DNA of 63,959 bases from Rhodocyclaceae bacterium (GTDB lineage: Bacteria > Pseudomonadota > Gammaproteobacteria > Burkholderiales > Rhodocyclaceae). The position numbers and the translations under genes are program-made. Positions within the stretch are counted from its first letter, which is position 1. Every line of letters starts with the position of its first letter. Location: positions 1 to 63,959 of the forward strand of contig JAABQX010000027.1 of assembly GCA_011391215.1 (NCBI GenBank). The letters run 5' to 3'. Under the pieces are notes generated by a model, which made no database searches, was not told the origin of the DNA, and saw nothing but the letters and a program-made list of their open reading frames with translations. Of this stretch, positions 1-63,959 are shown in pieces.

Positions 1-483
1 CGGGTCGAACAAACCAATGTCAGCGACGCCTCGACCCTCTATCGTCTGGCCATCGCCGTCCATATTGTCGACAATTTCGACACCATTCCGCTCTTCGGGC
101 ATGGCGTCCGCCCCCTCTGGAACGAGATTGCGGCACTCGGCTTCTTCCGCACCAATCTCGAAAACATCCACAGTCTTTACTGGTGGTGGCTGTTGCGTAC
201 CGGTCTAATCGGCGTGCTGGTCGGCGCCATCGCCCTCGGCATGATTTTCCGCCAGACTTGGAAAAGCGCCTGGACACCGGCATCGCCACAATTACGGGCG
301 ATCGGCATCATGATTTTCCTGGCCTTTCTGATGTTCCTTTTCTCGGGCATCTTCAACCCGGTCTATGCCCAGGTACGTTACATGGTGCCGGCAGGCATCG
401 GCCTCGCCATCGCCACCCGTATCCTGCAATTTGCCCGTGAAGAAAGGATAAGAAATCCAACCGTGCCAACGAGAGTAGATTAG
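1..483 (+). CDS. O-antigen ligase/polymerase-like membrane protein, C-terminal part
   Basis: The reading frame is open from the first base of the window and ends at TAG 481-483, so only about 160 C-terminal residues are visible. They contain hydrophobic segments separated by a short loop with NIHSLYWWWLLRTGLIG. This resembles the periplasmic loop and late transmembrane helices of the O-antigen ligase (WaaL)/Wzy polymerase superfamily, which act at the inner membrane in lipopolysaccharide or exopolysaccharide assembly. A positively charged tail follows the last helix. The assignment rests on topology and this local motif; another polysaccharide-related polytopic protein is possible. The DNA just downstream is mobile-element debris, so the gene marks the edge of a rearranged region. 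Confidence 0.6.
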   Translation, partial: RVEQTNVSDASTLYRLAIAVHIVDNFDTIPLFGHGVRPLWNEIAALGFFRTNLENIHSLYWWWLLRTGLIGVLVGAIALGMIFRQTWKSAWTPASPQLRAIGIMIFLAFLMFLFSGIFNPVYAQVRYMVPAGIGLAIATRILQFAREERIRNPTVPTRVD

Positions 484-558
484 CCTTCATCAAACGGCGT
501 CAATCTCGCATTTGGGCTCGGGAGTCCTTGAAGAGTTATACGAACCCCGCCCCGCTTA

Positions 559-611
559 GTGCCTGTGGTCATCCGCCTGGCCGGACCGGCCGGGCGGATG
601 ACCACAGGCAC
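559..611. repeat. 53-bp near-perfect palindrome
   Basis: The arms GTGCCTGTGGTCATCCGCC (559-577) and its exact complement (593-611) enclose an inner palindrome GGCCGG-A-CCGGCC (579-591). The only imperfection is a T/G pair at 578/592 and the single central A. No T-run follows on either strand, so a simple Rho-independent terminator is unlikely. It lies between the polysaccharide gene and a transposase remnant, which fits a mobile-element end or a cruciform-forming site; the function is unknown. Confidence 0.85.
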
Positions 612-676
612 GAGTCCTCCCACGAAGGGCAATGACGACTCGTCTTGCTTCAGTCTGGACCCTTGCGCATTGGCAC

Positions 677-877
677 CTACCAGGCACTGCGCTGGTCGAA
701 TTCGTAGTCTGGCACCGGTTGGGGCTGCGCTTCGTCCTCGCCCATGTTGGCGCCCTGCATCTCCCGGAGCGGGGGCGCACGGGCTCTCATCAGGCGTGGC
801 GGCGAAGTCGGTTCGCCCAGATGGGTCAGGATGTCGCGCACCAAGGCCGGAAGGTGTAAGAATTTTTGTGTAAACGG
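677..877 (-). pseudogene. C-terminal remnant of a transposase, IS91-like
   Basis: On the minus strand a frame running from 877 to a stop at 677-679 encodes a fragment with ILTHLGEPTSPPR, a proline-rich stretch, and a terminus PDYEFDQRSAW. This pattern (a helix ILxHLG, a Pro-rich linker, then a YEFDQR-type end) resembles the C-terminus of IS91-family transposases from memory; no search was run. There is no start or catalytic region, so it is a remnant. Its upstream end is interrupted at about 853 by the left end of the adjacent IS256-type element, which suggests one insertion sequence landed in another. Confidence 0.45.
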
Positions 878-1431
878 TCACCCGGCAGGAAACTGCCACA
901 TTGCCAGGAGCGATGATGACCGTAGGAAAGAAAGCAGTACCCAAGGAGTTGCTGGACAGCCTGTTGGCTGACTACCGTAAGCCGGAAGACCTGATTGGCG
1001 AGCATGGCTTGCTCAAACAACTGACCAAGTTGCTGGTCGAGAAGGCGCTGGGGGCGGAGATGGCCGATCACCTCGGTCACGGCAAGAATGAGCCGGTCGA
1101 GAATCTTGCCGGCAACACCCGCAATGGCAAGAGCAAGAAGACGCTAAAAGGCGAGTTCGGCGAACTGCCCATTGAAATCCCCCGCGACCGGCACGGCACC
1201 ATCGCGCCACAGCTGATCACCAAGCACCAGACGCGCTGGGCGGGATTCGACGACAAGATCCTCTCGCTCTAAGCCCGCGGGATGACCGTGCGCGAGATCC
1301 AGGCACACCTCGAGGAGATGTACGGCACCGAGGTCTCGCCCAGCCTGATTTCATCGGTGACCGATGCCGTCGCCGATGACGTGAAGGCCTGGCAATCGCG
1401 GCCGCTGGATCCACTCTACCCGATTGTCTAT
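853..1431 (+). mobile_element. Truncated IS256-family insertion sequence
   Basis: The element seems to start near the AT-rich TGTAAGAATTTTTGTGTAA at 855-873, typical of IS256-family terminal inverted repeats, and carries the first 40 percent or so of the transposase. The match to transposase stops at about 1431, where unrelated sequence begins, and no right terminal repeat is visible. The element is therefore dead through truncation in addition to its nonsense mutation. Confidence 0.65.
913..1431 (+). pseudogene. IS256-family (mutator-type) transposase, nonsense-mutated and truncated
   Basis: Translation from ATG 913 (preceded by CCAGGAG) gives hallmark IS256 N-terminal sequence: LLKQLTKLLVEKALGAEM, DHLGHGKNEP, NTRNGKSKKTL and VPRD-like IPRDRHGT. 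The frame hits TAA at 1270-1272 exactly where the family has LYARGMT (here L-stop-ARGMT). It then continues in the same frame with [20 protein letters not shown] until about 1431. A single base change probably created the stop. The catalytic DDE domain is almost wholly missing, so no active enzyme can be made. Confidence 0.85.
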
Positions 1432-1750
1432 CAAGCTCCTTCGGCGCAAAAGGGAACCTTAGTAGGTTCCCTAACGCAACGGCTACCAGATAGGAGCGTA
1501 GCTAGAGAGATATGCGGAACCGGGTTGGTATTAAAAGCTGCGGCACCAATTCATCCGATTGAATTGCCCCGGGATTGCATAGACACATAGTGACCGCTCC
1601 GCTCGGCTACCTGCCGTTAGACCCCTGACTGTGCGACAGACCGCTGAGGGTCGGGGGGCAGTCACCTGTTCCAGAAAACCGAACGGCAGCAACCAGTCTT
1701 TTGTACTCATTCGGGTTCTGAGAGCCACCATCTCTTGATGGCCGACATCC
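1432..1750. other. Intergenic debris without a supported gene
   Basis: This stretch joins the broken IS256 copy to the end of the pyruvate dehydrogenase operon. It holds one perfect hairpin, AGGGAACC (1451-1458) and GGTTCCCT (1465-1472), with a 6-base loop. Short open frames here have no recognisable protein features. It could be the remains of a further mobile element, but I cannot name one. Confidence 0.5.
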
Positions 1751-1774
1751 GCCGTCCCGTCAGCGCCGACTTTT
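1751..1774 (+). repeat. Dispersed 24-bp repeat, copy 1
   Basis: Matches the repeat consensus (GCC, core GTCCCGCCAGCGCCGAC, TTTT) with one change in the core. It directly abuts the stop codon of lpdA (1775-1777), so it forms the first bases of the operon's 3' untranslated region. Confidence 0.9.
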
Positions 1775-3574
1775 CTAGCGTTTTTTCATCGGTGGCAGAT
1801 CGGTACAACTGCCGTGCGCCACTTCCGCCGCCATGCCAATGCTTTCGCCCAGCGTCGGGTGCGGATGGATGGTCTTGCCGATATCGAGGGCGTCGGCGCC
1901 CATCTCGATAGCCAGGCAAATTTCACCGATCATGTCGCCAGCGCTCGGACCGACGATGGCGCCGCCGACGATGCGATGGGTTTCAGTGTCGAAAATCAAC
2001 TTGGTGAAACCATAGTCAGCGCCGTTGGCGATGGCACGACCGGAGGCTGCCCAGGGAAACTTGGCGACTTCGATCTTGCGCCCGGCCTCCTTCGCTTGTA
2101 CTTCGGTCAGGCCCACCCAGGCCACCTCGGGATGTGTGTAGGCGACGCTGGGGATTACGCTGGCATCGAAGTGGGCCTTTTGCCCTGCGGCAACCTCGGC
2201 AGCGACGTGCGCTTCGTGGACGGCCTTGTGCGCCAGCATGGGCTGGCCGACGATGTCGCCGATGGCGTAGATGTGCGGCACGTTGGTGCGCATCTGGCTG
2301 TCGACCGGAATAAAGCCACGCTCATTGACGGCCACGCCCGCTTGGTCGGCGCCGATCTTCCTGCCGTTCGGGCTGCGCCCGGCAGCTTGCAGGATCAGGT
2401 CGTAGCGTTGCGCTTCCGCAGGCGCCTGCGCACCCTCGAACGTGACCCAGAGGCCATCGTCTTTAGCTTCGACAGCAACAGTTTTCGTCTTCAGCATGAT
2501 CTTGTCGAAGCGCTGGGCGTTCTGTTTTTCCCAGACCTTGACGGCATCGCGGTCGGGGCCCTGCATCAGGCCGTCGAGCATTTCGACGACATCAACCTTG
2601 GCACCGAGCGTTGAATACACCGTGGCCATTTCCAGGCCGATGATGCCGCCGCCGATCACCAGCATTTTCTTGGGTGTCTGACGAAGTTCGAGCGCCCCGG
2701 TGGAATCGACGATGCGCGGATCGCGCGGGATAAAGGGTAGATGAAACGCGGCCGAGCCGGCGGCGATGATGCACTTCTGGAAACGGATGACTTTCTTGTC
2801 GCCAGTCTTGTCCTGCGCATCACCGGTAGTCGTTTCGACTTCGAGATGGTTGGCGTCGAGGAAGTGACCGTAGCCGCGCACCACTTCGACTTTCCTGGCC
2901 TTCGCCATGCCGGCGAGCCCGCCGGTGAGTTTGCCGACCACCTTTTCCTTGTGCGCACGCAGCGCATCGATATCGACCTGCGGCGCGGCAAACGTCACGC
3001 CGGCCGCGCCGAGATGCTGCGCTTCATCCATCACGGCGGTGACATGCAGCAGCGCTTTCGAGGGAATGCAGCCGACATTCAGGCAAACGCCACCCAGCGT
3101 GGCATAGCGTTCGACCAATACCGTCTGCATGCCGAGATCGGCGCTACGGAAGGCAGCCGAGTAGCCGCCGGGACCGGCGCCGAGGACGAGCATCTCGGTT
3201 TCGATGTCCGCCTTGCCGGTGTAGCTGCCGGCAGCAAAAGTCGGCGTGACCGAAGGAAATCCCCGTGGGACTGGCGGGACGGCAACCGTTTGCAGCGTAG
3301 GCGCTGTAACGGGTTGGGGGGCAGGGGTGGCAGCCTCACCCACTTCGAGCAACAAAATCAGGCTGCCTTCAGCCAGCTTGTCGCCAAGGGCCACCTTGAT
3401 TTCTTTCACTGTGCCGGCCACGGGCGAAGGCACATCCATCGTCGCCTTGTCCGATTCGAGTGTGACCAGCGAATCCTCCGCCTTGACGACATCACCCGGC
3501 TTGACGTGGATCTCGATGAGCGGCACATCTTTGAATTCGCCGATATCCGGGACCTTGACCTCGATGGCACTCAT
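1775..3574 (-). CDS. lpdA: Dihydrolipoamide dehydrogenase (E3) with N-terminal lipoyl domain
   Basis: This is the E3 component of the pyruvate dehydrogenase complex; it reoxidises dihydrolipoamide with FAD and passes electrons to NAD+. The 599-residue product starts with a lipoyl domain ([10 protein letters not shown], the lipoylated Lys near residue 43), then an Ala/Pro/Val-rich linker. The E3 core has a GAGPGGY FAD loop, the redox-active disulfide [13 protein letters not shown], an NAD-binding [10 protein letters not shown] and the C-terminal catalytic HPHPTLGES. The lipoyl-E3 fusion is known from Neisseria p64k and many betaproteobacteria. ATG 3572-3574 overlaps the aceF stop as ATGA, indicating translational coupling. 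A possible decayed repeat copy sits in the linker (about 3237-3254). Confidence 0.95.
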
Positions 3575-4947
3575 AGCATCACCCTGCGGAAGTCGCCCAG
3601 CAACTGCGCGAGATAAGCGTTGAAGCGCGTCGCCAGCGCACCATCGACGACCCGGTGATCGGCGGAAAGCGAGAGCGGCACGATCAGGCGCGGCACGAAC
3701 TGCTTGCCGTCCCACACCGGCTGCATGCTCGATTTGCTGATACCAAGGATCGCCACTTCCGGCGCATTGACGATCGGCGAGAACGCCGTGCCGCCGATGC
3801 CGCCGACAGAGGAAATGGTGAAGGTCGCCCCCTGCATGTCGCCGGGCGGCAGTTTGCCGTCACGCGCCTTCTTCGCCAGTTCGGAAGTTTCCTGCGCGAT
3901 CTCGATGATGCCCTTCTGGTCGGCGTTCTTCAGCACCGGCACCATCAGGCCGTTGGGCGTATCTGCGGCGAAACCGATGTGCCAGTAACTCTTGAAGACC
4001 TGGCTATCTCCATCGAGCGATGAGTTGAGGTCGGGATATTTCTTCAACGCGGCGACCACGGCCTTGATCATGAATGCCAGCATCGTCACCTTGACGCCCG
4101 ACTTTTCATTCTCCTTGTTGAGCTGGACGCGTAAGGCTTCCAGGTCGGTGATGTCGGCATCCTCGTGATAGGTGACGGCGGGAATCATCACCCAGTTGCG
4201 CGCCAGGTTGGGGCCGGAAATTTTCTTGATGCGCGACAGCGGCTTGACCTCGACCGGGCCGAACTTGGCGAAGTCGACTTGCGGCCAGGGCAGCAGGTTC
4301 AAACCGCCGGCTGAAGAAGTCGGCGCCGCATTTGCCAAACCGGGGACGGCAGCCTGGCCAGAGAGTGCGCCCTTCACGTAGGCCTGCACATCCTGCTGGG
4401 TGATACGACCTTTCAGCCCGCTACCCTTGACCTGCGCCACATCGACGCCGAGTTCGCGCGCAAAACGACGCACCGACGGGCTGGCATGCGCCTTGAGGCC
4501 ATCCATTGCCGTGACGATTTCGGCAGGCGAAGGCATATGCACGGCAAGCGGAGCGGTCGTTGGCTCCTGCTCGGTGGGACGAAAATCGGTCACTGCCGAA
4601 CTTTCCGGCAGTGGTGCGACAAAAGTCGGCGCTGGCGTGACGGCGGCCGGTACAGGCGCGGCAACCGGCGGCGCTTCCTGCGCTACCGGAGCGGCGGCGG
4701 CAGATTCAACCACCTCCAGCAACACGATCACGGCACCTTCTGAAACCTTGTCACCCAAAGCAACCTTGATCTCCTTCACCGTCCCGGCCGCCGGCGCGGG
4801 CACGTCCATCGTCGCCTTGTCGGACTCCAGCGTGACCAGGGAATCCTCGGCCTTCACCACATCGCCCGGCTTGACGTGAATTTCGATGACCGGGATGTCC
4901 TTGAAATCGCCGATGTCGGGAACTTTGACTTCCATCGTCGCGGCCAT
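3571..4947 (-). CDS. aceF: Pyruvate dehydrogenase complex E2, dihydrolipoamide acetyltransferase
   Basis: E2 transfers the acetyl group from lipoamide to coenzyme A and forms the core of the complex. A single lipoyl domain ([12 protein letters not shown] near residue 44) is followed by an Ala/Pro linker, a peripheral-subunit-binding domain ([25 protein letters not shown]), a second linker, and the acyltransferase domain ending in the catalytic [13 protein letters not shown] 4947 is used here; an in-frame GTG at 4953 that overlaps the aceE stop is also possible. One copy of the dispersed 24-bp repeat (4621-4644) lies in frame in the first linker and encodes VTPAPTF. Second gene of aceE-aceF-lpdA. 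Confidence 0.95.
4621..4644 (-). repeat. Dispersed 24-bp repeat, copy 2 (inside aceF)
   Basis: The minus strand reads GCCGTCACGCCAGCG followed by CCGACTTTT, one change from consensus. It lies in the flexible linker between the lipoyl and E3-binding domains of E2, where it is translated as VTPAPTF. Confidence 0.9.
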
Positions 4948-4949
4948 GT

Positions 4950-7643
4950 TCACACCTTCACCGGGTTGGGTTTGTTCGGGTCGAGGCCGTATTTCGCGAT
5001 GGCTTCGGCAACCTTTTGCGGCTCGATGGCGCCTTCGTCGGCGAGCGACGACAACGCCGCCAGCGTGACCCAGTAGCGATCCACTTCGAAGAAGTGACGC
5101 AGCTTCTCACGCGTGTCGGAGCGGCCGAAACCGTCGGTGCCGAGCACCGTATAGCGCCTCCCGTTATCGGTGATGAAGGGGCGGATCTGTTCGGCGAAAA
5201 GGCGCACATAGTCGGTGGCGGCGATGATCGGTCCGCGGGTATCGGCCAGTAGCCCCTTCGCGTGGCAATTGCGGCGCGGTTCATCCGGATGCAGGAGATG
5301 GAAACGCGTGCAGTTGTGACCGTCGCGCCCCAGTTCGTTAAAGCTGGTGCAAGACCAGAGATCGGCCGCGACACCCCAATCGTCTTGCAGCAAATCGGCC
5401 GCAGCGATCACCTCGCGGAAGATCGTGCCGGAGCCGAGCAATTGCACGCGCGGGCCGTTGCTGTTCGGCCCCTTGCGGAACAGGTACATGCCCTTGAGGA
5501 TGTCCTGCTGCACGCCTTCGGGCATGACCGGATGCTCATAGTTCTCGTTCATCACCGTGAGGTAATAGAACACGTCTTCCTGCTCGGCCACCATGCGGCG
5601 CAGGCCGTCCTGCACGATCACCGCCAGTTCATAGCCAAAGGTCGGATCGTAGGAAACGCAGTTGGGAATCGTCGCCGAAAGGATGTGCGAATGGCCGTCT
5701 TCATGTTGCAGGCCTTCGCCGTTGAGCGTCGTCCGGCCGGCAGTGCCACCGATGAGGAAACCGCGTGCGCGCGAGTCGCCCGCCGCCCAGCACAGATCCA
5801 TGGTGCGCTGCAAGCCGAACATCGAATAGAAGATGTAGACGGGAATCATTTGCACGCCGTGCGTCGAGTAGCTCGTCGCCGCCGCGATCCAGTCGGCCAT
5901 TGCACCGGCTTCGTTGATGCCTTCCTGGAGGATCTGGCCGTCCTTCGATTCCTTGTAGAACATCAGCTGGTCGGCATCCTGCGGCACATAGGTCTGGCCC
6001 TGCTGGTTCCAGATGCCGATCTGGCGGAACAGCCCTTCCATGCCGAAGGTACGCGACTCATCAGGCACGATGGGTACGACGCGCTTGCCGATCAGCTTGT
6101 CCTTCAACATGACGTTGAGGATGCGCACAAAGGCCATCGTCGTCGAGTACTCGCGGCCTTCGCCGCTGGCTTTCAGCAAGGCGTCGAAGGAGGTCAGCGG
6201 CGGCACCGGCAATGGATCAACCGTGCGCCGACGCTGCGGCAGGTAACCGCCCAGCGCCATGCGGTGGCCGCGCATGTAATCGAGCTCCGGCGAGCCGTCA
6301 GCGAATTTCAGATAGGGCGGTTTGTCGAGTTGTTCGTCGCTTACCGGTAGCTTGAAACGGTCGCGGAACGCCTTGAGCGACGTGGTGCCCATCTTTTTCT
6401 GCTGATGGGTAATGTTCTGCGCCTCGCCCGATTCACCCATGCCATAGCCCTTGATGGTTTTGGGCAGGATGACGGTTGGCTGGCCGGTGTGATTCACGGC
6501 GGCCTGGTAAGCGGCAAACACTTTGTGGGGATCGTGGCCGCCACGGTTGAGGCGCCAGATGTCGTCGTCGGACCAGTTGGCGACCATCGCCTTGAGTTCG
6601 GGCGTATTGAAGAAGTGCTCGCGCACATAGGCGCCATCCTTCGACTTGAAGGTCTGGTAATCGCCGTCGACACATTCGGCCATGCGCTTGCGCAGCAGGC
6701 CTTTCTTGTCCTGCGCCAGCAGCGAGTCCCAATAGCCGCCCCAGATGACCTTGATGACGTTCCAGCCGGCGCCGCGAAAATCGGCTTCGAGTTCCTGGAT
6801 GATCTTGCCATTGCCGCGCACCGGGCCGTCGAGGCGTTGCAGGTTGCAGTTCACGACAAAGATCAGGTTGTCGAGCCTCTCGCGGCCAGCCATGCCGATG
6901 GCGCCCATCGACTCGGGCTCGTCCATCTCGCCGTCGCCCATGAAGGCCCAGACCTTGCGTCCGGTGGTTTGGGCGAGGCCGCGATCATGGATGTACTTCA
7001 TGAAGCGTGCCTGATAGATGGCCTGCAGCGGACCAAGCCCCATCGAAACCGTGGGGAACTGCCAGAAGTCGGGCATCAGCCACGGGTGCGGGTAGGAGGT
7101 CAGCCCCTTGCCATCCACATCCTGACGGAAGCCGTCGAGCTGGTCTTCGGTCAGGCGGCCGAGCATGAAGGCGCGCGCATAGATTCCGGGCGCGGAATGG
7201 CCTTGGACAAACACCAGGTCGCCGCCATGATTTTCACTGGGCGCGTGCCAGAAATGTTGGAATCCGACGTCATAGAGCGTCGCCGCCGAGGCGAAACTGG
7301 CGATATGGCCGCCCAGGTTGGAGTCACCTTTGTTGGCACGCAGCACCATGGCCAGCGCATTCCAGCGCACGTAGGCACGAATGCGGTTTTCGAGGGCGTA
7401 ATCGCCGGGGGCCAGCGGCTGGCGGTCGGCCGGAATGGTATTGATGTAATCGGTATTTGCCGCGTAGGGCAGGTTGATGCCGGCGCGGTGGCCCAGTTCG
7501 ATCAGCTTCTCAATCAGGAAATGGGCGCGCTCGGGGCCGACTTCCTCGATGACAGCTTCGAGGGCATCGAGCCATTCGCGGGTTTCCTGGGGGTCGACAT
7601 CGTGGCCAAGCACCTGCATGGCGCCGGGATGAATCTCGGACAT
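4950..7643 (-). CDS. aceE: Pyruvate dehydrogenase E1 component, homodimeric type
   Basis: The thiamine-diphosphate-dependent E1 decarboxylates pyruvate and reductively acetylates lipoyl-E2. At 897 residues it matches the homodimeric AceE family of gammaproteobacteria and betaproteobacteria. The TPP/Mg motif GDGEMDEPES lies at about residue 235; YGMGESGEAQNITHQQKKM and the C-terminal transketolase-like region are intact. ATG 7641-7643 is chosen because AGGAG sits just upstream and the product then begins MSEIHPGAMQ; the frame stays open further upstream without family-like sequence. First gene of the operon, with only a few bases to aceF. Confidence 0.96.
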   Translation of the reverse strand: MSEIHPGAMQVLGHDVDPQETREWLDALEAVIEEVGPERAHFLIEKLIELGHRAGINLPYAANTDYINTIPADRQPLAPGDYALENRIRAYVRWNALAMVLRANKGDSNLGGHIASFASAATLYDVGFQHFWHAPSENHGGDLVFVQGHSAPGIYARAFMLGRLTEDQLDGFRQDVDGKGLTSYPHPWLMPDFWQFPTVSMGLGPLQAIYQARFMKYIHDRGLAQTTGRKVWAFMGDGEMDEPESMGAIGMAGRERLDNLIFVVNCNLQRLDGPVRGNGKIIQELEADFRGAGWNVIKVIWGGYWDSLLAQDKKGLLRKRMAECVDGDYQTFKSKDGAYVREHFFNTPELKAMVANWSDDDIWRLNRGGHDPHKVFAAYQAAVNHTGQPTVILPKTIKGYGMGESGEAQNITHQQKKMGTTSLKAFRDRFKLPVSDEQLDKPPYLKFADGSPELDYMRGHRMALGGYLPQRRRTVDPLPVPPLTSFDALLKASGEGREYSTTMAFVRILNVMLKDKLIGKRVVPIVPDESRTFGMEGLFRQIGIWNQQGQTYVPQDADQLMFYKESKDGQILQEGINEAGAMADWIAAATSYSTHGVQMIPVYIFYSMFGLQRTMDLCWAAGDSRARGFLIGGTAGRTTLNGEGLQHEDGHSHILSATIPNCVSYDPTFGYELAVIVQDGLRRMVAEQEDVFYYLTVMNENYEHPVMPEGVQQDILKGMYLFRKGPNSNGPRVQLLGSGTIFREVIAAADLLQDDWGVAADLWSCTSFNELGRDGHNCTRFHLLHPDEPRRNCHAKGLLADTRGPIIAATDYVRLFAEQIRPFITDNGRRYTVLGTDGFGRSDTREKLRHFFEVDRYWVTLAALSSLADEGAIEPQKVAEAIAKYGLDPNKPNPVKV

Positions 7644-7915
7644 AAGCTTCTCCTGCTGGGGTGTGTTTGGAACGCTGCACGGATTGCGCACAGCGGCATG
7701 ATTTTTATCTACTCGCCGGGTAGGCGCACCGGACGGATGGTAAAGCGTTACACGGTGGTCTGCAATATGCACCAATCAACCCCGGTTCCAGGGGCTGGCC
7801 GGCGGCGCAATGCCCGACCAAAAGCGTCGGGTAGCCGTCCCGCCAGCGCCGACTTTTGTCTACGGGCGGCCCTCGTTTGGGGTAATCTACGCGCCACAAA
7901 AGTTCAGGAGGAGTT
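7644..7915. promoter_or_regulatory. Divergent promoter region between aceE and the oxidoreductase operon
   Basis: A 272-bp gap separates aceE (minus) from the gamma subunit gene (plus) and must hold both promoters. It carries a copy of the dispersed repeat (7834-7857). The gamma subunit start is preceded by AGGAGG. CAAAAGCGTCGG at 7820-7831 can pair with CCGACTTTTG inside the repeat apart from a 2-base bulge, making a possible hairpin. I see no convincing -35/-10 pair or known operator. Confidence 0.5.
7834..7857 (+). repeat. Dispersed 24-bp repeat, copy 3
   Basis: Exact consensus copy: GCC, core GTCCCGCCAGCGCCGAC, TTTT. It lies in the aceE/oxidoreductase intergenic region about 60 bp upstream of the gamma subunit gene. 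Confidence 0.95.
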
Positions 7916-8578
7916 ATGTTCCAGGTTCGAATCCACGGACGTGGCGGTCAAGGCGTGGTTACCGCTGCCGAGATGTTGTCCGTAGCTGCATTTGAGGAAG
8001 GACGTCACGCCCAGGCCTTCCCCAGTTTTGGTTCGGAGCGCACCGGCGCACCGGTCGTCGCGTTCTGTCGTATCGCCGACAAGGAAATCCGCCTGCGCGA
8101 GCCGATCATGGAGCCCGACGCCCTGATCATCCAGGACCCGACCCTGCTGCATCAGGTCGACGTGTTCGCCGGATTGAAGAAAGACGGCTACATCCTCATC
8201 AACACCAATAAAACCTTTGCCGAATTGGGCCTGTCGGAATTCCTGCGTGACTGGAAGCCCGAGCATCTGTGCACAGTGTCGGCCACCGATCTGGCGCTAA
8301 AGCATGTCGGCCGTCCGGTGCCGAATGTGCCACTGCTCGCCGGATTCGCTGCAATGTCCGGCCTGATCCAGTTGGAATCGGTGATCAAGGCCATCAACGA
8401 ACGTTTTGCCGGCAAAGTCGGGGCGGGCAACGTCGCCGCTGCACGCGAGGCCTACGCCATCGTCAAATCCGAGGTGGAGGAAGCCACCAAAATGGCCCCC
8501 ACGCTCACAGCGTTCGCTGCCCCCACAGGGGGCGATGCCTCCTCGGGACGGCCCAGCGGAGGGCATATTCATGCTTAA
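7916..8578 (+). CDS. 2-oxoacid:acceptor oxidoreductase, gamma subunit
   Basis: The 220-residue protein has the gamma-domain signature GRGGQGVVTAAEMLSVAAF near its start and FPSFGSERTGAPV. These are typical of the PorG/PadE-like subunit that binds coenzyme A or helps assemble 2-oxoacid oxidoreductases. The last 20 or so residues are low complexity and are encoded over a GC-rich hairpin (GCCCCC/GGGGGC, 8519-8533), so the C-terminus looks like an extension outside the family core. It overlaps the alpha subunit gene by 8 bp. The SD AGGAGG lies directly upstream. The substrate could be pyruvate or an aromatic 2-oxoacid such as phenylglyoxylate. Confidence 0.85.
   Translation: MFQVRIHGRGGQGVVTAAEMLSVAAFEEGRHAQAFPSFGSERTGAPVVAFCRIADKEIRLREPIMEPDALIIQDPTLLHQVDVFAGLKKDGYILINTNKTFAELGLSEFLRDWKPEHLCTVSATDLALKHVGRPVPNVPLLAGFAAMSGLIQLESVIKAINERFAGKVGAGNVAAAREAYAIVKSEVEEATKMAPTLTAFAAPTGGDASSGRPSGGHIHA
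8519..8533. repeat. GC-rich hairpin inside the gamma subunit C-terminus
   Basis: Perfect 6-bp arms GCCCCC (8519-8524) and GGGGGC (8528-8533) with loop ACA. The right arm opens a 13-mer, GGGGGCGATGCCT (8528-8540), which recurs exactly at 21161-21173 at the end of the tsaC gene. This suggests a second class of short repeat that settles at gene ends. Confidence 0.6.
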
Positions 8579-9824
8579 ACAAATGGAAGGAAGCCGCGCC
8601 GTCGCCGAAGCCATCGCGCTGTGCCGGCCGGAAGTGATCTGCGCCTATCCGATTTCACCGCAGACCCACATCGTCGAAGCCCTCGGCGAAATGGTGAAGG
8701 AAGAAACGCTCACCGAGTGTGAATTCATCAACGTCGAATCCGAGTTCGCCGCCATGAGCGTGGCGATCGGCTCTTCGGCCGGCGGCGCCCGTTCCTACAC
8801 GGCGACCGCTTCGCAGGGGTTGCTGTTCATGGTCGAGGCGGTATACAACGCCTCCGGCCTCGGCCTGCCGATCGTCATGACGGTCGCCAACCGCGCCATC
8901 GGCGCACCGATCAACATCTGGAACGACCACTCGGACTCGCTCTCGCAGCGCGACTGCGGCTGGATCCAGCTATTCGCCGAAACCAACCAGGAAGCCCTCG
9001 ACCTGCACATCCAGGCTTTCAAACTGGCCGAGGAACTCTCGATGCCGGTGATGGTGTGCATGGACGGTTTCATCCTCACCCACGCCTACGAACGCGTCGA
9101 CATGCCTACCCAGGCGCAGGTGGATGCCTTCCTGCCCCCCTATGAGCCGCGCCAGGTACTCGACACGAACGAGCCGGTCTCGATCGGCGCGATGGTTGGC
9201 CCCGAAGCTTTCATGGAAGTGCGCTACCTCGCCCACGCCAAGCAGTTGCAGGCGCTGGAACGCATCCCGCAACTTGCCACAGAATTCCAGACGGTATTCG
9301 GTCGCGAATCCGGCGGATTGATCCATACCTACCAGACCGAAGATGCCGAAACCATTGTCATCGCGATGGGTTCGGTGCTGGGCACGATCAAAGACACGGT
9401 CGATGTCATGCGCGAGGCAGGACATAAGATCGGCGTGCTAGGCATCACCAGCTATCGTCCCTTCCCGCTGACGGCTGTCGCTGCGGCACTGAAAAACTGC
9501 AAACGCTTCGTCGTCCTCGAGAAAAGCCTCGCGGTCGGCATTGGCGGCATCGTCGCCACCGATGTACGCATGGCGGTCACGGGCATGGGACTGAAAGGCT
9601 TTACGGTCGTCGCGGGTCTTGGTGGTCGCGCCATCACCATGAAATCGCTGAAAGCGCTGTTCGAAAAGGCCATGCGCGAAGAACTGGAACTGGTGACCTT
9701 CCTCGATCTCGACTGGAAGGCCGTCAACAAACAACTCGACCGTGAAAAGGCGCACCGCCGCTCCGGCCCGGTGGCCGAAGCCCTGCTGCGCGATGTCGGC
9801 GTCGTCGGCGCACGCAACTACTGA
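8571..9824 (+). CDS. 2-oxoacid:acceptor oxidoreductase, alpha subunit
   Basis: This 417-residue protein is the alpha subunit (domains I and II) of a pyruvate/phenylglyoxylate-type oxidoreductase. Visible signatures are MEGSRAVAEA, CAYPISPQTHIVE, NVESEFAAMSVAIGSSAGGA, SQGLLFMVE and NIWNDHSDSLSQRDCGW. The last of these forms the substrate-binding region in pyruvate:ferredoxin oxidoreductases. ATG 8571 overlaps the end of the gamma gene, so translation is probably coupled. Together with gamma, beta and the following NAD(P)-module gene it should convert a 2-oxoacid plus CoA to acyl-CoA and CO2. I cannot decide between pyruvate and phenylglyoxylate from sequence alone. Confidence 0.88.
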   Translation: MLKQMEGSRAVAEAIALCRPEVICAYPISPQTHIVEALGEMVKEETLTECEFINVESEFAAMSVAIGSSAGGARSYTATASQGLLFMVEAVYNASGLGLPIVMTVANRAIGAPINIWNDHSDSLSQRDCGWIQLFAETNQEALDLHIQAFKLAEELSMPVMVCMDGFILTHAYERVDMPTQAQVDAFLPPYEPRQVLDTNEPVSIGAMVGPEAFMEVRYLAHAKQLQALERIPQLATEFQTVFGRESGGLIHTYQTEDAETIVIAMGSVLGTIKDTVDVMREAGHKIGVLGITSYRPFPLTAVAAALKNCKRFVVLEKSLAVGIGGIVATDVRMAVTGMGLKGFTVVAGLGGRAITMKSLKALFEKAMREELELVTFLDLDWKAVNKQLDREKAHRRSGPVAEALLRDVGVVGARNY

Positions 9825-9841
9825 TTGGGGAAAACAGAACC

Positions 9842-10858
9842 ATGTCCTTTCAACCCGTCAAGTTCTACCAGACCGGCACTTTCACCGTCGGTAACCGCCT
9901 GCTGCCGCCCGAAGAGCGCAGCGTGCAGGCCAGTGGCAAGCGCTTCAACTCGATCAACTCCGGTCACCGCGCCTGCCAGGGCTGCGGCGAGGCGCTCGGC
10001 GCCCGCTATGCTATCGATGCCGCGATGGAGGCGACCGATAGCCAGCTGATCGCCGCCAACGCGACCGGCTGCCTCGAAGTCTTCTCGACGCCCTACCCCG
10101 AAACCTCCTGGCAGATTCCCTGGATCCATTCGCTGTTTGGCAACGCCGCCGCAGTGGCCACCGGTATCGCCGCCGCGATGAAGGTCAAGCGCGCCAAGGG
10201 CAAGGTCGGCGATGTGCGCGTCGTCGCGCAGGGCGGCGACGGCGGCACGACAGATATTGGCTTCGGCTGCCTGTCCGGCATGTTCGAGCGCAACGACGAC
10301 GTGCTTTACATCTGCTACGACAACGGCGGCTACATGAACACGGGCGTGCAACGCTCCAGCGCCACACCGGCCGCCGCACGCACCGCCACGACACCGGCCG
10401 TCGGCCATGATCCGGGCAATGTTTTCGGCCAGGGCAAATTCCTGCCGGCCATCGCCATGGCGCACGACATTCCCTACGTCGCCACCGCCACGGTGGCCGA
10501 CCTGCGCGACCTCGAGGCCAAGGTGCGCCGCGCCATGGAATTTCGCGGCGCACGCTACATCCATATCCTCGTGCCCTGCCCGCTCGGCTGGGGCACCCCC
10601 TCGCACGACACCATCAAAATGGCCCGCCTGGCCAAGGAAACCGGCATCTTTCCGGTATTCGAGGCCGAGCATGGCGAAGTCAAGTCGGTGCTGGCAATAC
10701 GCCGGCCACTCCCCGTCGAGGAGTATCTGCGGCCGCAAAAGCGCTTCGCCCACTTGTTCGGGAAAAGCCCTGCTGTAGCAACGATTGCGCGGATTCAGGC
10801 GCTGGCAGACAAGAACATTCGCAAATACCGGCTGCAAGCCCGCCAGGAGAGCCACTAA
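9842..10858 (+). CDS. 2-oxoacid:acceptor oxidoreductase, beta (TPP-binding) subunit
   Basis: The 338-residue beta subunit binds thiamine diphosphate: GHRACQGCGEALGARYAIDA supplies cluster-ligating cysteines, and the TPP/Mg motif is GGDGGTTDIGFGCLSG followed by YICYDNGGYMNTGVQRS. TPYPETSWQIPW and the cysteine near VPCPLGWG are also family features. It follows the alpha gene by 17 bp. It has no ferredoxin domain of its own; that role is taken by the C-terminus of the next gene. Family membership is secure, substrate is not. Confidence 0.9.
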   Translation: MSFQPVKFYQTGTFTVGNRLLPPEERSVQASGKRFNSINSGHRACQGCGEALGARYAIDAAMEATDSQLIAANATGCLEVFSTPYPETSWQIPWIHSLFGNAAAVATGIAAAMKVKRAKGKVGDVRVVAQGGDGGTTDIGFGCLSGMFERNDDVLYICYDNGGYMNTGVQRSSATPAAARTATTPAVGHDPGNVFGQGKFLPAIAMAHDIPYVATATVADLRDLEAKVRRAMEFRGARYIHILVPCPLGWGTPSHDTIKMARLAKETGIFPVFEAEHGEVKSVLAIRRPLPVEEYLRPQKRFAHLFGKSPAVATIARIQALADKNIRKYRLQARQESH

Positions 10859-10859
10859 C

Positions 10860-12482
10860 ATGGAAAAACCCTTTGCCATTACCCTCAATCCGGGCTCCTC
10901 GCTGGCCAACCACACCGGCTCCTGGCGCACCGTCCGCCCCGAGTACGTCAGCCGTCTGCCGCCCTGCAACGCCGCTTGCCCGGCCGGCGAGAACATCCAA
11001 GGCTGGCTGTTCCATGCCGAAAGCGGCGACTATGAACAAGCCTGGCGCGCGCTCACCGAGAACAATCCGCTGCCCGCCATCATGGGCCGCGTCTGCTACC
11101 ACCCCTGTGAAAACGGCTGCAATCGTCAGTATGTTGATGCCTCGGTCGGCATCAACTCGGTCGAACGCTTTCTCGGCGACGAGGCCATCAAGCGTGGCTG
11201 GAAATTCGCAACCCAGGCGCCCATCAGTGGCAAACGCGTACTGGTTGTCGGCTCCGGCCCGGCCGGTCTCTCGGCCGCTTATCATCTGACACGACTCGGC
11301 CACCAGGCCGTGATTTACGAGGCTGCCGAGCTCGCCGGCGGCATGATGCGCTTCGGCATTCCGAAATATCGCCTGCCGCGCGAGGTACTCGACGCCGAGA
11401 TCCAGCGCCTCGTTGACTTCGGCGTCGAACTGCATCTGCAGACTAAGGTCACCAACATACTGGATACGCTGAAAAAGGGTTTTGATGCAGTTTTCCTCGG
11501 CGTCGGCGCCCATATCGCCAAGCGTGCCTACATTCCAGCGGGTGATGCCAACAAGGTGCTCGATGCCGTCTCCGTGCTGCACAACATGGAGGATGCCTCC
11601 GCCCCGATGCTGGGGCGCAAGGTCGTGGTCTACGGTGGCGGCAATACCGCCATCGACGTCGCCCGCACCGCCAAGCGACTCGGTGCCGAAGAGGCAATCA
11701 TCGTCTACCGCCGCACCCGCGACAAGATGCCGGCGCACGATTTCGAGGTCGAAGAGGCCCTGCAGGAAGGCATCTCCATCAAGTGGCTATCGACCATCAA
11801 GGAAGCCGGCGAGTCTGACATCATGATCGAGAAGATGGCACTCGACGAAAACGGCTTCCCGCAACCGACCGGCGAGTTCGAACGCATCGAAGCCGACTCG
11901 GTGGTGCTGGCGCTCGGCCAGGATACCGATCTCTCGCTGCTGGACAACGTACCGGGCCTGATCGTCGACAAAGGCCTGATCCAGGTCGACAAGGGCATGA
12001 TGACCGGCCATCCCGGCGTCTTCGCCGGTGGCGACATGGCCAACAACGAACGCACCGTTACGGTCGCTGTCGGCCATGGCAAGAAGGCGGCTCGCGCCAT
12101 CGACGCCTGGCTGCGTGGCGAAACCTATGCCCCGCCGCCCAAGCACGAAATCGCCACCTTCGAGCGAATGAACCCCTGGTACTACTCCGACGCGCCGAAG
12201 ACCATGCGGCCGGTGCTCGACATCATCCGCCGCCAGTCCACCTTCGATGAGGTACTGGGCGGGCTTGACGAGAGCAACGCGCAATTCGAGGCGCGCCGCT
12301 GCATGTCCTGCGGTAACTGCTTCGAATGCGATAACTGCTACGGCGTCTGCCCCGATAATGCCGTCATCAAGCTTGGCCCCGGCAAGGGCTTCAAGTTCAA
12401 CTATGACTATTGCAAGGGCTGCGGCATGTGTGTCGCAGAATGCCCGTGCGGAGCAATCCGGACGGTGCCGGAAGAGAACTGA
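10860..12482 (+). CDS. NAD(P)/FAD oxidoreductase fused to a 2x[4Fe-4S] ferredoxin domain
   Basis: The 540-residue protein combines a GltD-like part with a PorD-like ferredoxin. Near the N-terminus are cluster cysteines (LPPCNAACPAGENIQGW, CYHPCENGCNR), then an FAD loop VVGSGPAGLSAAYHL at about residue 120 and an NAD(P) loop VVYGGGNTAIDVARTAKRLG. The C-terminal 65 residues hold two cysteine clusters (CMSCGNCFECDNCYGVCP and CKGCGMCVAECPCGAI). This layout resembles the electron-output subunit PadH of phenylglyoxylate:NAD+ oxidoreductase with the delta subunit fused on. It implies that the enzyme can hand electrons to, or take them from, NAD(P)H. It starts one base after the beta stop codon. Confidence 0.85.
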   Translation: MEKPFAITLNPGSSLANHTGSWRTVRPEYVSRLPPCNAACPAGENIQGWLFHAESGDYEQAWRALTENNPLPAIMGRVCYHPCENGCNRQYVDASVGINSVERFLGDEAIKRGWKFATQAPISGKRVLVVGSGPAGLSAAYHLTRLGHQAVIYEAAELAGGMMRFGIPKYRLPREVLDAEIQRLVDFGVELHLQTKVTNILDTLKKGFDAVFLGVGAHIAKRAYIPAGDANKVLDAVSVLHNMEDASAPMLGRKVVVYGGGNTAIDVARTAKRLGAEEAIIVYRRTRDKMPAHDFEVEEALQEGISIKWLSTIKEAGESDIMIEKMALDENGFPQPTGEFERIEADSVVLALGQDTDLSLLDNVPGLIVDKGLIQVDKGMMTGHPGVFAGGDMANNERTVTVAVGHGKKAARAIDAWLRGETYAPPPKHEIATFERMNPWYYSDAPKTMRPVLDIIRRQSTFDEVLGGLDESNAQFEARRCMSCGNCFECDNCYGVCPDNAVIKLGPGKGFKFNYDYCKGCGMCVAECPCGAIRTVPEEN

Positions 12483-12500
12483 CGAAAGGCAACACGCGTG

Positions 12501-12860
12501 ATGACCCTGCACAAAAACATCAACGCGGTGGCAGCGTCGGCACTCGGTGCCGGCGCGGGCGTCAGCATGAAAATGCTACTCTCGCCGGATGAGTCACCCA
12601 ATTTTGCGATGCGTAATTTCATCATCGAAGCGGGTGGCCACATGCCGCTGCATACCAACACCATCGAGCACGAGCAATTTGTGCTCAGCGGTCGCGCAGA
12701 AGTGCAACTCGGTGACAAGACGATCGAAGCCGCCGCCGGTGATGTGCTGCTGATACCGGCCGGGGTTCCTCACAGCTACAAGACCCTGGGTGATGAAGCC
12801 TACAGTTTCCTGTGCCTCGTTCCCAAGGGTGAGGATCACATCGAGATCGTGAAAAGCTGA
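12501..12860 (+). CDS. Small cupin-domain protein
   Basis: 119 residues forming one cupin barrel: GGHMPLHTNTIEHEQFVLSG gives the first motif with metal-binding His and Glu residues, and GDVLLIPAGVPHSYK the second. A GTG at 12498 in frame is an alternative start. It lies 18 bp after the oxidoreductase operon and is probably cotranscribed, but cupins are too diverse to name the ligand or reaction; a metabolite sensor or dioxygenase-like role is equally possible. Confidence 0.75.
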   Translation: MTLHKNINAVAASALGAGAGVSMKMLLSPDESPNFAMRNFIIEAGGHMPLHTNTIEHEQFVLSGRAEVQLGDKTIEAAAGDVLLIPAGVPHSYKTLGDEAYSFLCLVPKGEDHIEIVKS

Positions 12861-12985
12861 GTTTCTCCGCCGTCCCGCCAGGCGGCACGCCGATGTGGAG
12901 CAGCTCGCCACCGTGGCCGGAGGGTGATTGAAACGAAGCGCGAGGTGGCGTAGGATTTAATCCTATCAACTGTATGGAGAATGCC

Positions 12986-13267
12986 ATGCGCACAACCCAG
13001 CAATTCAGCATTACTTTGCCGAACGAGATGGCCGGCTTGGTGAAAGACATGGTTGCCACAGGCGCCTACGCCACTGAAAGCGAAGTCTTTCGGGATGGTC
13101 TGCGCGCCTTGCTGGCACGCGAACGTGCGACAGAACGATGGCTGAACGAGCAGGTGGGGCCGGCCTACGATGCGCTGATGGCTGATCCATCCAGCGCGCG
13201 CAGCGCAGACCAGGTGCGCGCGCGCATTGCGGCTGAACATGCTGCGTATGTCGTCAAGGCGGAATGA
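12986..13267 (+). CDS. ParD/CopG-type antitoxin
   Basis: 93 residues with a ribbon-helix-helix start (TTQQFSITLPNEMAGLVKDM), then YATESEVFRDGLRALLARE as in ParD antitoxins, and a charged C-terminal tail that would bind the toxin. ATG 12986 follows GGAGA at good spacing; ATG 12974 in frame is less likely. The antitoxin would repress its own promoter and neutralise a ParE-type toxin. The stop overlaps an ATG in ATGA form, the normal coupling with parE, but the toxin gene here is broken. Confidence 0.8.
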   Translation: MRTTQQFSITLPNEMAGLVKDMVATGAYATESEVFRDGLRALLARERATERWLNEQVGPAYDALMADPSSARSADQVRARIAAEHAAYVVKAE

Positions 13268-13320
13268 GGTATCGGGTTATTTTCTCGCCACGGCGGCACG
13301 CTGGGCGAGGACGACGTTAA
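13264..13320 (+). pseudogene. ParE-type toxin, remnant of the first residues
   Basis: ATG 13264 overlaps the antitoxin stop and begins MRYRVIFSP, the usual ParE/RelE-superfamily N-terminus. It then leaves the family sequence (RRHAGRGRR) and stops after 18 residues. The rest of the toxin is absent before the next gene at 13357. The antitoxin is therefore an orphan beside a truncated toxin. Confidence 0.6.
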
Positions 13321-13356
13321 GGCGGTAAATAGCCTGCTGTAGGGAACCAATCACCC

Positions 13357-13851
13357 ATGAGGGTTTTAACGATACTGGCGTGCTGGCTGTTGTCCGCATG
13401 CGCCGCGACGCCGGAACAGCTGCCGGGGAATGGCCCTACTGTCGGGATCATCCTCGGCCGGGCCATTCAGGCTGACACGACGGAAGCGCTGGTCGGCACC
13501 TCCTGGCAACTGGTGTCCATCCAGTCGATGGACGATGCGCAGGGTACGACGAAGATCGCCGAGCCGCAGCGCTTCACCCTGCGTTTTGATGCCGACGGCC
13601 GCGCCATCCTGCGGCTGGACTGCAATCGTGGCAATGGCAAATGGGCAGCCAAGCCGACATCAGCAAGTTCCGGATCGCTGAGCTTTGGCCCGATTGCCAC
13701 CACGCGGGCAATGTGCCCGCCGCCGCATCTGGACGAGCGGCTGGCACGCGATCTCGGTTATGTACGGTCCTATCTGCTCAAGGACGGCAACTTGTACCTG
13801 TCGCTGATGGCCGATGGCGGCATCTACGAATGGCAGCCGTTCCGCGAATGA
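13357..13851 (+). CDS. META-domain lipoprotein (HslJ-like)
   Basis: 164 residues. The N-terminus MRVLTILACWLLSACAA ends in a lipobox (LSAC), so a lipid-anchored envelope protein is predicted. The rest has META/HslJ features: GTSWQLVSIQSM, then FTLRFDADGRAILRLDCNRGNG and the segment SLSFGPIATTRAMCPPP. HslJ-type proteins are outer-membrane or periplasmic factors with unclear biochemical activity. The downstream secreted protein gene starts within a few bases, suggesting one transcript. Confidence 0.75.
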   Translation: MRVLTILACWLLSACAATPEQLPGNGPTVGIILGRAIQADTTEALVGTSWQLVSIQSMDDAQGTTKIAEPQRFTLRFDADGRAILRLDCNRGNGKWAAKPTSASSGSLSFGPIATTRAMCPPPHLDERLARDLGYVRSYLLKDGNLYLSLMADGGIYEWQPFRE

Positions 13852-13874
13852 ATCTTGTGATGATGAGCTCTCCA

Positions 13875-14624
13875 ATGAAACCGTTTTCTGTCGCCCGTGC
13901 GTTTGCCGCCGTTGCTCTCATTTCAATCACTATCACGTCTTGGGCCAGCATCCAGACCAAGCCGGTGCAGTTCAAGAAAGGCGAAAGCACCGCCACGATC
14001 AAGGGCACGCTCAAGGGCGATCAGACGGTCGACTACACGCTGCGCGCCAAGGCCGGGCAGACCATGAGCGTGACGTTCAAGACCAGCAACGCCAGCGCCT
14101 ATTTCAACGTGCTGCCGCCGGGCTCGACCGGCGAGGCCATCTTCATCGGCTCGACCTCCGGCAACGAATGGAGCGGCGCGCTGCCGGCCGATGGCGAATA
14201 CAAGCTGCGCACCTATCTTTATCGCAATGCCGCACGGCGCAACGAGTCGGCCAGCTACACGCTGACCGTTGGCATCACGGGCAGCGCAAGCCATGCCAGC
14301 GCACTCGGCACGGCACCGGCCAGCGATGCCAAGGTGAAGGGCACGGTGTATCACGCCACCGGCCAGGTGCCGTGCTCGCTGGGTAATGCACCGCAAGGTT
14401 CGCTGCAATGCGAGTTCGGCGTCATTCGCGGCAAGGCGGGCAACGCCGAGGTTCACGTCACGCCGCCGGGCACCACCCAGCGCGTGCTGACCTTTGTCGG
14501 CGACAAGGTGAGCGCGGATGGCAACGGCAAGGTCAAGGCCAGCAAGCGTGACGACCTGTGGTCGATCGAGGTCAACGACTACGAGCACTACCGGATTCCC
14601 GATGCGGTGATCAACGGCGGCTAA
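13875..14624 (+). CDS. Secreted protein of unknown function
   Basis: The 249-residue product starts with a signal peptide (MKPFSVARAFAAVALISITI, cleavage probably after SWA). A beta-rich domain follows, with GTLKGDQTVDYTLRAKAGQTMSV, resembling the pre-peptidase/inhibitor I78-adjacent type of extracellular fold. The second half contains CSLGNAPQGSLQCEFGVIRG, two cysteines that may form a disulfide. An earlier in-frame ATG at 13848 overlaps the previous stop codon and could be used. A repeat copy begins 3 bp after the stop. Function unknown; the neighbours are lipoproteins. Confidence 0.6.
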   Translation: MKPFSVARAFAAVALISITITSWASIQTKPVQFKKGESTATIKGTLKGDQTVDYTLRAKAGQTMSVTFKTSNASAYFNVLPPGSTGEAIFIGSTSGNEWSGALPADGEYKLRTYLYRNAARRNESASYTLTVGITGSASHASALGTAPASDAKVKGTVYHATGQVPCSLGNAPQGSLQCEFGVIRGKAGNAEVHVTPPGTTQRVLTFVGDKVSADGNGKVKASKRDDLWSIEVNDYEHYRIPDAVINGG

Positions 14625-14627
14625 GGT

Positions 14628-14651
14628 GCCGCCCCGCCAGCGCCGACTTTT
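14628..14651 (+). repeat. Dispersed 24-bp repeat, copy 4
   Basis: One base from consensus (GCCGCCCCGCC in place of GCCGTCCCGCC). It starts 3 bp after the stop codon of the preceding gene. Confidence 0.9.
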
Positions 14652-14716
14652 CTCCTCGCATCATCTTGCCCGCTGCTATCCTGCAGCACCTTTCACGATA
14701 TCCCCATGAGGAAAAC

Positions 14717-15055
14717 ATGCGTAATTACTCTACTGCCCTTTCTACGTTGATCATTGCCCTGTTGCTGGCCGGTTGTGCCGCCGGCCCGACCGATGCCGAG
14801 ATCAAGGCCGCGCTCGAGAAGGATCTCGAGGCGAGTCAATCGCCGCTGCGGTTGATCGACAAGGCCATGAGCGCCAAGCTGACGGCGGTGAAACAAATTG
14901 GCTGCAGCAAGGACAAGGAAGGCGCCGCCTTCGTTTGCGATCTGCAAATGACGGTGGAAACCACCAACCCGCTCACCGGCAAGGTGGATAGCAAGGACGG
15001 CACCGACAAGCTGCGCTTCGTCAAGACCGACAAGGGCTGGGTGGTATCGAAATAA
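14717..15055 (+). CDS. Small lipoprotein of unknown function
   Basis: 112 residues. The N-terminus ends in a lipobox, IIALLLAGCAAG, giving a lipidated Cys near residue 22. The mature part is charged, with two more cysteines (QIGCSKDKEGAAFVCD) that could form a disulfide, and ends KTDKGWVVSK, a pattern common in small DUF-type lipoproteins. ATG 14717 follows GAGGAAAAC. About 20 bp past the stop lies a degenerate copy of the dispersed repeat (about 15075-15094). Confidence 0.65.
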   Translation: MRNYSTALSTLIIALLLAGCAAGPTDAEIKAALEKDLEASQSPLRLIDKAMSAKLTAVKQIGCSKDKEGAAFVCDLQMTVETTNPLTGKVDSKDGTDKLRFVKTDKGWVVSK

Positions 15056-15154
15056 GCGGCGCAGCGCACAGGCGGTCGCCGCAGCCGACTTTCTAATCCG
15101 GCCCGCCTGCGAGCCCGCCAGTCCCACAGGAGTCTCCTTCGGCCATGCCGACGA

Positions 15155-16153
15155 TTACGCGATAACCCGCGCCCGCAGCTGACCACAACCGCCGTCGATG
15201 TCCTGCCCGGCCGACTGGCGCAGTTTGGTGAGGATGCCGTGCCGATACAGGTGCAGCGACATTGCCGCCGCGCGCGCATCCGTCGGGCGATGATAGCCGA
15301 GTCCATTGACCGTGTTGTAGGGGATGAAATTCATCACCGCGTATTTCCCCGCCAACAACCTGACGATGCCGTCGAGCTCCGCATCGCTGTCATTCACCCC
15401 GGCGAGCAGCGTCCATTGATACTGGATCGGATAGCCGGTGGCGCGGGCATAGTGCTCACCGAGTTCGACCAGTTCGGCCGGATCGATACGTTGTGCCTTG
15501 GGTAGCAACTGCGCGCGCAATGCCGCGTCGGTCGAGTGCAATGACAAGGCCAGCGCCGGCTTGACGCTGCCACGGGGCAGCCGCTCGAACACGCGGCGGT
15601 CGCCGACGGTCGAGAACACCAGATTCTTGTGGCCGATCCCGCCGGCCGTGCCGAGCAGTTCGATCGCCTCCAGCACGTTGTCCAGATTGTGGGCCGGCTC
15701 GCCCATGCCCATGAACACGACTTTCTTCACCGGCCTGAGTTGGCGTGCCAGCATCACCTGGGCGACGATCTCGGCGCTGCCAAGCTGGCGCAACAGGCCG
15801 TCGCGCCCCGTCATGCAAAAGGTGCAACCGACCGCACAGCCCACCTGCGTCGATACACAGACACCGTCGCGCGGCAGTAGCACGCTTTCCACCGTCTGGC
15901 CGTCGGCCAGCGCCACCAGCAGGCGCACGGAGCCGTCTGCGCCTGGATGACTGGACGTCACCCGGGCCAGATGGGCCAGTTCGTCCGTCAGTACGGGCAG
16001 CTCGGCGCGCAACGGGGCGGGCAAATAATCAACCGCCGGCGCCGCACCGCTGTCGAGTGGCCGTGCCTGAACCCAGGCCCGCAAGATGCGTTGCTCATGG
16101 CAAGGCTTGGCGCCGAGCGAACGCAGGCGTTGGCGGAGATGTTCGATATGCAT
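15155..16153 (-). CDS. RlmN/Cfr-family radical SAM methyltransferase
   Basis: 332 residues. The radical SAM cluster motif GCAVGCTFCMTG (CxxxCxxC) is followed by VVFMGMGEPAHNLDNVLEAI, STVG and LALSLHSTDAALR, all hallmarks of the RlmN/Cfr family that methylates C2 or C8 of A2503 in 23S rRNA. A C-terminal cysteine (DIDGGCGQLR) is placed as the family's methyl-relay Cys. It is shorter than standard RlmN, which usually sits beside ndk and hisS, so this may be a paralogue with a different RNA target. It is monocistronic and divergent from iorA. Confidence 0.8.
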   Translation of the reverse strand: MHIEHLRQRLRSLGAKPCHEQRILRAWVQARPLDSGAAPAVDYLPAPLRAELPVLTDELAHLARVTSSHPGADGSVRLLVALADGQTVESVLLPRDGVCVSTQVGCAVGCTFCMTGRDGLLRQLGSAEIVAQVMLARQLRPVKKVVFMGMGEPAHNLDNVLEAIELLGTAGGIGHKNLVFSTVGDRRVFERLPRGSVKPALALSLHSTDAALRAQLLPKAQRIDPAELVELGEHYARATGYPIQYQWTLLAGVNDSDAELDGIVRLLAGKYAVMNFIPYNTVNGLGYHRPTDARAAAMSLHLYRHGILTKLRQSAGQDIDGGCGQLRARVIA

Positions 16154-16213
16154 GGGCCCGGAATGCTAGCACCATGCCAGCGCCGTCCCCATTCTGATGG
16201 CGACCCGGCTTGC

Positions 16214-16236
16214 GCCGTCTCGCCAGCGCCGACTTT
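16214..16236 (+). repeat. Dispersed repeat, copy 5
   Basis: Matches consensus with C to T in the core (GTCTCGCCAGCGCCGAC) and three Ts at the end. It is intergenic, between the RlmN-like gene and iorA. Confidence 0.9.
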
Positions 16237-16354
16237 CCATATAGACGCATGCAGGCCGAATCCGGATAATCACATCCTCAGTTTCCATCCAAGACCTGTA
16301 CCGATACATTCGGTGCGGGTTAATTTTTTCCGCCTTCTTTTTTGCGAGATCACT

Positions 16355-18214
16355 ATGGCCGCAGTCCTACCCGCACCGAGCCAGTCCCGGTTGCTGCTTT
16401 CCGGTAACGAAGCCGTTGCCCGCGCCGTCTGGGAATCCGGCGTGCGCGTCGCCGCCGCCTATCCCGGTACCCCTTCCACCGAGATGCTTGAAGTCATCTC
16501 GACCTACCCGGACATTTATTCCGAATGGTCGGTCAACGAGAAGGTCTCGCTGGAGGTCGCCATCGGTGCCGCTTTCGCCGGTTCGCGCTCGTTCTGCTGC
16601 ATGAAGCATGTCGGCATGAACGTCGCCTCCGATGCACTGATGACGCTGACGCTGACCGGCGTGGCCGGCGGCCTGGTGATTGCGATTGCCGACGACGTTG
16701 GCCTGTCCTCCTCGCAAAACGAGCAGGATTCGCGTTACTGGGGTCGCTTCGCCCACATCCCCGTCTTCGAGCCCGCTGATTCGCAGGAAGCCTATGAGAT
16801 GACGAAGGCCGCCTTCGATTTCTCCGAGAAGTTCCAGGTGCCGGTGATCCTGCGCATGACGACGCGCATCAATCACGTCAAGGGCCTCGTCACCGTCGGC
16901 GAACGGGTCGCGCACGCCGCCGCCGGCTTCAAGAAGGAACCGGCGCGCTGGGTGATGACGCCCGCCGGGGCCGGCAAGCGCATCCCGCTGATGTTCGAGC
17001 GCGACAAGGTGCTGCGTGCCGAAGCTGAAATCTCGCCGCTCAACCTGATCGACAGCGGCACAGACAAACGCGTCGGCTTCGTCGCCTCCGGCCCGGCCTG
17101 GATGCACGTGCGCGAGAGCTTCCCCGACGCGCCGGTACTGAAACTCGGCTTCTCCTGTCCTGTGCCGCTGGAAAAGATTCGCGCCTTTGCCGCGACCGTC
17201 GAACAGTTGGTGATCGTCGAAGAAGTCGAGCCGCTGGTCGAGGGCGAACTCAAGGCGGCTGGTATTGATTGTTTAGGGAAAGAAATCCTGCCGCGCCAGG
17301 GCGAACTCGCCCCGAATGTGCTGAAGCCTGCGATCGCCAAGCTGCTCGGCGAGCCGGTGCCGGAAAATATCGCAGCGCCCGCCAAGGTATTCCCTCGTCC
17401 GCCGACGATGTGCGTGGCCTGCCCGCACCTCGGCGTCTATTACACGCTGGCGCAGATCAAGAACATCACCATCTCGGGCGACATTGGCTGCTACACGCTC
17501 GGGGCGGGCCATCCGTGGAATGCGCTCGACACGACGATCTCGATGGGTGCCTCGATGGGCATCGCGCTCGGCCTCGACAAAGGGCGTGGCGAGAGTGACA
17601 AGGACAAGCGCATCCTCGCCGTGATCGGCGATTCGACCTTCCTGCACATGGGCATGCAGGGCCTGCTCGACATCGTTTACAACGGCGGCAACGTCACGGT
17701 ATTGCTGCTCGACAACCGCGCCGTCGGCATGACCGGCGGCCAGTCGAATCCGGGCACCGGTCGTGATATTCACGGCGCCGAAGCGCCGCGTGTCGACTTC
17801 GCCAAGCTGGTCGAGTCGCTCGGCGTAAAGAAGGAACGCATCCACGTCGTCGATCCCTACATCCTGCCGACGCTGTTCAAGACCATCCGCGACGAGATCA
17901 AGATTCCCGAAGTCTCGGTGATCATCACCGACCAGCCTTGCGTGCTCGTCGACGACTACAAGAAGCAGAAGCCTTACGAAGTCATCGACGAAAAATGTAC
18001 CGGTTGCGGTAACTGCGTCGATGTCGGCTGCCCGGCGATCCACGTCACGCGTCGCGAGAAAGTCGTCAAGCCCAGTGGCAAGGAAGTCGAACTGCAGTTC
18101 GTGCGCATCGAAACCTCGGCCTGCACCGGCTGCACCCTCTGCGTGCAACCCTGCGCGCCCGACGCCATCGTCCATGCCGACCTGACCAAGCCGATGCGCT
18201 TGGTGCGTCACTAA
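16355..18214 (+). CDS. iorA: Indolepyruvate ferredoxin oxidoreductase, alpha subunit
   Basis: 619 residues, the fused alpha subunit that decarboxylates arylpyruvates (from Trp, Phe, Tyr) to aryl-acetyl-CoA. AAYPGTPSTEMLE is the pyrimidine-binding start, GDIGCYTLGAGHPWNALDT and GDSTFLHMGMQGLLD form the TPP-binding part, and two [4Fe-4S] motifs (CTGCGNCVDVGCPAIH and CTGCTLCVQPCAPDAI) close the chain. ATG 16355 gives MAAVLPAPSQSR. It is coupled with iorB, 9 bp downstream. In anaerobic aromatic-degrading betaproteobacteria such an enzyme feeds phenylacetyl-CoA metabolism, but no degradation genes are adjacent here. Confidence 0.93.
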   Translation: MAAVLPAPSQSRLLLSGNEAVARAVWESGVRVAAAYPGTPSTEMLEVISTYPDIYSEWSVNEKVSLEVAIGAAFAGSRSFCCMKHVGMNVASDALMTLTLTGVAGGLVIAIADDVGLSSSQNEQDSRYWGRFAHIPVFEPADSQEAYEMTKAAFDFSEKFQVPVILRMTTRINHVKGLVTVGERVAHAAAGFKKEPARWVMTPAGAGKRIPLMFERDKVLRAEAEISPLNLIDSGTDKRVGFVASGPAWMHVRESFPDAPVLKLGFSCPVPLEKIRAFAATVEQLVIVEEVEPLVEGELKAAGIDCLGKEILPRQGELAPNVLKPAIAKLLGEPVPENIAAPAKVFPRPPTMCVACPHLGVYYTLAQIKNITISGDIGCYTLGAGHPWNALDTTISMGASMGIALGLDKGRGESDKDKRILAVIGDSTFLHMGMQGLLDIVYNGGNVTVLLLDNRAVGMTGGQSNPGTGRDIHGAEAPRVDFAKLVESLGVKKERIHVVDPYILPTLFKTIRDEIKIPEVSVIITDQPCVLVDDYKKQKPYEVIDEKCTGCGNCVDVGCPAIHVTRREKVVKPSGKEVELQFVRIETSACTGCTLCVQPCAPDAIVHADLTKPMRLVRH

Positions 18215-18223
18215 GGAGCGGCC

Positions 18224-18850
18224 ATGAGCGATAACAACATCACCAACATCCTCGTCGTCGGCATCGGCGGCCAGGGCGTCATGACCGCCACCGAGATCCT
18301 CGCTGAAGCCGCCATCGCCCTCGGCCACGACGCCAAGAAAACCGAAGTCGCCGGCATGGCGCAGCGCGGCGGCGTGGTGTCGTCGCACCTGCGCTTCGGC
18401 CCCAAGGTGCTCTCGCCGCAAATCATGGCCGGCACGGCAGACCTGCTGGTCGGCTTCGAATCCGCCGAGACGCTGCGCTGGTGCCATTACCTCAAGCCCG
18501 GCGGCCTGGTGCTGATGAACACCGCGCGCCTCGTCCCGCCGGTGGTCGACCTCGGCCTTTACGATTACCCGGACGATCCGCTCGCCGAAATCAAGGAACG
18601 CGGTTATCAGGTACATGCCTTCGACGCCATGGCCATCGCGCTGGAACTTGGCGATGTACGCCTCGGCAACACGGTGATGCTCGGCGCCATGGCCGACCAC
18701 CTGCCCTTCCCACCCGGTGTGTTACTCGAGGCAATCCTCAAGCGTTTCTCTGCACGAAAGCCGCACATGGTCGAGATCAACCGTCAGGCCTTCGAAGCAG
18801 GGCGTGCCGCTGACAAGGCGGCTCAACACAAAGAGGTAGAACCCGCATGA
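18224..18850 (+). CDS. iorB: Indolepyruvate oxidoreductase, beta subunit
   Basis: 208 residues with the gamma-type domain start [18 protein letters not shown] and [21 protein letters not shown], the standard IorB features. The protein forms the heterodimer with IorA and has no cofactor motif of its own. It overlaps folD by four bases (ATGA), so the iorAB-folD-purE-tsaC genes may share a transcript. Confidence 0.92.
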
Positions 18851-19701
18851 CCGCAAAAATCATCGACGGCAAGGCGCTTGCTGACGCCGTGCGTGCCGAA
18901 CTGGCGGAGAAAGCCGCCACCCTCAAGGCCACGCAGGGCATCACGCCCTGCCTCGCCGTGATTCTCGTCGGCGAAGATCCGGCCTCCAGCGTCTATGTGC
19001 GCAACAAGGTTGCTGCTTGTGAAAAAGCCGGCTTCCGCTCGATCCGGGAAACCTACCCAGCGAATGTCGAGCCGATGGTGGTACTGGGCAAGATCGCCGA
19101 ACTGAATGCCGATCCGGACGTGCATGGCATCCTCGTGCAGTTGCCGCTGCCCAAACAGTTCGACACAGAAGCTGTACTCGAAGCCATCGTGCCCGAGAAA
19201 GATGTCGACGGCTTCCATGCCGAGAACGTCGGCGCGCTGATGCAGGGTAATCCGCGCTTTATCCCCTGCACGCCCTACGGCGTGATGAAAATGCTGGAAA
19301 GTGCGAACGTACCCCTCAAAGGTGCGGAAGCCGTCATCGTCGGCCGCAGCAATATCGTCGGCAAGCCGATGGCGATGCTGCTGCTCGCCCAGTCTTGCAC
19401 TGTCACCGTCTGCCATTCGCAATCGAAGGACCTGGCCTTCCATACCAGACGCGCCGACATTCTCGTCGCCGCCGTCGGGCGTGCAAAGATGATCACCGGG
19501 GACATGATCAAGCCGGGGGCAACCGTCATTGACGTGGGAATTAATCGTACCGCCGACGGCAAGCTCTGTGGCGATGTCGACTTCGAGTCGGCCAAAGAAA
19601 TTGCCGGCGCGATTACCCCGGTGCCCGGCGGCGTGGGCCCGATGACCATCACCATGCTGCTCGCCAACACACTCGAATCTGCTGAAAGGACATTGAAATG
19701 A
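18847..19701 (+). CDS. folD: Bifunctional methylenetetrahydrofolate dehydrogenase/cyclohydrolase
   Basis: 284 residues, the normal FolD length. It interconverts 5,10-methylene-, methenyl- and 10-formyl-tetrahydrofolate. Motifs: [14 protein letters not shown] (catalytic Tyr-Lys region), [19 protein letters not shown], the dinucleotide loop [14 protein letters not shown], and [14 protein letters not shown]. The start overlaps iorB and the end overlaps purE by four bases each, so expression is linked to both. Confidence 0.96.
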
Positions 19702-20189
19702 GTCACCCCCTCGTCGGCATCGTCATGGGCTCGGACTCCGACTGGCCCATCATGAAAGCCTGTGCCGAAACGCTCAAGCAGTTTGGCGTGCCCTACGAAG
19801 CCAAGGTGCTGTCGGCCCATCGCACACCGGATGCCGCCCTAGACTATGCCAGCGGCGCGGCTGACCGCGGTATGAAAGTGCTGATCGGCGCAGCGGGCGG
19901 CGCCGCCCATTTGGCCGGCGTGCTGGCGGCAAAAACAGAACTGCCGGTGCTGGCCGTGCCGATGCCCTCCAAGCACCTGCAAGGGCTCGATTCGTTGCTG
20001 GCGATGGTACAGATGCCGGGCGGCATTCCCGTCGCCACCTTTGCCATCGGCGAGGCCGGTGCGACCAACGCGGCCCTGTTCGCCGTCTCCATGCTGGCGC
20101 TAAGTGATCGCAAAATGGCGAAAAAGCTTTCCGACTTCCGTGTCAGCCAAACCGAGAAGGTACTGGCGAAGACACTGCCCGAGGTTTGA
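19698..20189 (+). CDS. purE: N5-carboxyaminoimidazole ribonucleotide mutase
   Basis: 163 residues, class I PurE of purine synthesis. It has the start [14 protein letters not shown], the conserved SAHRTPD, and [17 protein letters not shown]. It carries out the CAIR mutase step; the partner purK is not in the window. The stop codon overlaps the tsaC start codon. Confidence 0.96.
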
Positions 20190-21175
20190 TGTCAGCAGAG
20201 ATCGAACGCGCAGCAAGCTTGTTGCGCGCAGGCGAACTGGTCGCCTTTCCCACCGAGACAGTTTACGGCCTGGGTGCGGATGCACGTAATCCGGCAGCGG
20301 TAGCCAAGATCTTCGCCGCCAAGGGACGCCCGGCCGATCATCCGCTGATCGTGCACCTGCCCGATGCCACGCATCTGGAACGCTGGGCGCGCGACATCCC
20401 TGAAGCCGCATGGGTGCTGGCCAAGGCCTTCTGGCCCGGCCCGCTGACGCTGATCCTCAAGCGCCAGCCGGACGTGCCCGATGCCGTCACTGGTAGCCAG
20501 GACACCGTCGGCCTACGTGTGCCGAACCATCCGCTGGCGCTCGAATTGCTCCAGGCTTTTGGCGCGGGCATCGCCGCCCCCTCGGCCAACCGCTTCGGCC
20601 GCATCAGCCCGACCACGGCAGACCATGTGCGGGAGGATCTCGGTGATGCGGTAGCGCTGATTCTCGACGGCGGTCCCTGCACGGTCGGTATCGAATCCAC
20701 CATCATCGACATGAGCGGGCCGCGCACCATCGTGCTCCGGCCGGGCATGCTTTCCGCCATCGATATCGGCCGCGTGCTCGGCCGCGTGCCGATGAGTGCG
20801 GATGACCCATTGGCACCGCCGGCGGTCAGAAATACGCGGGCTCCGGGTACGCTCGAAGCACACTACGCCCCGCGCACGCCGCTGGTACTGATGCCCGACG
20901 ACAGCCTGCCGATCACCTTGCGCAATGCCATCGTGCAACAGGAACACGTCGCCGTGCTGGCCACCTTTCCCGCACCCTTTGGCCATCCGCTCATCGAATG
21001 GCATGTCGCCCCCACCGACCCCGCCGGCTTCGCCCGCGACTTGTATGCCAACCTGCGCATGCTCGACGCGCTCGGTTGTACCCGCATCATCGTGCAAAAA
21101 CCGGTTGGCCAACCCTGGCAGGCCATCCACGACCGCCTCAAGCGCGCGGCGGCCGGCTCGGGGGGCGATGCCTAA
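20189..21175 (+). CDS. tsaC: Threonylcarbamoyl-AMP synthase, long Sua5 form
   Basis: 328 residues: an N-terminal YrdC domain (LVAFPTETVYGLGADARN, KGRPADHPLIVHL, SANRFGRISPTTADHV) followed by a C-terminal Sua5 domain beginning near APGTLEAHYAPRTPL. The enzyme makes threonylcarbamoyl-AMP for the t6A modification at position 37 of ANN-decoding tRNAs. The last codons run through a GC-rich 13-mer shared with 8528-8540. ATG 20189 overlaps the purE stop. Confidence 0.93.
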   Translation: MSAEIERAASLLRAGELVAFPTETVYGLGADARNPAAVAKIFAAKGRPADHPLIVHLPDATHLERWARDIPEAAWVLAKAFWPGPLTLILKRQPDVPDAVTGSQDTVGLRVPNHPLALELLQAFGAGIAAPSANRFGRISPTTADHVREDLGDAVALILDGGPCTVGIESTIIDMSGPRTIVLRPGMLSAIDIGRVLGRVPMSADDPLAPPAVRNTRAPGTLEAHYAPRTPLVLMPDDSLPITLRNAIVQQEHVAVLATFPAPFGHPLIEWHVAPTDPAGFARDLYANLRMLDALGCTRIIVQKPVGQPWQAIHDRLKRAAAGSGGDA

Positions 21176-21295
21176 ATACACCCGATACCCGTTTTTTATC
21201 GCGGCATTGCAAACAATGCTGTTCGTGGATGATCGAAAACGCTAAGATTTCGCACTTGCCGCACCAGACACCGTAGCTGACACAGGAGCTCACGC

Positions 21296-21916
21296 ATGAC
21301 GACCATCATCCACAAGGAAGTTGCCGCCTCCCAGGCGCTCATGACGTTCAAGGCGCCGCAAGGCACCGGTTTCAGCGAGCCCAGCACCTTTACGTTGGTA
21401 CGCGCCGATTCCCCGGCCATGTGCGTGATGACTGACTTCAAGCAGGTTTCCGTTGCTACGATCAGCCCGGATGCGACCCTGGCTGCGGCCAACCAGACGA
21501 TGATCTCGCGCGGCGTGCGTCTCCTGTTGGTGGTGAACCGCGATGATGAAGTGATTGGCCTGATCACCTCGCGCGACACCAGCGGCGAGAAACCGATCCA
21601 GATGGTTCAGGAACGTGGCGGCAAGTTTTCCGACCTGCTGGTCAGCGACCTGATGTGTCCGCGCGAACGTATCGACCTGCTCGACACCCGCGACGTGCTC
21701 ACGGCAAAAGTGAGCGATATCGTTGCCACCATGAAGCACTTCAAGCGCCAGCACCTGATGGCTGGCGATCGCGATCCCATCACCAACAAGGTGCGCATCC
21801 GCGGCGTCTTTTCCGCCACCCAGATCGGCCGCCAGCTCGGCGCGGCGATCCAGACTTTCGACGTCGGCGCCACCTTCAGCGAGATTGAAGGACTGCTGGC
21901 ACAGGATAATGTCTAG
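21296..21916 (+). CDS. CBS-domain protein
   Basis: 206 residues with two CBS modules. The first is centred on VSVATISPDATLAAANQTM, RGVRLLLVVNRDDEVIGLIT. The second has VSDLMCPRERIDLLD and IVATMKHFKRQHLMAGDRD. CBS pairs bind adenine nucleotides and act as energy or redox sensors. There is no fused catalytic or transport domain, so it probably regulates a partner in trans. AGGAGCT precedes the start. Single-gene promoter in the 120-bp gap upstream; no operator recognised. Confidence 0.8.
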   Translation: MTTIIHKEVAASQALMTFKAPQGTGFSEPSTFTLVRADSPAMCVMTDFKQVSVATISPDATLAAANQTMISRGVRLLLVVNRDDEVIGLITSRDTSGEKPIQMVQERGGKFSDLLVSDLMCPRERIDLLDTRDVLTAKVSDIVATMKHFKRQHLMAGDRDPITNKVRIRGVFSATQIGRQLGAAIQTFDVGATFSEIEGLLAQDNV

Positions 21917-21924
21917 GTGAGCGT

Positions 21925-22857
21925 CTGAGCCTCACCCTCGAGCTTGCGCTGTGCTGGACGAGCGACAATGTCCAGCATGAGGATCGTCACTGGTTCACCG
22001 ATGTCGATCCGCTGGAAACCGATCTTCCCGAAGAAATCGCCGCCGCACTTGAAAAAGTCGGCGCTGGCGGGACGGCGGAGTTCGCTCTCACTGACCCGCT
22101 GGCAACCCTGAGTGTCCGCGTCCTCGCTGTACCCCCGGAACCCGCCACCGGCTACCTGCCCGTCCTCTACGCACTGAAAAGTGCCAGCGCCGCGCGGCAG
22201 GCGGCCGCCCCGCAACTGGCCGGCCTAGGCGAGCCGTACGCCCGGCCGGAGCCTGACGATACGGCTTTCTACGCGCAGCCGCGCCTCGTCGATCACCTCG
22301 ACGCCACAGCCCTCGGCCATTGGCGAGAACTTACCGGTTGCTTCGTGCAGAACGGCATGGCGGTACTGGATTTGATGGCCAGCCACGACTCCCACCTGCC
22401 ACCGCAAGCCAAGCCCGCCAGCCTCACCGGAATCGGCATGAATGCCACGGAACTGGCAGCCAACAGCGCACTCACGACGCGCATCGTCCACGACCTCAAC
22501 GCCAACCCCGCACTGCCCTGCGCCACGGCGAGCTTCGACCTGGTGTTATGCGCGCTCTCCATCGAATATCTGGAGTGCCCCGAAGCGATACTGCGCGAAG
22601 TCGCGCGGGTGCTCAAACCCGGTGGTACGTGCGTAGTGAGTTTTTCGGAGCGCTGGTTTCCACCGAAGGCCGTACTGCCCTGGCCGCCCATGAACTCCTT
22701 CGTGCGCCAGGCCTGGGTACTGCGCCATTTGCAGCGGGCTGGTTTCCAGAACCTGCACAGCGCCTCGCTGCGCGGCTACCCGCGTCCGCCGGACGACAAA
22801 TACATCCGCCAGACCCGGCTGGCTGATCCGCTCTACGCCGTTTGGGGCTCTCCCTGA
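21925..22857 (+). CDS. Class I SAM-dependent methyltransferase, start unclear
   Basis: The frame is open from TAA 21907 to TGA 22857. The C-terminal 170 residues show a methyltransferase fold: NGMAVLDLMASHDSHLP, then SFDLVLCALSIEYLECPEA and EVARVLKPGGTCVVSFSERWFP. The conserved sequence clearly extends upstream (HWRELTGCFV, FYAQPRLVDHL) well before GTG 22345. No ATG, GTG or TTG occurs in frame between 21910 and 22344; only CTG codons (21925, 21949) do. A GTG at 21917, next to the CBS stop, is in another frame. A start-proximal frameshift or a non-canonical start must be considered. A repeat copy (22053-22076) is read through as EKVGAGGTAE. Confidence 0.6.
   Translation: MSLTLELALCWTSDNVQHEDRHWFTDVDPLETDLPEEIAAALEKVGAGGTAEFALTDPLATLSVRVLAVPPEPATGYLPVLYALKSASAARQAAAPQLAGLGEPYARPEPDDTAFYAQPRLVDHLDATALGHWRELTGCFVQNGMAVLDLMASHDSHLPPQAKPASLTGIGMNATELAANSALTTRIVHDLNANPALPCATASFDLVLCALSIEYLECPEAILREVARVLKPGGTCVVSFSERWFPPKAVLPWPPMNSFVRQAWVLRHLQRAGFQNLHSASLRGYPRPPDDKYIRQTRLADPLYAVWGSP
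22053..22076 (-). repeat. Dispersed 24-bp repeat, copy 6 (inside methyltransferase frame)
   Basis: Exact consensus on the minus strand. Read from the plus strand within the methyltransferase frame it encodes KVGAGGTA, so the element sits in reverse orientation relative to the gene. Confidence 0.95.
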
Positions 22858-22872
22858 CAATCAAGGGGTCGG

Positions 22873-23070
22873 TTACGCCATTGAAGACAGGGCGGCAGCC
22901 AGATCAGCGTTGTCGTTCTTTGCATGAGGAGGATGGATAGAGGACCCTCCCCGGCCACTATGCTTTCCCGAGGCGATTTCTTGTTGTTTTTGCGCTGACC
23001 ATTTACACAGCGGCTGAGCGACAAGAAAAGCCTCGAACTGATCCCAGTCATCTATCACGGCATTGGACAT
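22873..23070 (-). CDS. Small hypothetical protein, 65 residues
   Basis: The start ATG 23070 is preceded by a strong ribosome site, AAGGAGCAGGAA, which is the main reason to accept the gene. The product begins MSNAVIDDWDQFEAFLVAQ and is hydrophilic, with no membrane segment and no domain I recognise. It is convergent with the methyltransferase gene and upstream of nothing on its own strand except intergenic sequence, so it is probably transcribed alone or by readthrough. Confidence 0.55.
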   Translation of the reverse strand: MSNAVIDDWDQFEAFLVAQPLCKWSAQKQQEIASGKHSGRGGSSIHPPHAKNDNADLAAALSSMA

Positions 23071-23113
23071 TTCCTGCTCCTTGATTTTCTAGTAGCAGTA
23101 TTCTGCACATTCT

Positions 23114-25192
23114 TCAAGCAGTCAACTTGCGATAGATGTCGGCCACTTTCAGGGGGAGCTTCTTCACGTCGTCCAGCACGGCAAAACTCGCCGGGCCGTA
23201 CATGTGGCGCAGGTAATCCGCGCCGTAGCGGTCGATGGTGATGCAGTAGCTGCGAATGCCCTGCTCGCGCGCTTCCTGCAAGGCGCGGCGCGTATCCTCG
23301 ATGCCATACTGGCCGCGATACTCGTCGCCGAAATCATCCGGCCGGCCGTCGGAAAGCGTCACCAATAACTTGTGGCGTGCCGGTTGTCTGGCAAGCAAAT
23401 GGGTGAGATGGCGGATCGCCACACCCATGCGCGTGTAGTCCTTGGCCTCGATGGCATCGATGCGGCCACGCACGGTTTCGTCGTAACGATCGGCAAAACC
23501 CTTGATGCGATAGATGTCACAGCGCGTACGCGTCCAGCCGCTGAAGCCGTAGATGGCATAGCTGTCGCCGAGTTTTTCCAGCGCCTCGCAAAGCATCACC
23601 AGCGCCTCGCGTTCGGCATCGTTGATCCAGCCCTTGGTCGAGCCGCTCATGTCCACCATGAACATCGCGGCCAGACTACGCTCGTTGCGCATGCGGCGGC
23701 AGAACAGCCGGGGCGAAGGTTCAGCGCCGCTCCTGCGATCATTCACCGCCTCGACCAGCGCATCGAGATCAATCTCTTCGCCATCTGGCTGACGGCCAAG
23801 GATGCGGTCCTCGCCGCGCACCGCCTCGAAGCGCCGCTTGAGCTGATGAATGAAGGGTGCATAGCGTTGCTTGACATCCGCCACGAAGTGACCATCGCCC
23901 GGTTGCACATCCGCCAGAAAGACATGGCACCAGTTGCGTCGGTAGGCGTTGCGCCGATAGTCCCACTCGTCGTAGCGAAAATCGGCGTCGCGCGCACTGG
24001 TCTGCTCGGGCAGGCCGAGATCCTTGCCGGTCGGATTCCACAGACCATCGCCGGCGGCGGTGAGCGCTTCCGGCGGCACATCCCCGAGATCCTGCACCAG
24101 CGATTGCGCCGCCGCACGTGCATCTGGCGGCAATCGCACGGCTTCGCCATCAAGCTGGATCTCGATTTCACCGGTTTCCTTTTGCATGAGTGCGGCGAAT
24201 TCGGAGGGTTTCGCCGGCTTCCGACCCGCCATGCCTTTGAGCGCACCGAGCGCCTTGCGCAGGGTTTCGGTATCGCGGGTAATGCGTTCGGCGCGCACGC
24301 GGCTGGCCACGGCCGGATCGAGCCGGCCGATAAAAGTCGGCGCTGGCGGGACGGCGTTCCGTTCCATGAACACCGCCAGCCACTTGAGTGTCACTTCGAT
24401 CGAGGCGGCAGGCGCCTGCAATTCCGGCAGCGCTTCCTTCATCTCATCCGGCCAGGCGCCGCGCAAGGTGGACAGCGCATGGCCCAGTCCGGGCAAATCA
24501 CGGCTGACGATCGCCTCCAGGCGCACGGCCTCCAGCGCCGCCAGCCAGCTCAGCGCTGCATCTCTCTCGGGCCAACGGTCGACCTCGGCTTCGAGATCAA
24601 CGCTGAACGTGCCATAGCGCGTCTGCGCCCACAATTGCACCGCGAGCGCCTTGTAGAGCTGGCGGTTGTCTTCGGCTGCCGTGAAATGCGCGATGCGGGC
24701 GGGCAAAAATATCGTCTCGGTATCCGTCCAGGGGTAAGTGCCTGCTTTCAGTGCCAGCGGCCGGCCGGAAAGACCCTGCACAAAACGGCCGAGCCGCGGC
24801 TCGACATCGCCGAAGCTCGCGAACAGACGCCCTTCGCGGATGGCGATAAAGCCATCGAGATCACGCAGGCGTTCCATCGCCGGCCGCAGGCCTTCGCGGT
24901 CATAGCTGTCGAGCCCGGACAGAATCCAGGCTTCGAAGGCGCCATGGTCATCCGGGTCGATGCGCTCGAGCGTCTTGGGCGCCAGCATGGCGATGATGTG
25001 GCCAATTTCGGTATTGGTTTGGGCGCCCACGCCGGCCCAGTGCAGCACCAGTTCTTGATGGGCGCGCGTCAAGGGGGCGAGCAAGGTCGCCAGCCGCTCG
25101 ATCGAGCGATGCGAGGGCGAGGCAAACAGCAGCGTGTCGAGCTGCTCTTCGAGTTCGTGCTCGAAGAGACGCCGCCCTTTTTCTTCGGCCAC
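23114..25192 (-). CDS. VWA-domain protein of the CbbO/NorD family
   Basis: 692 residues with a long N-terminal helical region and a C-terminal von Willebrand A domain. The MIDAS motif is MFMVDMSGSTKGW near residue 500. With the AAA+ partner encoded just upstream it forms a CbbQO/NorQD-type complex; such complexes remodel metalloenzymes or RuBisCO. GTG 25192 overlaps the partner's stop codon by one base. A dispersed-repeat copy (24332-24355) is translated in frame as VPPAPTF at about residue 280. There is no RuBisCO or NO reductase in the window, so the client is unknown. Confidence 0.85.
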   Translation of the reverse strand: MAEEKGRRLFEHELEEQLDTLLFASPSHRSIERLATLLAPLTRAHQELVLHWAGVGAQTNTEIGHIIAMLAPKTLERIDPDDHGAFEAWILSGLDSYDREGLRPAMERLRDLDGFIAIREGRLFASFGDVEPRLGRFVQGLSGRPLALKAGTYPWTDTETIFLPARIAHFTAAEDNRQLYKALAVQLWAQTRYGTFSVDLEAEVDRWPERDAALSWLAALEAVRLEAIVSRDLPGLGHALSTLRGAWPDEMKEALPELQAPAASIEVTLKWLAVFMERNAVPPAPTFIGRLDPAVASRVRAERITRDTETLRKALGALKGMAGRKPAKPSEFAALMQKETGEIEIQLDGEAVRLPPDARAAAQSLVQDLGDVPPEALTAAGDGLWNPTGKDLGLPEQTSARDADFRYDEWDYRRNAYRRNWCHVFLADVQPGDGHFVADVKQRYAPFIHQLKRRFEAVRGEDRILGRQPDGEEIDLDALVEAVNDRRSGAEPSPRLFCRRMRNERSLAAMFMVDMSGSTKGWINDAEREALVMLCEALEKLGDSYAIYGFSGWTRTRCDIYRIKGFADRYDETVRGRIDAIEAKDYTRMGVAIRHLTHLLARQPARHKLLVTLSDGRPDDFGDEYRGQYGIEDTRRALQEAREQGIRSYCITIDRYGADYLRHMYGPASFAVLDDVKKLPLKVADIYRKLTA
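24332..24355 (-). repeat. Dispersed 24-bp repeat, copy 7 (inside cbbO/norD-like gene)
   Basis: Exact consensus on the minus strand, in the same direction as the gene. It encodes AVPPAPTF between two helical segments of the protein. Confidence 0.95.
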
Positions 25193-26013
25193 TAGAAGAC
25201 CGCCCGCACCAGGTCGTCGAGTGTTTGCGTCATGTCCGGGTCGTCGGTCAGCGCGCGCGCCACCGCCGCCGTACTGGCGGTCGCTTCTGCCATCCCCGCA
25301 CCGATCAACTGGGCGGCATGCACCAGCAGGCGGGTGCTGGCGCCTTCGTCGAGACCGGCCCCCTTCAGGTTGCGCGTCAACTCACCGAGCTTGACAAGTT
25401 TCTTGGCCCGTTCGAGATCGATGCCACCCTCGGTGGCGACGATCTGCGCTTCGACCTCGGCACTCGGGTACTCGAATTCGAGCGCGACAAAGCGTTGGCG
25501 TGTCGAGGGTTTGATTTCCTTGAGCACACTCTGGTAGCCGGGGTTGTAGGAAACCACCAGCATGAATTCCGGCGGCGCGGGAATCAGCTCGCCGCGCTTG
25601 TCCACCGCCAGCGCGCGGCGCGTGTCGGCAAGCGGGTGAATGACCACTGTCGTGTCCTTGCGCGCCTCGACTATTTCGTCGAGGTAGCAGATCGCCCCGG
25701 CGCGCACGGCGGCGGTGAGCGGGCCATCAAGCCAGACGGTGTCGTCGCCGACGATCAAATAACGGCCGACCAGATCAGCGGTGGTCAGGTCATCGTGGCA
25801 AGCCACCGTTACCAGCGGGCGCTTGAGCTTCCACGCCATGTATTCGACGAAGCGCGTCTTGCCGCAACCGGTCGGACCCTTGAGCAAGACCGGCAGGCGC
25901 TTGCTGGCAGCCGCCTCGAAAATCGCCACCTCGGCATCCACCGGCTGGTAATAAGGCTCTGCCGTGAGCATTTCCAGCTCGGGCGTAATTGTCCTGAATG
26001 CTGTTGTCGTCAT
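25192..26013 (-). CDS. AAA+ ATPase of the MoxR family, CbbQ/NorQ type
   Basis: 273 residues with Walker A GPTGCGKTRF near residue 47, Walker B AICYLDEIVEAR, the sensor-1 region MLVVSYNPGYQS, and the C-terminal CbbQ_C-like region ending DDLVRAVF. It would form hexamers that use ATP to activate or insert cofactors into a client together with the VWA partner. ATG 26013 is the first in-frame start giving the family N-terminus (ITPELEMLTAEPYYQPV). First gene of a two-gene operon. Confidence 0.88.
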   Translation of the reverse strand: MTTTAFRTITPELEMLTAEPYYQPVDAEVAIFEAAASKRLPVLLKGPTGCGKTRFVEYMAWKLKRPLVTVACHDDLTTADLVGRYLIVGDDTVWLDGPLTAAVRAGAICYLDEIVEARKDTTVVIHPLADTRRALAVDKRGELIPAPPEFMLVVSYNPGYQSVLKEIKPSTRQRFVALEFEYPSAEVEAQIVATEGGIDLERAKKLVKLGELTRNLKGAGLDEGASTRLLVHAAQLIGAGMAEATASTAAVARALTDDPDMTQTLDDLVRAVF

Positions 26014-26081
26014 CTGTCGGGGTCCATCAGTTATTGTTGGAGTCGCTGCGGACGGAAGTCTGGAACAGCCGCCGGACGCTG

Positions 26082-26112
26082 TCAAATGCGCCGGCTTGTG
26101 CTCAAATGCGCC
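26082..26112. repeat. Short direct repeat in the cbbQ/TPP-enzyme intergenic region
   Basis: TCAAATGCGCC occurs at 26082-26092 and again at 26102-26112, 20 bp apart, so on about the same helix face. It lies between divergent genes and just upstream of the TPP-enzyme start, which would suit an operator, but no regulator can be assigned. Confidence 0.4.
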
Positions 26113-26148
26113 CTTTGCCACACACCACGCTCCACGCCCTTCAGCCTC

Positions 26149-27768
26149 ATGCAGATCACCGTCGCCGCACTTGTTGTCCGCTTCATGGAACGCCTTGGCA
26201 TCCGCACCATCTATGGCATGCCCGGCTCGCACATTCTGCCGGTCTATGATCAGCTTTTTGATTCGTCGATCAAGACGCTTCTGGTCAAGCACGAGCAGGG
26301 CGCGGCCTTCATGGCCTGCGGCGAGGCACGCGCCGGTCGCGGCATCGCGGCCTGCATTACCACCGCCGGTCCGGGCGCGACCAATCTCGTTACCGGCATC
26401 GCCAATGCCTACGCCGACAAGCTGCCGGTATTGATCATTACGGGCGAGACTTCGACCTTCATCTTCGGCAAGGGCGGACTGCAGGAAAGCTCGGGCGAAG
26501 GCGGCAGCATCAACCAGTCCGACCTGTTCCGCGGCATCACGCGCTATCACAAGATCGTCGAACGCACCGACTACCTGCTGCAGGTGCTGCGGCAGGCGAC
26601 ACGCATCCTGCTCTCGCCCAACGCCGGGCCGGTGCTGCTTTCATTTCCGTACAATATCCAGAAAGAGCTGGTGGACGAAAACCTGCTCGACGCCATCCGC
26701 TTTGTCACCGATCCGCCGCCGATCTGCAATCGCTTCGCCGCCACCGACGAAATGGCGCAAATGATCCGTACTGCCCGCTGCCCGATGATCGTCGCCGGCC
26801 ACGGCTGCTTTCTCGCCGGCGCACAGGCGGCATTGCAGAAGCTCGGTGACCGGCACTCGATCCCTGTGGCAACCACGCTGAAGGGCAAGGGGCTGATCGC
26901 CGAGAGCGACCCGCGTTCGCTCGGCTGCCTCGGCGTCACCTCCAATGGCGAAGCGTTTCGTCACATCGTCGACCATGCCGACCTGGTGATCGTGCTCGGC
27001 GCGACATTCAACGAGCGCACCAGCTACCTGTGGGACCCCACGCTGATGGGGGGCAAGCGCGTGATCCAGATCGACCACGATGCGGCACAACTGGAGAAGG
27101 TGTTCCGCGCCGACCTCGCCATCCACGGCGATATCCGCGCCGTACTCGAAGATCTGCTCGAATGCCTCGGAGATGCTACCGTCCCGCCAGCGCCGACTTT
27201 CTCGCCACCCGCCGTGGCCGCGCATTTCACCGCCGTCGCACATCTCTTCGAGCGCCTCGTCGAGCGCCTGCCGCAAGCCATGGTGTTCGACGACAACGTC
27301 ATTCTCGCGCAGACCTACCTGAAGGCCTCGCCGCAACATCGCTACTTTCCGAACTCCGGTGTTTCATCGCTCGGCCATGCCATTCCTGCGGCTATCGGCG
27401 CACGCTGCGCCGTCGCTGTGCCGACCTTCGCCATCCTCGGCGACGGCGGCTTCCAGATGTGCTGCATGGAGCTGATGACGGCCGTGAACTACGGCATTCC
27501 CCTCAACGTGGTGATGATCAACAACGGCACGTTGGGGTTGATCCGCAAGAACCAGTTCCAGCTTTATCACGAGCGCTATATCGACTGCGATTTCGTTAAC
27601 CCCGACTATGCGCTGCTGGCGCAGTCCTTCGGCATCCAACACTGGCGCGTCGAAACTGCGGCGGATGTGGATGCGCTGTTCGAGTGCGCCGATCTCGCCA
27701 GAGGCATCAACCTCATCGAAGTGATCTGGGACAAGCATGTCTTCCCCGCCTACAAATCAGACCGCTAG
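26149..27768 (+). CDS. Acetolactate-synthase-like TPP-dependent enzyme
   Basis: 539 residues, full three-domain TPP enzyme of the acetolactate synthase/benzoylformate decarboxylase superfamily. Pyrimidine domain: YGMPGSHILPVYD, the catalytic Glu in VKHEQGAAFMACGEARA, and TTAGPGATNLVTGIANAYAD. TPP domain: GDGGFQMCCMELMTA with NNGTLGLIRKNQF. There is no regulatory small subunit gene nearby, so a catabolic or specialised role is more likely than branched amino-acid synthesis. ATG 26149 gives MQITVAALVVRFMERLG; the frame is open far upstream without homologous sequence. A repeat copy is embedded as VPPAPTF (27178-27200). Confidence 0.85.
   Translation: MQITVAALVVRFMERLGIRTIYGMPGSHILPVYDQLFDSSIKTLLVKHEQGAAFMACGEARAGRGIAACITTAGPGATNLVTGIANAYADKLPVLIITGETSTFIFGKGGLQESSGEGGSINQSDLFRGITRYHKIVERTDYLLQVLRQATRILLSPNAGPVLLSFPYNIQKELVDENLLDAIRFVTDPPPICNRFAATDEMAQMIRTARCPMIVAGHGCFLAGAQAALQKLGDRHSIPVATTLKGKGLIAESDPRSLGCLGVTSNGEAFRHIVDHADLVIVLGATFNERTSYLWDPTLMGGKRVIQIDHDAAQLEKVFRADLAIHGDIRAVLEDLLECLGDATVPPAPTFSPPAVAAHFTAVAHLFERLVERLPQAMVFDDNVILAQTYLKASPQHRYFPNSGVSSLGHAIPAAIGARCAVAVPTFAILGDGGFQMCCMELMTAVNYGIPLNVVMINNGTLGLIRKNQFQLYHERYIDCDFVNPDYALLAQSFGIQHWRVETAADVDALFECADLARGINLIEVIWDKHVFPAYKSDR
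27178..27200 (+). repeat. Dispersed repeat, copy 8 (inside TPP-enzyme gene)
   Basis: Core exact, first base A instead of G, three Ts at the end. Same direction as the gene; translated TVPPAPTF in the linker between the central and the C-terminal TPP domain. Confidence 0.92.
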
Positions 27769-29281
27769 TCCTGTACATCGTTTCATCATCGTCGTGCCGG
27801 TTGCTGACCGGCCGCGCCATATCCAGGCCTGTCTGGACAGCCTCACCGAGTTGCTGCGGCGCTATCCCAACCCACGCGCCGTTACTGTCATCATCGCCGA
27901 CGACAGCGCTGACGCGGCCAACGTCGCGGCGAATCGGGTGATTGCCGGGCGCTACAGTAGCGCCGGCCTGACCGTCATTCATTTTGGTCCGGACGAGCAG
28001 TTTGCCCTGATCGGATCACTGCAGGAGACGCTGCCCGGTATTGTCGGCAACGCGCCGCGTGAGCGCTTCGGCCACAAAGGCCAGGGCGTGATGCGCAACA
28101 TCGCCTACCTCAAGGTCGCCGAGATGTTAAAGGGCGCACCCGATGACGACACGTTGATCTGGTCGCTCGACAGCGATCAGGAGTTTCGCGTCAATATGCC
28201 GGAAAACGATGGCTACGTCATCGACTACTTCCGCGACCTCGACGCGATTTTTGCGCAGACCGATGCGCAGGTGCTCACGGGCAAAGTGGTCGGCGACCCA
28301 CCGGTCTCGCCAGCCGTGATGACGCGCAACTTCCTCGCCGACGTGGAAGGCTTCCTGCAGGGCATGGCGACACGCGACGCGCAGGCGCCGTGCAGCCATC
28401 ATGGCAACGCGCAGAACAGCAGCAATGCTGCCTATCACGACATGGCCGACCTGTTCGGTTTCGCGCCTGACGCACGCTACGCCTACCCCTGCCCGCTGCT
28501 GGGCGAACATGCCGAAGCGGATTGCTTCGCCCATTTTGCCGGCCGCGTGAACAGCTTTTTCTACGGCGAGCACCCGACGCGCATCACCGCCTACGAGCCG
28601 GCCGAGCTGTTTTCGACGGTGCAGCCGGCGCGCACCGTGTATGCCGGCAACTACATGTTCCGACCGGCGGCGCTCAAGTACTTCATCCCCTTCGCCCATC
28701 TGCGGCTCAGAATGTCCGGCCCGACGCTAGGGCGCATCCTCAAGGCCGAGCTTGGCTCACGTTTCGTTTCCGCCAACCTGCCAATGCTGCACAAGCGCAC
28801 GGTGGAAAGCGGTGGCCAAGCCGAGTTCCGCCCGGGGATTGAAACGACTGAACAGATTATCGACATGAGCGGCGAATTCGAACGGCAGTTCTACGGCGAC
28901 GTGATGCTGTTCACCCAAGAGCGCCGTTCATCTAGCCACTCATCTAGCCGTCCCGCCAGCGCCGACTTTTCATTGATCGATTCGGTACGCGAGGAAATGC
29001 TTGAGAAGTACAACGCGCGCCAGCTGGCAATTCTGGACCGGCTCGCCGGCGTCGAAGCACTGCTTGACGACCCTGCTCGCTGGTGGCGCGATCATCCCGC
29101 CAGCGCGCAGTTTCGCCACTTCTGCGCCAATGTACGACGCAACTTCGGCGCCGCATCGCCGGGGCATCTACGCATCAACGCTGCTGACAACTGGGCCAAA
29201 TGGCGTGTCGCATTGCTCGAGGCAATTGCCCGCTATCCGGCGGATCGCCAGGCCTGGGAGCAGGTACTTTGCACTGGCTGA
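27737..29281 (+). CDS. Family-2-like glycosyltransferase
   Basis: 514 residues. The N-terminal part has a GT-A start (HRFIIVVPVADRPRHIQACL) and a metal-binding DxD in IWSLDSDQEF near residue 137. Further regions, such as YAGNYMFRPAALKYFIPF, are consistent with a nucleotide-sugar transferase that recognises an unusual acceptor. The start overlaps the preceding gene by 32 bp. The C-terminal half is helical; a repeat copy is translated as SRPASADFS. No membrane segment. Substrate unknown; the neighbours suggest a shared, unrecognised pathway. Confidence 0.6.
   Translation: MSSPPTNQTASPVHRFIIVVPVADRPRHIQACLDSLTELLRRYPNPRAVTVIIADDSADAANVAANRVIAGRYSSAGLTVIHFGPDEQFALIGSLQETLPGIVGNAPRERFGHKGQGVMRNIAYLKVAEMLKGAPDDDTLIWSLDSDQEFRVNMPENDGYVIDYFRDLDAIFAQTDAQVLTGKVVGDPPVSPAVMTRNFLADVEGFLQGMATRDAQAPCSHHGNAQNSSNAAYHDMADLFGFAPDARYAYPCPLLGEHAEADCFAHFAGRVNSFFYGEHPTRITAYEPAELFSTVQPARTVYAGNYMFRPAALKYFIPFAHLRLRMSGPTLGRILKAELGSRFVSANLPMLHKRTVESGGQAEFRPGIETTEQIIDMSGEFERQFYGDVMLFTQERRSSSHSSSRPASADFSLIDSVREEMLEKYNARQLAILDRLAGVEALLDDPARWWRDHPASAQFRHFCANVRRNFGAASPGHLRINAADNWAKWRVALLEAIARYPADRQAWEQVLCTG
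28947..28970 (+). repeat. Dispersed 24-bp repeat, copy 9 (inside glycosyltransferase gene)
   Basis: Exact consensus in the direction of the gene, read in a different frame from the other embedded copies, giving RPASADFS. Just before it CATCTAGCC is nearly duplicated (28930 and 28941 areas), which could be a trace of the insertion event. Confidence 0.95.
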
Positions 29282-30543
29282 GACACTGGTTGCATCGGCG
29301 CCAACGCCCGGCGCGTTACGCCCAACTCGTCGAACTGCTCGCCACGCAGGCCATGACGCCCGGGCAGGTGCTGCAAAAGCAGCAACAGGATCTGCGCGCC
29401 ATCGTCCGCTACGCTGTCGAAAACACAGTCTATTACCGCGATAAATTCGGCGCGGCGGCGGGTGATTTCGCGAGCCTGCCCATTCTGCACAAGGACGACG
29501 TCAGGCAACGCATGGCGGATATGCTGGCTGGCGATGCTGATCCGCTCACTACCCCGATCGGCCATACCGGCGGCTCGACAGGCAATCCACTGGCTTTCTA
29601 TTACAACGAGGCCAAGCACGAGTTGATGCGTGCCGGCATGATGCGCAGCTACATGATGGCCGGCTGGCGCCCGGGCGAGAAGATTCTCAACTTCTGGGGC
29701 GCGCGCCTGGACACGATGGCCGGCGGGGTTTTCGGCGGCACACGCTGGGGCGACTTCATTGCCGCCGAAACCACCCTCCCCGCGCAGCATGTCTCGGACG
29801 ACAAGCTGCAAGCCTGGGCAGATTTTCTGCTTCGCTACCGACCGGTGCTGTTGCAGGGCTATGCAACGATTCTGGCGGCGCTGGCACGCTTTGTCCTTGA
29901 GCGAAAACTACCCGTACCAGCCAGCCTGATCGGCATCTATTCTACGGCGGAAGTGCTTGACGACGGGCAGCGTGCATTGATTGAACGGGCCTTCGGCTGC
30001 AAGGTGTTCAACCAGTACGGTAGCCGCGAAATCCCCAATATCGCCTGCGAGTGCCGGCACGGCAACATGCATGTCTTCACCGACATGGTGTATCTGGAGT
30101 CCATCGACGACAATCTCATCATCACCTCGCTGACCAACCGCCTGATGCCGATGATCCGCTATGAAAATGGCGACTCGGGACGCCTCAAGGAAGGCGACTG
30201 CGCTTGCGGTTCCCCTTTTCCGCAGATGGAGATGGGCATGTGCCGGCATAACGACCTGATCCTGACACCGGGCGGCCGGCGCATCCATCCATCGTATTTC
30301 AACCGGCTGCTCACGGGGCTGCCCGAGATCGAGCAGTTTCAGGTCATCCAGCCGGTGCCGGAACGTCTTGTCCTGAACGTGGTGACAGCGCTGGAAACCC
30401 TTGCCCCGACAATACAGGCGGGCTTGCAGGCAGCGATCCGGCGCGATCTCGATGCGCGGATAACACTGGAGCTCAACTGCGTGGCCGTGATCGAGCGGAC
30501 TGCCTCAGGCAAGCACCGCTTCGTCATCAGCCACGCCGGCTGA
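29269..30543 (+). CDS. PaaK/CapK-type adenylate-forming ligase
   Basis: 424 residues related to phenylacetate-CoA ligase and the capsule-cluster CapK proteins. The AMP-binding loop is GHTGGSTGNPLAFYY, followed by YGSREIPNIACEC (A5-like motif) and MIRYENGDSGRL (A7-like). The C-terminal sub-domain carries TASGKHRFV. The start TTG 29269 has GGGAGCAGG upstream and overlaps the glycosyltransferase stop region; no ATG is close. CapK-like members often act in polysaccharide or glycolipid modification clusters, so acyl transfer onto a glycan is a fair but unproven guess. Confidence 0.75.
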   Translation: MHWLRHWLHRRQRPARYAQLVELLATQAMTPGQVLQKQQQDLRAIVRYAVENTVYYRDKFGAAAGDFASLPILHKDDVRQRMADMLAGDADPLTTPIGHTGGSTGNPLAFYYNEAKHELMRAGMMRSYMMAGWRPGEKILNFWGARLDTMAGGVFGGTRWGDFIAAETTLPAQHVSDDKLQAWADFLLRYRPVLLQGYATILAALARFVLERKLPVPASLIGIYSTAEVLDDGQRALIERAFGCKVFNQYGSREIPNIACECRHGNMHVFTDMVYLESIDDNLIITSLTNRLMPMIRYENGDSGRLKEGDCACGSPFPQMEMGMCRHNDLILTPGGRRIHPSYFNRLLTGLPEIEQFQVIQPVPERLVLNVVTALETLAPTIQAGLQAAIRRDLDARITLELNCVAVIERTASGKHRFVISHAG

Positions 30544-31494
30544 TCAACCCTGCCCGCAGTTGCCGCTTTCGTCGGCACAGTAAGCGAGGCCGGAATCTTC
30601 CTCGTTGATGCCTTCATTGAGCATGTCTTCTTCGAGCTTGGCGCGCTTCTCGGCGGCCTCTTTCTCGATCTCGATCTGACGTTCACGCCATTTATCGAGA
30701 CGTACCTTGGCGACTTCATCGTTCAGCGCGATGCTTTGCTCGCCGAACAGCACCTGCTTGAGGAAGCGGAAAGAGAACTGCATCAGTTCGACGTCATCAC
30801 CCAGTACCAAAGTGCGTTCGTCGTCGCTCATGGCGAACAGCTTGCCAAAAGCCTCGCTCTCGACAAAGCTGCGGAAGGTGTCGACGTCGTAACAGGCCAT
30901 GAAAAACAGTTGCCGACTCTTGAGCGACAACGCGCCGATGGTCGGGCCGGTAGATTTCTTCTTCAGCACCAGCTGGCGCCAGCCACGCGCCAGTTCGTCG
31001 TATTCGGGCAAGCCCTGCTCCTCGCGATATGCGTCAATAGTGAGCGTACGCGCCACCTCGTGGCCTTTGCAGTGCTCCTCCTTGACCATGGCATAGGACT
31101 GGGTGTCGACAAACTCGTCCTGCTTGCGCATCGAAAGTAGCGCGACCGGGTAGTAACGGCAGGCGGTCGGCCGGTCTTCATAGACGCCACAACCTTCGGG
31201 TTTCATGAAGCGGCAGGCGGTGCCATTTTCAACGGGACGCAACTTCACGCCGGCGATGCCGTCTTTTTCCATTTCGTAGGGCACAGTGTATTCGCGCAGG
31301 AACTCGGTCGATGAGGTGCCGAGATGCTTTTTGAGGCGGACGATGTCGTAGGGCGTCAGTGAAATATCGATGTTGGCGCAACAGGCATTCCAGCAGGAAA
31401 TTCCCTTGTGGCAGGAAAACTGGATCGAATGGCCACCTTCGACCATGGCCGGTACGACGGGACTTTGCGGAAAGGGAACTTCGATTTTGGACAT
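30544..31494 (-). CDS. YkgJ-family cysteine-cluster protein
   Basis: 316 residues with the YkgJ/CxxCxxxCC-type cluster: CHKGISCWNACCANIDISLTP, then CRFMKPEGCGVYEDRPTACRYYP. The set of cysteines likely binds Zn2+ or an Fe-S centre. The long C-terminal extension (LQFSFRFLKQVLFGE, then a coiled-coil-like EIEKEAAEKRAKLEED) is unusual for small YkgJ proteins. It lies directly downstream of aprBA on the same strand but is separated from it by a terminator. A role in sulfur metabolism is possible but unproven. Confidence 0.7.
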   Translation of the reverse strand: MSKIEVPFPQSPVVPAMVEGGHSIQFSCHKGISCWNACCANIDISLTPYDIVRLKKHLGTSSTEFLREYTVPYEMEKDGIAGVKLRPVENGTACRFMKPEGCGVYEDRPTACRYYPVALLSMRKQDEFVDTQSYAMVKEEHCKGHEVARTLTIDAYREEQGLPEYDELARGWRQLVLKKKSTGPTIGALSLKSRQLFFMACYDVDTFRSFVESEAFGKLFAMSDDERTLVLGDDVELMQFSFRFLKQVLFGEQSIALNDEVAKVRLDKWRERQIEIEKEAAEKRAKLEEDMLNEGINEEDSGLAYCADESGNCGQG

Positions 31495-31595
31495 TTCACA
31501 CCTCGTTGTTTCTGTTGAGTCGGTCTGGTTTGCAAAGGAGCCCCGGAGCTTACACGGGAGGTCACCCCTTTGAAAACAAGGCCATCGCCATCCTG

Positions 31596-31629
31596 AAAAG
31601 AAAAACCGGACGTCTCGCGACGTCCGGTT
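31596..31629 (-). terminator. Rho-independent terminator of aprBA
   Basis: On the minus strand an 11-bp perfect stem AACCGGACGTC/GACGTCCGGTT with loop GCGA is followed by TTTCTTTT. It starts 23 bp after the aprA stop and would end the aprBA message before the YkgJ gene. Confidence 0.9.
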
Positions 31630-31651
31630 CTCTGGTAGTGCTACAGACTGC

Positions 31652-33679
31652 TTAGTGCGGCGCGGCAGCCTTGAACAGCTTGGACTTGTCAACCAGGTCT
31701 ACGTGCTTGCGCTTGAAACAAGTCCACTTCTTGGACGACTTGTCGTAGATCGAGTTAACGAAGCAGTGCCAGTTCTCTTCATCGACGAAGTTCTTGTCGG
31801 TGCGATAGTAGAAGCCGGGGTAACGGCTTTCTTCGCGGAACTGGATGTGCTTCATGTGGGCTTCGGCCGTCAGGATGCGATGGTAGTTTTCCCAGGCGCG
31901 CAGCAGTTCGTGCAAGTCTTTCGCACGCATCTTCTGCGAGTCTTCCTTCAGCATCTCGAGCTTCTCTTCTGCAACGGCCAACATCTTGTCGTTGGTGTTG
32001 TAGTAGGTGCCACAACCGGCAACGTACTCGTCCATGATCTTCTGCAGGCGGAACTGCAGCATCTTGGGCGTGATGTAGTTGGGGTTGACGTCGATCGCGG
32101 TCGAGTAGTCCTTGAACTCGAGGAAGTTACGCACTGGCTGCCAAATCTGCTCGGCCAGGTCTTCCGGGGAGGTATCGAGTTCCGGCTTGAAGTCGGCATT
32201 GTCGAGGCAGTACTTGACCATGGCCTTGGCGGCCAGACGGCCTTCGGTGTGTGAACCGGAGGAGAACTTGTGGCCGGCAGCGCCCACGCCGTCGCCGGCG
32301 GTGAACAGACCCTTGATCGTCGTCATGCCACGGTAGCCCCAGTTCCAGCCAGAAGGCAGGTGGGCGGGGATACCGGTGTACTCTTCCGAAGTCGGCGCGC
32401 CGAGGTCGGTCGGGCCGGACGTCCAGATACCGCAACAACCGGAGTGCGAACCGAGCAGGTAGGGCTCGGTCGGCATCAGTTCGGACATCTTCTTCTCGGG
32501 TTCGATGTTCTCGCCAACCCAGATGCCGCACTGGCCGATACACATATCCAGGAAGTCTTCCCAGGCTTCGGCTTCGAGGTGCTTCACTTCCTTCGGCGAC
32601 AAGGTCTCGCGCAGCTTGGCCAGCGCAGTGACGGTGTCCATGTAGATCGGGCCGCGACCTTCCTTCATCTCTTTGAGCATCAGGTGGTTACGCAGGCAGG
32701 AAGCGGGAACAGCAGCCTGGCCATAGGGCGGGTAGTCGTTCAGCATGTCCTTGTTCTTGGTCATGTAGTCTTCGCCGTAGGCGTTGGCTGCACGGGCCTT
32801 GAACAGCAGGAACCAGGCACCGACCGGGCCGTAACCGTCCTTGAAGCGGGCGGGCACGAAACGGTTTTCCATCATGGTCAACTCGGCGCCGGCTTCAGCC
32901 GCCATCGAGTAGGTGGAACCAGCGTTCCACACCGGGTACCAGGCGCGGCCAGTACCTTCACCAACGGAGCGCGGACGGAAAATGTTCACGCAACCACCGG
33001 CGGCCAGAATGATCGCCTTGGCTTTGTAAACATAAATCTTGTTCTCGCGTACGGAGAAACCAACGGCGCCGGCGATCTTGGAGGGGTCGTTCTTGTCATT
33101 GACCAGCTTGACGATGAACACGCGCTCCTGAATGCGGTCGAGGCCGAGGGCCTTCTTGGCGGCTTCAGCGACGATCCACTTGTAGGATTCGCCGTTGATC
33201 ATGATCTGCCACTTGCCCGAACGGACCGGCTGACCGCCGTCCTTCAGGAGGGGCAAACCTTCCTTGATGGCTTCCGCACCGTCGTGACGCACGCCGTCCG
33301 GAGCTGTCTTCCAAATGGGGAGGCCCCACTCTTCGAACAAATGCACGGAGTCATCAACGTTACGGCCCACGTCGTAGGCCAGGTCGTCACGGGTGATACC
33401 CATCAGGTCATTGGAGACCATGCGGGTGTAGTCAGCGGGATCCTGCTTGTCGCCGATGTAGGTGTTGATCGCGGACAGGCCCTGGGCAACAGCGCCCGAA
33501 CGGTCCATCGCGGCCTTGTCGACCAACTTGATCTTCAGGTCTTTGCCGGTCTCGGCCTTGACAGCCTCGGTCCAGCGCATCATTTCGTAAGCGGTGCCGC
33601 AGCAGGCCATGCCGCCACCGATCATCAGAACGTCCAGCTCTTCCTGAACGATTTCCGGTTTGTCAAAAGTTCCAGCCAT
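31652..33679 (-). CDS. aprA: Adenylylsulfate (APS) reductase alpha subunit
   Basis: 675 residues, FAD-containing catalytic subunit that interconverts APS and sulfite plus AMP. The FAD region is IGGGMACCGTAYEMMRW, then DKAAMDRSGAVAQGLSAIN and a later GDGVGAAGHKFSSGSHTEGR. Length and motif layout match AprA of sulfur oxidisers and reducers. Together with sat and in an oxygen-respiring betaproteobacterium, oxidation of sulfite to sulfate through APS is the more likely direction, but sequence does not prove it. No aprM gene is present. Encoded 24 bp after aprB. Confidence 0.95.
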   Translation of the reverse strand: MAGTFDKPEIVQEELDVLMIGGGMACCGTAYEMMRWTEAVKAETGKDLKIKLVDKAAMDRSGAVAQGLSAINTYIGDKQDPADYTRMVSNDLMGITRDDLAYDVGRNVDDSVHLFEEWGLPIWKTAPDGVRHDGAEAIKEGLPLLKDGGQPVRSGKWQIMINGESYKWIVAEAAKKALGLDRIQERVFIVKLVNDKNDPSKIAGAVGFSVRENKIYVYKAKAIILAAGGCVNIFRPRSVGEGTGRAWYPVWNAGSTYSMAAEAGAELTMMENRFVPARFKDGYGPVGAWFLLFKARAANAYGEDYMTKNKDMLNDYPPYGQAAVPASCLRNHLMLKEMKEGRGPIYMDTVTALAKLRETLSPKEVKHLEAEAWEDFLDMCIGQCGIWVGENIEPEKKMSELMPTEPYLLGSHSGCCGIWTSGPTDLGAPTSEEYTGIPAHLPSGWNWGYRGMTTIKGLFTAGDGVGAAGHKFSSGSHTEGRLAAKAMVKYCLDNADFKPELDTSPEDLAEQIWQPVRNFLEFKDYSTAIDVNPNYITPKMLQFRLQKIMDEYVAGCGTYYNTNDKMLAVAEEKLEMLKEDSQKMRAKDLHELLRAWENYHRILTAEAHMKHIQFREESRYPGFYYRTDKNFVDEENWHCFVNSIYDKSSKKWTCFKRKHVDLVDKSKLFKAAAPH

Positions 33680-33703
33680 TTTGATATTCCTCGATTCGTT
33701 GAA

Positions 33704-34177
33704 TTACTTGCGGATGAGTTCAGCGGGGTTGCCGGAGCGGTAACCACCCATCATGTCGCGTGTGAACGAGCCGACGGCTTCGATGTCGGCCAACTTGGGC
33801 ATCGGCTTGCCGCCGAACGGATCGATCGAGCCCTCGGGGGTGGTGCGGATCGGGAACTTGAAGCGCTTCATGTTGCCGTTACGGAATTTGATGGTCCACA
33901 TGATGGAATCGGAACCACGCAGGGGCTGCACAGAGCCGCCCAGCGGGACGACGTCAGCGTAGTGGCGGCATTCGATGGCGCCTTGCGGGCAGATCTTGAC
34001 GCAGGAATAGCACTCCCAGCACTGCTCCGGCTCCTGGTTGAACGCCTTCATGGCATGGCCGGTATCGGAACCGTCCTTGTCGAGTTTCATCAGGTTGTGC
34101 GGACAAATGTACATGCAGGCGGTCTTGTCCTGACCCTTACAGCCATCGCACTTTTCGGTACGAACAAAGGTTGGCAT
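33704..34177 (-). CDS. aprB: APS reductase beta (iron-sulfur) subunit
   Basis: 157 residues with two [4Fe-4S] clusters: CDGCKGQDKTACMYICPHN and CWECYSCVKICPQGAIECR, the irregular spacing typical of AprB. The C-terminal tail (GSFTRDMMGGYRSGNPAELI) wraps the alpha subunit in known structures. ATG 34177 is preceded by AAGGAGAG. First gene of the aprBA operon, divergent from sat. Confidence 0.95.
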   Translation of the reverse strand: MPTFVRTEKCDGCKGQDKTACMYICPHNLMKLDKDGSDTGHAMKAFNQEPEQCWECYSCVKICPQGAIECRHYADVVPLGGSVQPLRGSDSIMWTIKFRNGNMKRFKFPIRTTPEGSIDPFGGKPMPKLADIEAVGSFTRDMMGGYRSGNPAELIRK

Positions 34178-34570
34178 TACTTACTCTCCTTGTTAGCTAA
34201 CAATCCGCTGTCCTGATTGAGAACTAGCGGTCCATCATTTAGACCCCGCACCCTTCTTGGCCGGCGGCCAATCATACGGTTGGCGAATCCGCTTCCGGCG
34301 GGCACGGAGTTCAAATACCGTTTATAAAACGAAGTGAGGCTATCACCGTCTGCGTAGCAGGATAATCCCGATTTTTGATTGACGAATAAGCCGCACCAAT
34401 TGTTTTCCCAAATTTATTGATCCAGATCAAACAGCCCGCTTTTCCGCACTATGCCCTTGACATCGCCAATTAGTCATTGGTACGGTTGAAAAAGAATAAT
34501 TGATAGAAGCGCCGTTGGGCTTATTGTATTTTGCGCGCTTCGAAACCAAACTCTAATGGGAGGATCAACA
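34178..34570. promoter_or_regulatory. Divergent aprBA/sat control region
   Basis: 393 bp without a gene. It contains a perfect FNR-type box (34417-34430), a candidate sat -35 TTGACA (34457-34462) with a weak -10 TACGGT 18 bp on, a small palindrome CCAAT-N5-ATTGG (34467-34481), and TTGGCC-GGC-GGCCAA near 34257-34271 towards aprB. If the -10 is correct, the FNR box lies about 70 bp upstream of the sat start site, a class I position. Confidence 0.6.
34417..34430. promoter_or_regulatory. FNR/ANR-type box, sat/aprBA
   Basis: TTGATCCAGATCAA matches the consensus TTGAT-N4-ATCAA at every fixed base. It sits between sat and aprB, 141 bp upstream of the sat start and 240 bp upstream of aprB. Confidence 0.75.
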
Positions 34571-35749
34571 ATGATAAAGCCACACGGTTCCGATCAACTG
34601 CAACCGCTGTTCGTATATGACCCAGATCAGCATCGCGCACTCGCACATGAAGCGGAGTCGCTGCCTTCGATGATGCTCTCTTCGGCCGCCGCTGCCAACG
34701 CGGTGATGATGGGCTCTGGCTACTTCAACCCGCTAACCGGCTACATGAATCTGGCCGACGCCCTCAGTGTGGCAGAACACATGAAGACCACCAGCGGCCT
34801 CTTCTGGCCGGTGCCGGTAATGAACCTCACCAGCGACATCAGCGCCATCAAGGGCCAGAAACGCATTGCGCTGCGCGACCCCAATGTCGAGGGGAACCCG
34901 ATCCTGGCCGTCATGGACGTGGCAGCGATCGAGGAAGTCAGCGAAGACCAGATGCTCCTCATGACCGAGAAAGTCTATCGCACCACCGACCCGAAGCACC
35001 CCGGCGTGGCGGCATTCAATTCCGCCGGTCGCTACGCTGTTTCCGGCTCAATCAAGGTGTTGAGCTTCAGCTATTTTCAGACCGAATTCCCGGACACCTT
35101 CCGCACCGCGGTCGAGATCCGCAACGAAATCGCCGAGCGCGGCTGGAAAAAGGTCGTCGCGTTCCAAACCCGTAACCCGATGCACCGCGCGCATGAAGAA
35201 CTCTGCCACATGGCGATGGATCGTCTGGGTGCCGATGGACTGGTCATCCACATGCTGCTCGGCAAGCTGAAGGAAGGCGATATCCCGGCGCCGGTGCGCG
35301 ATGCCTGCATCCGCAAGATGGTCGAACTGTACTTCAAGCCCAACAGCGCGATGGTCACCGGTTATGGCTTCGACATGCTCTATGCAGGACCGCGTGAGGC
35401 GGTGCTACATGCCGTCTTCCGCCAGAACATGGGCGCCACGCACTTCATCATCGGCCGCGACCATGCGGGCGTGGGCGACTATTACGGCCCCTTCGACGCA
35501 CAAACCATCTTCGACGACGTACCCAAGGGCGCGCTGCTAATCGAAATGTTCATGGCTGACAATACCGCCTGGTCGAAGAAACTCAACAAAGTGGTGATGA
35601 TGCGCGAGGCACCCGGCCACACACCGGAAGACTTCATTACGCTGTCTGGCACCAAGGTACGCGAAATGCTCGGTCGTGGCGAAGCGCCGCCGCCGGAGTT
35701 TTCACGCCCTGAGGTAGCAAAAATCCTCTCGGCGTACTACCAGAGCTAA
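34571..35749 (+). CDS. sat: Sulfate adenylyltransferase (ATP sulfurylase), dissimilatory type
   Basis: 392 residues, single-polypeptide ATP sulfurylase of the type used with AprBA. The ATP/sulfate-binding motif is QTRNPMHRAHEEL, with GRDHAGVGDYYGPFDA and SGTKVREMLGRGE further on. In sulfur oxidation it makes ATP and sulfate from APS and pyrophosphate; in reduction it activates sulfate. ATG 34571 follows GGGAGG at ideal distance. It is divergent from aprBA with a shared control region. Confidence 0.95.
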   Translation: MIKPHGSDQLQPLFVYDPDQHRALAHEAESLPSMMLSSAAAANAVMMGSGYFNPLTGYMNLADALSVAEHMKTTSGLFWPVPVMNLTSDISAIKGQKRIALRDPNVEGNPILAVMDVAAIEEVSEDQMLLMTEKVYRTTDPKHPGVAAFNSAGRYAVSGSIKVLSFSYFQTEFPDTFRTAVEIRNEIAERGWKKVVAFQTRNPMHRAHEELCHMAMDRLGADGLVIHMLLGKLKEGDIPAPVRDACIRKMVELYFKPNSAMVTGYGFDMLYAGPREAVLHAVFRQNMGATHFIIGRDHAGVGDYYGPFDAQTIFDDVPKGALLIEMFMADNTAWSKKLNKVVMMREAPGHTPEDFITLSGTKVREMLGRGEAPPPEFSRPEVAKILSAYYQS

Positions 35750-35806
35750 AACAAGGCGTGATGAGCAAACCGGCTGCGGTATTCCCACGCAGTCGGTAGC
35801 CCAAAC

Positions 35807-37237
35807 CTAGCGGCGGCGCATTTCTTCCATCTTGCGCTGCTTCAATTCGTGCAAACGGGCATCCACTTGGGATTGCTCGTAAAAATCGCCCCCCCCGGCC
35901 TTGCGTGCCAATTCGAGCTGCTCGATCGCCGGGTCAAGCTGCCCCTCGACCAGATATGCCTCAGCCTGGGCGCGGTGCTGCTGCAGATGCTTGCCCATCA
36001 TGGCATAGGTCTTTGCCTGCAGTTCATGCAGGCGCGCATCCCCGGGCGTGAGCTGCAACTCTTTTTGCGTCATCGCCAGAGCTTCCGCCGTCTCGCCAGC
36101 GCCGACTTTTGTTTCGATCAGTGCGTAGGTCAGCGCCCGCACATGCGGGTAATGCTGCGCCGCCCCACGCAAAATTTGCAGCGCACCCGCGACATCCTGA
36201 CGTTTGAGGCGCAACTGCGCCGCCAGGGTTTCGAGTAGCGGCGATTCCAGCTTGAGGCGGCGCAACGTTGCCAGCTCGGCCTCGGCCGCCGCGATCTTGT
36301 TATCCCGCAGCAACGCATGGGCATAACCGAACCGCGCATCGGTCTCGCGGGCATATTTCCCCGATTTCAACTGGGCGGAAAAATCCGCCACGGCATCACC
36401 CGGCGTACCATCGTAAGCCTTGATCTTGGCGCGTACTAGACCGAATTCATCGCTGTCGGGAACCTGCCGGTAAGGCTTCTGGGCGATACGGTTTTCCATA
36501 TCGGTAATCCGCTCGGTCGTCAGCGGGTGGGTACGCAAGTAACCTGGTGCGTTATTTTCGTAAAGGCGGCCGAACTGCAGCAGACGCTCGAAAAAACTCC
36601 CCATGCCGCGTGTGTCGTAACCCGCTTTCTCCATCAGATCGAGACCGAAGCGATCGGCCTCGCGCTCGAAATCGCGCGAATAATTCAGTTGCTGCTGAAC
36701 ACCCACCGCTTGGCCGGAAATCGCCGCGCCGATCGCCACATCAGGATTGCTGCGCGCCGCCAGGATCGCCACAGCCATCGACAGGATTGAAGCCAGTTGC
36801 ATTTCGCTCTGCTTGCCGAACATGCGCGCCAGATGGCTCTGCGTGACATGTGAAATTTCGTGGGCCAGCACGCCAACCAGTTCCGATTCGGAGCGCGCCG
36901 CTAGAATAAGCGCGCTATGCACTCCGATGTACCCCCCGGGCAGGGCAAATGCATTGAGCATCGGGTCGCGCACGATGAAGAATTCGAAAGGCTGACGCGC
37001 CCCGTCAATATGGCCCGCCAGGCGCTGCCCCAGCTGGCCGATGTAGCCGACGATCTCGGGATCCTGCAGATAAGCCGGGTCACGACGGATCTCCAGCATG
37101 ATCCGCTCGCCCAAACGCTTCTCGGCGGATACCGAAAGTCCGCTGCGCTCCATCTCGCCAAGGTCGGGCAAGCCATCGGCGCGCACCATTGCCAACGGCC
37201 ATAACAATCCCGCAATCAGCCACAGATAAATTCTCAT
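35807..37237 (-). CDS. M48-family periplasmic metalloprotease with TPR domain, BepA-like
   Basis: 476 residues. A signal peptide (MRIYLWLIAGLLWPLAMVRA) precedes an M48 domain with the zinc motif LAHEISHVTQSH near residue 120 and a later EREADRFGLD. The C-terminal third is TPR-like (ARLHELQAKTYAMMGKHLQQ). This is the BepA (YfgC) layout; the enzyme controls quality of the LPS transporter LptD and BAM substrates in the outer membrane. A repeat copy (36087-36110), reversed relative to the gene, is translated as KVGAGETAEAL between two TPR helices. Confidence 0.88.
   Translation of the reverse strand: MRIYLWLIAGLLWPLAMVRADGLPDLGEMERSGLSVSAEKRLGERIMLEIRRDPAYLQDPEIVGYIGQLGQRLAGHIDGARQPFEFFIVRDPMLNAFALPGGYIGVHSALILAARSESELVGVLAHEISHVTQSHLARMFGKQSEMQLASILSMAVAILAARSNPDVAIGAAISGQAVGVQQQLNYSRDFEREADRFGLDLMEKAGYDTRGMGSFFERLLQFGRLYENNAPGYLRTHPLTTERITDMENRIAQKPYRQVPDSDEFGLVRAKIKAYDGTPGDAVADFSAQLKSGKYARETDARFGYAHALLRDNKIAAAEAELATLRRLKLESPLLETLAAQLRLKRQDVAGALQILRGAAQHYPHVRALTYALIETKVGAGETAEALAMTQKELQLTPGDARLHELQAKTYAMMGKHLQQHRAQAEAYLVEGQLDPAIEQLELARKAGGGDFYEQSQVDARLHELKQRKMEEMRRR
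36087..36110 (+). repeat. Dispersed 24-bp repeat, copy 10 (inside bepA-like gene)
   Basis: Consensus except C to T in the core (GTCTCGCC). It is reversed relative to the gene and encodes TKVGAGETA within the TPR part. Confidence 0.92.
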
Positions 37238-37289
37238 GCGGCTATGATACCGACTCCTTCCAACGGCTTTTCGGAGCATTTGCAAGAAA

Positions 37290-37787
37290 ATGTCACAGAA
37301 CTCTCCGCTTACCCACTTCGATGCCACCGGCCAGGCACACATGGTCGATGTCGGCGCCAAAGTCGAAACTGCCCGCCTTGCCCGCGCCACCGGCCGCATC
37401 CACATGCTCCCCGCAACTTTCACATTGATCAGCTCAGGATCGGCCAAAAAAGGCGACGTGCTCGGTGTGGCGCGTATCGCTGCCATCCAGGCCGCCAAGC
37501 GCACCGGCGACCTGATCCCCCTCTGCCACCCGATCGCGCTGACGCGCGTAGCTGTCGAATTCGAACTTGATGAAATTGCCGCAACGGTGACATGCATGAC
37601 GGCCACCGAAACCTTCGGCCGCACCGGCGTCGAAATGGAAGCGCTCACCGCCTGCACCGTAGGCCTACTGACCATCTACGATATGTGCAAGGCGGTCGAT
37701 CGTGGCATGGTCATCGAGGCAGTGCGCCTGCTGGAGAAATCCGGTGGCAAGTCGGGACACTGGGTGGCAGACACGCACTCCCCCTGA
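37290..37787 (+). CDS. moaC: Cyclic pyranopterin monophosphate synthase
   Basis: 165 residues, second step of molybdopterin synthesis (with the product of MoaA). It has the conserved [36 protein letters not shown] and [23 protein letters not shown], all intact. It is divergent from the bepA-like gene across a 52-bp gap. No other moa gene is present. Confidence 0.96.
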
Positions 37788-37806
37788 TCAGATAACGCTA
37801 TGTGCG

Positions 37807-38463
37807 TTACAGGATCACATTCATCAGCCCGTAAACCCCATAACCCAGCACCAGCAGGCCCGACACCACTTTCGTTACCCGCGCCTGAGCAAAGCGGCGA
37901 AAGCGCGCCAGCAGCAGCCCTGCCAGCAACAGGTTGGGCAAAGTACCGAGGCCGAAGGCCAGCATCGTCGCCATGCCACGCAGGGCCGAGCCGCTGGCCA
38001 GCGCAGTGGTCAGGGCGCTGTAAACCAAGCCGCAAGGCAGCCAGCCCCATAGCACGCCGAGCGGCAAGGCTTGGGCTACACCGCGCACGGGAAGAAAACG
38101 CCCGGTGAGCGGTTGGATGCGCCGCCAGATCGCCTGCCCGCCTTTTTCGACAAAGGCGAGGGTTTGCGTTGCACCCAGCAAATACAAGCCGAGCGCCACC
38201 AGCATCAGGCTGGCAAAAACATACAGGCCGCGCTGCAAGGCCATCAGATTCCCTGCCGCATAACCGACCGCCCCGGCCAGCAGGCCGGCGACCGTATAGC
38301 TGGCGATACGGCCGATGTTGTAGGCGAGATGAACGGTAAAGGAAGGCTTGCCAGCAGGCGATTGCAGACTCAGCGCGCCGACGATGCCGCCACACATGCC
38401 GGCGCAGTGGCCGCCACCGAGCAGGCCGACGATGAACAGAGCGAGCAGGCTGTTATCAGGCAT
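37807..38463 (-). CDS. TauE/SafE-family membrane protein
   Basis: 218 residues with six or so membrane helices. The start LGGGHCAGMCGGIVGALSL holds two cysteines and a histidine, found in the DsbD/CcdA-like sub-group of TauE/SafE proteins that accompany cytochrome oxidase and heme genes; WGWLPCGLVYSAL is the second conserved segment. A role in copper or thiol transport during cbb3 oxidase assembly is plausible. It lies downstream of hemN on the same strand. Confidence 0.75.
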   Translation of the reverse strand: MPDNSLLALFIVGLLGGGHCAGMCGGIVGALSLQSPAGKPSFTVHLAYNIGRIASYTVAGLLAGAVGYAAGNLMALQRGLYVFASLMLVALGLYLLGATQTLAFVEKGGQAIWRRIQPLTGRFLPVRGVAQALPLGVLWGWLPCGLVYSALTTALASGSALRGMATMLAFGLGTLPNLLLAGLLLARFRRFAQARVTKVVSGLLVLGYGVYGLMNVIL

Positions 38464-38478
38464 TGGGAGAGAACAAAT

Positions 38479-38502
38479 GCCGTCCCGCCAGCGCCGACTT
38501 TT
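38479..38502 (+). repeat. Dispersed 24-bp repeat, copy 11
   Basis: Exact consensus in the 47-bp gap between the hemN stop (38511) and the start of the TauE/SafE gene (38463). Confidence 0.95.
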
Positions 38503-38510
38503 TCAAAGAA

Positions 38511-39902
38511 TCAGATAACTTTTGAATAACGCACGCGCTCGCGGTCGGAGCGCAAATAGCGGTCGAACACCATGGCGATGACGCGCACGAGAATGCGGCC
38601 TTTCGGCTCGACGGTAATCCACTGGTCGTCAATGGTGAGCAGCCCGGCTTTTTCCATTTCGGCGAGGTCGGCCAGCTCGGCGGCAAAGTAGGATTTGAAA
38701 TCGATCAGGTGGGCGATTTCAATAGACTCGATGGATAGCTCGAAATGACACATCAGCGCCTGGATGATCGAACGGCGCAGCAGGTCGTCCGCCGTGAGTT
38801 CCAGTCCGCGCATCACCGGCAGCTCGCCGCGATCGAGCGCGTCGTAATACTCGTCGAGCGTGCGGTAGTTCTGGCAGTAGGTCGGGCCGACCTTGCCGAT
38901 GGCCGAAACGCCAAAGGCCAGCAGATCGGCTTCGGCATGCGTCGAGTAACCCTGGAAATTGCGGTGCAGCCGGCCCTGGCGCTGCGCGATGGCCAGTTCA
39001 TCGTCGGGCTTGGCAAAATGATCCATGCCGATGAAGACATAGCCCGCGTCGGTAAGCCGCCTGATGGCGAGTTGGACGATCTGCAGCTTGGCGTCGGGGC
39101 TCGGCAGTTCGCTCTCGTTGATGCGCCGCTGCGGCTTGGCCAAGCCCGGCAAATGGGCGTAGTTGTAGATCGACAGACGGTCGGGCGCGAGCTTGATGAT
39201 CTCGTCGAGCGTGTGGTTGAAACTGATGACGTTCTGCTTCGGCAGGCCATAGATCAGGTCGACCGAGATGCCCTTGAAGCCGAATTCACGTGCCGAATCG
39301 ATGACCAGCTGGGTTTCTTCGAGACTCTGGATGCGATTTACTGCCTGCTGCACACGCGGATCGAAGTCCTGCACGCCCACGCTCATGCGGTTAAAGCCAA
39401 GCTCAGCCAGCAGCTTGACGGTCTCGCGATCGACCTTGCGCGGGTCGACTTCGATGGAGTATTCGCCATCGGGCAGCAAACGGAAATGCTGCCGGGTCAT
39501 CTCCATCAGACGGCGCATTTCGTCGTTCGACAGGAAGGTGGGCGTACCGCCACCCCAATGCAGCTGCACGACATCGTGCGGGCCGTCGAGCGCCGCCGAC
39601 TGCAAAGCCAACTCCTTGCCCAGGTACTTCAGATACTTGGCTGAACGCCCGTGATCCTTGGTGATGATCTTGTTACAGGCACAGTAATAACAGATGGTGT
39701 TGCAGAAGGGGATGTGAAAGTATAATGAGAGCGCCCGCCCAATACCCCCGATCGTGCGTCGTCCTAGCCACGAGGTGTATGCAGCGGCATCAAAGGCTTC
39801 GACAAAACGATCCGCCGTCGGAAAAGACGTGTAACGCGGCCCGCTCACATCGAAGCGTCGGATAACTTGCGGATCGAAAATCAGCTCTTGATAATGGCTC
39901 AC
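38511..39902 (-). CDS. hemN: Oxygen-independent coproporphyrinogen III oxidase
   Basis: 463 residues, radical SAM enzyme of anaerobic heme synthesis. The cluster motif is CNTICYYCACNK with the extra Cys of HemN, preceded by YFHIPF; GGGTPTFLSNDEM and GVQDFDPRVQQAVNR follow, as does a full-length HemN C-terminus (GMDHFAKPDDEL). GTG 39902 gives MSHYQELIFDPQVI, matching the family start. An FNR-type box lies 89-102 bp upstream, between hemN and fnr, so anaerobic induction is expected. Confidence 0.95.
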   Translation of the reverse strand: MSHYQELIFDPQVIRRFDVSGPRYTSFPTADRFVEAFDAAAYTSWLGRRTIGGIGRALSLYFHIPFCNTICYYCACNKIITKDHGRSAKYLKYLGKELALQSAALDGPHDVVQLHWGGGTPTFLSNDEMRRLMEMTRQHFRLLPDGEYSIEVDPRKVDRETVKLLAELGFNRMSVGVQDFDPRVQQAVNRIQSLEETQLVIDSAREFGFKGISVDLIYGLPKQNVISFNHTLDEIIKLAPDRLSIYNYAHLPGLAKPQRRINESELPSPDAKLQIVQLAIRRLTDAGYVFIGMDHFAKPDDELAIAQRQGRLHRNFQGYSTHAEADLLAFGVSAIGKVGPTYCQNYRTLDEYYDALDRGELPVMRGLELTADDLLRRSIIQALMCHFELSIESIEIAHLIDFKSYFAAELADLAEMEKAGLLTIDDQWITVEPKGRILVRVIAMVFDRYLRSDRERVRYSKVI

Positions 39903-39990
39903 GACTAAAGTGATGATGAGGATCCCGAACAGCGACGGCAAACACCGTCATATGAGGCGTGCAGAATGCAGCAAGCGGGAACTGTTCACG

Positions 39991-40004
39991 TTGACGCAGA
40001 TCAA
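39991..40004. promoter_or_regulatory. FNR/ANR-type box between hemN and fnr
   Basis: TTGACGCAGATCAA differs from TTGAT-N4-ATCAA at one position. The centre is about 95 bp from the hemN start and 37 bp from the fnr start, which would suit activation of hemN and repression of fnr by its own product. Confidence 0.65.
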
Positions 40005-40034
40005 AGCTCCTTTCATTCCATCCGCAAGAATCCC

Positions 40035-40772
40035 ATGCACGCCAAAGTAATACCCCTGTCGGTACCGGCATTGCGCGAAGCCTGCTCGCAGTGCAACCTG
40101 CGCGAGTTGTGCCTGCCGATGGGACTCACCGACCGCGAACTGGGCCAACTCGACCAACTGGTGGATGTGCGCGTACGCATTCTGCGCGGCCAACATCTCT
40201 ACCGCGGTGGCGATGCATTCCAGGCCATTTACGCGATCAAGACCGGCTTTTTCAAGACCGATGTGCTGCTGGAAGATGGCCGCGAACAGGTCACCGGCTT
40301 CCAGATGGCGGGCGAAGTGCTCGGCATGGACGGCATCGGCTCGGAAAAGCACACCTGTAATGCCGTTGCGCTGGAAGACAGCGAAGTCTGTGTCATTCCG
40401 TTTGCCGATCTGGAAAATTACTCCCGCGAGATCACTGCGCTGCAGCGCCACTTCCACAAGATGATGAGCCGCGAGATCGTGCGCGACCACGGCGTGATGA
40501 TGCTACTGGGTATCATGCGCGCCGAGGAACGGCTGGCCGCCTTCCTCTTGAATTTATCGCAACGCTTTACCGCGCGCGGCTATTCGCCGACCGAATTCAA
40601 CCTGCGCATGACGCGCAACGAAATCGGTTCCTATCTTGGGTTGAAGCTCGAGACCGTCAGCCGCGCCTTCTCGCGCTTCCAGGAAGAAGGCTTGATCACG
40701 GTACACCAGAAACACATCCAGATCCGTGACGCAGCGGGCTTGAAGAAATTGTTGTCCAAGCGGCGCGACTGA
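40035..40772 (+). CDS. fnr: Oxygen-sensing regulator FNR
   Basis: 245 residues. It carries the [4Fe-4S] ligands of true FNR proteins: Cys17, Cys20 and Cys26 in ACSQCNLRELCLP plus a central Cys in KHTCNAVALEDS. The helix-turn-helix is NEIGSYLGLKLETVSRAFSRF, with the E--SR recognition pattern (ETVSR) that reads TTGAT half sites. This fits the six matching boxes found across the window. ATG 40035 is the start used by the family; an upstream in-frame ATG exists at 39966. Confidence 0.92.
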   Translation: MHAKVIPLSVPALREACSQCNLRELCLPMGLTDRELGQLDQLVDVRVRILRGQHLYRGGDAFQAIYAIKTGFFKTDVLLEDGREQVTGFQMAGEVLGMDGIGSEKHTCNAVALEDSEVCVIPFADLENYSREITALQRHFHKMMSREIVRDHGVMMLLGIMRAEERLAAFLLNLSQRFTARGYSPTEFNLRMTRNEIGSYLGLKLETVSRAFSRFQEEGLITVHQKHIQIRDAAGLKKLLSKRRD

Positions 40773-41168
40773 TCAGGCCAGCATACCCAGCGGATGCTTG
40801 GTCAGCGCCACCGAAACTATCCAGCCGAACACGGCGACAGCGGCAACGCCTGCCATGATGCGCAGCAGCGGGCTACGTCCCGGCGCAAATGCCAGCGCAC
40901 CGAGCATGATGTAGGCAATCAGGCCAAATATCTTGGCCGTCAGCCAAGTGTCAACAAAAGGATATTGACCGATCAGCACCGTAAGCGTAAGGGCCGCCGC
41001 CAGCAGGATACTGTCATTTACATGGGGCAGGATGCGCATCCAACGCCGTTCATTTTGCCGTCCCGCCAGCGCCGACTTCTGCAGCAACAGCATACCGCGC
41101 AGACAGAATCCGGTAATGCTCAATGCCACACAAACGATATGCAAATGTTTCACCGCCAGATAAAGCAT
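40773..41168 (-). CDS. SirB-family membrane protein
   Basis: 131 residues with four membrane helices (VALSITGFCLRGMLLL, ILLAAALTLTVLIGQYP, IFGLIAYIMLGALAF and a last one). WMRILPHVNDS is the conserved SirB signature. The function of SirB proteins is not known. A dispersed-repeat copy lies in frame after helix one and adds KSALAGRQ before NERRWMRILPH. The gene converges with fnr with no spacing. Confidence 0.8.
   Translation of the reverse strand: MLYLAVKHLHIVCVALSITGFCLRGMLLLQKSALAGRQNERRWMRILPHVNDSILLAAALTLTVLIGQYPFVDTWLTAKIFGLIAYIMLGALAFAPGRSPLLRIMAGVAAVAVFGWIVSVALTKHPLGMLA
41057..41080 (+). repeat. Dispersed 24-bp repeat, copy 12 (inside SirB gene)
   Basis: Consensus apart from the next-to-last base. 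Reversed relative to the gene and read in a third frame, giving KSALAGRQ in a cytoplasmic loop. Confidence 0.9.
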
Positions 41169-41223
41169 CCGATCACCGCACGTAAAATAATCGGCAAACT
41201 TGCATCCAGCGAAGAGGGGCTAC

Positions 41224-41931
41224 ATGAACCAAATACACGATAACCACGTTGACATTTCGGCACTTCTGGCACGCCTGCCACTGTTTCAGGAAATGACACC
41301 TGATCAGTTGCAGCGGATCACGGCGCAGGTGCGCGAAAAACGCCTGGGCAAAGGCGAAATGTTGTTCCAGAAAGGCGACCCGCCGCGTGGTTTTTTTGTC
41401 ATTGTCTTTGGTCAGATGAAGCTTGCCTTTCCTTCTTCGAGCGGCAACGAAAAGGTGGTGGACATTGTCGGGCCGAAGCAAAGCTTTGGTGAGTCGGTGA
41501 TGTTCATAGACCGCCCCTACCCGGTGTTCGCCGAGGCGATCACCGATACCCTGCTCCTGCACGTCGCCAAGGATGTCGTGTTCGAACTGCTGGCGAGCGA
41601 TGCCACCTTTGCGCGCCACATGTTGGCCGGCCTCTCGATGCGGATGCATTCGCTGGTGCAGGATGTCGAGTCCTATTCGCTGCGTTCCAGCGCCCAGCGG
41701 GTAATCGGCTATTTGCTGCAGCATTGTCCCGACGCAGGCAATGGTAGTTGCGGGGGCAGCGTCGAGATCACTCTGCCGACCTCCAAGCAGATCATCGCCT
41801 CGCGGCTTAACTTGACGCCGGAAACCTTGTCGCGCATTTTCCACGACCTTGCCGAAGCCAAGCTGATCGGCGTGCAGGGAAAACAAATTACCATCAACGA
41901 TCTCCAGCGGCTGCGTGAATACGATCTTTGA
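41224..41931 (+). CDS. Crp/Fnr-family regulator without FNR cysteines
   Basis: 235 residues with a cyclic-nucleotide-binding-type domain (LGKGEMLFQKGDPPRGFFV, GESVMFIDRPYPVFAEA) and a C-terminal winged helix (TSKQIIASRLNLTPETLSRIF). It lacks the cysteine cluster of FNR. The PETLSRIF recognition helix places it in the DNR/NnrR-like or CooA-unrelated branch that reads FNR-like boxes, often in response to NO. It is next to and overlaps by 38 bp the membrane protein gene of the hemerythrin/DUF2249 operon, which supports a nitrosative-stress role. Confidence 0.8.
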   Translation: MNQIHDNHVDISALLARLPLFQEMTPDQLQRITAQVREKRLGKGEMLFQKGDPPRGFFVIVFGQMKLAFPSSSGNEKVVDIVGPKQSFGESVMFIDRPYPVFAEAITDTLLLHVAKDVVFELLASDATFARHMLAGLSMRMHSLVQDVESYSLRSSAQRVIGYLLQHCPDAGNGSCGGSVEITLPTSKQIIASRLNLTPETLSRIFHDLAEAKLIGVQGKQITINDLQRLREYDL

Positions 41932-43189
41932 AGCCAAGATAAACACGTACCGCGACGATCAGATTCAGCCCCAGCAAAGCGCAATCGAGGGCGAGCGCCA
42001 GTCCGGCGAGCCGGGCCAGTGCTGGCAGCCACACCGCCGCCAGCAACAAGGCCAAGGCGCCTAGATGTACGAAGTACTGCCGGCGCATCGTTCGCTCCGC
42101 AATCATTTGGTTCATCGTTGGCGGCAAAGTGTTCAACCCACCCAGCCGTTGCAAATGCAGCCAGATCAGAAATGGCACGATCTTGTAGAGCATGCCGCTG
42201 ATGGCCGAGACGAATACACCCACCAAGACCAGCATGCCCAGCCAGACGGCGGAACGCGGATCACTCGAGAGCGTTGGCAGCATGACAAACAGTGCAACCG
42301 ACAACAATAGCGCCAGCAGGCTGATCATGGCGGTGCGGAAGAACCACAGGGTCGAATCGCTCACCTTGCGGCGGCGGCGACTTTGCAGATGCAGGGTTTC
42401 CGCAGCAAAGACGCCGGCCAGCCCGAGCCCGCTCAGTAGCAGTGCGATGCGTGCATTATCCGAGAAGCCGAAAAGCTGGGTCGTCCATAACAACAGAACA
42501 ACCAGCAACAACCAGGGAAAGCCACGCGCGAGCCACGCCGGATAGGCCGGCGTCAGCTGGAACATGGGCACCACGAAGTAGGCAACCCCTGCCAGCAGCA
42601 TCAGTGCCCAGCCGCCCAGCCCCCAGGCGGCGTGAATATCCGTAAGTATCAGAAAGGGTAAATTTCCGCCGCGCGCCAGCCCACTGGCGAGCGCCACACC
42701 GAAAATCAAGGTAACCAATAATCCTGCCAGGGCAATACGCAAGGTGATGATCGTTGCCCCGCAGGCAGGGGTACGCCACAACGCGCGCGCCACCACCAGC
42801 AGGTAAATGCCCAATGCCAGCGCAAAGCTGTGTGCGGCGGCAAGAAACAACATGGTGTGTTCAGTCAGAAATGCCGTTGCCAAGAGCAATACTGCCGCCA
42901 CCAGCAGGGGATGCACCACACCGGCAACCAGGCGCGGACGCCAGATGTTACCTCCTGCAGCAACGGGCACGAACTGCAGGAGCGCCCCGCACATCGTCTG
43001 CAGCATGAAGCCAGCCACCAAGAGATGCGTGCCCGCCAAAGTGCCGGGCATCCAGCGCGAGCCCAGCATTGCCCCGCCTTGCACGAAAAGCAGCAGACCA
43101 GCGGCCACCCCGAACAAAGGCGCCGTCAGAAAAAAACGGAAGGGTACCGAGAGGGGGGGCGCCTGCTCGAAGGAGAGATTCGGGTGCAT
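41894..43189 (-). CDS. Polytopic membrane protein, possibly NnrS-related
   Basis: 431 residues with about 12 membrane helices. Recurrent histidines lie in or near helices (GTHLLVAGFMLQT, DIHAAWGLGGWAL, WLHLQRLGGLNTLPP), as in heme- or copper-binding proteins. Its position after a hemerythrin and a DUF2249 gene, and the nearby Crp/Fnr regulator, suggests NnrS-like function in NO or low-oxygen response, but I cannot confirm the family. ATG 43189 gives MHPNLSFEQAPPL; an upstream open frame has no clear homology. Confidence 0.6.
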   Translation of the reverse strand: MHPNLSFEQAPPLSVPFRFFLTAPLFGVAAGLLLFVQGGAMLGSRWMPGTLAGTHLLVAGFMLQTMCGALLQFVPVAAGGNIWRPRLVAGVVHPLLVAAVLLLATAFLTEHTMLFLAAAHSFALALGIYLLVVARALWRTPACGATIITLRIALAGLLVTLIFGVALASGLARGGNLPFLILTDIHAAWGLGGWALMLLAGVAYFVVPMFQLTPAYPAWLARGFPWLLLVVLLLWTTQLFGFSDNARIALLLSGLGLAGVFAAETLHLQSRRRRKVSDSTLWFFRTAMISLLALLLSVALFVMLPTLSSDPRSAVWLGMLVLVGVFVSAISGMLYKIVPFLIWLHLQRLGGLNTLPPTMNQMIAERTMRRQYFVHLGALALLLAAVWLPALARLAGLALALDCALLGLNLIVAVRVYLGFKDRIHAAAGDR

Positions 43190-43218
43190 GGGGGAATCGA
43201 CAGCATCCGCAGGTGGGC

Positions 43219-43434
43219 TCAGGCCCGGCGGATAAGGATTTCGTGCGTGCCGTCGGCGGTGATGTTTTCCTGCCAGGCGAACCCGTTGTTGCGCAGGATA
43301 TTGAAAAGCGGGGTGGGATGGCAATACAGCAGGACCAGCAACTCACCCCCTTCCGGGAGGTCTTCCAGCGCGGCCAGCGCTTTTTCGAGCGGCTCGGGCG
43401 GCTGCAATTCCCGGCCGTCGATCACCAGCGGCAT
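43219..43434 (-). CDS. DUF2249-domain protein
   Basis: 71 residues beginning MPLVIDGRELQPPEPLEKAL with the DUF2249 features LPEGGELLVLLYCHPTPLF and NGFAWQ, a TusA-like alpha/beta fold. Such proteins are usually found with hemerythrins, NnrS or nitrite/NO reductase genes in denitrifiers; their activity is unknown. It starts 2 bp after the hemerythrin stop, so it is part of the same operon. Confidence 0.8.
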   Translation of the reverse strand: MPLVIDGRELQPPEPLEKALAALEDLPEGGELLVLLYCHPTPLFNILRNNGFAWQENITADGTHEILIRRA

Positions 43435-43436
43435 GG

Positions 43437-43898
43437 TCAGCTCACCGGCAGGCACGATGCGGCCAGCCTGCCGCTCAACTCTACCCCCAATGGTCCAGCC
43501 TGCGCCGCCAGGCTGCGATCGCACATCGGGTAAAGAATATTTTCTTCTTTCATGTTGTGCTGCTGCATGAAGATCAACAAAGTTTCGGCCGCACCGGCAA
43601 AGTTATCGCCTTGGCGCCCGCTCAAGGCAACTTGCATCTGATCCATCAGATCGCGCATTTGCGCATGTTCGAAACGCATCATCTGCGTCGGACCACCGAC
43701 CATGCCCGTGGAGGCCTCGAAGGCCGGGAAAAGCACTTCCTCCTCAGTACGGAAATGGGTTTCCAGTTCCTTTTGGAAATCCACAACCAAGGGTCCAGCC
43801 CGTTCCCAATCCCTTGCCGCAACAGCAGCTTCGGCATCAGCGAACAGATCGTCGCAGTGTTTGTGGTGACGGTGCAGCGGTTCGGTCAAGCTTGGCAT
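43437..43898 (-). CDS. Hemerythrin-like protein
   Basis: 153 residues of the HHE cation-binding type. Probable diiron ligands: HRHHKHCDDLF at the start, LETHFRTEEEVLFPAF (H-xxx-E), FEHAQMRDLM and MQQHNMKEENILYPM. This resembles YtfE/DNR-linked hemerythrins that sense or bind O2 or NO. ATG 43898 gives MPSLTEPLHRHH. A perfect FNR-type box is centred 70 bp upstream of the start codon. First gene of the hemerythrin-DUF2249-membrane protein operon. Confidence 0.82.
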   Translation of the reverse strand: MPSLTEPLHRHHKHCDDLFADAEAAVAARDWERAGPLVVDFQKELETHFRTEEEVLFPAFEASTGMVGGPTQMMRFEHAQMRDLMDQMQVALSGRQGDNFAGAAETLLIFMQQHNMKEENILYPMCDRSLAAQAGPLGVELSGRLAASCLPVS

Positions 43899-43961
43899 GA
43901 GGAGCAGTCTGTTGCCTTCAAGGAGATGCGCCCATTCTCTGCGCCGCTTCTTGCACAAACC

Positions 43962-43975
43962 TTGATTAGCATCAA
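43962..43975. promoter_or_regulatory. FNR/ANR-type box upstream of hemerythrin operon
   Basis: TTGATTAGCATCAA, perfect at all ten fixed positions, in the 141-bp gap between the diiron protein gene and the hemerythrin gene. Confidence 0.78.
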
Positions 43976-44039
43976 CCCCGGCCCAACCTCGGCAAGCCTT
44001 GCCGACATCGATACTTCCAGGGTGGCTATCCAGCGCGGC

Positions 44040-44780
44040 TCACCCCTTGACCAAACCCACCTCGAGTTGCGCGAACCAGTCGATGAAGCGTCGTACCTGC
44101 TCGCCACGATAGATAGACCCATGCTGCGGGCACATCATCTGGATATCGAGCTGACTGACGCGGTTGCACCAGTCACGCTTCGCCCGTTCCGAGCCCATCC
44201 AGCGACGATGGAAACCCTCGGCATGGCGGATATGCCGGTCAAAATCCTCGACAAACAGCGATTCGTCGCCCGGCGGCAGCAAGGCAGCGCCGACATCACC
44301 GGAAAAGAGGATTTTCGCTTTCGGATCATAGACGTGAAAGTTTCCGGAAGAATGCAGATAATGCGCCGGAATGGTCTGCAGCCGCTGGCCGCCGACCATG
44401 AGATCTGCCCCGCCATCCGGAATGGGGATAAACGTATCCTGGTTGCCGCCGAAGTGCGGCACAAAGCTCGTCCACAGCCAACTGATATGGCACTTGATCT
44501 GCGGGTTGAACTCGAGCCAGAGTGACAGGGAGGAGATGACATCCGGATCCTGGTGACTGGCAAACAGCTTGTTGATTTTGCGCGGGTCAAATTCGGCAGA
44601 GAGCGCCGAAAACACGGCGGGAAATATTTCATTGCCACCCGGGTCGAGCAGAATGGCATCGTCACCGTCGATCACCATGTATTCGTTAGTGTCGATCAGA
44701 TACTCAGGACGGTTGGGATCACGGACGAGGGCAATCCACTTGTGGCCGCTTTCCTCGTAGATGACACGGGCAGTTTTCAT
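44040..44780 (-). CDS. Oxygen-binding diiron protein (metallo-beta-lactamase fold, ODP-like)
   Basis: 246 residues, only the beta-lactamase half of a flavodiiron protein: no flavodoxin domain is present. The usual HxExDH ligand stretch reads ASHQDPDV (His76, Asp78, Asp80), followed by PAHYLHSSGNF, ILFSGDVGAAL and MMCPQHGS, which supply further iron ligands. Stand-alone proteins of this type (ODP) bind O2 without reducing it and in spirochaetes signal to chemotaxis receptors. The next gene upstream encodes a chemoreceptor-like protein 4 bp away, which strongly supports a sensory role rather than an O2/NO reductase. Confidence 0.8.
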   Translation of the reverse strand: MKTARVIYEESGHKWIALVRDPNRPEYLIDTNEYMVIDGDDAILLDPGGNEIFPAVFSALSAEFDPRKINKLFASHQDPDVISSLSLWLEFNPQIKCHISWLWTSFVPHFGGNQDTFIPIPDGGADLMVGGQRLQTIPAHYLHSSGNFHVYDPKAKILFSGDVGAALLPPGDESLFVEDFDRHIRHAEGFHRRWMGSERAKRDWCNRVSQLDIQMMCPQHGSIYRGEQVRRFIDWFAQLEVGLVKG

Positions 44781-44784
44781 GAGT

Positions 44785-45390
44785 TCAGTCCTGTTGCTTG
44801 GTGAGACTTTCGAGGGAACGCTGAATTTCGCCGATGGTACGCTCGAAATCGCTGGAAACCTGCATCAGCGAGGTGGAAAACGGGCCACCGTAGGCCGCTT
44901 CGATCTTCGCCGAACGGGCCAGCACGCTACCAAGCTCGACCAGTTGCGCCGTGTCGGCGATCATCTGGGAGAGCCGACGGTTCAGGGCGGCAATCTGTTC
45001 GCGGTGGCGCGCATACGCCTGACCGTGCCGGCTGCGCATGAACTCGTCAATAATGCTGCGGCCGAGGCCACTCGACTCCTTGCGGGCACGTTCGAGCACG
45101 CGGTTCAGGCGCGCCTGCTTGACCAGGGCCGTGACCGTTGCCACGCTGCCGTAAGTCATCTCGCGCAAGGCAGTCATCTGCTTTTGCAGATCCATGGCGA
45201 AACGGCGCAACTCGTTTGACAAGACACCGAAGCCCAGCGCTGTCTGGCCGGCACGCTTGGCAAGGAAAATCGCGTTCATCGCCATCAGGTTGATCTTGAA
45301 GGCCGTCGCCACCACGCTCTTGATTTCCTCGTTGATGCGCACGATGCGCCGCAGTTCGCGCCCGGTATCCTGTGTCACTACTGCAGCCAT
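44785..45390 (-). CDS. Soluble chemoreceptor-like signalling protein
   Basis: 201 residues, no membrane segment. Residues 33-66 (INLMAMNAIFLAKRAGQTA, then LGFGVLSNELRRFAMD) copy the hairpin tip of methyl-accepting chemotaxis proteins, where INLLALNA-IEAARAGE is usual; the Glu/Ala pattern is altered (IFLAKRAGQ). The rest is long helix (coiled coil). It could bind CheW/CheA or act as a decoy. The paired ODP-like gene begins 4 bp downstream, suggesting that O2 binding is relayed to this protein. Confidence 0.7.
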   Translation of the reverse strand: MAAVVTQDTGRELRRIVRINEEIKSVVATAFKINLMAMNAIFLAKRAGQTALGFGVLSNELRRFAMDLQKQMTALREMTYGSVATVTALVKQARLNRVLERARKESSGLGRSIIDEFMRSRHGQAYARHREQIAALNRRLSQMIADTAQLVELGSVLARSAKIEAAYGGPFSTSLMQVSSDFERTIGEIQRSLESLTKQQD

Positions 45391-45428
45391 CTCATCTCCT
45401 TGCTGCTTTGTCCTCGCTCAACCGGCAT

Positions 45429-46691
45429 TCAGGGCACCGTTTCCGCCATATCGGGCAACGCAATGGTGTTGTCCTTGCTCAAACGATAATCATCGAAGAT
45501 ATGCGCTGCCGTCAATAAGGCGTAACTGCCGTCAGCGCTGCGGCGCGTGGTGTCTTTCAGGCGATAGGTGTAATGGCCGCAGGTCCACAATTCGAAGTTG
45601 CGCATCTGCGTGCACAGGCAGGTCTTGTCCCAGACTTTGACTTTCTTGGCACCGGGATGCGCCGCCACCTCACGATTGTAGGCCTGGATGTATTGGCAGT
45701 TGCCGCTGGCATCGAGGATATAGCCATAGGCCTCGCAGTTGGGTCGGATGCCATCGCCGATCGCCGGGCTATTTTTCAGCATGCGCATGGGGTAACCGGT
45801 GGGCGAAATACCATTCACTTCGATATCTGCTTCGCTAGCCTTGTAATAATATTGCTTGACATCATCGGGAAGGCCGCATTCTTTTGAAACAGTGAAACGG
45901 GTCGCGACCTGGACGGCAGCAGCGCCTTGATCGAGGAAGTCGACGGCATCGCTACCGGTAAAGATGCCACCGGCGGGAATCAACGGGATATCAAGTTGTT
46001 CGGCCACCAGCCAGGCACGGATTTCGGCAACGATGGTGTGCAAGTCATATTGCGCCCAATCCATGCCGAAGCCGAGGTGTCCGCCGGCCAGCGGGCCTTC
46101 GATCACCACGTAGTCCGGCAGGCGCTGGGTGCGCGAGCTCTTTTTCAGGAAGAGTTGCAGGGCACGCAGCGATGAAACAATGATGCCCAGCTTGGCATCG
46201 CGAAAACGCGGGTGATCCTCGATCAACGCAAATGAGCCCAAGTGCAGCCCGGCGGCCAGCGTGATGCCATCGATGCCGGCATCGAGCGCCGAACGCATCC
46301 GCACGCGCAACGTTTCCTTGGGCGCATTCATCGTCAGTTTTTCCATGCAGTTGACGAAGATCAGCCCGCTGCCGCGCTTCGCCTCCATGGTACGTCCGAC
46401 ATGCATTTGCGTCGCTTCGGCCAGGCGTGCCAAATCGAATTGCACGTCCTTTTTGTCGTCACTGGCGACGTTGTATTTGTACTGCTTGAGCTTTTCTTTG
46501 ACGAAATGTGTCTTGAAGCGTCGGTCAGCGACAGTCGGCACCATCGCGTCGGAGATATGACCGACCCCACCCAGACGCGCCGCCTCGAGTGCCAGTTCGG
46601 CCGTCGAGATATCCACTCCCATGCCGCCGATAACGATGGGCACCAGCTCATGCTGCCCCAAGCGCAGGCGGAAATCGTCAACACATTTCAT
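45429..46691 (-). CDS. NPD-family flavin oxidoreductase (nitronate monooxygenase-like)
   Basis: 420 residues. The TIM-barrel features of NPD/2-nitropropane dioxygenase-like enzymes are visible: VPIVIGGMGVDIST at the start, VVIEGPLAGGHLGFG, and the FMN-phosphate site IPAGGIFTGSDAVDFLDQGAAAVQVATRF. A C-terminal extension with CQYIQAYNREV, CLCTQMRNFELWTCGHY is longer than in plain nitronate monooxygenases and holds extra cysteines. Substrate unknown. It precedes the chemoreceptor-like/diiron pair by 38 bp on the same strand and may be cotranscribed. Confidence 0.75.
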   Translation of the reverse strand: MKCVDDFRLRLGQHELVPIVIGGMGVDISTAELALEAARLGGVGHISDAMVPTVADRRFKTHFVKEKLKQYKYNVASDDKKDVQFDLARLAEATQMHVGRTMEAKRGSGLIFVNCMEKLTMNAPKETLRVRMRSALDAGIDGITLAAGLHLGSFALIEDHPRFRDAKLGIIVSSLRALQLFLKKSSRTQRLPDYVVIEGPLAGGHLGFGMDWAQYDLHTIVAEIRAWLVAEQLDIPLIPAGGIFTGSDAVDFLDQGAAAVQVATRFTVSKECGLPDDVKQYYYKASEADIEVNGISPTGYPMRMLKNSPAIGDGIRPNCEAYGYILDASGNCQYIQAYNREVAAHPGAKKVKVWDKTCLCTQMRNFELWTCGHYTYRLKDTTRRSADGSYALLTAAHIFDDYRLSKDNTIALPDMAETVP

Positions 46692-46777
46692 TGTCGTTTT
46701 CCACGACCCCACCCGACGGCTCGTCCGCCAGGCTGCGGCCTAAGTTATAGGCTGCAATGATAGCCGATGCTGACTTT

Positions 46778-46801
46778 GCCGTCCCGCCAGCGCCGATTTT
46801 T
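46778..46801 (+). repeat. Dispersed 24-bp repeat, copy 13
   Basis: Consensus with GATTTTT in place of GACTTTT. Its last base is the first base of the reversed phaC stop codon (46801-46803), the same arrangement as at lpdA. Confidence 0.9.
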
Positions 46802-48534
46802 TAACTCTCCAGCACATAGATGCCCGGAGCATCCGACTTGGCCGGATAGGTTTTATTAGCGGTTACCTGAGGCTTGCCGAGGGCGCCCGATTGGGGCTTG
46901 AGCCAGCGCATCCAGTCTTCCCACCAGCTTCCCGCGTGATGTTCTGCTCGCTCCTGCCATTCTTCAGGGGTGTCATGGCGCTCGGCGCTGCCCACCCAGT
47001 AATCGCGCTTGGGCGGACTGACGACCGGATTGACGATGCCCAGAATGTGACCAGAACTGGACAGCACATTGCGCTTCAGACCGGATACCAGGTTGTTGAT
47101 CCGGAATGTCTGTTTCCAGGGCGCAATGTGATCATCTGCGGCAGACACCGAGTACACCGGCTGCGTAATGCGGCTCAGGTCGATCGACTGGCCAGACACC
47201 TCGAGAGCATCCTTCTTGATCAGCTTGTTGTCGAGATAGAGATTACGCAGATACCAGGTGTGCATCTTGGCTGGCATGCGCGTGGTATCCATGTTCCAGA
47301 ACAACACGTCGAAAGGCGGTGGCGCCTCGCCGTAAAGATAACCATGCACGACGTAATGCCAGATCAGCGTATTCGAGCGCAACAGACGGAAGGCAGCAGC
47401 CATCTCCTTGCCATCGAGGAAACCCTTTTCCTCCATCTTGCGGGACAGGAAAGTAAAGCTGCCTTCGTCGAGAAAGACCTCGATATCGCCCGGCTTGTGG
47501 TAATCCACCAGGGTAGTTAAGAAGGTCGCACTCTCCACCGGCACATCCTTGGCGGCATATTTCCGGTTCGCCCAGGCCATGTAGGCAGCCAGTGCCGCGC
47601 CGCCGATGCAATAGCCCGCTGCATGGATCTTGTCGCTCTTCGAAATGTTGCGTACCGCCTCGACAGCGGCATCGATGCCTTCGGTCAAGTAATCGTCGAA
47701 ACCCACGTCGGCCATCGACGCATCTGGATTCTTCCAGCTGGTAATGTAGACATCGAAACCCTGCTCGAGCAGATATTTGATGATGCTCTTCTTGGGTGTC
47801 AGGTCGAGGATGTAGAACTTGTTGATCCACGGGGTGACGATGAGAATGGGCGTGCGGTAGGTCTCGGCAGCCGTCGGGGTGTAGTGGATTACCTCCAGCA
47901 AGCGGTTTTGCAGTACCACCTTGCCCGGTGTGGTGGCGAGGTTCACGCCGACCTTGAAATCACCCGGCCGCGTCATACGGATATTGCCGGCCTGCAGGTC
48001 ATCAATGAAGTTTCGCATGCCACGGATCAGGCTTTCACCGTTGGATTCCATAGCCTTCTTCATCGCCACCGGGTTGGTCATCAGGAAATTGGTGGGTGCC
48101 ATCGCGTTAAGCCACTCGCGCCACCAGAATGCCGCGCGACGGCGATCGCGGTTCGACATCCCGGGCGACTTGAAGAGCATGTCCTGAATATGGTGCGTGC
48201 TCATCAGGTACCACTCTTTGGCGACATCCCAGGAGGCCGACTCCTTCCACACCGGATCGGCGAAGCGGGGGTCATCCGGATTGGCAGATTCGACATCGGG
48301 ACTCTGCAAACCGAGCATGCGCTGCCACGAATGCCACTGCAAAGCCATCATGCGCGTCGAAAAATCGGAAGCGGCTTCGGCCAACTCCTGCGGATGCGTT
48401 GCCCATGCCAACTGGGCATGCAAAAGCGGCACAGTCATGCCCAACGGATCCAGATGGGTTTCCACCGCCTCGTGCATGGCGCGAATGGCGTGATGAGGCG
48501 CTGCAGCGGCAGCGGAAAATTTACTTGATGTCAT
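46801..48534 (-). CDS. phaC: Poly(3-hydroxyalkanoate) synthase, class I
   Basis: 577 residues. The lipase-box-like active site is GYCIGGAALAAYM (catalytic Cys), with the general-base region SAADDHIAPWKQT and SSGHILGIVNP downstream. The N-terminal domain (FLMTNPVAMKKAMESNGESL) is typical for class I enzymes that polymerise short-chain 3-hydroxyacyl-CoA. ATG 48534 has AAGGAGGG upstream. No phaA or phaB is adjacent. It diverges from a universal stress protein gene with an FNR-type box between them. Confidence 0.95.
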   Translation of the reverse strand: MTSSKFSAAAAAPHHAIRAMHEAVETHLDPLGMTVPLLHAQLAWATHPQELAEAASDFSTRMMALQWHSWQRMLGLQSPDVESANPDDPRFADPVWKESASWDVAKEWYLMSTHHIQDMLFKSPGMSNRDRRRAAFWWREWLNAMAPTNFLMTNPVAMKKAMESNGESLIRGMRNFIDDLQAGNIRMTRPGDFKVGVNLATTPGKVVLQNRLLEVIHYTPTAAETYRTPILIVTPWINKFYILDLTPKKSIIKYLLEQGFDVYITSWKNPDASMADVGFDDYLTEGIDAAVEAVRNISKSDKIHAAGYCIGGAALAAYMAWANRKYAAKDVPVESATFLTTLVDYHKPGDIEVFLDEGSFTFLSRKMEEKGFLDGKEMAAAFRLLRSNTLIWHYVVHGYLYGEAPPPFDVLFWNMDTTRMPAKMHTWYLRNLYLDNKLIKKDALEVSGQSIDLSRITQPVYSVSAADDHIAPWKQTFRINNLVSGLKRNVLSSSGHILGIVNPVVSPPKRDYWVGSAERHDTPEEWQERAEHHAGSWWEDWMRWLKPQSGALGKPQVTANKTYPAKSDAPGIYVLES

Positions 48535-48666
48535 GTTCCACCCTCCTTAACGCAACCTTCCGATCACGCCAACTCTACCATCACGCCCGCCCTGCGGGGA
48601 CGCCACGACGCGGCAATCCTCTCTTCAGAATGCGCTATGATTGTGACAAGGATGGATGGGAGCGTG

Positions 48667-48680
48667 TTGATCTGCATCAA
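48667..48680. promoter_or_regulatory. FNR/ANR-type box between phaC and the universal stress protein gene
   Basis: TTGATCTGCATCAA, perfect at all fixed positions. The centre is 43 bp upstream of the stress-protein start and about 139 bp upstream of phaC. Confidence 0.78.
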
Positions 48681-48716
48681 GCACCACTGTCCGCGCCTCT
48701 TTTGGGAGTGAAAAAT

Positions 48717-49160
48717 ATGTTCAAGCACATCCTCGTTCCGACCGATGGTTCGCAACTTTCGGTCGAAACCGTCAAAAGGGCTGTCAGTTTTGCCCGTGAA
48801 AGCGCGGCCCGCATTACTTTCTTTTACGCCAAACCGGAATATCCGGTTGCCTTCTACGGCGAGGGTGCGCTCATCGATCCTACGACACCGGAAAAGTTTG
48901 CCGAGATGGCCGACATGCAGGCAAAGGAGATTCTTGACGCCTGCGCCCAGGAAGCTGCTGCAGCGAGCGTAATCTGCTTAACTCTCGCGGTGACCAGCGA
49001 CATTCCCTATGAAGCGATTATCGATGCCGCGAGTACGGCCGGTTGCGATTTGATCTTCATGGCCTCGCATGGACGGCGAGGGTTTAGTGGGCTGCTGCTC
49101 GGCTCCGAAACACAAAAGGTGCTGACCCACTCGAAAATTCCCGTGTTGATTTATCGCTGA
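48717..49160 (+). CDS. Universal stress protein, UspA family
   Basis: 147 residues with the UspA fold: MFKHILVPTDGSQLS at the start and the ATP-binding-type end MASHGRRGFSGLLLGSETQKVL (G-2x-G-9x-G-S). ATG follows GGGAG. Usp proteins help survival in energy-limited or anaerobic states; the FNR-type box 43 bp upstream fits anaerobic induction as for Pseudomonas usp genes. Followed after 8 bp by a hemerythrin-domain gene. Confidence 0.9.
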   Translation: MFKHILVPTDGSQLSVETVKRAVSFARESAARITFFYAKPEYPVAFYGEGALIDPTTPEKFAEMADMQAKEILDACAQEAAAASVICLTLAVTSDIPYEAIIDAASTAGCDLIFMASHGRRGFSGLLLGSETQKVLTHSKIPVLIYR

Positions 49161-49168
49161 GAAAATCC

Positions 49169-49759
49169 ATGCTGAACCACGCCTTGGCAATCATTCATGA
49201 CGAGCACCGCTCGCTGGGTGCCGTTTTGCATGGCTTGCGCTTCTTGGTCAGGGAAATGCAGGGAAAGAACGCTGCTCCCGACTTCAAACTGCTCTGGTCG
49301 ATGATTTACTACATGGATGCCTTTTCAGAGCGTTTGCATAATCCACGTGAGGACACTTACCTGTTCGCCCGACTGAAGGCGCGGACGCACGAGGCCGACG
49401 AGATTATCCACACACTGGAGCGTCAGCACGCCGAGGGGGCTAGCCACTTGAAGCAACTGGAGCAGGCACTGGGTCAGTTTGAAGCTGGCATGCCAGGTGG
49501 GCTGGAAGCCTTTGCCAAGGCTGCCGAGGAGCACATAGAGGAAGCCTGGCAACACATGAGCCTTGAGGAGAAGGTTGCCATTCCCCTCGCCAAGAAACAT
49601 TTGACGCCGGAAGACTGGATCAGCATCGCTGAGGCCTTCGGAGAAAATGGCGATCCACGCTTCGGAGCCAAACCCGACCACGAATTCCGGGATCTTTTCT
49701 CCCGCATCGTCAACCTGGCCCCGCCGCCCATTGGGGTAGGGCCGGCGCATTGCGCCTAA
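49169..49759 (+). CDS. Hemerythrin-domain protein
   Basis: 196 residues with the HHE signature: ALAIIHDEHRSLGAVLHGL, FSERLHNPREDTYLF, RQHAEGASHLKQLEQ and EEHIEEAWQHMSLEEKVAIP. These supply histidines and glutamates for a diiron site. It is distinct from the shorter hemerythrin at 43.4 kb. It follows the Usp gene by 8 bp, so both are likely under the FNR-type box at 48667. Confidence 0.82.
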   Translation: MLNHALAIIHDEHRSLGAVLHGLRFLVREMQGKNAAPDFKLLWSMIYYMDAFSERLHNPREDTYLFARLKARTHEADEIIHTLERQHAEGASHLKQLEQALGQFEAGMPGGLEAFAKAAEEHIEEAWQHMSLEEKVAIPLAKKHLTPEDWISIAEAFGENGDPRFGAKPDHEFRDLFSRIVNLAPPPIGVGPAHCA

Positions 49760-49825
49760 TCAAATTTTCGAACGATATCTGCTTGGGTGGCAAATCGACG
49801 CCAGCCGCAATAACAGGGGGCACCA

Positions 49826-50488
49826 ATGCACATAGAAACACCTCATGCGATTGATGTCGTTGCATCGGGTATCCACGATACAAAGAATCGCATGTTCGAT
49901 GCCATGGCAAGGATCGACTTGGCCATACAGACCATCCACGCCGGCAACGCGTCCGAATCCTTGCCGATTCTTGCGAAAATCGAGGAAGCCCTCTCTGATT
50001 GCGCCGAAAGACTTTCTCAATCCCTCTCAGCATACCGCTTGATTCGCCATGAAAATCCGATTTCAGCAGTCCCGGCCCACATTCCAGAGTTGATCGACGA
50101 CATCATGGTTCGCGTACTGGGCGGCTACGATGGCGGCATCGCAATCGATATCGGGCGCCACTGCGAAGAATTCTGGATACTGGACCGGGAGCTGATTGCA
50201 GATAGCCTGGTCAATGCGATTCGCAATGCCTTGCGTTTTGCCAAGAGCAAAATTCGAGTCAGTTTTTTCTGTGAAAACCAAATGCTTAGTTTTACTGTTG
50301 AAGATGACGGCCCGGGATTCCCGGAGGTCATGCCCTCCCACGACGACGGGAAAAACTCCGGCGTCGGCTTGTTCATTGCAATGCGCATTGCCCATCTGCA
50401 CGTTAGCCACGGCGCTAGCGGAAACCTCATGCTAGGTAAGAGCGCGGAACTTGGCGGTGCAAAATTTCACCTGACGCTGCCACGGTAA
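49826..50488 (+). CDS. Short histidine-kinase-like ATPase
   Basis: 220 residues, soluble. The N-terminal helices hold a possible phospho-accepting histidine in ASGIHDTKNRMFDAM (His17). The HATPase domain shows an N-box ADSLVNAIRNALRFA, a G1 box VEDDGPGFPE and a G2 box NSGVGLFIAMRIA. There is no sensor domain, so input must come from a partner. The gene is 6 bp from a response regulator gene and probably forms a two-component pair with it. Confidence 0.8.
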   Translation: MHIETPHAIDVVASGIHDTKNRMFDAMARIDLAIQTIHAGNASESLPILAKIEEALSDCAERLSQSLSAYRLIRHENPISAVPAHIPELIDDIMVRVLGGYDGGIAIDIGRHCEEFWILDRELIADSLVNAIRNALRFAKSKIRVSFFCENQMLSFTVEDDGPGFPEVMPSHDDGKNSGVGLFIAMRIAHLHVSHGASGNLMLGKSAELGGAKFHLTLPR

Positions 50489-50494
50489 GCCAGC

Positions 50495-51886
50495 ATGTTG
50501 CAGTCCGACAACCTCGCCACTTTATTTGAGGACAAAGCCAGGAGTGGGGGTGGTAATCCCTACAAATCATTGCGCTATATGGTCATTGAAGACCAGGAGG
50601 CGTCGCGCCAAACGCTGAAGATCTGCATCCAGTCGATGGGCGGCTTCACCGTGGATCAGGCCCAGGCCTACATGGAGGCAATTACGCGCATCCGCAACAA
50701 CATGCCGGATGTCATCATCTGCGATTACATGCTGGGCCCTGGGCGAACCGGGCAGCAACTGCTGGAGGAGCTCAGAAGAACTGGACGCTTGCCCGACATG
50801 GTTTCTTTTATCATGGTCACTGCGGAGCGCGCTTACGAACAGGTTGTTTCGGCTGTGGAACTGGTGCCTGACGATTACATCATCAAGCCGTTCTCACCTG
50901 AGACATTGCGCGTCCGCATGGAGCGGGTGATTTTGAAAAAGATATTTTTCAGGACATTTTACGAACTCAAAGCAAAAGGCTCTCTTGACGAAGCCGTCAC
51001 AGAATTGGGCCGGCTAGAAGCTAAGCCTCAAGCGAATGTCTATCGCTTCGAAATCATGCGGGTCCGCGCCGAGACATTGACCGTGTCGGGGCGGGCGGAA
51101 GAGGCGCTGCATGCTTATGAATGTATCGTGGCGATTCATCCGTTTCCCTGGGCCAAGGCGGGTATGGCCCGCGCCTATCGCGCGTTGGGGCGATTCGACG
51201 AGGCCTCATCTGCTATCGATGAGGCTATCGCCAAATCAAATGATTACTTCGATGCCTACGATATCAAGGCAGGGATCTGCGTCGACCAGGGTAATTTCAC
51301 AGAGGCGCAACGCATCCTCACCGAAGCAGCGGCAAGAACGCCGCGCAACTGGCAACGCAAGCGCATGCTGTCACGGGCAGCCCAACTCAATGGCGACCAC
51401 GACACCGCCAGGCGCCTGATGGAAGAAGTCATGGCGAACGATATGGTCGGCAACGTTGTTATCCGGGACAAGATCGAACTCGCCCGCAACGCTCTGCAAC
51501 TTGGTGATCAGCTAGGTGCGCGCGCCGCACTAGCGGGAGTATCGACTGCCGACGCAGGGGAAGTGAACTCGCCTGAGTACTTTGCATTCTCATGCATTTC
51601 GTCGATGCTGATGGATGAAGACGCCGGCGAAAAGCAATTCAACAGGGTGCGCTCGGATCTTCTGCGCATCGAGCTGCCAATCGAGGTCACCATTGATGCC
51701 ATCCGGGCGGCTCTGCTATTTTCCGATCGGGAACTGGCTGACAAGCTGACTGAAAAATGTCTTGCGGGTCATAACAGCAAGCAGGCTTTTGGTTCAATCC
51801 GTGAAATCTATATGGCTCACGAACTCGATGACCGCTTCAAGAAAATTCAGCTCGGCGTGGCTACCCGCCGGCTTAAAAATAAATAG
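50495..51886 (+). CDS. Response regulator with TPR output domain
   Basis: 463 residues. An N-terminal receiver domain (YMVIEDQEASRQTLK acidic pocket, VIICDYMLGPGRTG with the phospho-accepting Asp, and YIIKPFSPETLRVRM with the conserved Lys) is followed by TPR-like repeats (AKAGMARAYRALGRFDEAS, AYDIKAGICVDQGNFTEAQ). No DNA-binding domain, so it acts through protein contacts. REC-TPR proteins are found in several Rhodocyclales; targets unknown. Convergent with the cbb3 accessory genes. Confidence 0.82.
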   Translation: MLQSDNLATLFEDKARSGGGNPYKSLRYMVIEDQEASRQTLKICIQSMGGFTVDQAQAYMEAITRIRNNMPDVIICDYMLGPGRTGQQLLEELRRTGRLPDMVSFIMVTAERAYEQVVSAVELVPDDYIIKPFSPETLRVRMERVILKKIFFRTFYELKAKGSLDEAVTELGRLEAKPQANVYRFEIMRVRAETLTVSGRAEEALHAYECIVAIHPFPWAKAGMARAYRALGRFDEASSAIDEAIAKSNDYFDAYDIKAGICVDQGNFTEAQRILTEAAARTPRNWQRKRMLSRAAQLNGDHDTARRLMEEVMANDMVGNVVIRDKIELARNALQLGDQLGARAALAGVSTADAGEVNSPEYFAFSCISSMLMDEDAGEKQFNRVRSDLLRIELPIEVTIDAIRAALLFSDRELADKLTEKCLAGHNSKQAFGSIREIYMAHELDDRFKKIQLGVATRRLKNK

Positions 51887-51981
51887 GCCAACTCATTCCG
51901 CGAGTTATTTCTGCGCGACCAACGGACAGAAGCGGCGCATTCTGGTAACTGCAAACCGCTCCGCCCTCTTTTCAGGAAGGA

Positions 51982-52128
51982 TCACTTCTTGGCGGCGTTC
52001 GCGGCGTCTTCCACCATTTTCTTCTTGGCATAACCGTAGATAAAGACCACCGTGCCGGCTGCGAAAACAACTGTAAATACACTCAGCAAACCGATGTCAG
52101 AACCAAACAGCAATTTCAAGGCTTCCAT
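51982..52128 (-). CDS. DUF3149 membrane microprotein
   Basis: 48 residues: MEALKLLFGSDIGLLSVFTV at the start, one hydrophobic helix ending in FIYGYAKKK, and a short charged tail. This matches the DUF3149 family as I know it (short, GSDIGLLS motif, one membrane span). ATG 52128 is preceded by GGGGAGAAG. Downstream of fixH on the same strand, 41 bp away, so it is likely part of the cbb3 accessory operon and may stabilise a membrane complex. Confidence 0.75.
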   Translation of the reverse strand: MEALKLLFGSDIGLLSVFTVVFAAGTVVFIYGYAKKKMVEDAANAAKK

Positions 52129-52169
52129 GCTCGCTTCTCCCCTAGTTAAAAAACACGATAACCACTACT

Positions 52170-52712
52170 TCATTTTCTGGCAACGTCACTGCCGCCGATG
52201 ACCACTTCATTCGCTGCAGGCAACATCACGCTGGCCATCATCCGCCAGGTTTTCGCTTCATCTTCGATCAGCACCAGCCAATGTCCTGAGGCCGGCAAGC
52301 GAATTTCTCCGGCATAGGCTTGACCGTCCAGACTGAGTTTGGCGCGCTGATCCAGGCCGGCGCGGGTCGGGTGCGACAGGTGCATAAATAAGGCAGAGGG
52401 CATCGGCATATTTGCTTGACGGCCTGTCAAGTGCACCCGGACATTGTTTTCAGTCAGGCGGATGCCCGCTTTCAAACCCATCTCGGCCGCTTGCTTGCTG
52501 CGCTCCAGGGTTTCGACAACCTCCTGGCCCTGCTTGTAGTAATCCTCGCTCACCAGACCATCGCTGCTTTTAATGGCGATCCAGGCTGAAGCCAAAGAGG
52601 CCACGACAACGGCCAGCGGCCCTGACATCAGGATCCACGGCCAGGGTTCCCGGTACCAGGGTTTGGGAGGTTGATTGCCCGTAGTTGTCATCTTGTCCGT
52701 TCTTGCATTCAT
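52170..52712 (-). CDS. fixH: FixH/CcoH-family cbb3 oxidase assembly protein
   Basis: 180 residues with one N-terminal membrane span (PWYREPWPWILMSGPLAVVV) and the FixH motif SEDYYKQGQEVVETLERSK directly after it. The rest is a periplasmic beta domain. FixH/CcoH works in assembly and copper delivery for cbb3 oxidase. Its ATG overlaps the ccoG stop codon (ATGA), indicating coupling. Confidence 0.88.
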   Translation of the reverse strand: MNARTDKMTTTGNQPPKPWYREPWPWILMSGPLAVVVASLASAWIAIKSSDGLVSEDYYKQGQEVVETLERSKQAAEMGLKAGIRLTENNVRVHLTGRQANMPMPSALFMHLSHPTRAGLDQRAKLSLDGQAYAGEIRLPASGHWLVLIEDEAKTWRMMASVMLPAANEVVIGGSDVARK

Positions 52713-54127
52713 GGCATCAGGAAGGTGGCTTTTTCGTGTACCGACATATTGCCGTTGGTCTCTGCCTTGACATCGAAATAGATGGTGTGCGAGCCCTTTT
52801 TGCCAGCTTCGGGCGGGACGCGCACTGCAACCGAGAAGCCCTTGCCGATCGCCGAATCCACTTCAATATTGCTCTCGCCTTCCATCTTGATGCCATCTAG
52901 ACCGCTTACCGAGATACTGTAACGGTGAGGTTTTTCAGACACATTCATCACCTGTAACTGGTACACGTTTTCGATGAACCCGCCTTCGACTTCCCGGGCA
53001 AGGATGGCCCGATCGCGAATCACGTTGACGCGCAGATCAGGTTTGTTGGCGATGCCCCAGACCAGTCCGAGAGAAAGCCCGATCAGAATCACCGTGTAAA
53101 TGATGATGCGCGGACGCACGATATGCCCCAGGATGTCGCGCCAGCTCCAATGTTGCGCCAAGGCATTTTCTGTCGTGTAGCGGATCAGGCCCTGCGGATA
53201 ATTCATCTTGGCCATCACCTGATCGCAAGCGTCGATGCAGGCAGCGCAACCGATGCACTCGTATTGCAAACCGTTGCGGATATCGATACCTGTCGGACAA
53301 ACCTGAACACAGATTTCGCAATCAACACAGTCACCCTTGCTAACGCTCTTCGGATCGATACCTTTCTTGCGTTGTCCTCGCGGTTCGCCACGCTCCACAT
53401 CGTAAGTGATGACCAAGGTATCCGGATCGAACATCACGCTCTGGAAGCGTGCATACGGACACATGTAGAGGCAGACCTGCTCGCGCATCACGCCGGCAAA
53501 CGCGTAAGTCATGAAACCGTAGAAGAAGATCCAAAAAGTTTCCCAGGGACCCAGATTCCATGACCAGAATGACCCCCACAACTCATGAATCGGCGTGAAG
53601 TAACCGACCAGCGTAAAGCCTGTCCAGAGTGACAACAGACCCCAGGCAGCAATCTTCATGGCGCGCAAGCGGAACTTGCGGGCATCCATGGGTGCCTTGT
53701 CGAGCTTCAGCCGAGCGTTGCGATCGCCCTCAATCTTCGTCTCTATCCAGAGGAATATTTCCGTATAAACAGTTTGCGGACAAGCATAGCCGCACCATAA
53801 CCGGCCCGCTACCGCAGTGAAGAGGAACAAGGCATACGCCGAGATGATCAGGATGATGGCCAGGAAAATTACATCCTGCGGCCACAAGACCAAGCCGAAA
53901 ATGTAGAACTTGCGCTCGACCAGATTGAAGAGAACAGCCTGACGGTCATTCCATGGCAACCACGGCAATCCGTAATAAAGCAATTGGGTAAACCAGACAA
54001 GGATCCAGCGCCAGTTGGCAAATACGCCCGTCACTGAGCGGGGATGTATTTTCTTGTGTTTTTTGTAAAGCGACTCGATGACTTCTGCGGGGGCAGCAGC
54101 ATCTGTCTGGGAGCTGGGCTGGTTCAT
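52709..54127 (-). CDS. ccoG: Cytochrome oxidase accessory protein CcoG (FixG)
   Basis: 472 residues, membrane protein with two [4Fe-4S] motifs (CVDCEICVQVCPTGIDI and CIGCAACIDACDQVM) and the conserved RLWCGYACPQTVYTEIF. CcoG is a copper(II) reductase needed for cbb3 oxidase maturation. The C-terminal Ig-like domain (ISVSGLDGIKMEGES) is typical. It is followed by fixH with a 4-bp overlap and preceded by ccoP across 195 bp that contains a strong hairpin. Confidence 0.93.
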   Translation of the reverse strand: MNQPSSQTDAAAPAEVIESLYKKHKKIHPRSVTGVFANWRWILVWFTQLLYYGLPWLPWNDRQAVLFNLVERKFYIFGLVLWPQDVIFLAIILIISAYALFLFTAVAGRLWCGYACPQTVYTEIFLWIETKIEGDRNARLKLDKAPMDARKFRLRAMKIAAWGLLSLWTGFTLVGYFTPIHELWGSFWSWNLGPWETFWIFFYGFMTYAFAGVMREQVCLYMCPYARFQSVMFDPDTLVITYDVERGEPRGQRKKGIDPKSVSKGDCVDCEICVQVCPTGIDIRNGLQYECIGCAACIDACDQVMAKMNYPQGLIRYTTENALAQHWSWRDILGHIVRPRIIIYTVILIGLSLGLVWGIANKPDLRVNVIRDRAILAREVEGGFIENVYQLQVMNVSEKPHRYSISVSGLDGIKMEGESNIEVDSAIGKGFSVAVRVPPEAGKKGSHTIYFDVKAETNGNMSVHEKATFLMP

Positions 54128-54275
54128 TTTCTTTAGTGACTTAAGGGTAGATGATTGGGTGAGTTGCTTTGACTTACGACAATGCAGTTTAAGACACTGT
54201 GGATGATCCCCTCAAATCATCCTGCCTGACCGTTCGCCCCAGTCGCTTGCGTGATCCCCTAATCCTGGACGATAA

Positions 54276-54303
54276 CCCCCCCGGCCAGATGAAGGCCGGG
54301 GGT
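54276..54303 (-). terminator. Possible partial terminator between ccoP and ccoG
   Basis: On the minus strand CCCCCGGCC (complement of 54294-54302) pairs with GGCCGGGGG (complement of 54278-54286) around a 7-base loop, 20 bp past the ccoP stop. Only GTTAT follows, so termination would be weak; it may instead protect the ccoNOQP 3' end or reduce readthrough into ccoG. Confidence 0.5.
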
Positions 54304-54322
54304 ATCAGACAACTTGTATTGC

Positions 54323-55297
54323 TTACTTTTGCTCTTCAGTCGGTGCTGCCGGTACTGCAGTCTCAGGTGCCGGTGCATCAGGCTTCACACCACCACCCAG
54401 ACCCCAAACATAGGCTGTTAGCAAGTGGATTTTCGCTTCACCCAGGAACTCGCCAAAAGCCGGCATCTGGTTCTGACGCCCCTTGGTCACAGTTTCGATC
54501 ATGCTTTCTTCACGCGAGCTATACAGCCAGGTCTTGTCGGTCAGGTTGGGATAACCGGCAGCCTGCATACCCTTGCCATCCGGCTGGTGACACGCTGCGC
54601 ACGCTTGCGGATAGAGTTCCTGTCCGCGCTGGGCACGGGCGGAATCAGATGACAGGCCAGACAGCGAACGCACATAATGGACGACATCCCTGACCTGCTC
54701 TGCGTTCATATCCGGCTTGGTGCCCATCGGCGTCATGATGCCCATGCGACCGGCGATCAGGGTTTCCTTGATCTTCTCAGGCGTACCGCCCCATAGCCAA
54801 TCCCCATCCTTCAGGTTGGGGAAACTGGTCTGACCGCCAGCATCACCACCGTGGCACTGCGCACAGTAGGTCTGGAACAGGCGCGCGCCCATTTCCTTGG
54901 CTTCAGGATTGGCCGCCACGGCCATGATGTCCTGCTTCAGGAACTGGTTGAACTTGGGACCGTACTGAGCCTCGGCCGCCTTCATTTCCGCATCATACTG
55001 ACCACGCATGGTCCAGCCGAATTGGCCGCCGAAGTTACCCAGGCCCGGATACAGCGCCAGATACACGATCGAAAAGACAACCGTGATGTAAAACATCCAG
55101 CGCCACCAGTTCGGCAACGGGTTGCTGTATTCCTCCAGCGTCTCATCCCACACATGACCGGTCACTTCACCGGGCTTGTGCTTCGCGAAGTCCTGAGTCC
55201 ATAAAAAAACACCGCAGGCAATGACACTGACGGCAACGATCACGACGACGAAGAGGTTCCAGAAACCAACGAGGTCGCCTGTATTGTTGAAATCCAT
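54323..55297 (-). CDS. ccoP: cbb3 oxidase subunit III, diheme cytochrome c
   Basis: 324 residues. Two membrane segments near the N-terminus (FWNLFVVVIVAVSVIACGVF, then WWRWMFYITVVFSIVYLALY) and two heme c sites (YCAQCHGGDAGG and ACAACHQPDGKG) with downstream methionines in WLWGGTP/ MTPMGTKP and NQMPAFGEFL. CcoP accepts electrons from soluble c-type cytochromes. The C-terminus is Pro/Ala-rich. Confidence 0.95.
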   Translation of the reverse strand: MDFNNTGDLVGFWNLFVVVIVAVSVIACGVFLWTQDFAKHKPGEVTGHVWDETLEEYSNPLPNWWRWMFYITVVFSIVYLALYPGLGNFGGQFGWTMRGQYDAEMKAAEAQYGPKFNQFLKQDIMAVAANPEAKEMGARLFQTYCAQCHGGDAGGQTSFPNLKDGDWLWGGTPEKIKETLIAGRMGIMTPMGTKPDMNAEQVRDVVHYVRSLSGLSSDSARAQRGQELYPQACAACHQPDGKGMQAAGYPNLTDKTWLYSSREESMIETVTKGRQNQMPAFGEFLGEAKIHLLTAYVWGLGGGVKPDAPAPETAVPAAPTEEQK

Positions 55298-55309
55298 AAC
55301 GAATTCCTT

Positions 55310-55489
55310 TCAGTTGTGCTGTTGGCCTGCGTTTCCACCCCGAACCGCCACATCATCATCGTCAAGGGCCAGTTTGGCCGCTTCATCGAATGAATCCTTG
55401 CGCTTTGAGGAGTATGCCCAAACCACGATGCCGGCAAACATGATGACTACCAGCACCGTGAAGATCGAACGCAGGTCGTTGATATCCAT
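55310..55489 (-). CDS. ccoQ: cbb3 oxidase small subunit CcoQ
   Basis: 59 residues: MDINDLRSIFTVLVVIMFAG forms one membrane helix, then VVWAYSSKRKDSFDEAAKLA, the standard CcoQ tail. CcoQ stabilises the CcoNO-CcoP complex. It lies between ccoO and ccoP on the same strand with gaps of 6 and 12 bp. ATG is preceded by AGC-rich sequence; the short size explains why it is easily missed. Confidence 0.9.
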   Translation of the reverse strand: MDINDLRSIFTVLVVIMFAGIVVWAYSSKRKDSFDEAAKLALDDDDVAVRGGNAGQQHN

Positions 55490-55495
55490 CTTGGC

Positions 55496-56107
55496 TTAAC
55501 GGCTCTGCTTGAGGGCCAAACCGAGACCCTGCAGATATGCGACCACCGCCTCCATTTCAGTCTTGCCTTCCAGCGCCTTGGGCGCATCGGCAATTTCCTG
55601 ATCGGTGTAAGGTACGCCTACCTTGCGCAGTGCGGCCATCTTCGCGCCGATAACGCCATCCTTGAGCGGACGATTCAGCCATGAATAGGCCGGCATGTTC
55701 GACTCGGGAACGACATCGCGCGGATTCGTCAGGTGGATGGTGTGCCATTGATCGGAATAGCGACCGCCGACACGCGCCAGGTCCGGACCGGTACGCTTGG
55801 AACCCCACTGGAACGGGTGATCATAGACAAACTCACCCGCCACCGAGTAGTGACCATAACGCTCGGTCTCGGCTCGGAAGGGACGAATCATCTGCGAATG
55901 GCAGTTGTAGCAACCTTCGCGGATGTAAATGTCACGGCCGGACAAGCGCAGTGCATCGTACGGCTTGACCAACTCGTTCAGAGGCGTGGTTGTAGATTTC
56001 TGAAAAAACAGCGGAACGATTTCCAGCAAACCACCGACGCTCACGGCCAAGGTCGTGAGGATGATCATCAGCGTGTTGCTGGTTTCAATTTTCTCCTGAG
56101 ACAACAT
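55496..56107 (-). CDS. ccoO: cbb3 oxidase subunit II, monoheme cytochrome c
   Basis: 203 residues: one N-terminal membrane anchor ([20 protein letters not shown]), heme c motif [14 protein letters not shown], and methionine ligand region [10 protein letters not shown]. The family length is normal. It passes electrons from CcoP to CcoN. Confidence 0.95.
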
Positions 56108-56127
56108 GATGTTTAGCTCCCTTGCAG

Positions 56128-57567
56128 TCAGTGGGCGTGGGCGGGTGCGAGGACTTTGGCGTCATCGACCGCTTTACCGCTGGCGATAGTCTTGAACATG
56201 TTGTAGGCCATGAGGATCATGCCGCTCAGGTACAGCACGCCGCCAATCACACGAATGGTCCAGAACGGATAGGACGCCTTGACCGACTCGACAAAGGAGT
56301 AAGTCAGTGTGCCATCAACGTTGGTGGCACGCCACATCAGGCCTTGCATGACGCCGGAGATCCACAGTGCGGCAATGTAGAGCACGGTACCGAGAGTCGC
56401 CAGCCAGAAATGGACGTTGATCAGCTTGACCGAATGCATCTCGGATTTGCCGAAGAGCTTCGGGATCAGGTAGTAAATCGAACCGATCGAGACCATACCC
56501 ACCCAGCCGAGCGCACCTGAGTGCACGTGGCCGACCGTCCAGTCGGTGTAATGCGAGAGCGCATTCACCGTCTTGATCGCCATCATCGGACCTTCGAACG
56601 TGGACATACCGTAGAAGGACAGCGAGGTGATAAGGAACTTGAGGATCGGGTCATCGCGCAACTTATGCCAGGCACCCGACAGGGTCATGATGCCATTGAT
56701 CATGCCGCCCCAGCTTGGCGCCAGCAGAATCAGCGAGAAGATCATGCCGACGGATTGCGTCCAGTCAGGCAGCGCCGTGTAGTGTAGATGGTGCGGGCCG
56801 GCCCACATGTAGGTGAAGATCAGCGCCCAGAAATGCACCACCGACAGACGGTAGGAATACACCGGACGACCCGCCTGCTTCGGCACGAAGTAGTACATCA
56901 TGCCCAAGAAGGCAGCGGTCAGGAAGAAGCCCACGGCGTTGTGGCCATACCACCACTGCACCATCGCGTCCTGCACGCCGGCATAGGCAGAATAGGACTT
57001 GGGCGTCAGGATGCCGGCCTCAAAGACCGGGATTTCCGCGCTATTGAAGATGTGCAACAGGGCCACGGCGATGATGAAGGCGCCGAAGAACCAGTTAGCC
57101 ACGTAGATGTGCGGCGTCTTGCGGGTACCGATGGTGCCGAAGAAGACCACCGCGTAAGCTACCCAGATCACCGTGATCAGCAGGTCGATCGGCCACTCGA
57201 GTTCTGCATACTCCTTGCCACTGGTGAAACCCAAAGGCAAAGAAAGCGCCGCCAGCAGGATGACCAACTGCCAACCCCAGAATATGAAAGTCGCCAAACC
57301 CGGAGCGAACAAAGTGGTGTGGCAAGTGCGCTGCACCACATAGAAAGAGGTGGCAAACAAAGCACTACCCCCGAACGCAAAAATAACCGCGTTGGTATGT
57401 AGCGGCCGCAGTCTTCCATACGACAGATACTCGATGACGTTCAGTTCAGGCCATACCAGTTGGCTGGCGATGATGACGCCAACCAGCATGCCGACGATGC
57501 CCCAGATTACGGTCATCACAACGAACTGACGCACGACTTTGTAATTGTAAGTCGCTTGCGATTGCAT
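56128..57567 (-). CDS. ccoN: cbb3 oxidase subunit I (catalytic)
   Basis: 479 residues, twelve helices. The heme and CuB ligands are visible: [14 protein letters not shown] (low-spin heme His), [20 protein letters not shown] (CuB His and the cross-linked Tyr region), [13 protein letters not shown] (CuB His pair) and [14 protein letters not shown] (heme His residues). cbb3 oxidases have high O2 affinity and work under microoxic conditions. ATG 57567 is preceded by AGAGAGGTG. An FNR-type box is centred 115 bp upstream. First gene of ccoNOQP. Confidence 0.97.
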
Positions 57568-57674
57568 GATGGTTTTCACCTCTCTCATTAAAAAAACAAA
57601 AAACCTGCACCCACACTCCACAGAAATCCAGTGGAAGCCGAAGGCGGAGCTTACTTCATAGCAAGTTCGGCATT

Positions 57675-57688
57675 TTGACCCAAATCAA
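57675..57688. promoter_or_regulatory. FNR/ANR-type box of ccoNOQP
   Basis: TTGACCCAAATCAA (plus strand) is one base off the perfect palindrome. It lies 108-121 bp upstream of the ccoN start. A plausible -10 (TAAGCT) occurs at about the spacing expected for class II activation. Confidence 0.75.
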
Positions 57689-57750
57689 CTTTGGTGCATT
57701 ACAGTTAATTTAATAGGGTTATATAGCCTTTTATTTTTTGTGGGATTTTC

Positions 57751-57780
57751 CAAAAAAAAGGGTGCGCACGAAGCGCACCC
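57751..57780 (-). terminator. Rho-independent terminator between ccoS and ccoN
   Basis: 8-bp perfect stem GGGTGCGC/GCGCACCC with a 5-base loop, followed on the minus strand by eight Ts. It ends transcripts coming from ccoIS and from the candidate sRNA promoter, and lies upstream of the ccoN FNR box. Confidence 0.92.
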
Positions 57781-57847
57781 CCAACCCCAACAGAGAGACT
57801 AACCGATTGAGCGAATTGACAATTACGTTAGCCAACCCGCTCAAGCT
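57751..57847 (-). ncRNA. Candidate FNR-activated small RNA, about 97 nt
   Basis: On the minus strand a near-perfect FNR box (57882-57895) is followed, at the exact class II distance, by CATACT as -10 (57854-57859), putting transcription start near 57847. The transcript would fold into a 7-bp stem TTGAGCG/CGCTCAA (57838-57844 with 57807-57813), then a single-stranded stretch with CTCTCT, and end at a strong Rho-independent terminator at 57780-57751. No convincing reading frame fits. The layout matches FnrS-type sRNAs of enterics. The alternative is a terminated leader or a processed 3' end of the ccoIS message. CTCTCT could pair with AGAGAG in the ccoN ribosome site. Confidence 0.55.
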
Positions 57848-57881
57848 ATGTGCAGTATGCAATTTGCCCCTACCTGCAGCA

Positions 57882-57895
57882 TTGATCTGGGTCAA
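57882..57895. promoter_or_regulatory. FNR/ANR-type box upstream of candidate sRNA
   Basis: TTGATCTGGGTCAA, one base off perfect. A terminator separates it from ccoN, so its output should be the short RNA rather than the oxidase message. Confidence 0.65.
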
Positions 57896-57920
57896 AAGTT
57901 CCTCGCTTATCAAGTTTTCC

Positions 57921-58103
57921 TTATTTCCTGCCCTCAGAATTCTGTTTTACAGAATCAGCGGTGGAATCATCGTCCATCAATATCCGGTAGGCCGGCCCTT
58001 CCAGATCCTCCATCTGGCCACTTTTCAGTGACCACCAGAAGATCAGGCCGATCACGAAGACCAGTACCACCGACACGGGAATCAGCAAATAGAGGCTTTC
58101 CAT
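57921..58103 (-). CDS. ccoS: cbb3 oxidase maturation protein CcoS
   Basis: 60 residues: one membrane helix (MESLYLLIPVSVVLVFVIGL) followed by the CcoS signature WWSLKSGQMEDLEGPAYRIL. CcoS is required for cofactor insertion into CcoN. It lies 6 bp after ccoI on the same strand. Confidence 0.92.
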   Translation of the reverse strand: MESLYLLIPVSVVLVFVIGLIFWWSLKSGQMEDLEGPAYRILMDDDSTADSVKQNSEGRK

Positions 58104-58109
58104 CTTCTT

Positions 58110-60584
58110 TCATGTACCAGAACGAATTGGCTTTTGCAGGCGCAGGGCATTCAACACCACCAGCAGGGAGCTGGCCGACATGCCGATACCGGCCATCCAC
58201 GGCGTCACCCAGCCGGCCATGGCGAGCGGGATAGCAATAATATTGTAGAGGAAGGCCCAAGCGAGATTCTGGCGCATGATCGCCAGAGTGCGTTTGGCGA
58301 TAGCAATACCGGCCACCAGATGGGCCGGATCATTCGATAACAACACAACGTCCGCCTGGCTACGCGCCAGGTCGGTACCCGCGCCCATAGCGACGGACAC
58401 ATGCGCCTGCGCGAGGACGGGCGCATCATTCACCCCGTCGCCAACCATTGCCACGTTGGCACCGCCGGCTTGAGCCGCGCGCACATAGGCATGCTTGTCT
58501 TCGGGTGCCATGCCGCCATGAAAGTCAGCGATACCCAGTTCTGCGGCCACCGCTGCCACGGTCTGTGGCGCGTCACCGGAGAGGATGGTCAGCTTCACCC
58601 CATGAGCACTGAAGCGGCCCAGCGCAACCGCCACCCCGGGACGCAGGGCATCGGCGATACGGAACCACGCGCGCCAACCGGTGCTGTCGCCCAGCGCCAC
58701 CACGCTATCGCCGGCCGCCAGCCAGTCAGCCATTTCCGCCGTCATGGGCTGGCCATGCAGTGCAGCGACAAAGGCCGGCACACCGATACGGATCTGGTCA
58801 CCACTCTGCAACCGCGCCTCGATGCCTAGACCCGTTTGCGCCCTCAGCAGGGTTAATTGCGCCGTCTCGCCAGCGCCGACTTTTTCGAGCAGCGCCCGGC
58901 CCAGCGGATGCTCCGATGCCTGCTCGAGGGCGCGCACCAAGGCGAACGCCTCCGTCTCGTCAGCTCCCTCGGCGCAACGTAAAGCCACCACACCCGGCCG
59001 GCCGACGGTGAGCGTACCGGTCTTGTCGAAAATCCAGTGAGTGGCGCGTGCCAAGGTTTCTATGGCGTGCCCGCGCGTGACCAGCACGCCCTCGCGAGCC
59101 AGCGCACCGGTCGCCACCGTCAACGCCGCCGGGGTCGCCAGCGACAAAGCACAGGGGCAGCTGACCACCAGGACCGCGACAAAAACCCACAACGCCCGAT
59201 CCGCATCGACATTCAGCCAATACGCTCCCGTAACCAGCGCCAGCACCAACAATACCCAGACAAAATGCGCTGCAATGCGGTCGGCCTGCTGCACCAGCGC
59301 CGGCTTTTCCGCCGCCGCCTGCTCCATAAGGCGGCGGATCGACGCCAGCCGGGTGGCCTCGCCAACCTGGGTGAGGCGCACGACCAGTGGGCTGGCCACA
59401 TTCACGCTGCCGCCCGTCACCGCATCGCCCGTCTGCTTTGCCACCGGTCGGCTTTCACCTGTCAGCAGCGATTCATCCGTACTGCTGGCGCCATCGAGGA
59501 CTTCGCCGTCACCCGGAATCACTGAACCCGGCCGCACCCGCACGCAATCGCCGACACACAGATCGACTACCGCCACGCGCTCACCCTCTTCCGCAGGCCA
59601 CTGCGGCAGCCGCTCTGCAAACGCCGGCAGCGCCCGCGCCAGCGCCTCGACCCCGCGCGCCGCCTTCTGCCGCGCCATCATCTCCAGATAGCGGCCGGTC
59701 AGCAGGAAAAACACGAACATCGTCACCGAGTCGAAATACACCTCGCCCGCTGCCGTAAGCGTCGCCCAGACGCTGGCGGCGAACGCACTACCGACGCCCA
59801 GGGCCACCGGCACATCCATGCCGACGCGGCGGAATTTGATGTCACGCCAGGCGTTCCTGAAAAATGGCGCTGCCGAATAAAATATGACCGGTATTGTGAG
59901 GATCAGGCTCGCCCAGCGCAACAACTGGGAGATATCGAGCGACATGTCGCCCCCCTCCCCCACATCCGCCATGTACGCCGGCAGCGCATACATCATCACC
60001 TGCATCATGCCGAAACCGGCGACGAAGAGACGCCACTGTGCGGTACGGCGCTCCTTCTGCGCCAACTGCTCGGAACGCGTAATGTCGTAAGGGTGCGCAC
60101 GGTAGCCGATCGCCTGGATCGCCTCGAGAATCGCCGAGAGTTTGGTGAGATTGTCATCCCAGCGCACGCGTGCACGGCGCGTGGCGTAATTGATATCCAC
60201 CGCCGTCACACCGGGCTGCCGCGCGATATGCGCTTCGTTCAACCAGACGCAGGCTGCGCAGGTAATGCCTTCAAGAATCAGCGCCGCCTCGCGCTCGTGC
60301 TCGCCCTCACTTGTACGAATTTCCCGCACAAAGTTCTTTTGTACCTCGGGATGATCGAACAACCCAAGCTCCTGCAAGGCTTGCGGGATCGCTTCGCGCG
60401 GGCTTTCGGGCATGGCATCGCGATGCCGGTAGTAATCGGTCAGGTTGTTGGCGACAATAGCCTGCGCCACGGCCTGGCAACCGCCACAACACATGCGGCG
60501 CGGCTCTCCTCCGATCTCGACCTCGATGTCGAGACCCGCCGGCACCGGCAGGCCGCAGTGGTAACAAGGTTCAGTCGCGCTCAA
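58110..60584 (-). CDS. ccoI: Copper-translocating P1B-type ATPase for cbb3 assembly (CcoI/FixI)
   Basis: 824 residues. The N-terminus has a metal-binding cysteine-rich part (CYHCGLPVPAG, RRMCCGGCQAVAQAI) and a heavy-metal domain motif GITCAACVWLNEAHI. The ATPase core has the CPC transport motif VVSCPCALSLATPAAL, the phosphorylation site FDKTGTLTVGRP and the hinge VGDGVNDAPVL. CcoI-type pumps export Cu for cbb3 oxidase. The start appears to be TTG 60584 (MSATEPCYHCG after initiation) with a weak ribosome site. A reversed repeat copy is translated as EKVGAGETAQL in the nucleotide-binding domain. Confidence 0.93.
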   Translation of the reverse strand: MSATEPCYHCGLPVPAGLDIEVEIGGEPRRMCCGGCQAVAQAIVANNLTDYYRHRDAMPESPREAIPQALQELGLFDHPEVQKNFVREIRTSEGEHEREAALILEGITCAACVWLNEAHIARQPGVTAVDINYATRRARVRWDDNLTKLSAILEAIQAIGYRAHPYDITRSEQLAQKERRTAQWRLFVAGFGMMQVMMYALPAYMADVGEGGDMSLDISQLLRWASLILTIPVIFYSAAPFFRNAWRDIKFRRVGMDVPVALGVGSAFAASVWATLTAAGEVYFDSVTMFVFFLLTGRYLEMMARQKAARGVEALARALPAFAERLPQWPAEEGERVAVVDLCVGDCVRVRPGSVIPGDGEVLDGASSTDESLLTGESRPVAKQTGDAVTGGSVNVASPLVVRLTQVGEATRLASIRRLMEQAAAEKPALVQQADRIAAHFVWVLLVLALVTGAYWLNVDADRALWVFVAVLVVSCPCALSLATPAALTVATGALAREGVLVTRGHAIETLARATHWIFDKTGTLTVGRPGVVALRCAEGADETEAFALVRALEQASEHPLGRALLEKVGAGETAQLTLLRAQTGLGIEARLQSGDQIRIGVPAFVAALHGQPMTAEMADWLAAGDSVVALGDSTGWRAWFRIADALRPGVAVALGRFSAHGVKLTILSGDAPQTVAAVAAELGIADFHGGMAPEDKHAYVRAAQAGGANVAMVGDGVNDAPVLAQAHVSVAMGAGTDLARSQADVVLLSNDPAHLVAGIAIAKRTLAIMRQNLAWAFLYNIIAIPLAMAGWVTPWMAGIGMSASSLLVVLNALRLQKPIRSGT
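58861..58884 (+). repeat. Dispersed 24-bp repeat, copy 14 (inside ccoI)
   Basis: Consensus except C to T in the core (GTCTCGCC). Reversed relative to the gene; translated EKVGAGETA in a surface part of the N-domain of the ATPase. Confidence 0.92.
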
Positions 60585-60660
60585 TTAATTGGCTGCTCGG
60601 GCTGCATGCGGGGGACGAATTCTACAGGGTGCCGCCTGACGGCCCGTAGCGTCGGGATGA

Positions 60661-61971
60661 TCAGCGTTTCTTGCCGGCCTGCTGGTCCAGCGTGCGCAAG
60701 CGTTCCAGTTTTTCACTGATTTTCTGCTCCAACCCGCGTGGCGTCGGGCGATACCAGGCCACGCCCGGCATAGCGTCCGGAAAATAGTTTTCGCCTGCCG
60801 CATACGCTTCCGGTTCGTCATGGGCATAACGATATTCCCGGCCGAAACCCAGCTCCTTCATCAGCTTCGTCGGTGCGTTGCGCAGATGTTCCGGCACCGG
60901 CCGGCTGCCATCTTTCGCCACAAACTTGCGCGCCGCTCCATAAGCCACATAGCCGGCGTTCGATTTCGGCGCCACTGCCATATAGATCACCGCATTCGCC
61001 AGCGCCAGTTCGCCCTCGGGAGAACCGAGCCGCTCATAGGTTTCCACCGCGTCGAGGGCAATGCGCAGCGCGCGCGGGTCGGCCAGGCCGATATCTTCGC
61101 TGGCCATGCGAATGATGCGTCGCCCGAGATAGAGCGGATCGGCGCCGCCGTCGAGCATGCGCGTTAACCAATACAGGGACGCATCCGGACTCGAGCCGCG
61201 CACCGACTTGTGCAGGGCGGAAATCTGGTCATAAAACGCATCGCCGCCCTTGTCAAAACGTCGCAGGTCGGAGGCCAACGCCTGTTCCAGAAAGTCGGCG
61301 CTGACGAGACGGCAACCAGCGGCATTGGCTGCGGTACGCAGGGTTTCCAGCACGTTCAGCAAGCGGCGCGCATCGCCGTCGGCATGGCCGACAATGCGCG
61401 TGCGGGCTTCGTCATCAAACTCGAGGTCGGGCAAGGCGCGCGCCCGGGCGCGCTCGAATAGCTCCTGCAAATCCTCCGTCGTCAGCGATTTCAGTACATA
61501 TACCGCCGCACGCGAAAGCAGTGCCGAATTCACCTCGAACGACGGATTCTCGGTCGTCGCCCCGACGAAGGTCAGCAAGCCGCGTTCGACGAAGGGCAAA
61601 AATGCATCCTGCTGCGCCTTGTTGAATCGATGCACCTCATCGACGAACAGCAGCGTGCGTCGCCCGCTCTGCGCCAGCGTCAGCTCTGCCTGCTCCACGG
61701 CGGCGCGAATATCCTTGACGCCCGAAAATACTGCCGAAAGTGCGATGAACTCCGCCTCGAAGGCATGCGCCATCAGTCGCGCCAGCGTCGTCTTGCCCAC
61801 CCCCGGCGGCCCCCAGAGAATCATCGAATGCGGTGTGCGCGACTCGAACGCCAGCCGCAAGGGTTTGCCCGGGCCGAGCAGATGCTTCTGCCCGATCACC
61901 TCGTCGAGCGTGGTGGGGCGCAGTTGTTCGGCAAGCGGCGCGTGGGGGGCTGAAGCAAACAGGTCGGTCAT
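60661..61971 (-). CDS. rarA: Replication-associated recombination protein A (RarA/MgsA)
   Basis: 436 residues, AAA+ ATPase of the clamp-loader branch that acts at stalled forks. Walker A is GPPGVGKTTLARLMA, Walker B LLFVDEVHRFNKAQQD, with sensor GATTENPSFEVNSALLSRA and the RarA signature FYDQISALHKSVRGSSPDA. A sequence at 61291-61313 matches the dispersed repeat at about 20 of 23 bases and reads LVSADFLE, but this may be natural family sequence. Downstream of lolA in the usual betaproteobacterial order. Confidence 0.94.
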   Translation of the reverse strand: MTDLFASAPHAPLAEQLRPTTLDEVIGQKHLLGPGKPLRLAFESRTPHSMILWGPPGVGKTTLARLMAHAFEAEFIALSAVFSGVKDIRAAVEQAELTLAQSGRRTLLFVDEVHRFNKAQQDAFLPFVERGLLTFVGATTENPSFEVNSALLSRAAVYVLKSLTTEDLQELFERARARALPDLEFDDEARTRIVGHADGDARRLLNVLETLRTAANAAGCRLVSADFLEQALASDLRRFDKGGDAFYDQISALHKSVRGSSPDASLYWLTRMLDGGADPLYLGRRIIRMASEDIGLADPRALRIALDAVETYERLGSPEGELALANAVIYMAVAPKSNAGYVAYGAARKFVAKDGSRPVPEHLRNAPTKLMKELGFGREYRYAHDEPEAYAAGENYFPDAMPGVAWYRPTPRGLEQKISEKLERLRTLDQQAGKKR

Positions 61972-62133
61972 CGATGGGTATTACGGTTTCGGCGTAAGCA
62001 GCGCATTATCTTCCAAGTGCCTTGGTCCAGTTGCTACGCTCGCGCTGCACGCCAGATCACAACGCAACTGGCCGGCCTGATCCTATCGGCTTATCCCTCA
62101 AGCTCGCTGCCGGCAACCGCTGAAGCAAGCCGC

Positions 62134-62739
62134 TTACTCGCCCACCACATCTGCCCCCTTGGGCGGCACGAAGCGGAAAGTATCCTTTGCCAGCACCGGA
62201 TTCGGCTGGAACTCGGTAAACAAGAGTGTGGTGGTCTGACCGAAGTTGTCCTGTACTTCCATCAGGCGCGGCAGGTTGCCGGAAAGACCGATGCGCACTC
62301 GCGCAAAGGTACTGTCCGCCGCCTTCGGCAGGGCATCGACAATTTCCAGTCCATCGGCGGCGCCGGCCTCGCTCAATGTGAAATGCTGATCGAGCGTCTC
62401 GCCCGTCAGCAGTGCTGCCGGGCTGGCGCCCAGCGTCTTGTCGGTTTTACTGACGGAGACCTGATTGAGGTCGGTGTCATAACTCCAGAGCTTTTCTCCA
62501 TCGGTGACCAGCAGCAATTTGTAAGGCTTCTCGTAGGCCCAGCGCAGCTTGCCGGGCCGGGCAAGGGCAAAGTGGCCTGTCGAGTTTTGCGGCTTGCGGC
62601 CGGATTTGCCGACCACGCTCTGGGCGAAGCTGCCCTGGGCAGCATGCGTGTTGGCCCAGAAGGCTTTTAGTTGGTCGATACCGGTGGCGGCAACGAGGCC
62701 GGAGAAAAGCATGCCGCAAAGCAGGATGAAAGTACGCAT
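62134..62739 (-). CDS. lolA: Outer-membrane lipoprotein carrier protein
   Basis: 201 residues with a signal peptide (MRTFILLCGMLFSGLVAATG). LolA features follow: AAQGSFAQSVVG, then GHFALARPGKLRWAYEKPYK and VTDGEKLWSYDTDLNQVSV. The periplasmic protein carries lipoproteins from LolCDE to LolB. It lies 55 bp after ftsK on the same strand, the standard ftsK-lolA-rarA order. Confidence 0.93.
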   Translation of the reverse strand: MRTFILLCGMLFSGLVAATGIDQLKAFWANTHAAQGSFAQSVVGKSGRKPQNSTGHFALARPGKLRWAYEKPYKLLLVTDGEKLWSYDTDLNQVSVSKTDKTLGASPAALLTGETLDQHFTLSEAGAADGLEIVDALPKAADSTFARVRIGLSGNLPRLMEVQDNFGQTTTLLFTEFQPNPVLAKDTFRFVPPKGADVVGE

Positions 62740-62794
62740 GGGTGCATTATCGCCGATGCGCAGTGCCGGCCGGCGGTAACAGAGTGTAAGAAAT

Positions 62795-63959
62795 CTATTC
62801 AACCTGCTCCGGCACCAGCACTTCGCGCCCGCCGGCGCCATTCATCGCCGAGACCAGCCCCGCCTTCTCCATCGCCTCGATCATGCGCGCGGCGCGGTTG
62901 TAGCCAATTCTCAAGTGGCGCTGCACCAGGGAGATCGACGGCCGGCGGTTTTTTAGTACCACTTCGACAGCCTGATCGTACATGGGGTCGGCCTCGATGT
63001 CGCCACCGTCCGCGCCACCGGCCTCGGCACTCTCGCTCGCCGGCGACGCCAGTACATCGGTGATGAACTCTGGACGCCCCACCTTGCGCAAGTGCTCGAC
63101 AACACGGTGCACCTCGTCGTCAGCGACATAGGCGCCATGCACGCGTATTGGCAAACCGGTACCGGGACTCAGGTAGAGCATGTCACCCTGACCCAGCAGC
63201 GCTTCGGCGCCCATCTGGTCGAGGATGGTGCGCGAATCGATCTTGCTGGAGACCTGGAACGAGATGCGCGTCGGGATGTTGGCCTTGATGAGACCGGTAA
63301 TGACATCGACACTCGGCCGCTGGGTGGCAAGGATCAGGTGGATGCCTGAGGCGCGCGCTTTCTGGGCCAGCCGGGCGATCAATTCTTCGACTTTCTTGCC
63401 GACCACCATCATCAGATCGGCCAATTCGTCGATCACTACGACGATGAAGGGCAGCGTCTTCAAGTGAGGCACACCGGACTCTGGATCACCCTGCAAGGCC
63501 AGCGGATCTGGCAGCGGTGTGCCGGCCTTTTCGGCCTCGCGCACTTTCGCATTGAAGCCGGCGAGGTTGCGCACGCCGAGCGTGCTCATCAGCTTGTAGC
63601 GACGCTCCATTTCGCCGACGCACCAATGCAGCGCGTTGGCCGCCTTGGTCATGTCGGTGACGACGGGCGCCAGCAGGTGTGGAATGCCTTCGTAGACGGA
63701 AAGTTCGAGCATCTTCGGATCGACGAGGATCAGGCGCACATCCTTCGGCTCCGACTTGTAGAGCAGCGACAGGATCATCGCGTTGATGCCCACCGACTTG
63801 CCCGAACCGGTGGTGCCCGCCACGAGCAGGTGCGGCATCTTGGCCAGGTCGGCGACCAGCGGCTGACCGGAGATATCCTTGCCCAGCGCCATGGTCAGGT
63901 GTGAATGCATGTCGTGATAGACCTTCGCGCCGAGGATTTCCGAAAGGCGCACGGTCTGG
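62795..63959 (-). CDS. ftsK: DNA translocase FtsK, C-terminal part
   Basis: The frame runs off the window edge; 387 C-terminal residues are present. The motor domain shows Walker [16 protein letters not shown] and Walker [16 protein letters not shown], then [17 protein letters not shown]. The gamma winged helix that reads KOPS sequences closes the chain ([21 protein letters not shown]). FtsK pumps chromosomal DNA towards dif at the septum. Confidence 0.95.

Follow-up and report, generated by a model that had tools for sequence, protein, structure and literature searches.

What kind of DNA word can recur every few kilobases of a chromosome, both between genes and in frame inside them, and what keeps it there? 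The question is raised by a stretch of Rhodocyclaceae DNA of 63,959 nucleotides (the window, meaning the whole stretch that was analysed), for which a sequence-only reading had described a dispersed repeat of about 24 bp and had offered either a palindromic element tolerated in coding sequence or an extended DNA uptake sequence as its nearest relatives.

The word in the window and its dialects in the family

The analysis confirmed the dispersed repeat, with 15 copies of YGCCGTCCCGCCAGCGCCGACTTTT in the window (Table 1), and the 17-mer core has 18 matches with at most three mismatches compared with 0.89 expected from shuffled sequence. The sequence-only reading had counted at least 14 copies, and all 14 of its positions proved to be within zero to two mismatches of the 24-mer GCCGTCCCGCCAGCGCCGACTTTT. 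Among the weaker matches that it listed, the one at 61291 is the fifteenth copy, with three mismatches, but those at 3237, 12869 and 15075 are not copies, since the best fit within 30 bases around each agrees at only 15, 15 and 13 of the 24 positions, respectively. Segments 3240-3278 and 15114-15152 are arms of an unrelated inverted repeat. A simple gene caller placed eight of the 15 copies within genes, bearing out both the claim that copies lie inside open reading frames and the peptides named for them, and the other seven between genes, four of these at most 8 bases from a stop codon. The repeat had also been called a poor hairpin, in agreement with the folding of a single copy (z of +0.42 on one strand and -0.11 on the other).

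Table 1. Copies of the motif in the window, with strand, mismatches and gene context
Position	Strand	Mismatches	Context
1751..1774	+	1	intergenic; abuts stop of lipoamide dehydrogenase-like gene 1775-3715(-)
4621..4644	-	1	in aceF-like gene 3571-4953(-); peptide AVTPAPTF
7834..7857	+	0	intergenic
14628..14651	+	1	stop codon 3 bases before
16214..16237	+	2	5' part of ORF 15947-18214 (TPP/4Fe-4S oxidoreductase), or upstream if a later start is used
22053..22076	-	0	between predicted genes
24332..24355	-	0	within VWA-domain gene 23114-25192(-); AVPPAPTF
27178..27201	+	2	within TPP-enzyme gene; TVPPAPTF
28947..28970	+	0	27794-29281(+), a predicted gene lacking a Pfam match; SRPASADFS
36087..36110	+	1	antisense, M48 peptidase/TPR (BepA-like) gene; TKVGAGETA
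38479..38502	+	0	intergenic; stop of gene 38511-39941(-) 8 bases away
41057..41080	+	1	antisense, predicted gene 40773-41093(-); QKSALAGRQ
46778..46801	+	1	adjoins stop codon of PhaC-like gene 46801-48534(-)
58861..58884	+	1	antisense, heavy-metal P-type ATPase gene; EKVGAGETA
61290..61313	-	3	AAA ATPase gene with MgsA C-terminal domain

In the host genome the core has 497 matches, shared nearly equally between the two strands, compared with 3 for a reversed control; genome counts are thus above the expectation from base composition, the comparison that the sequence-only reading had proposed, and the dispersed element stands. Eighteen of 19 genomes of the same genus have 160-673 core matches, counts within the genus being lower in G016 and G002, while G006 (a non-carrier congener), G194 and G124, the last a less complete genome, are nearly empty. 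The 109 copies with at most two core mismatches found in 454 kb share a sharp consensus of 25 bp, and their flanks are unconserved. When the outer frame GCCGT-N12-GACTTT was sought, at least 50 copies were present in 27 of the 199 sampled genomes of the Rhodocyclaceae (10 of 68 genera) and in none of the 242 sampled genomes outside the family. The frame is conserved and the middles differ between genera and species, forming dialects; in one of the comparisons the outer blocks were preset by the search pattern, and several dialects were read from 5-8 copies each. The dialect of G026 reads CGCCGTCCCGCCAGC[G/A]CCGACTTTT; those of G016 and G019 begin with GCCGCC and GCCGT[A/G/C][C/G/T], respectively; that of G017 has GA[C/G]TTT; that of g69 ends in CAGCGTCGACTTT; and that of g11, detected through over-represented 9-mers, is GCCGT-N9-ACTGACTTT. 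In G006 and G021, the seven 9-, 11- and 13-mers with the strongest over-representation (in 151 and 153 kb, respectively) included no replacement dialect. In two small trees, G006 had a long branch or fell outside the remaining members of the genus, with weak support. At the loci of the IspH scan, many of them short, at least two copies with at most six mismatches were present in 7 of 80. Some of the copies within non-carriers (six stretches) may represent transfer and others binning error.

Chromosomal distribution and the putative reader of the word

To our knowledge, uptake sequences have been reported only for two families, the Neisseriaceae (DUS) and the Pasteurellaceae (USS). We consider it probable that in some genera of the Rhodocyclaceae the repeat serves for self-recognition in the manner of an uptake signal and is analogous in function to DUS and USS. 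Fragments carrying the 24-25-bp word would be bound by a DNA receptor on the cell surface, for which a minor pilin of a type IV pilus is the likeliest candidate, and would be favoured for import; homologous recombination would then fix the alleles that match the word. Under such transformation drive, point mutation would build copies wherever coding allows, the drive would keep them against mutation, and the spelling would drift together with the receptor to give dialects.

The distribution of the copies bears on this proposal and on its strongest rival. Gaps shorter than 1000 bp numbered 42 in five genomes pooled, compared with 65.4 expected, and 0 of 2000 shuffles gave a value as low; the even spacing is significant in the pool and in G000, but not when G012, G019 and G026 are pooled (gaps shorter than 1000 bp, P 0.25). 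Intergenic copies are in excess. Two contigs of G002 that carry conjugation genes have 0 copies in 149 kb and 1 copy in 100 kb, compared with 9 copies in 60 kb of chromosome (p 3e-6), a depletion from mobile DNA that rests on these two contigs of one genome and that would equally fit a chromosome-maintenance site. Indeed, chromosomal location with even spacing, near absence from the two contigs, intergenic excess and nearly equal strands could all be accounted for by the site of an intracellular protein that organises or repairs the chromosome (of the nucleoid-associated, occlusion or recombination-hotspot type), with many non-polar sites kept by host selection, and ComEA would not be needed. 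Words that serve chromosome maintenance, such as Chi, KOPS and matS, either have a polarity or are restricted to one region; the Rhodocyclaceae word resembles them in being chromosomal, short and frequent, but its spelling shifts between species and, when polarity was examined in G017, the strand bias relative to replication that the sequence-only reading had proposed to look for was absent (leading:lagging, 47:40), so that the word is not Chi- or KOPS-like. Nor was any regional pattern evident by eye across 24 stretches of the same genome. Moreover, a concerted change of spelling between species would be hard for an essential reader and easy for drive, and the word is absent from the congener G006 and from most of the sampled genera of the family. 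We therefore regard a chromosome protein as an unlikely reader, though the most serious of the rivals.

Competence genes, upkeep and origin of the copies

ComEC was found above cut-off in 22 of 23 carriers and DprA in 21 of 23, the exceptions being G019, with no match, and the single-contig carrier G114, whose match is limited to a fragment of 34 positions; prepilin motifs were present in all ten genomes searched. Because non-carriers also have ComEC, DprA and prepilins (G006 retains ComEC, DprA and pilins), these genes permit uptake without being evidence for it. Canonical ComEA (TIGR00426 above cut-off) was detected in 2 of the 23 carriers, each belonging to g88, and in 4 of 11 non-carriers. 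The GspH/FimT and ComP_DUS families are present in carriers and non-carriers, and no compared pilin separates the two groups among the matches listed. No published account of natural transformation in these bacteria was found. Counting against uptake are the mostly missing ComEA, a receptor not singled out, a word of twice the known length, and half-formed copies fewer than slow build-up might suggest (in G000, 98 copies have 0-2 mismatches, 27 have 3-5 and 8 have 6).

The mostly missing ComEA might instead mark a relic, that is, a system that once served uptake or binding, has since lost its receptor or ComEA, and now has decaying copies. The missing or fragmentary DprA of two carriers, the lower counts in G016 and G002 and the near-empty G006, G194 and G124 would agree with such a history. 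However, of the 125 copies in G000 with at most five mismatches, 98 have 0-2, and between species the motif persists longer than its flanks, identity at third codon positions being 0.77 at the site compared with 0.54 in the flanks (73 same-genus pairs, motif kept or not). Together these observations argue that upkeep was needed until recently, and we consider a relic rather improbable.

Rickettsia palindromic elements are insertions, longer than the present word, that are tolerated inside open frames, and the sequence-only reading had likened the repeat to them as a 24-bp insertion whose length keeps the frame. The word is likewise tolerated in open frames, but it is shorter and is not inserted. 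The same reading had asked whether orthologues carry the same residues at these sites; they often do not. At 27178..27201, the orthologues of G012, G016 and G017 are without the motif in an ungapped protein alignment and G001 keeps 21/24 positions, and at 4621..4644, between the lipoyl and E3-binding domains of the aceF-like product, G001 keeps 22/24 and G012 16/24, with no 24-bp gap. The site at 24332..24355 is also a motif in G001 and G012 (24/24), G017 and G002 (22/24), G016 (21/24) and G019 (20/24). A gap of at least seven residues was seen in only 1 of 90 alignments with orthologues that have no motif or half a motif, and this near-total lack of matching gaps indicates that the copies arise through point substitution in place and are not an inserted element. 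Gaps of any length are found at 16-20% of motif sites compared with 3-4% of control places, as expected of variable loops. It follows that a length divisible by three is beside the point, and it is the encoded peptide that filters the choice of frames. Insertion in frame into genes of a small element, mobile or palindromic (like Rickettsia palindromic elements, REPs or MITEs), is thus very improbable, even though the copies are dispersed within and between genes and some of those in G017 and G002 have a 54-bp hairpin unit beside them, which in one case, in a trpC-like gene, is in frame; that unit was seen only at G017 and G002 loci among the matches listed, a single copy of the word has no hairpin, and the flanks have no pattern.

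The T-run at one end of the word and the 27 of 60 intergenic G000 copies (with two flanking genes) that lie at most 15 bases from the nearest gene, 25 of the 27 at a stop, could be cited for a role at gene ends, as a transcription terminator or a regulatory RNA element. Such a role is hardly credible, given that half of the G000 copies are within genes, that those at stops have both orientations (15 opposite, 10 same), that single copies fold no better than shuffles, and that no Rfam match was found in the window.

Relation to known uptake sequences

The neisserial DUS contains GCCGTC and has CTG as its core, and its reader in the Neisseriaceae is the minor pilin ComP. The Rhodocyclaceae word resembles DUS in that its copies are numerous, with hundreds to thousands across the two systems, lie in and between genes, form dialects and make inverted pairs in some species, and its carriers are also Betaproteobacteria. 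The GCCGTC to which the sequence-only reading had pointed is indeed shared, but a match of 6 bases is too short to prove kinship. Unlike DUS, the word has a core other than CTG, no counterpart of ComP has been singled out, and ComEA is mostly missing. Neisserial DUS proper was rejected as an identification, the word being a 24-25-mer of another consensus in the Rhodocyclaceae, not the Neisseriaceae. It is also longer than the known uptake words of ca. 9-12 nt (PMC12616744), and its copy number (about 60-680 per genome) is lower than the 943 to nearly 6000 given for DUS in PMC3630211, which also describes dialects, inverted pairs and permissive core-genome positions. A point-mutation origin, significantly even spacing and an absence of orientation bias are described for USS and DUS in PMC1939737, and in these three respects the word is like USS. 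USS, however, are 9-nt words of unrelated sequence from another class; their reader has not been experimentally established in the Pasteurellaceae, and for the Rhodocyclaceae word none was singled out among the pilins compared.

The suggestion of an extended DNA uptake sequence thus gains from dialects, copy number, even spacing, lack of polarity, substitution origin and near absence from the two conjugation-gene contigs, and loses from the mostly missing ComEA; taken as a whole, the sequence-only interpretation is partly supported. That sequence-specific uptake of self-DNA has here evolved a third time, independently, with a bipartite 24-25-bp GCCGT-N12-GACTTT whose middle drifts into several dialects, a receptor footprint twice the known one and most carriers without ComEA, seems to us an evenly balanced proposition. 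With a doubled footprint and import mostly without ComEA, the system would depart from its counterparts in the Neisseriaceae and Pasteurellaceae both in the reader and in periplasmic import.

Present in hundreds of copies and in genus-specific spellings, the word has the look of a tag by which cells recognise DNA of their own kind. If this is true, the presence of such dialects, with much longer words, in a third family would mean that transformation drive evolves repeatedly; carriers, dialect switches and losses would provide a natural comparison set for the co-evolution of receptor and genome; and the finding would bear on gene exchange among environmental bacteria. If the word does not serve uptake, a previously unknown chromosome-wide 24-bp code with species dialects would be at least equally surprising.

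Copies and dialects of the word

The window contains 15 copies of the 24-mer (25 bases with the preceding pyrimidine) on both strands, and the 17-base core matched there 18 times with 3 mismatches allowed, where 0.89 were expected. The genome containing the window is 2.33 Mb in size and 76% complete; at up to 2 mismatches it gave 267 forward and 230 reverse matches to the core, compared with 3 for the reversed-pattern control, which bears out the dispersed repeat proposed in the sequence-only reading. The consensus of 109 copies in 454 kb is YGCCGTCCCGCCAGCGCCGACTTTT; its edges are abrupt and the flanks carry no signal.

Core matches numbered 160-673 in 18 of the 19 genomes of the window's genus, the exception being G006 with 1. 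Among 18 other genera sampled from the family, which we take to be Rhodocyclaceae, two genomes were carriers, G019 (553) and G026 (641), and the remaining 16 had 1-16 matches; 24 genomes of other families had 0-28. One family genome, G028, is a non-carrier by the core, yet has a sister word of equal length: its over-represented 9-mer ACTGACTTT is preceded at a fixed distance by GCCGT at six of seven places and by GCCGC at the seventh. We then counted the frame GCCGT-N12-GACTTT, the outer blocks common to the dialects, in 199 family genomes. It occurred at least 50 times in 27 genomes, belonging to 10 of 68 genera (87-677 times in 26, and 63 times in G188); lower counts were 26 in G154, 16 in G097, 12 in G107 and G232, and at most 10 in the others. 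An order-wide sample of 250 genomes, 8 of them from the family, yielded no carrier among the 242 outside it, the maximum being 18 in G292.

The first set of dialects was read from copies differing from the G000 consensus at no more than 5 positions. One consensus was common to the genomes G000, G001 and G012. The final base in G017 is C, T or G, with GAC alternating with GAG; G016 shows GCCGCC, though in just 7 copies; at position seven of the 25-mer G019 has A, G or C, and C partly replaces T in its T-run; and G026 has two forms, GCGCCGAC and GCACCGAC. Inside the fixed frame, the dialect is GCGTCGAC in genus g69, has T as the eighth base in G187 (genus g88), and is CTGACTTT in G028 (g11) and G064 (g47), based on 29 copies for G028 and only 5-8 for g69, G187 and G064 in the stretches read.

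In G292, from another family, the g11 dialect occurs five times in the terminal 12 kb of one contig, where G+C is about 0.68-0.73 versus 0.62 past 16 kb; the cluster may be transferred DNA or a chimeric contig. Similar small clusters were seen in G097 and G096, and the single-contig genome G036 has isolated single copies of the canonical word. The exact 23-mer of the motif was also found in forty stretches of IMG/VR viral contigs (L181-L220), 38 of them with a single copy and some at contig ends, possibly representing prophage edges or misfiled host DNA.

Origin of the copies and layout in the chromosome

The sequence-only reading had likened the copies to Rickettsia palindromic elements, in that they tolerate coding sequence, or to an extended DUS (DNA uptake sequence, as in Neisseriaceae). 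We compared 172 intragenic copies from five carriers with orthologues in 156 alignments, which are not independent, as some copies appear several times. In 66 of them the orthologue carried the motif, defined as 18 or more of the 24 bases; in the 90 with fewer, a gap of at least 7 residues occurred at the motif site only once. These alignments do not support insertion as the origin of the copies. Gaps of any kind were found at the site in 16-20% of the 90 alignments versus 3-4% at control places, and gaps in the query in 9-11% versus 1-3%, suggesting that the motif sites in genes are variable loops. Identity at third codon positions was 77% inside the motif versus 54% in the flanks (73 same-genus pairs), and at window position 24332 six relatives kept 20-24 of the 24 bases, with adjacent codons differing.

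Gene positions came from a simple gene caller, the starts of which are unreliable. By these positions, 62 of the 125 copies in G000 were intragenic versus 86% of sequence called coding (binomial 3e-21), as were 58 of 91 in G017 (binomial 3e-8). One of the three frames on each strand was nearly unused by intragenic copies (sense 2/75, antisense 3/97). Intragenic orientation was antisense 42 versus sense 16 in G017 (p 0.0009), and G000 had no antisense excess (28 versus 33). Spacing was more even than random in five pooled genomes, with 42 gaps below 1 kb versus 65.4 expected, a number that none of 2000 shuffles reached; when only G012, G019 and G026 were pooled, the effect was not significant (P 0.25). 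The strand bias relative to the origin that the earlier reading had raised was not seen in single-contig G017, where the leading:lagging ratio was 47:40 (22 of 24 stretches, arms assigned by GC skew sign, omitting the two beside the presumed origin). Two additional contigs of G002, both of lower G+C, carry genes for conjugation: TraC and TraI types are present on each, and C2 also encodes TraG and a coupling protein. On these contigs the word occurred 0 times in 149 kb and once in 100 kb, compared with 9 times in 60 kb of the main contig (p 3e-6).

Other repeats

Some copies in G017 and G002 are adjoined by a hairpin unit of 54 bp that consists of an inverted motif pair. The unit occurs once or twice in tandem and, by reading of the translation, also lies in frame within a trpC-like gene; one stretch with the unit folds at -42 kcal/mol (z -4.4). 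The pair recalls the dyad DUS pairs of S. muelleri described in PMC3630211. A second dispersed sequence, AATGGACAATCTG, was found 12 times in 480 kb of G017 and 5 times in 60 kb of G002, and was not seen in the stretches of G000 and G006. The arms of a 39-bp inverted repeat in the window are close to two weak matches (about 3237 and 15075) of the sequence-only reading.

Locations of repeats and of the copy cluster in G292
Feature	Location	Description
54-bp hairpin unit	L045:18969-19093	
54-bp hairpin unit	L057:19255-19335	
54-bp hairpin unit	L028 ~15570-15655	
54-bp hairpin unit	L227 ~2205-2330	
AATGGACAATCTG	L026:6253-6380; L041:18436-18560; L056; L028	often inverted pairs ~100-200 bp apart
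26-bp inverted repeat	window 559-611	near-perfect, 1-base loop
39-bp inverted repeat	window 3240-3278 + 15114-15152	85% complementary, distinct from motif
g11-dialect cluster	L283:1-16000 (G292:C45)	

Competence genes and the proposed role of the word

Prepilin motifs were found in all 10 genomes searched. Of 30 genomes, 28 had ComEC above the cut-off, among them 22 of the 23 carriers; DprA likewise passed in 28 of 30, both misses (G019, G114) being carriers. Unlike ComEC and DprA, recognisable ComEA is rare in this family sample: it exceeded the cut-off in 6 of 34 genomes, 2 of 23 carriers and 4 of 11 non-carriers (Fisher p 0.07). The weaker ComEA matches were mostly in long frames that we took for Tex or RuvA. 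The 23 carriers take in two g90 genomes with low counts, G154 and G188; leaving these out gives carrier values of 21/21 for ComEC, 19/21 for DprA and 2/21 for ComEA. ComP_DUS-type pilins were detected in 33 of 35 genomes, in carriers and non-carriers alike. Given this and the scarcity of ComEA, an uptake role is without a reader and, in most carriers, also without the standard periplasmic partner.

In the open-licence literature (most subscription journals and preprints fall outside that scope), we found no description of the word, no paper combining Rhodocyclaceae with 'DNA uptake sequence', and none containing four forms of the word. According to PMC1939737, DUS and USS (the uptake signal sequence of Pasteurellaceae) arise by point mutation and show significant even spacing and no orientation bias; PMC3630211 describes dialects and copies in foreign dialects, as well as inverted pairs and permissive positions in the core genome. 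We consider it unlikely that the word is an intracellular chromosome-maintenance site, and less likely still that it is a relic. The word matches the profile of uptake sequences in its hundreds of copies, its origin by substitution and its better conservation than the surroundings, in being non-polar, evenly spaced and chromosomal with drifting dialects, and in its near absence from the two contigs with conjugation genes. Because of this profile, we favour, with some reservation, the view that the word would serve as an uptake-type self-recognition sequence.
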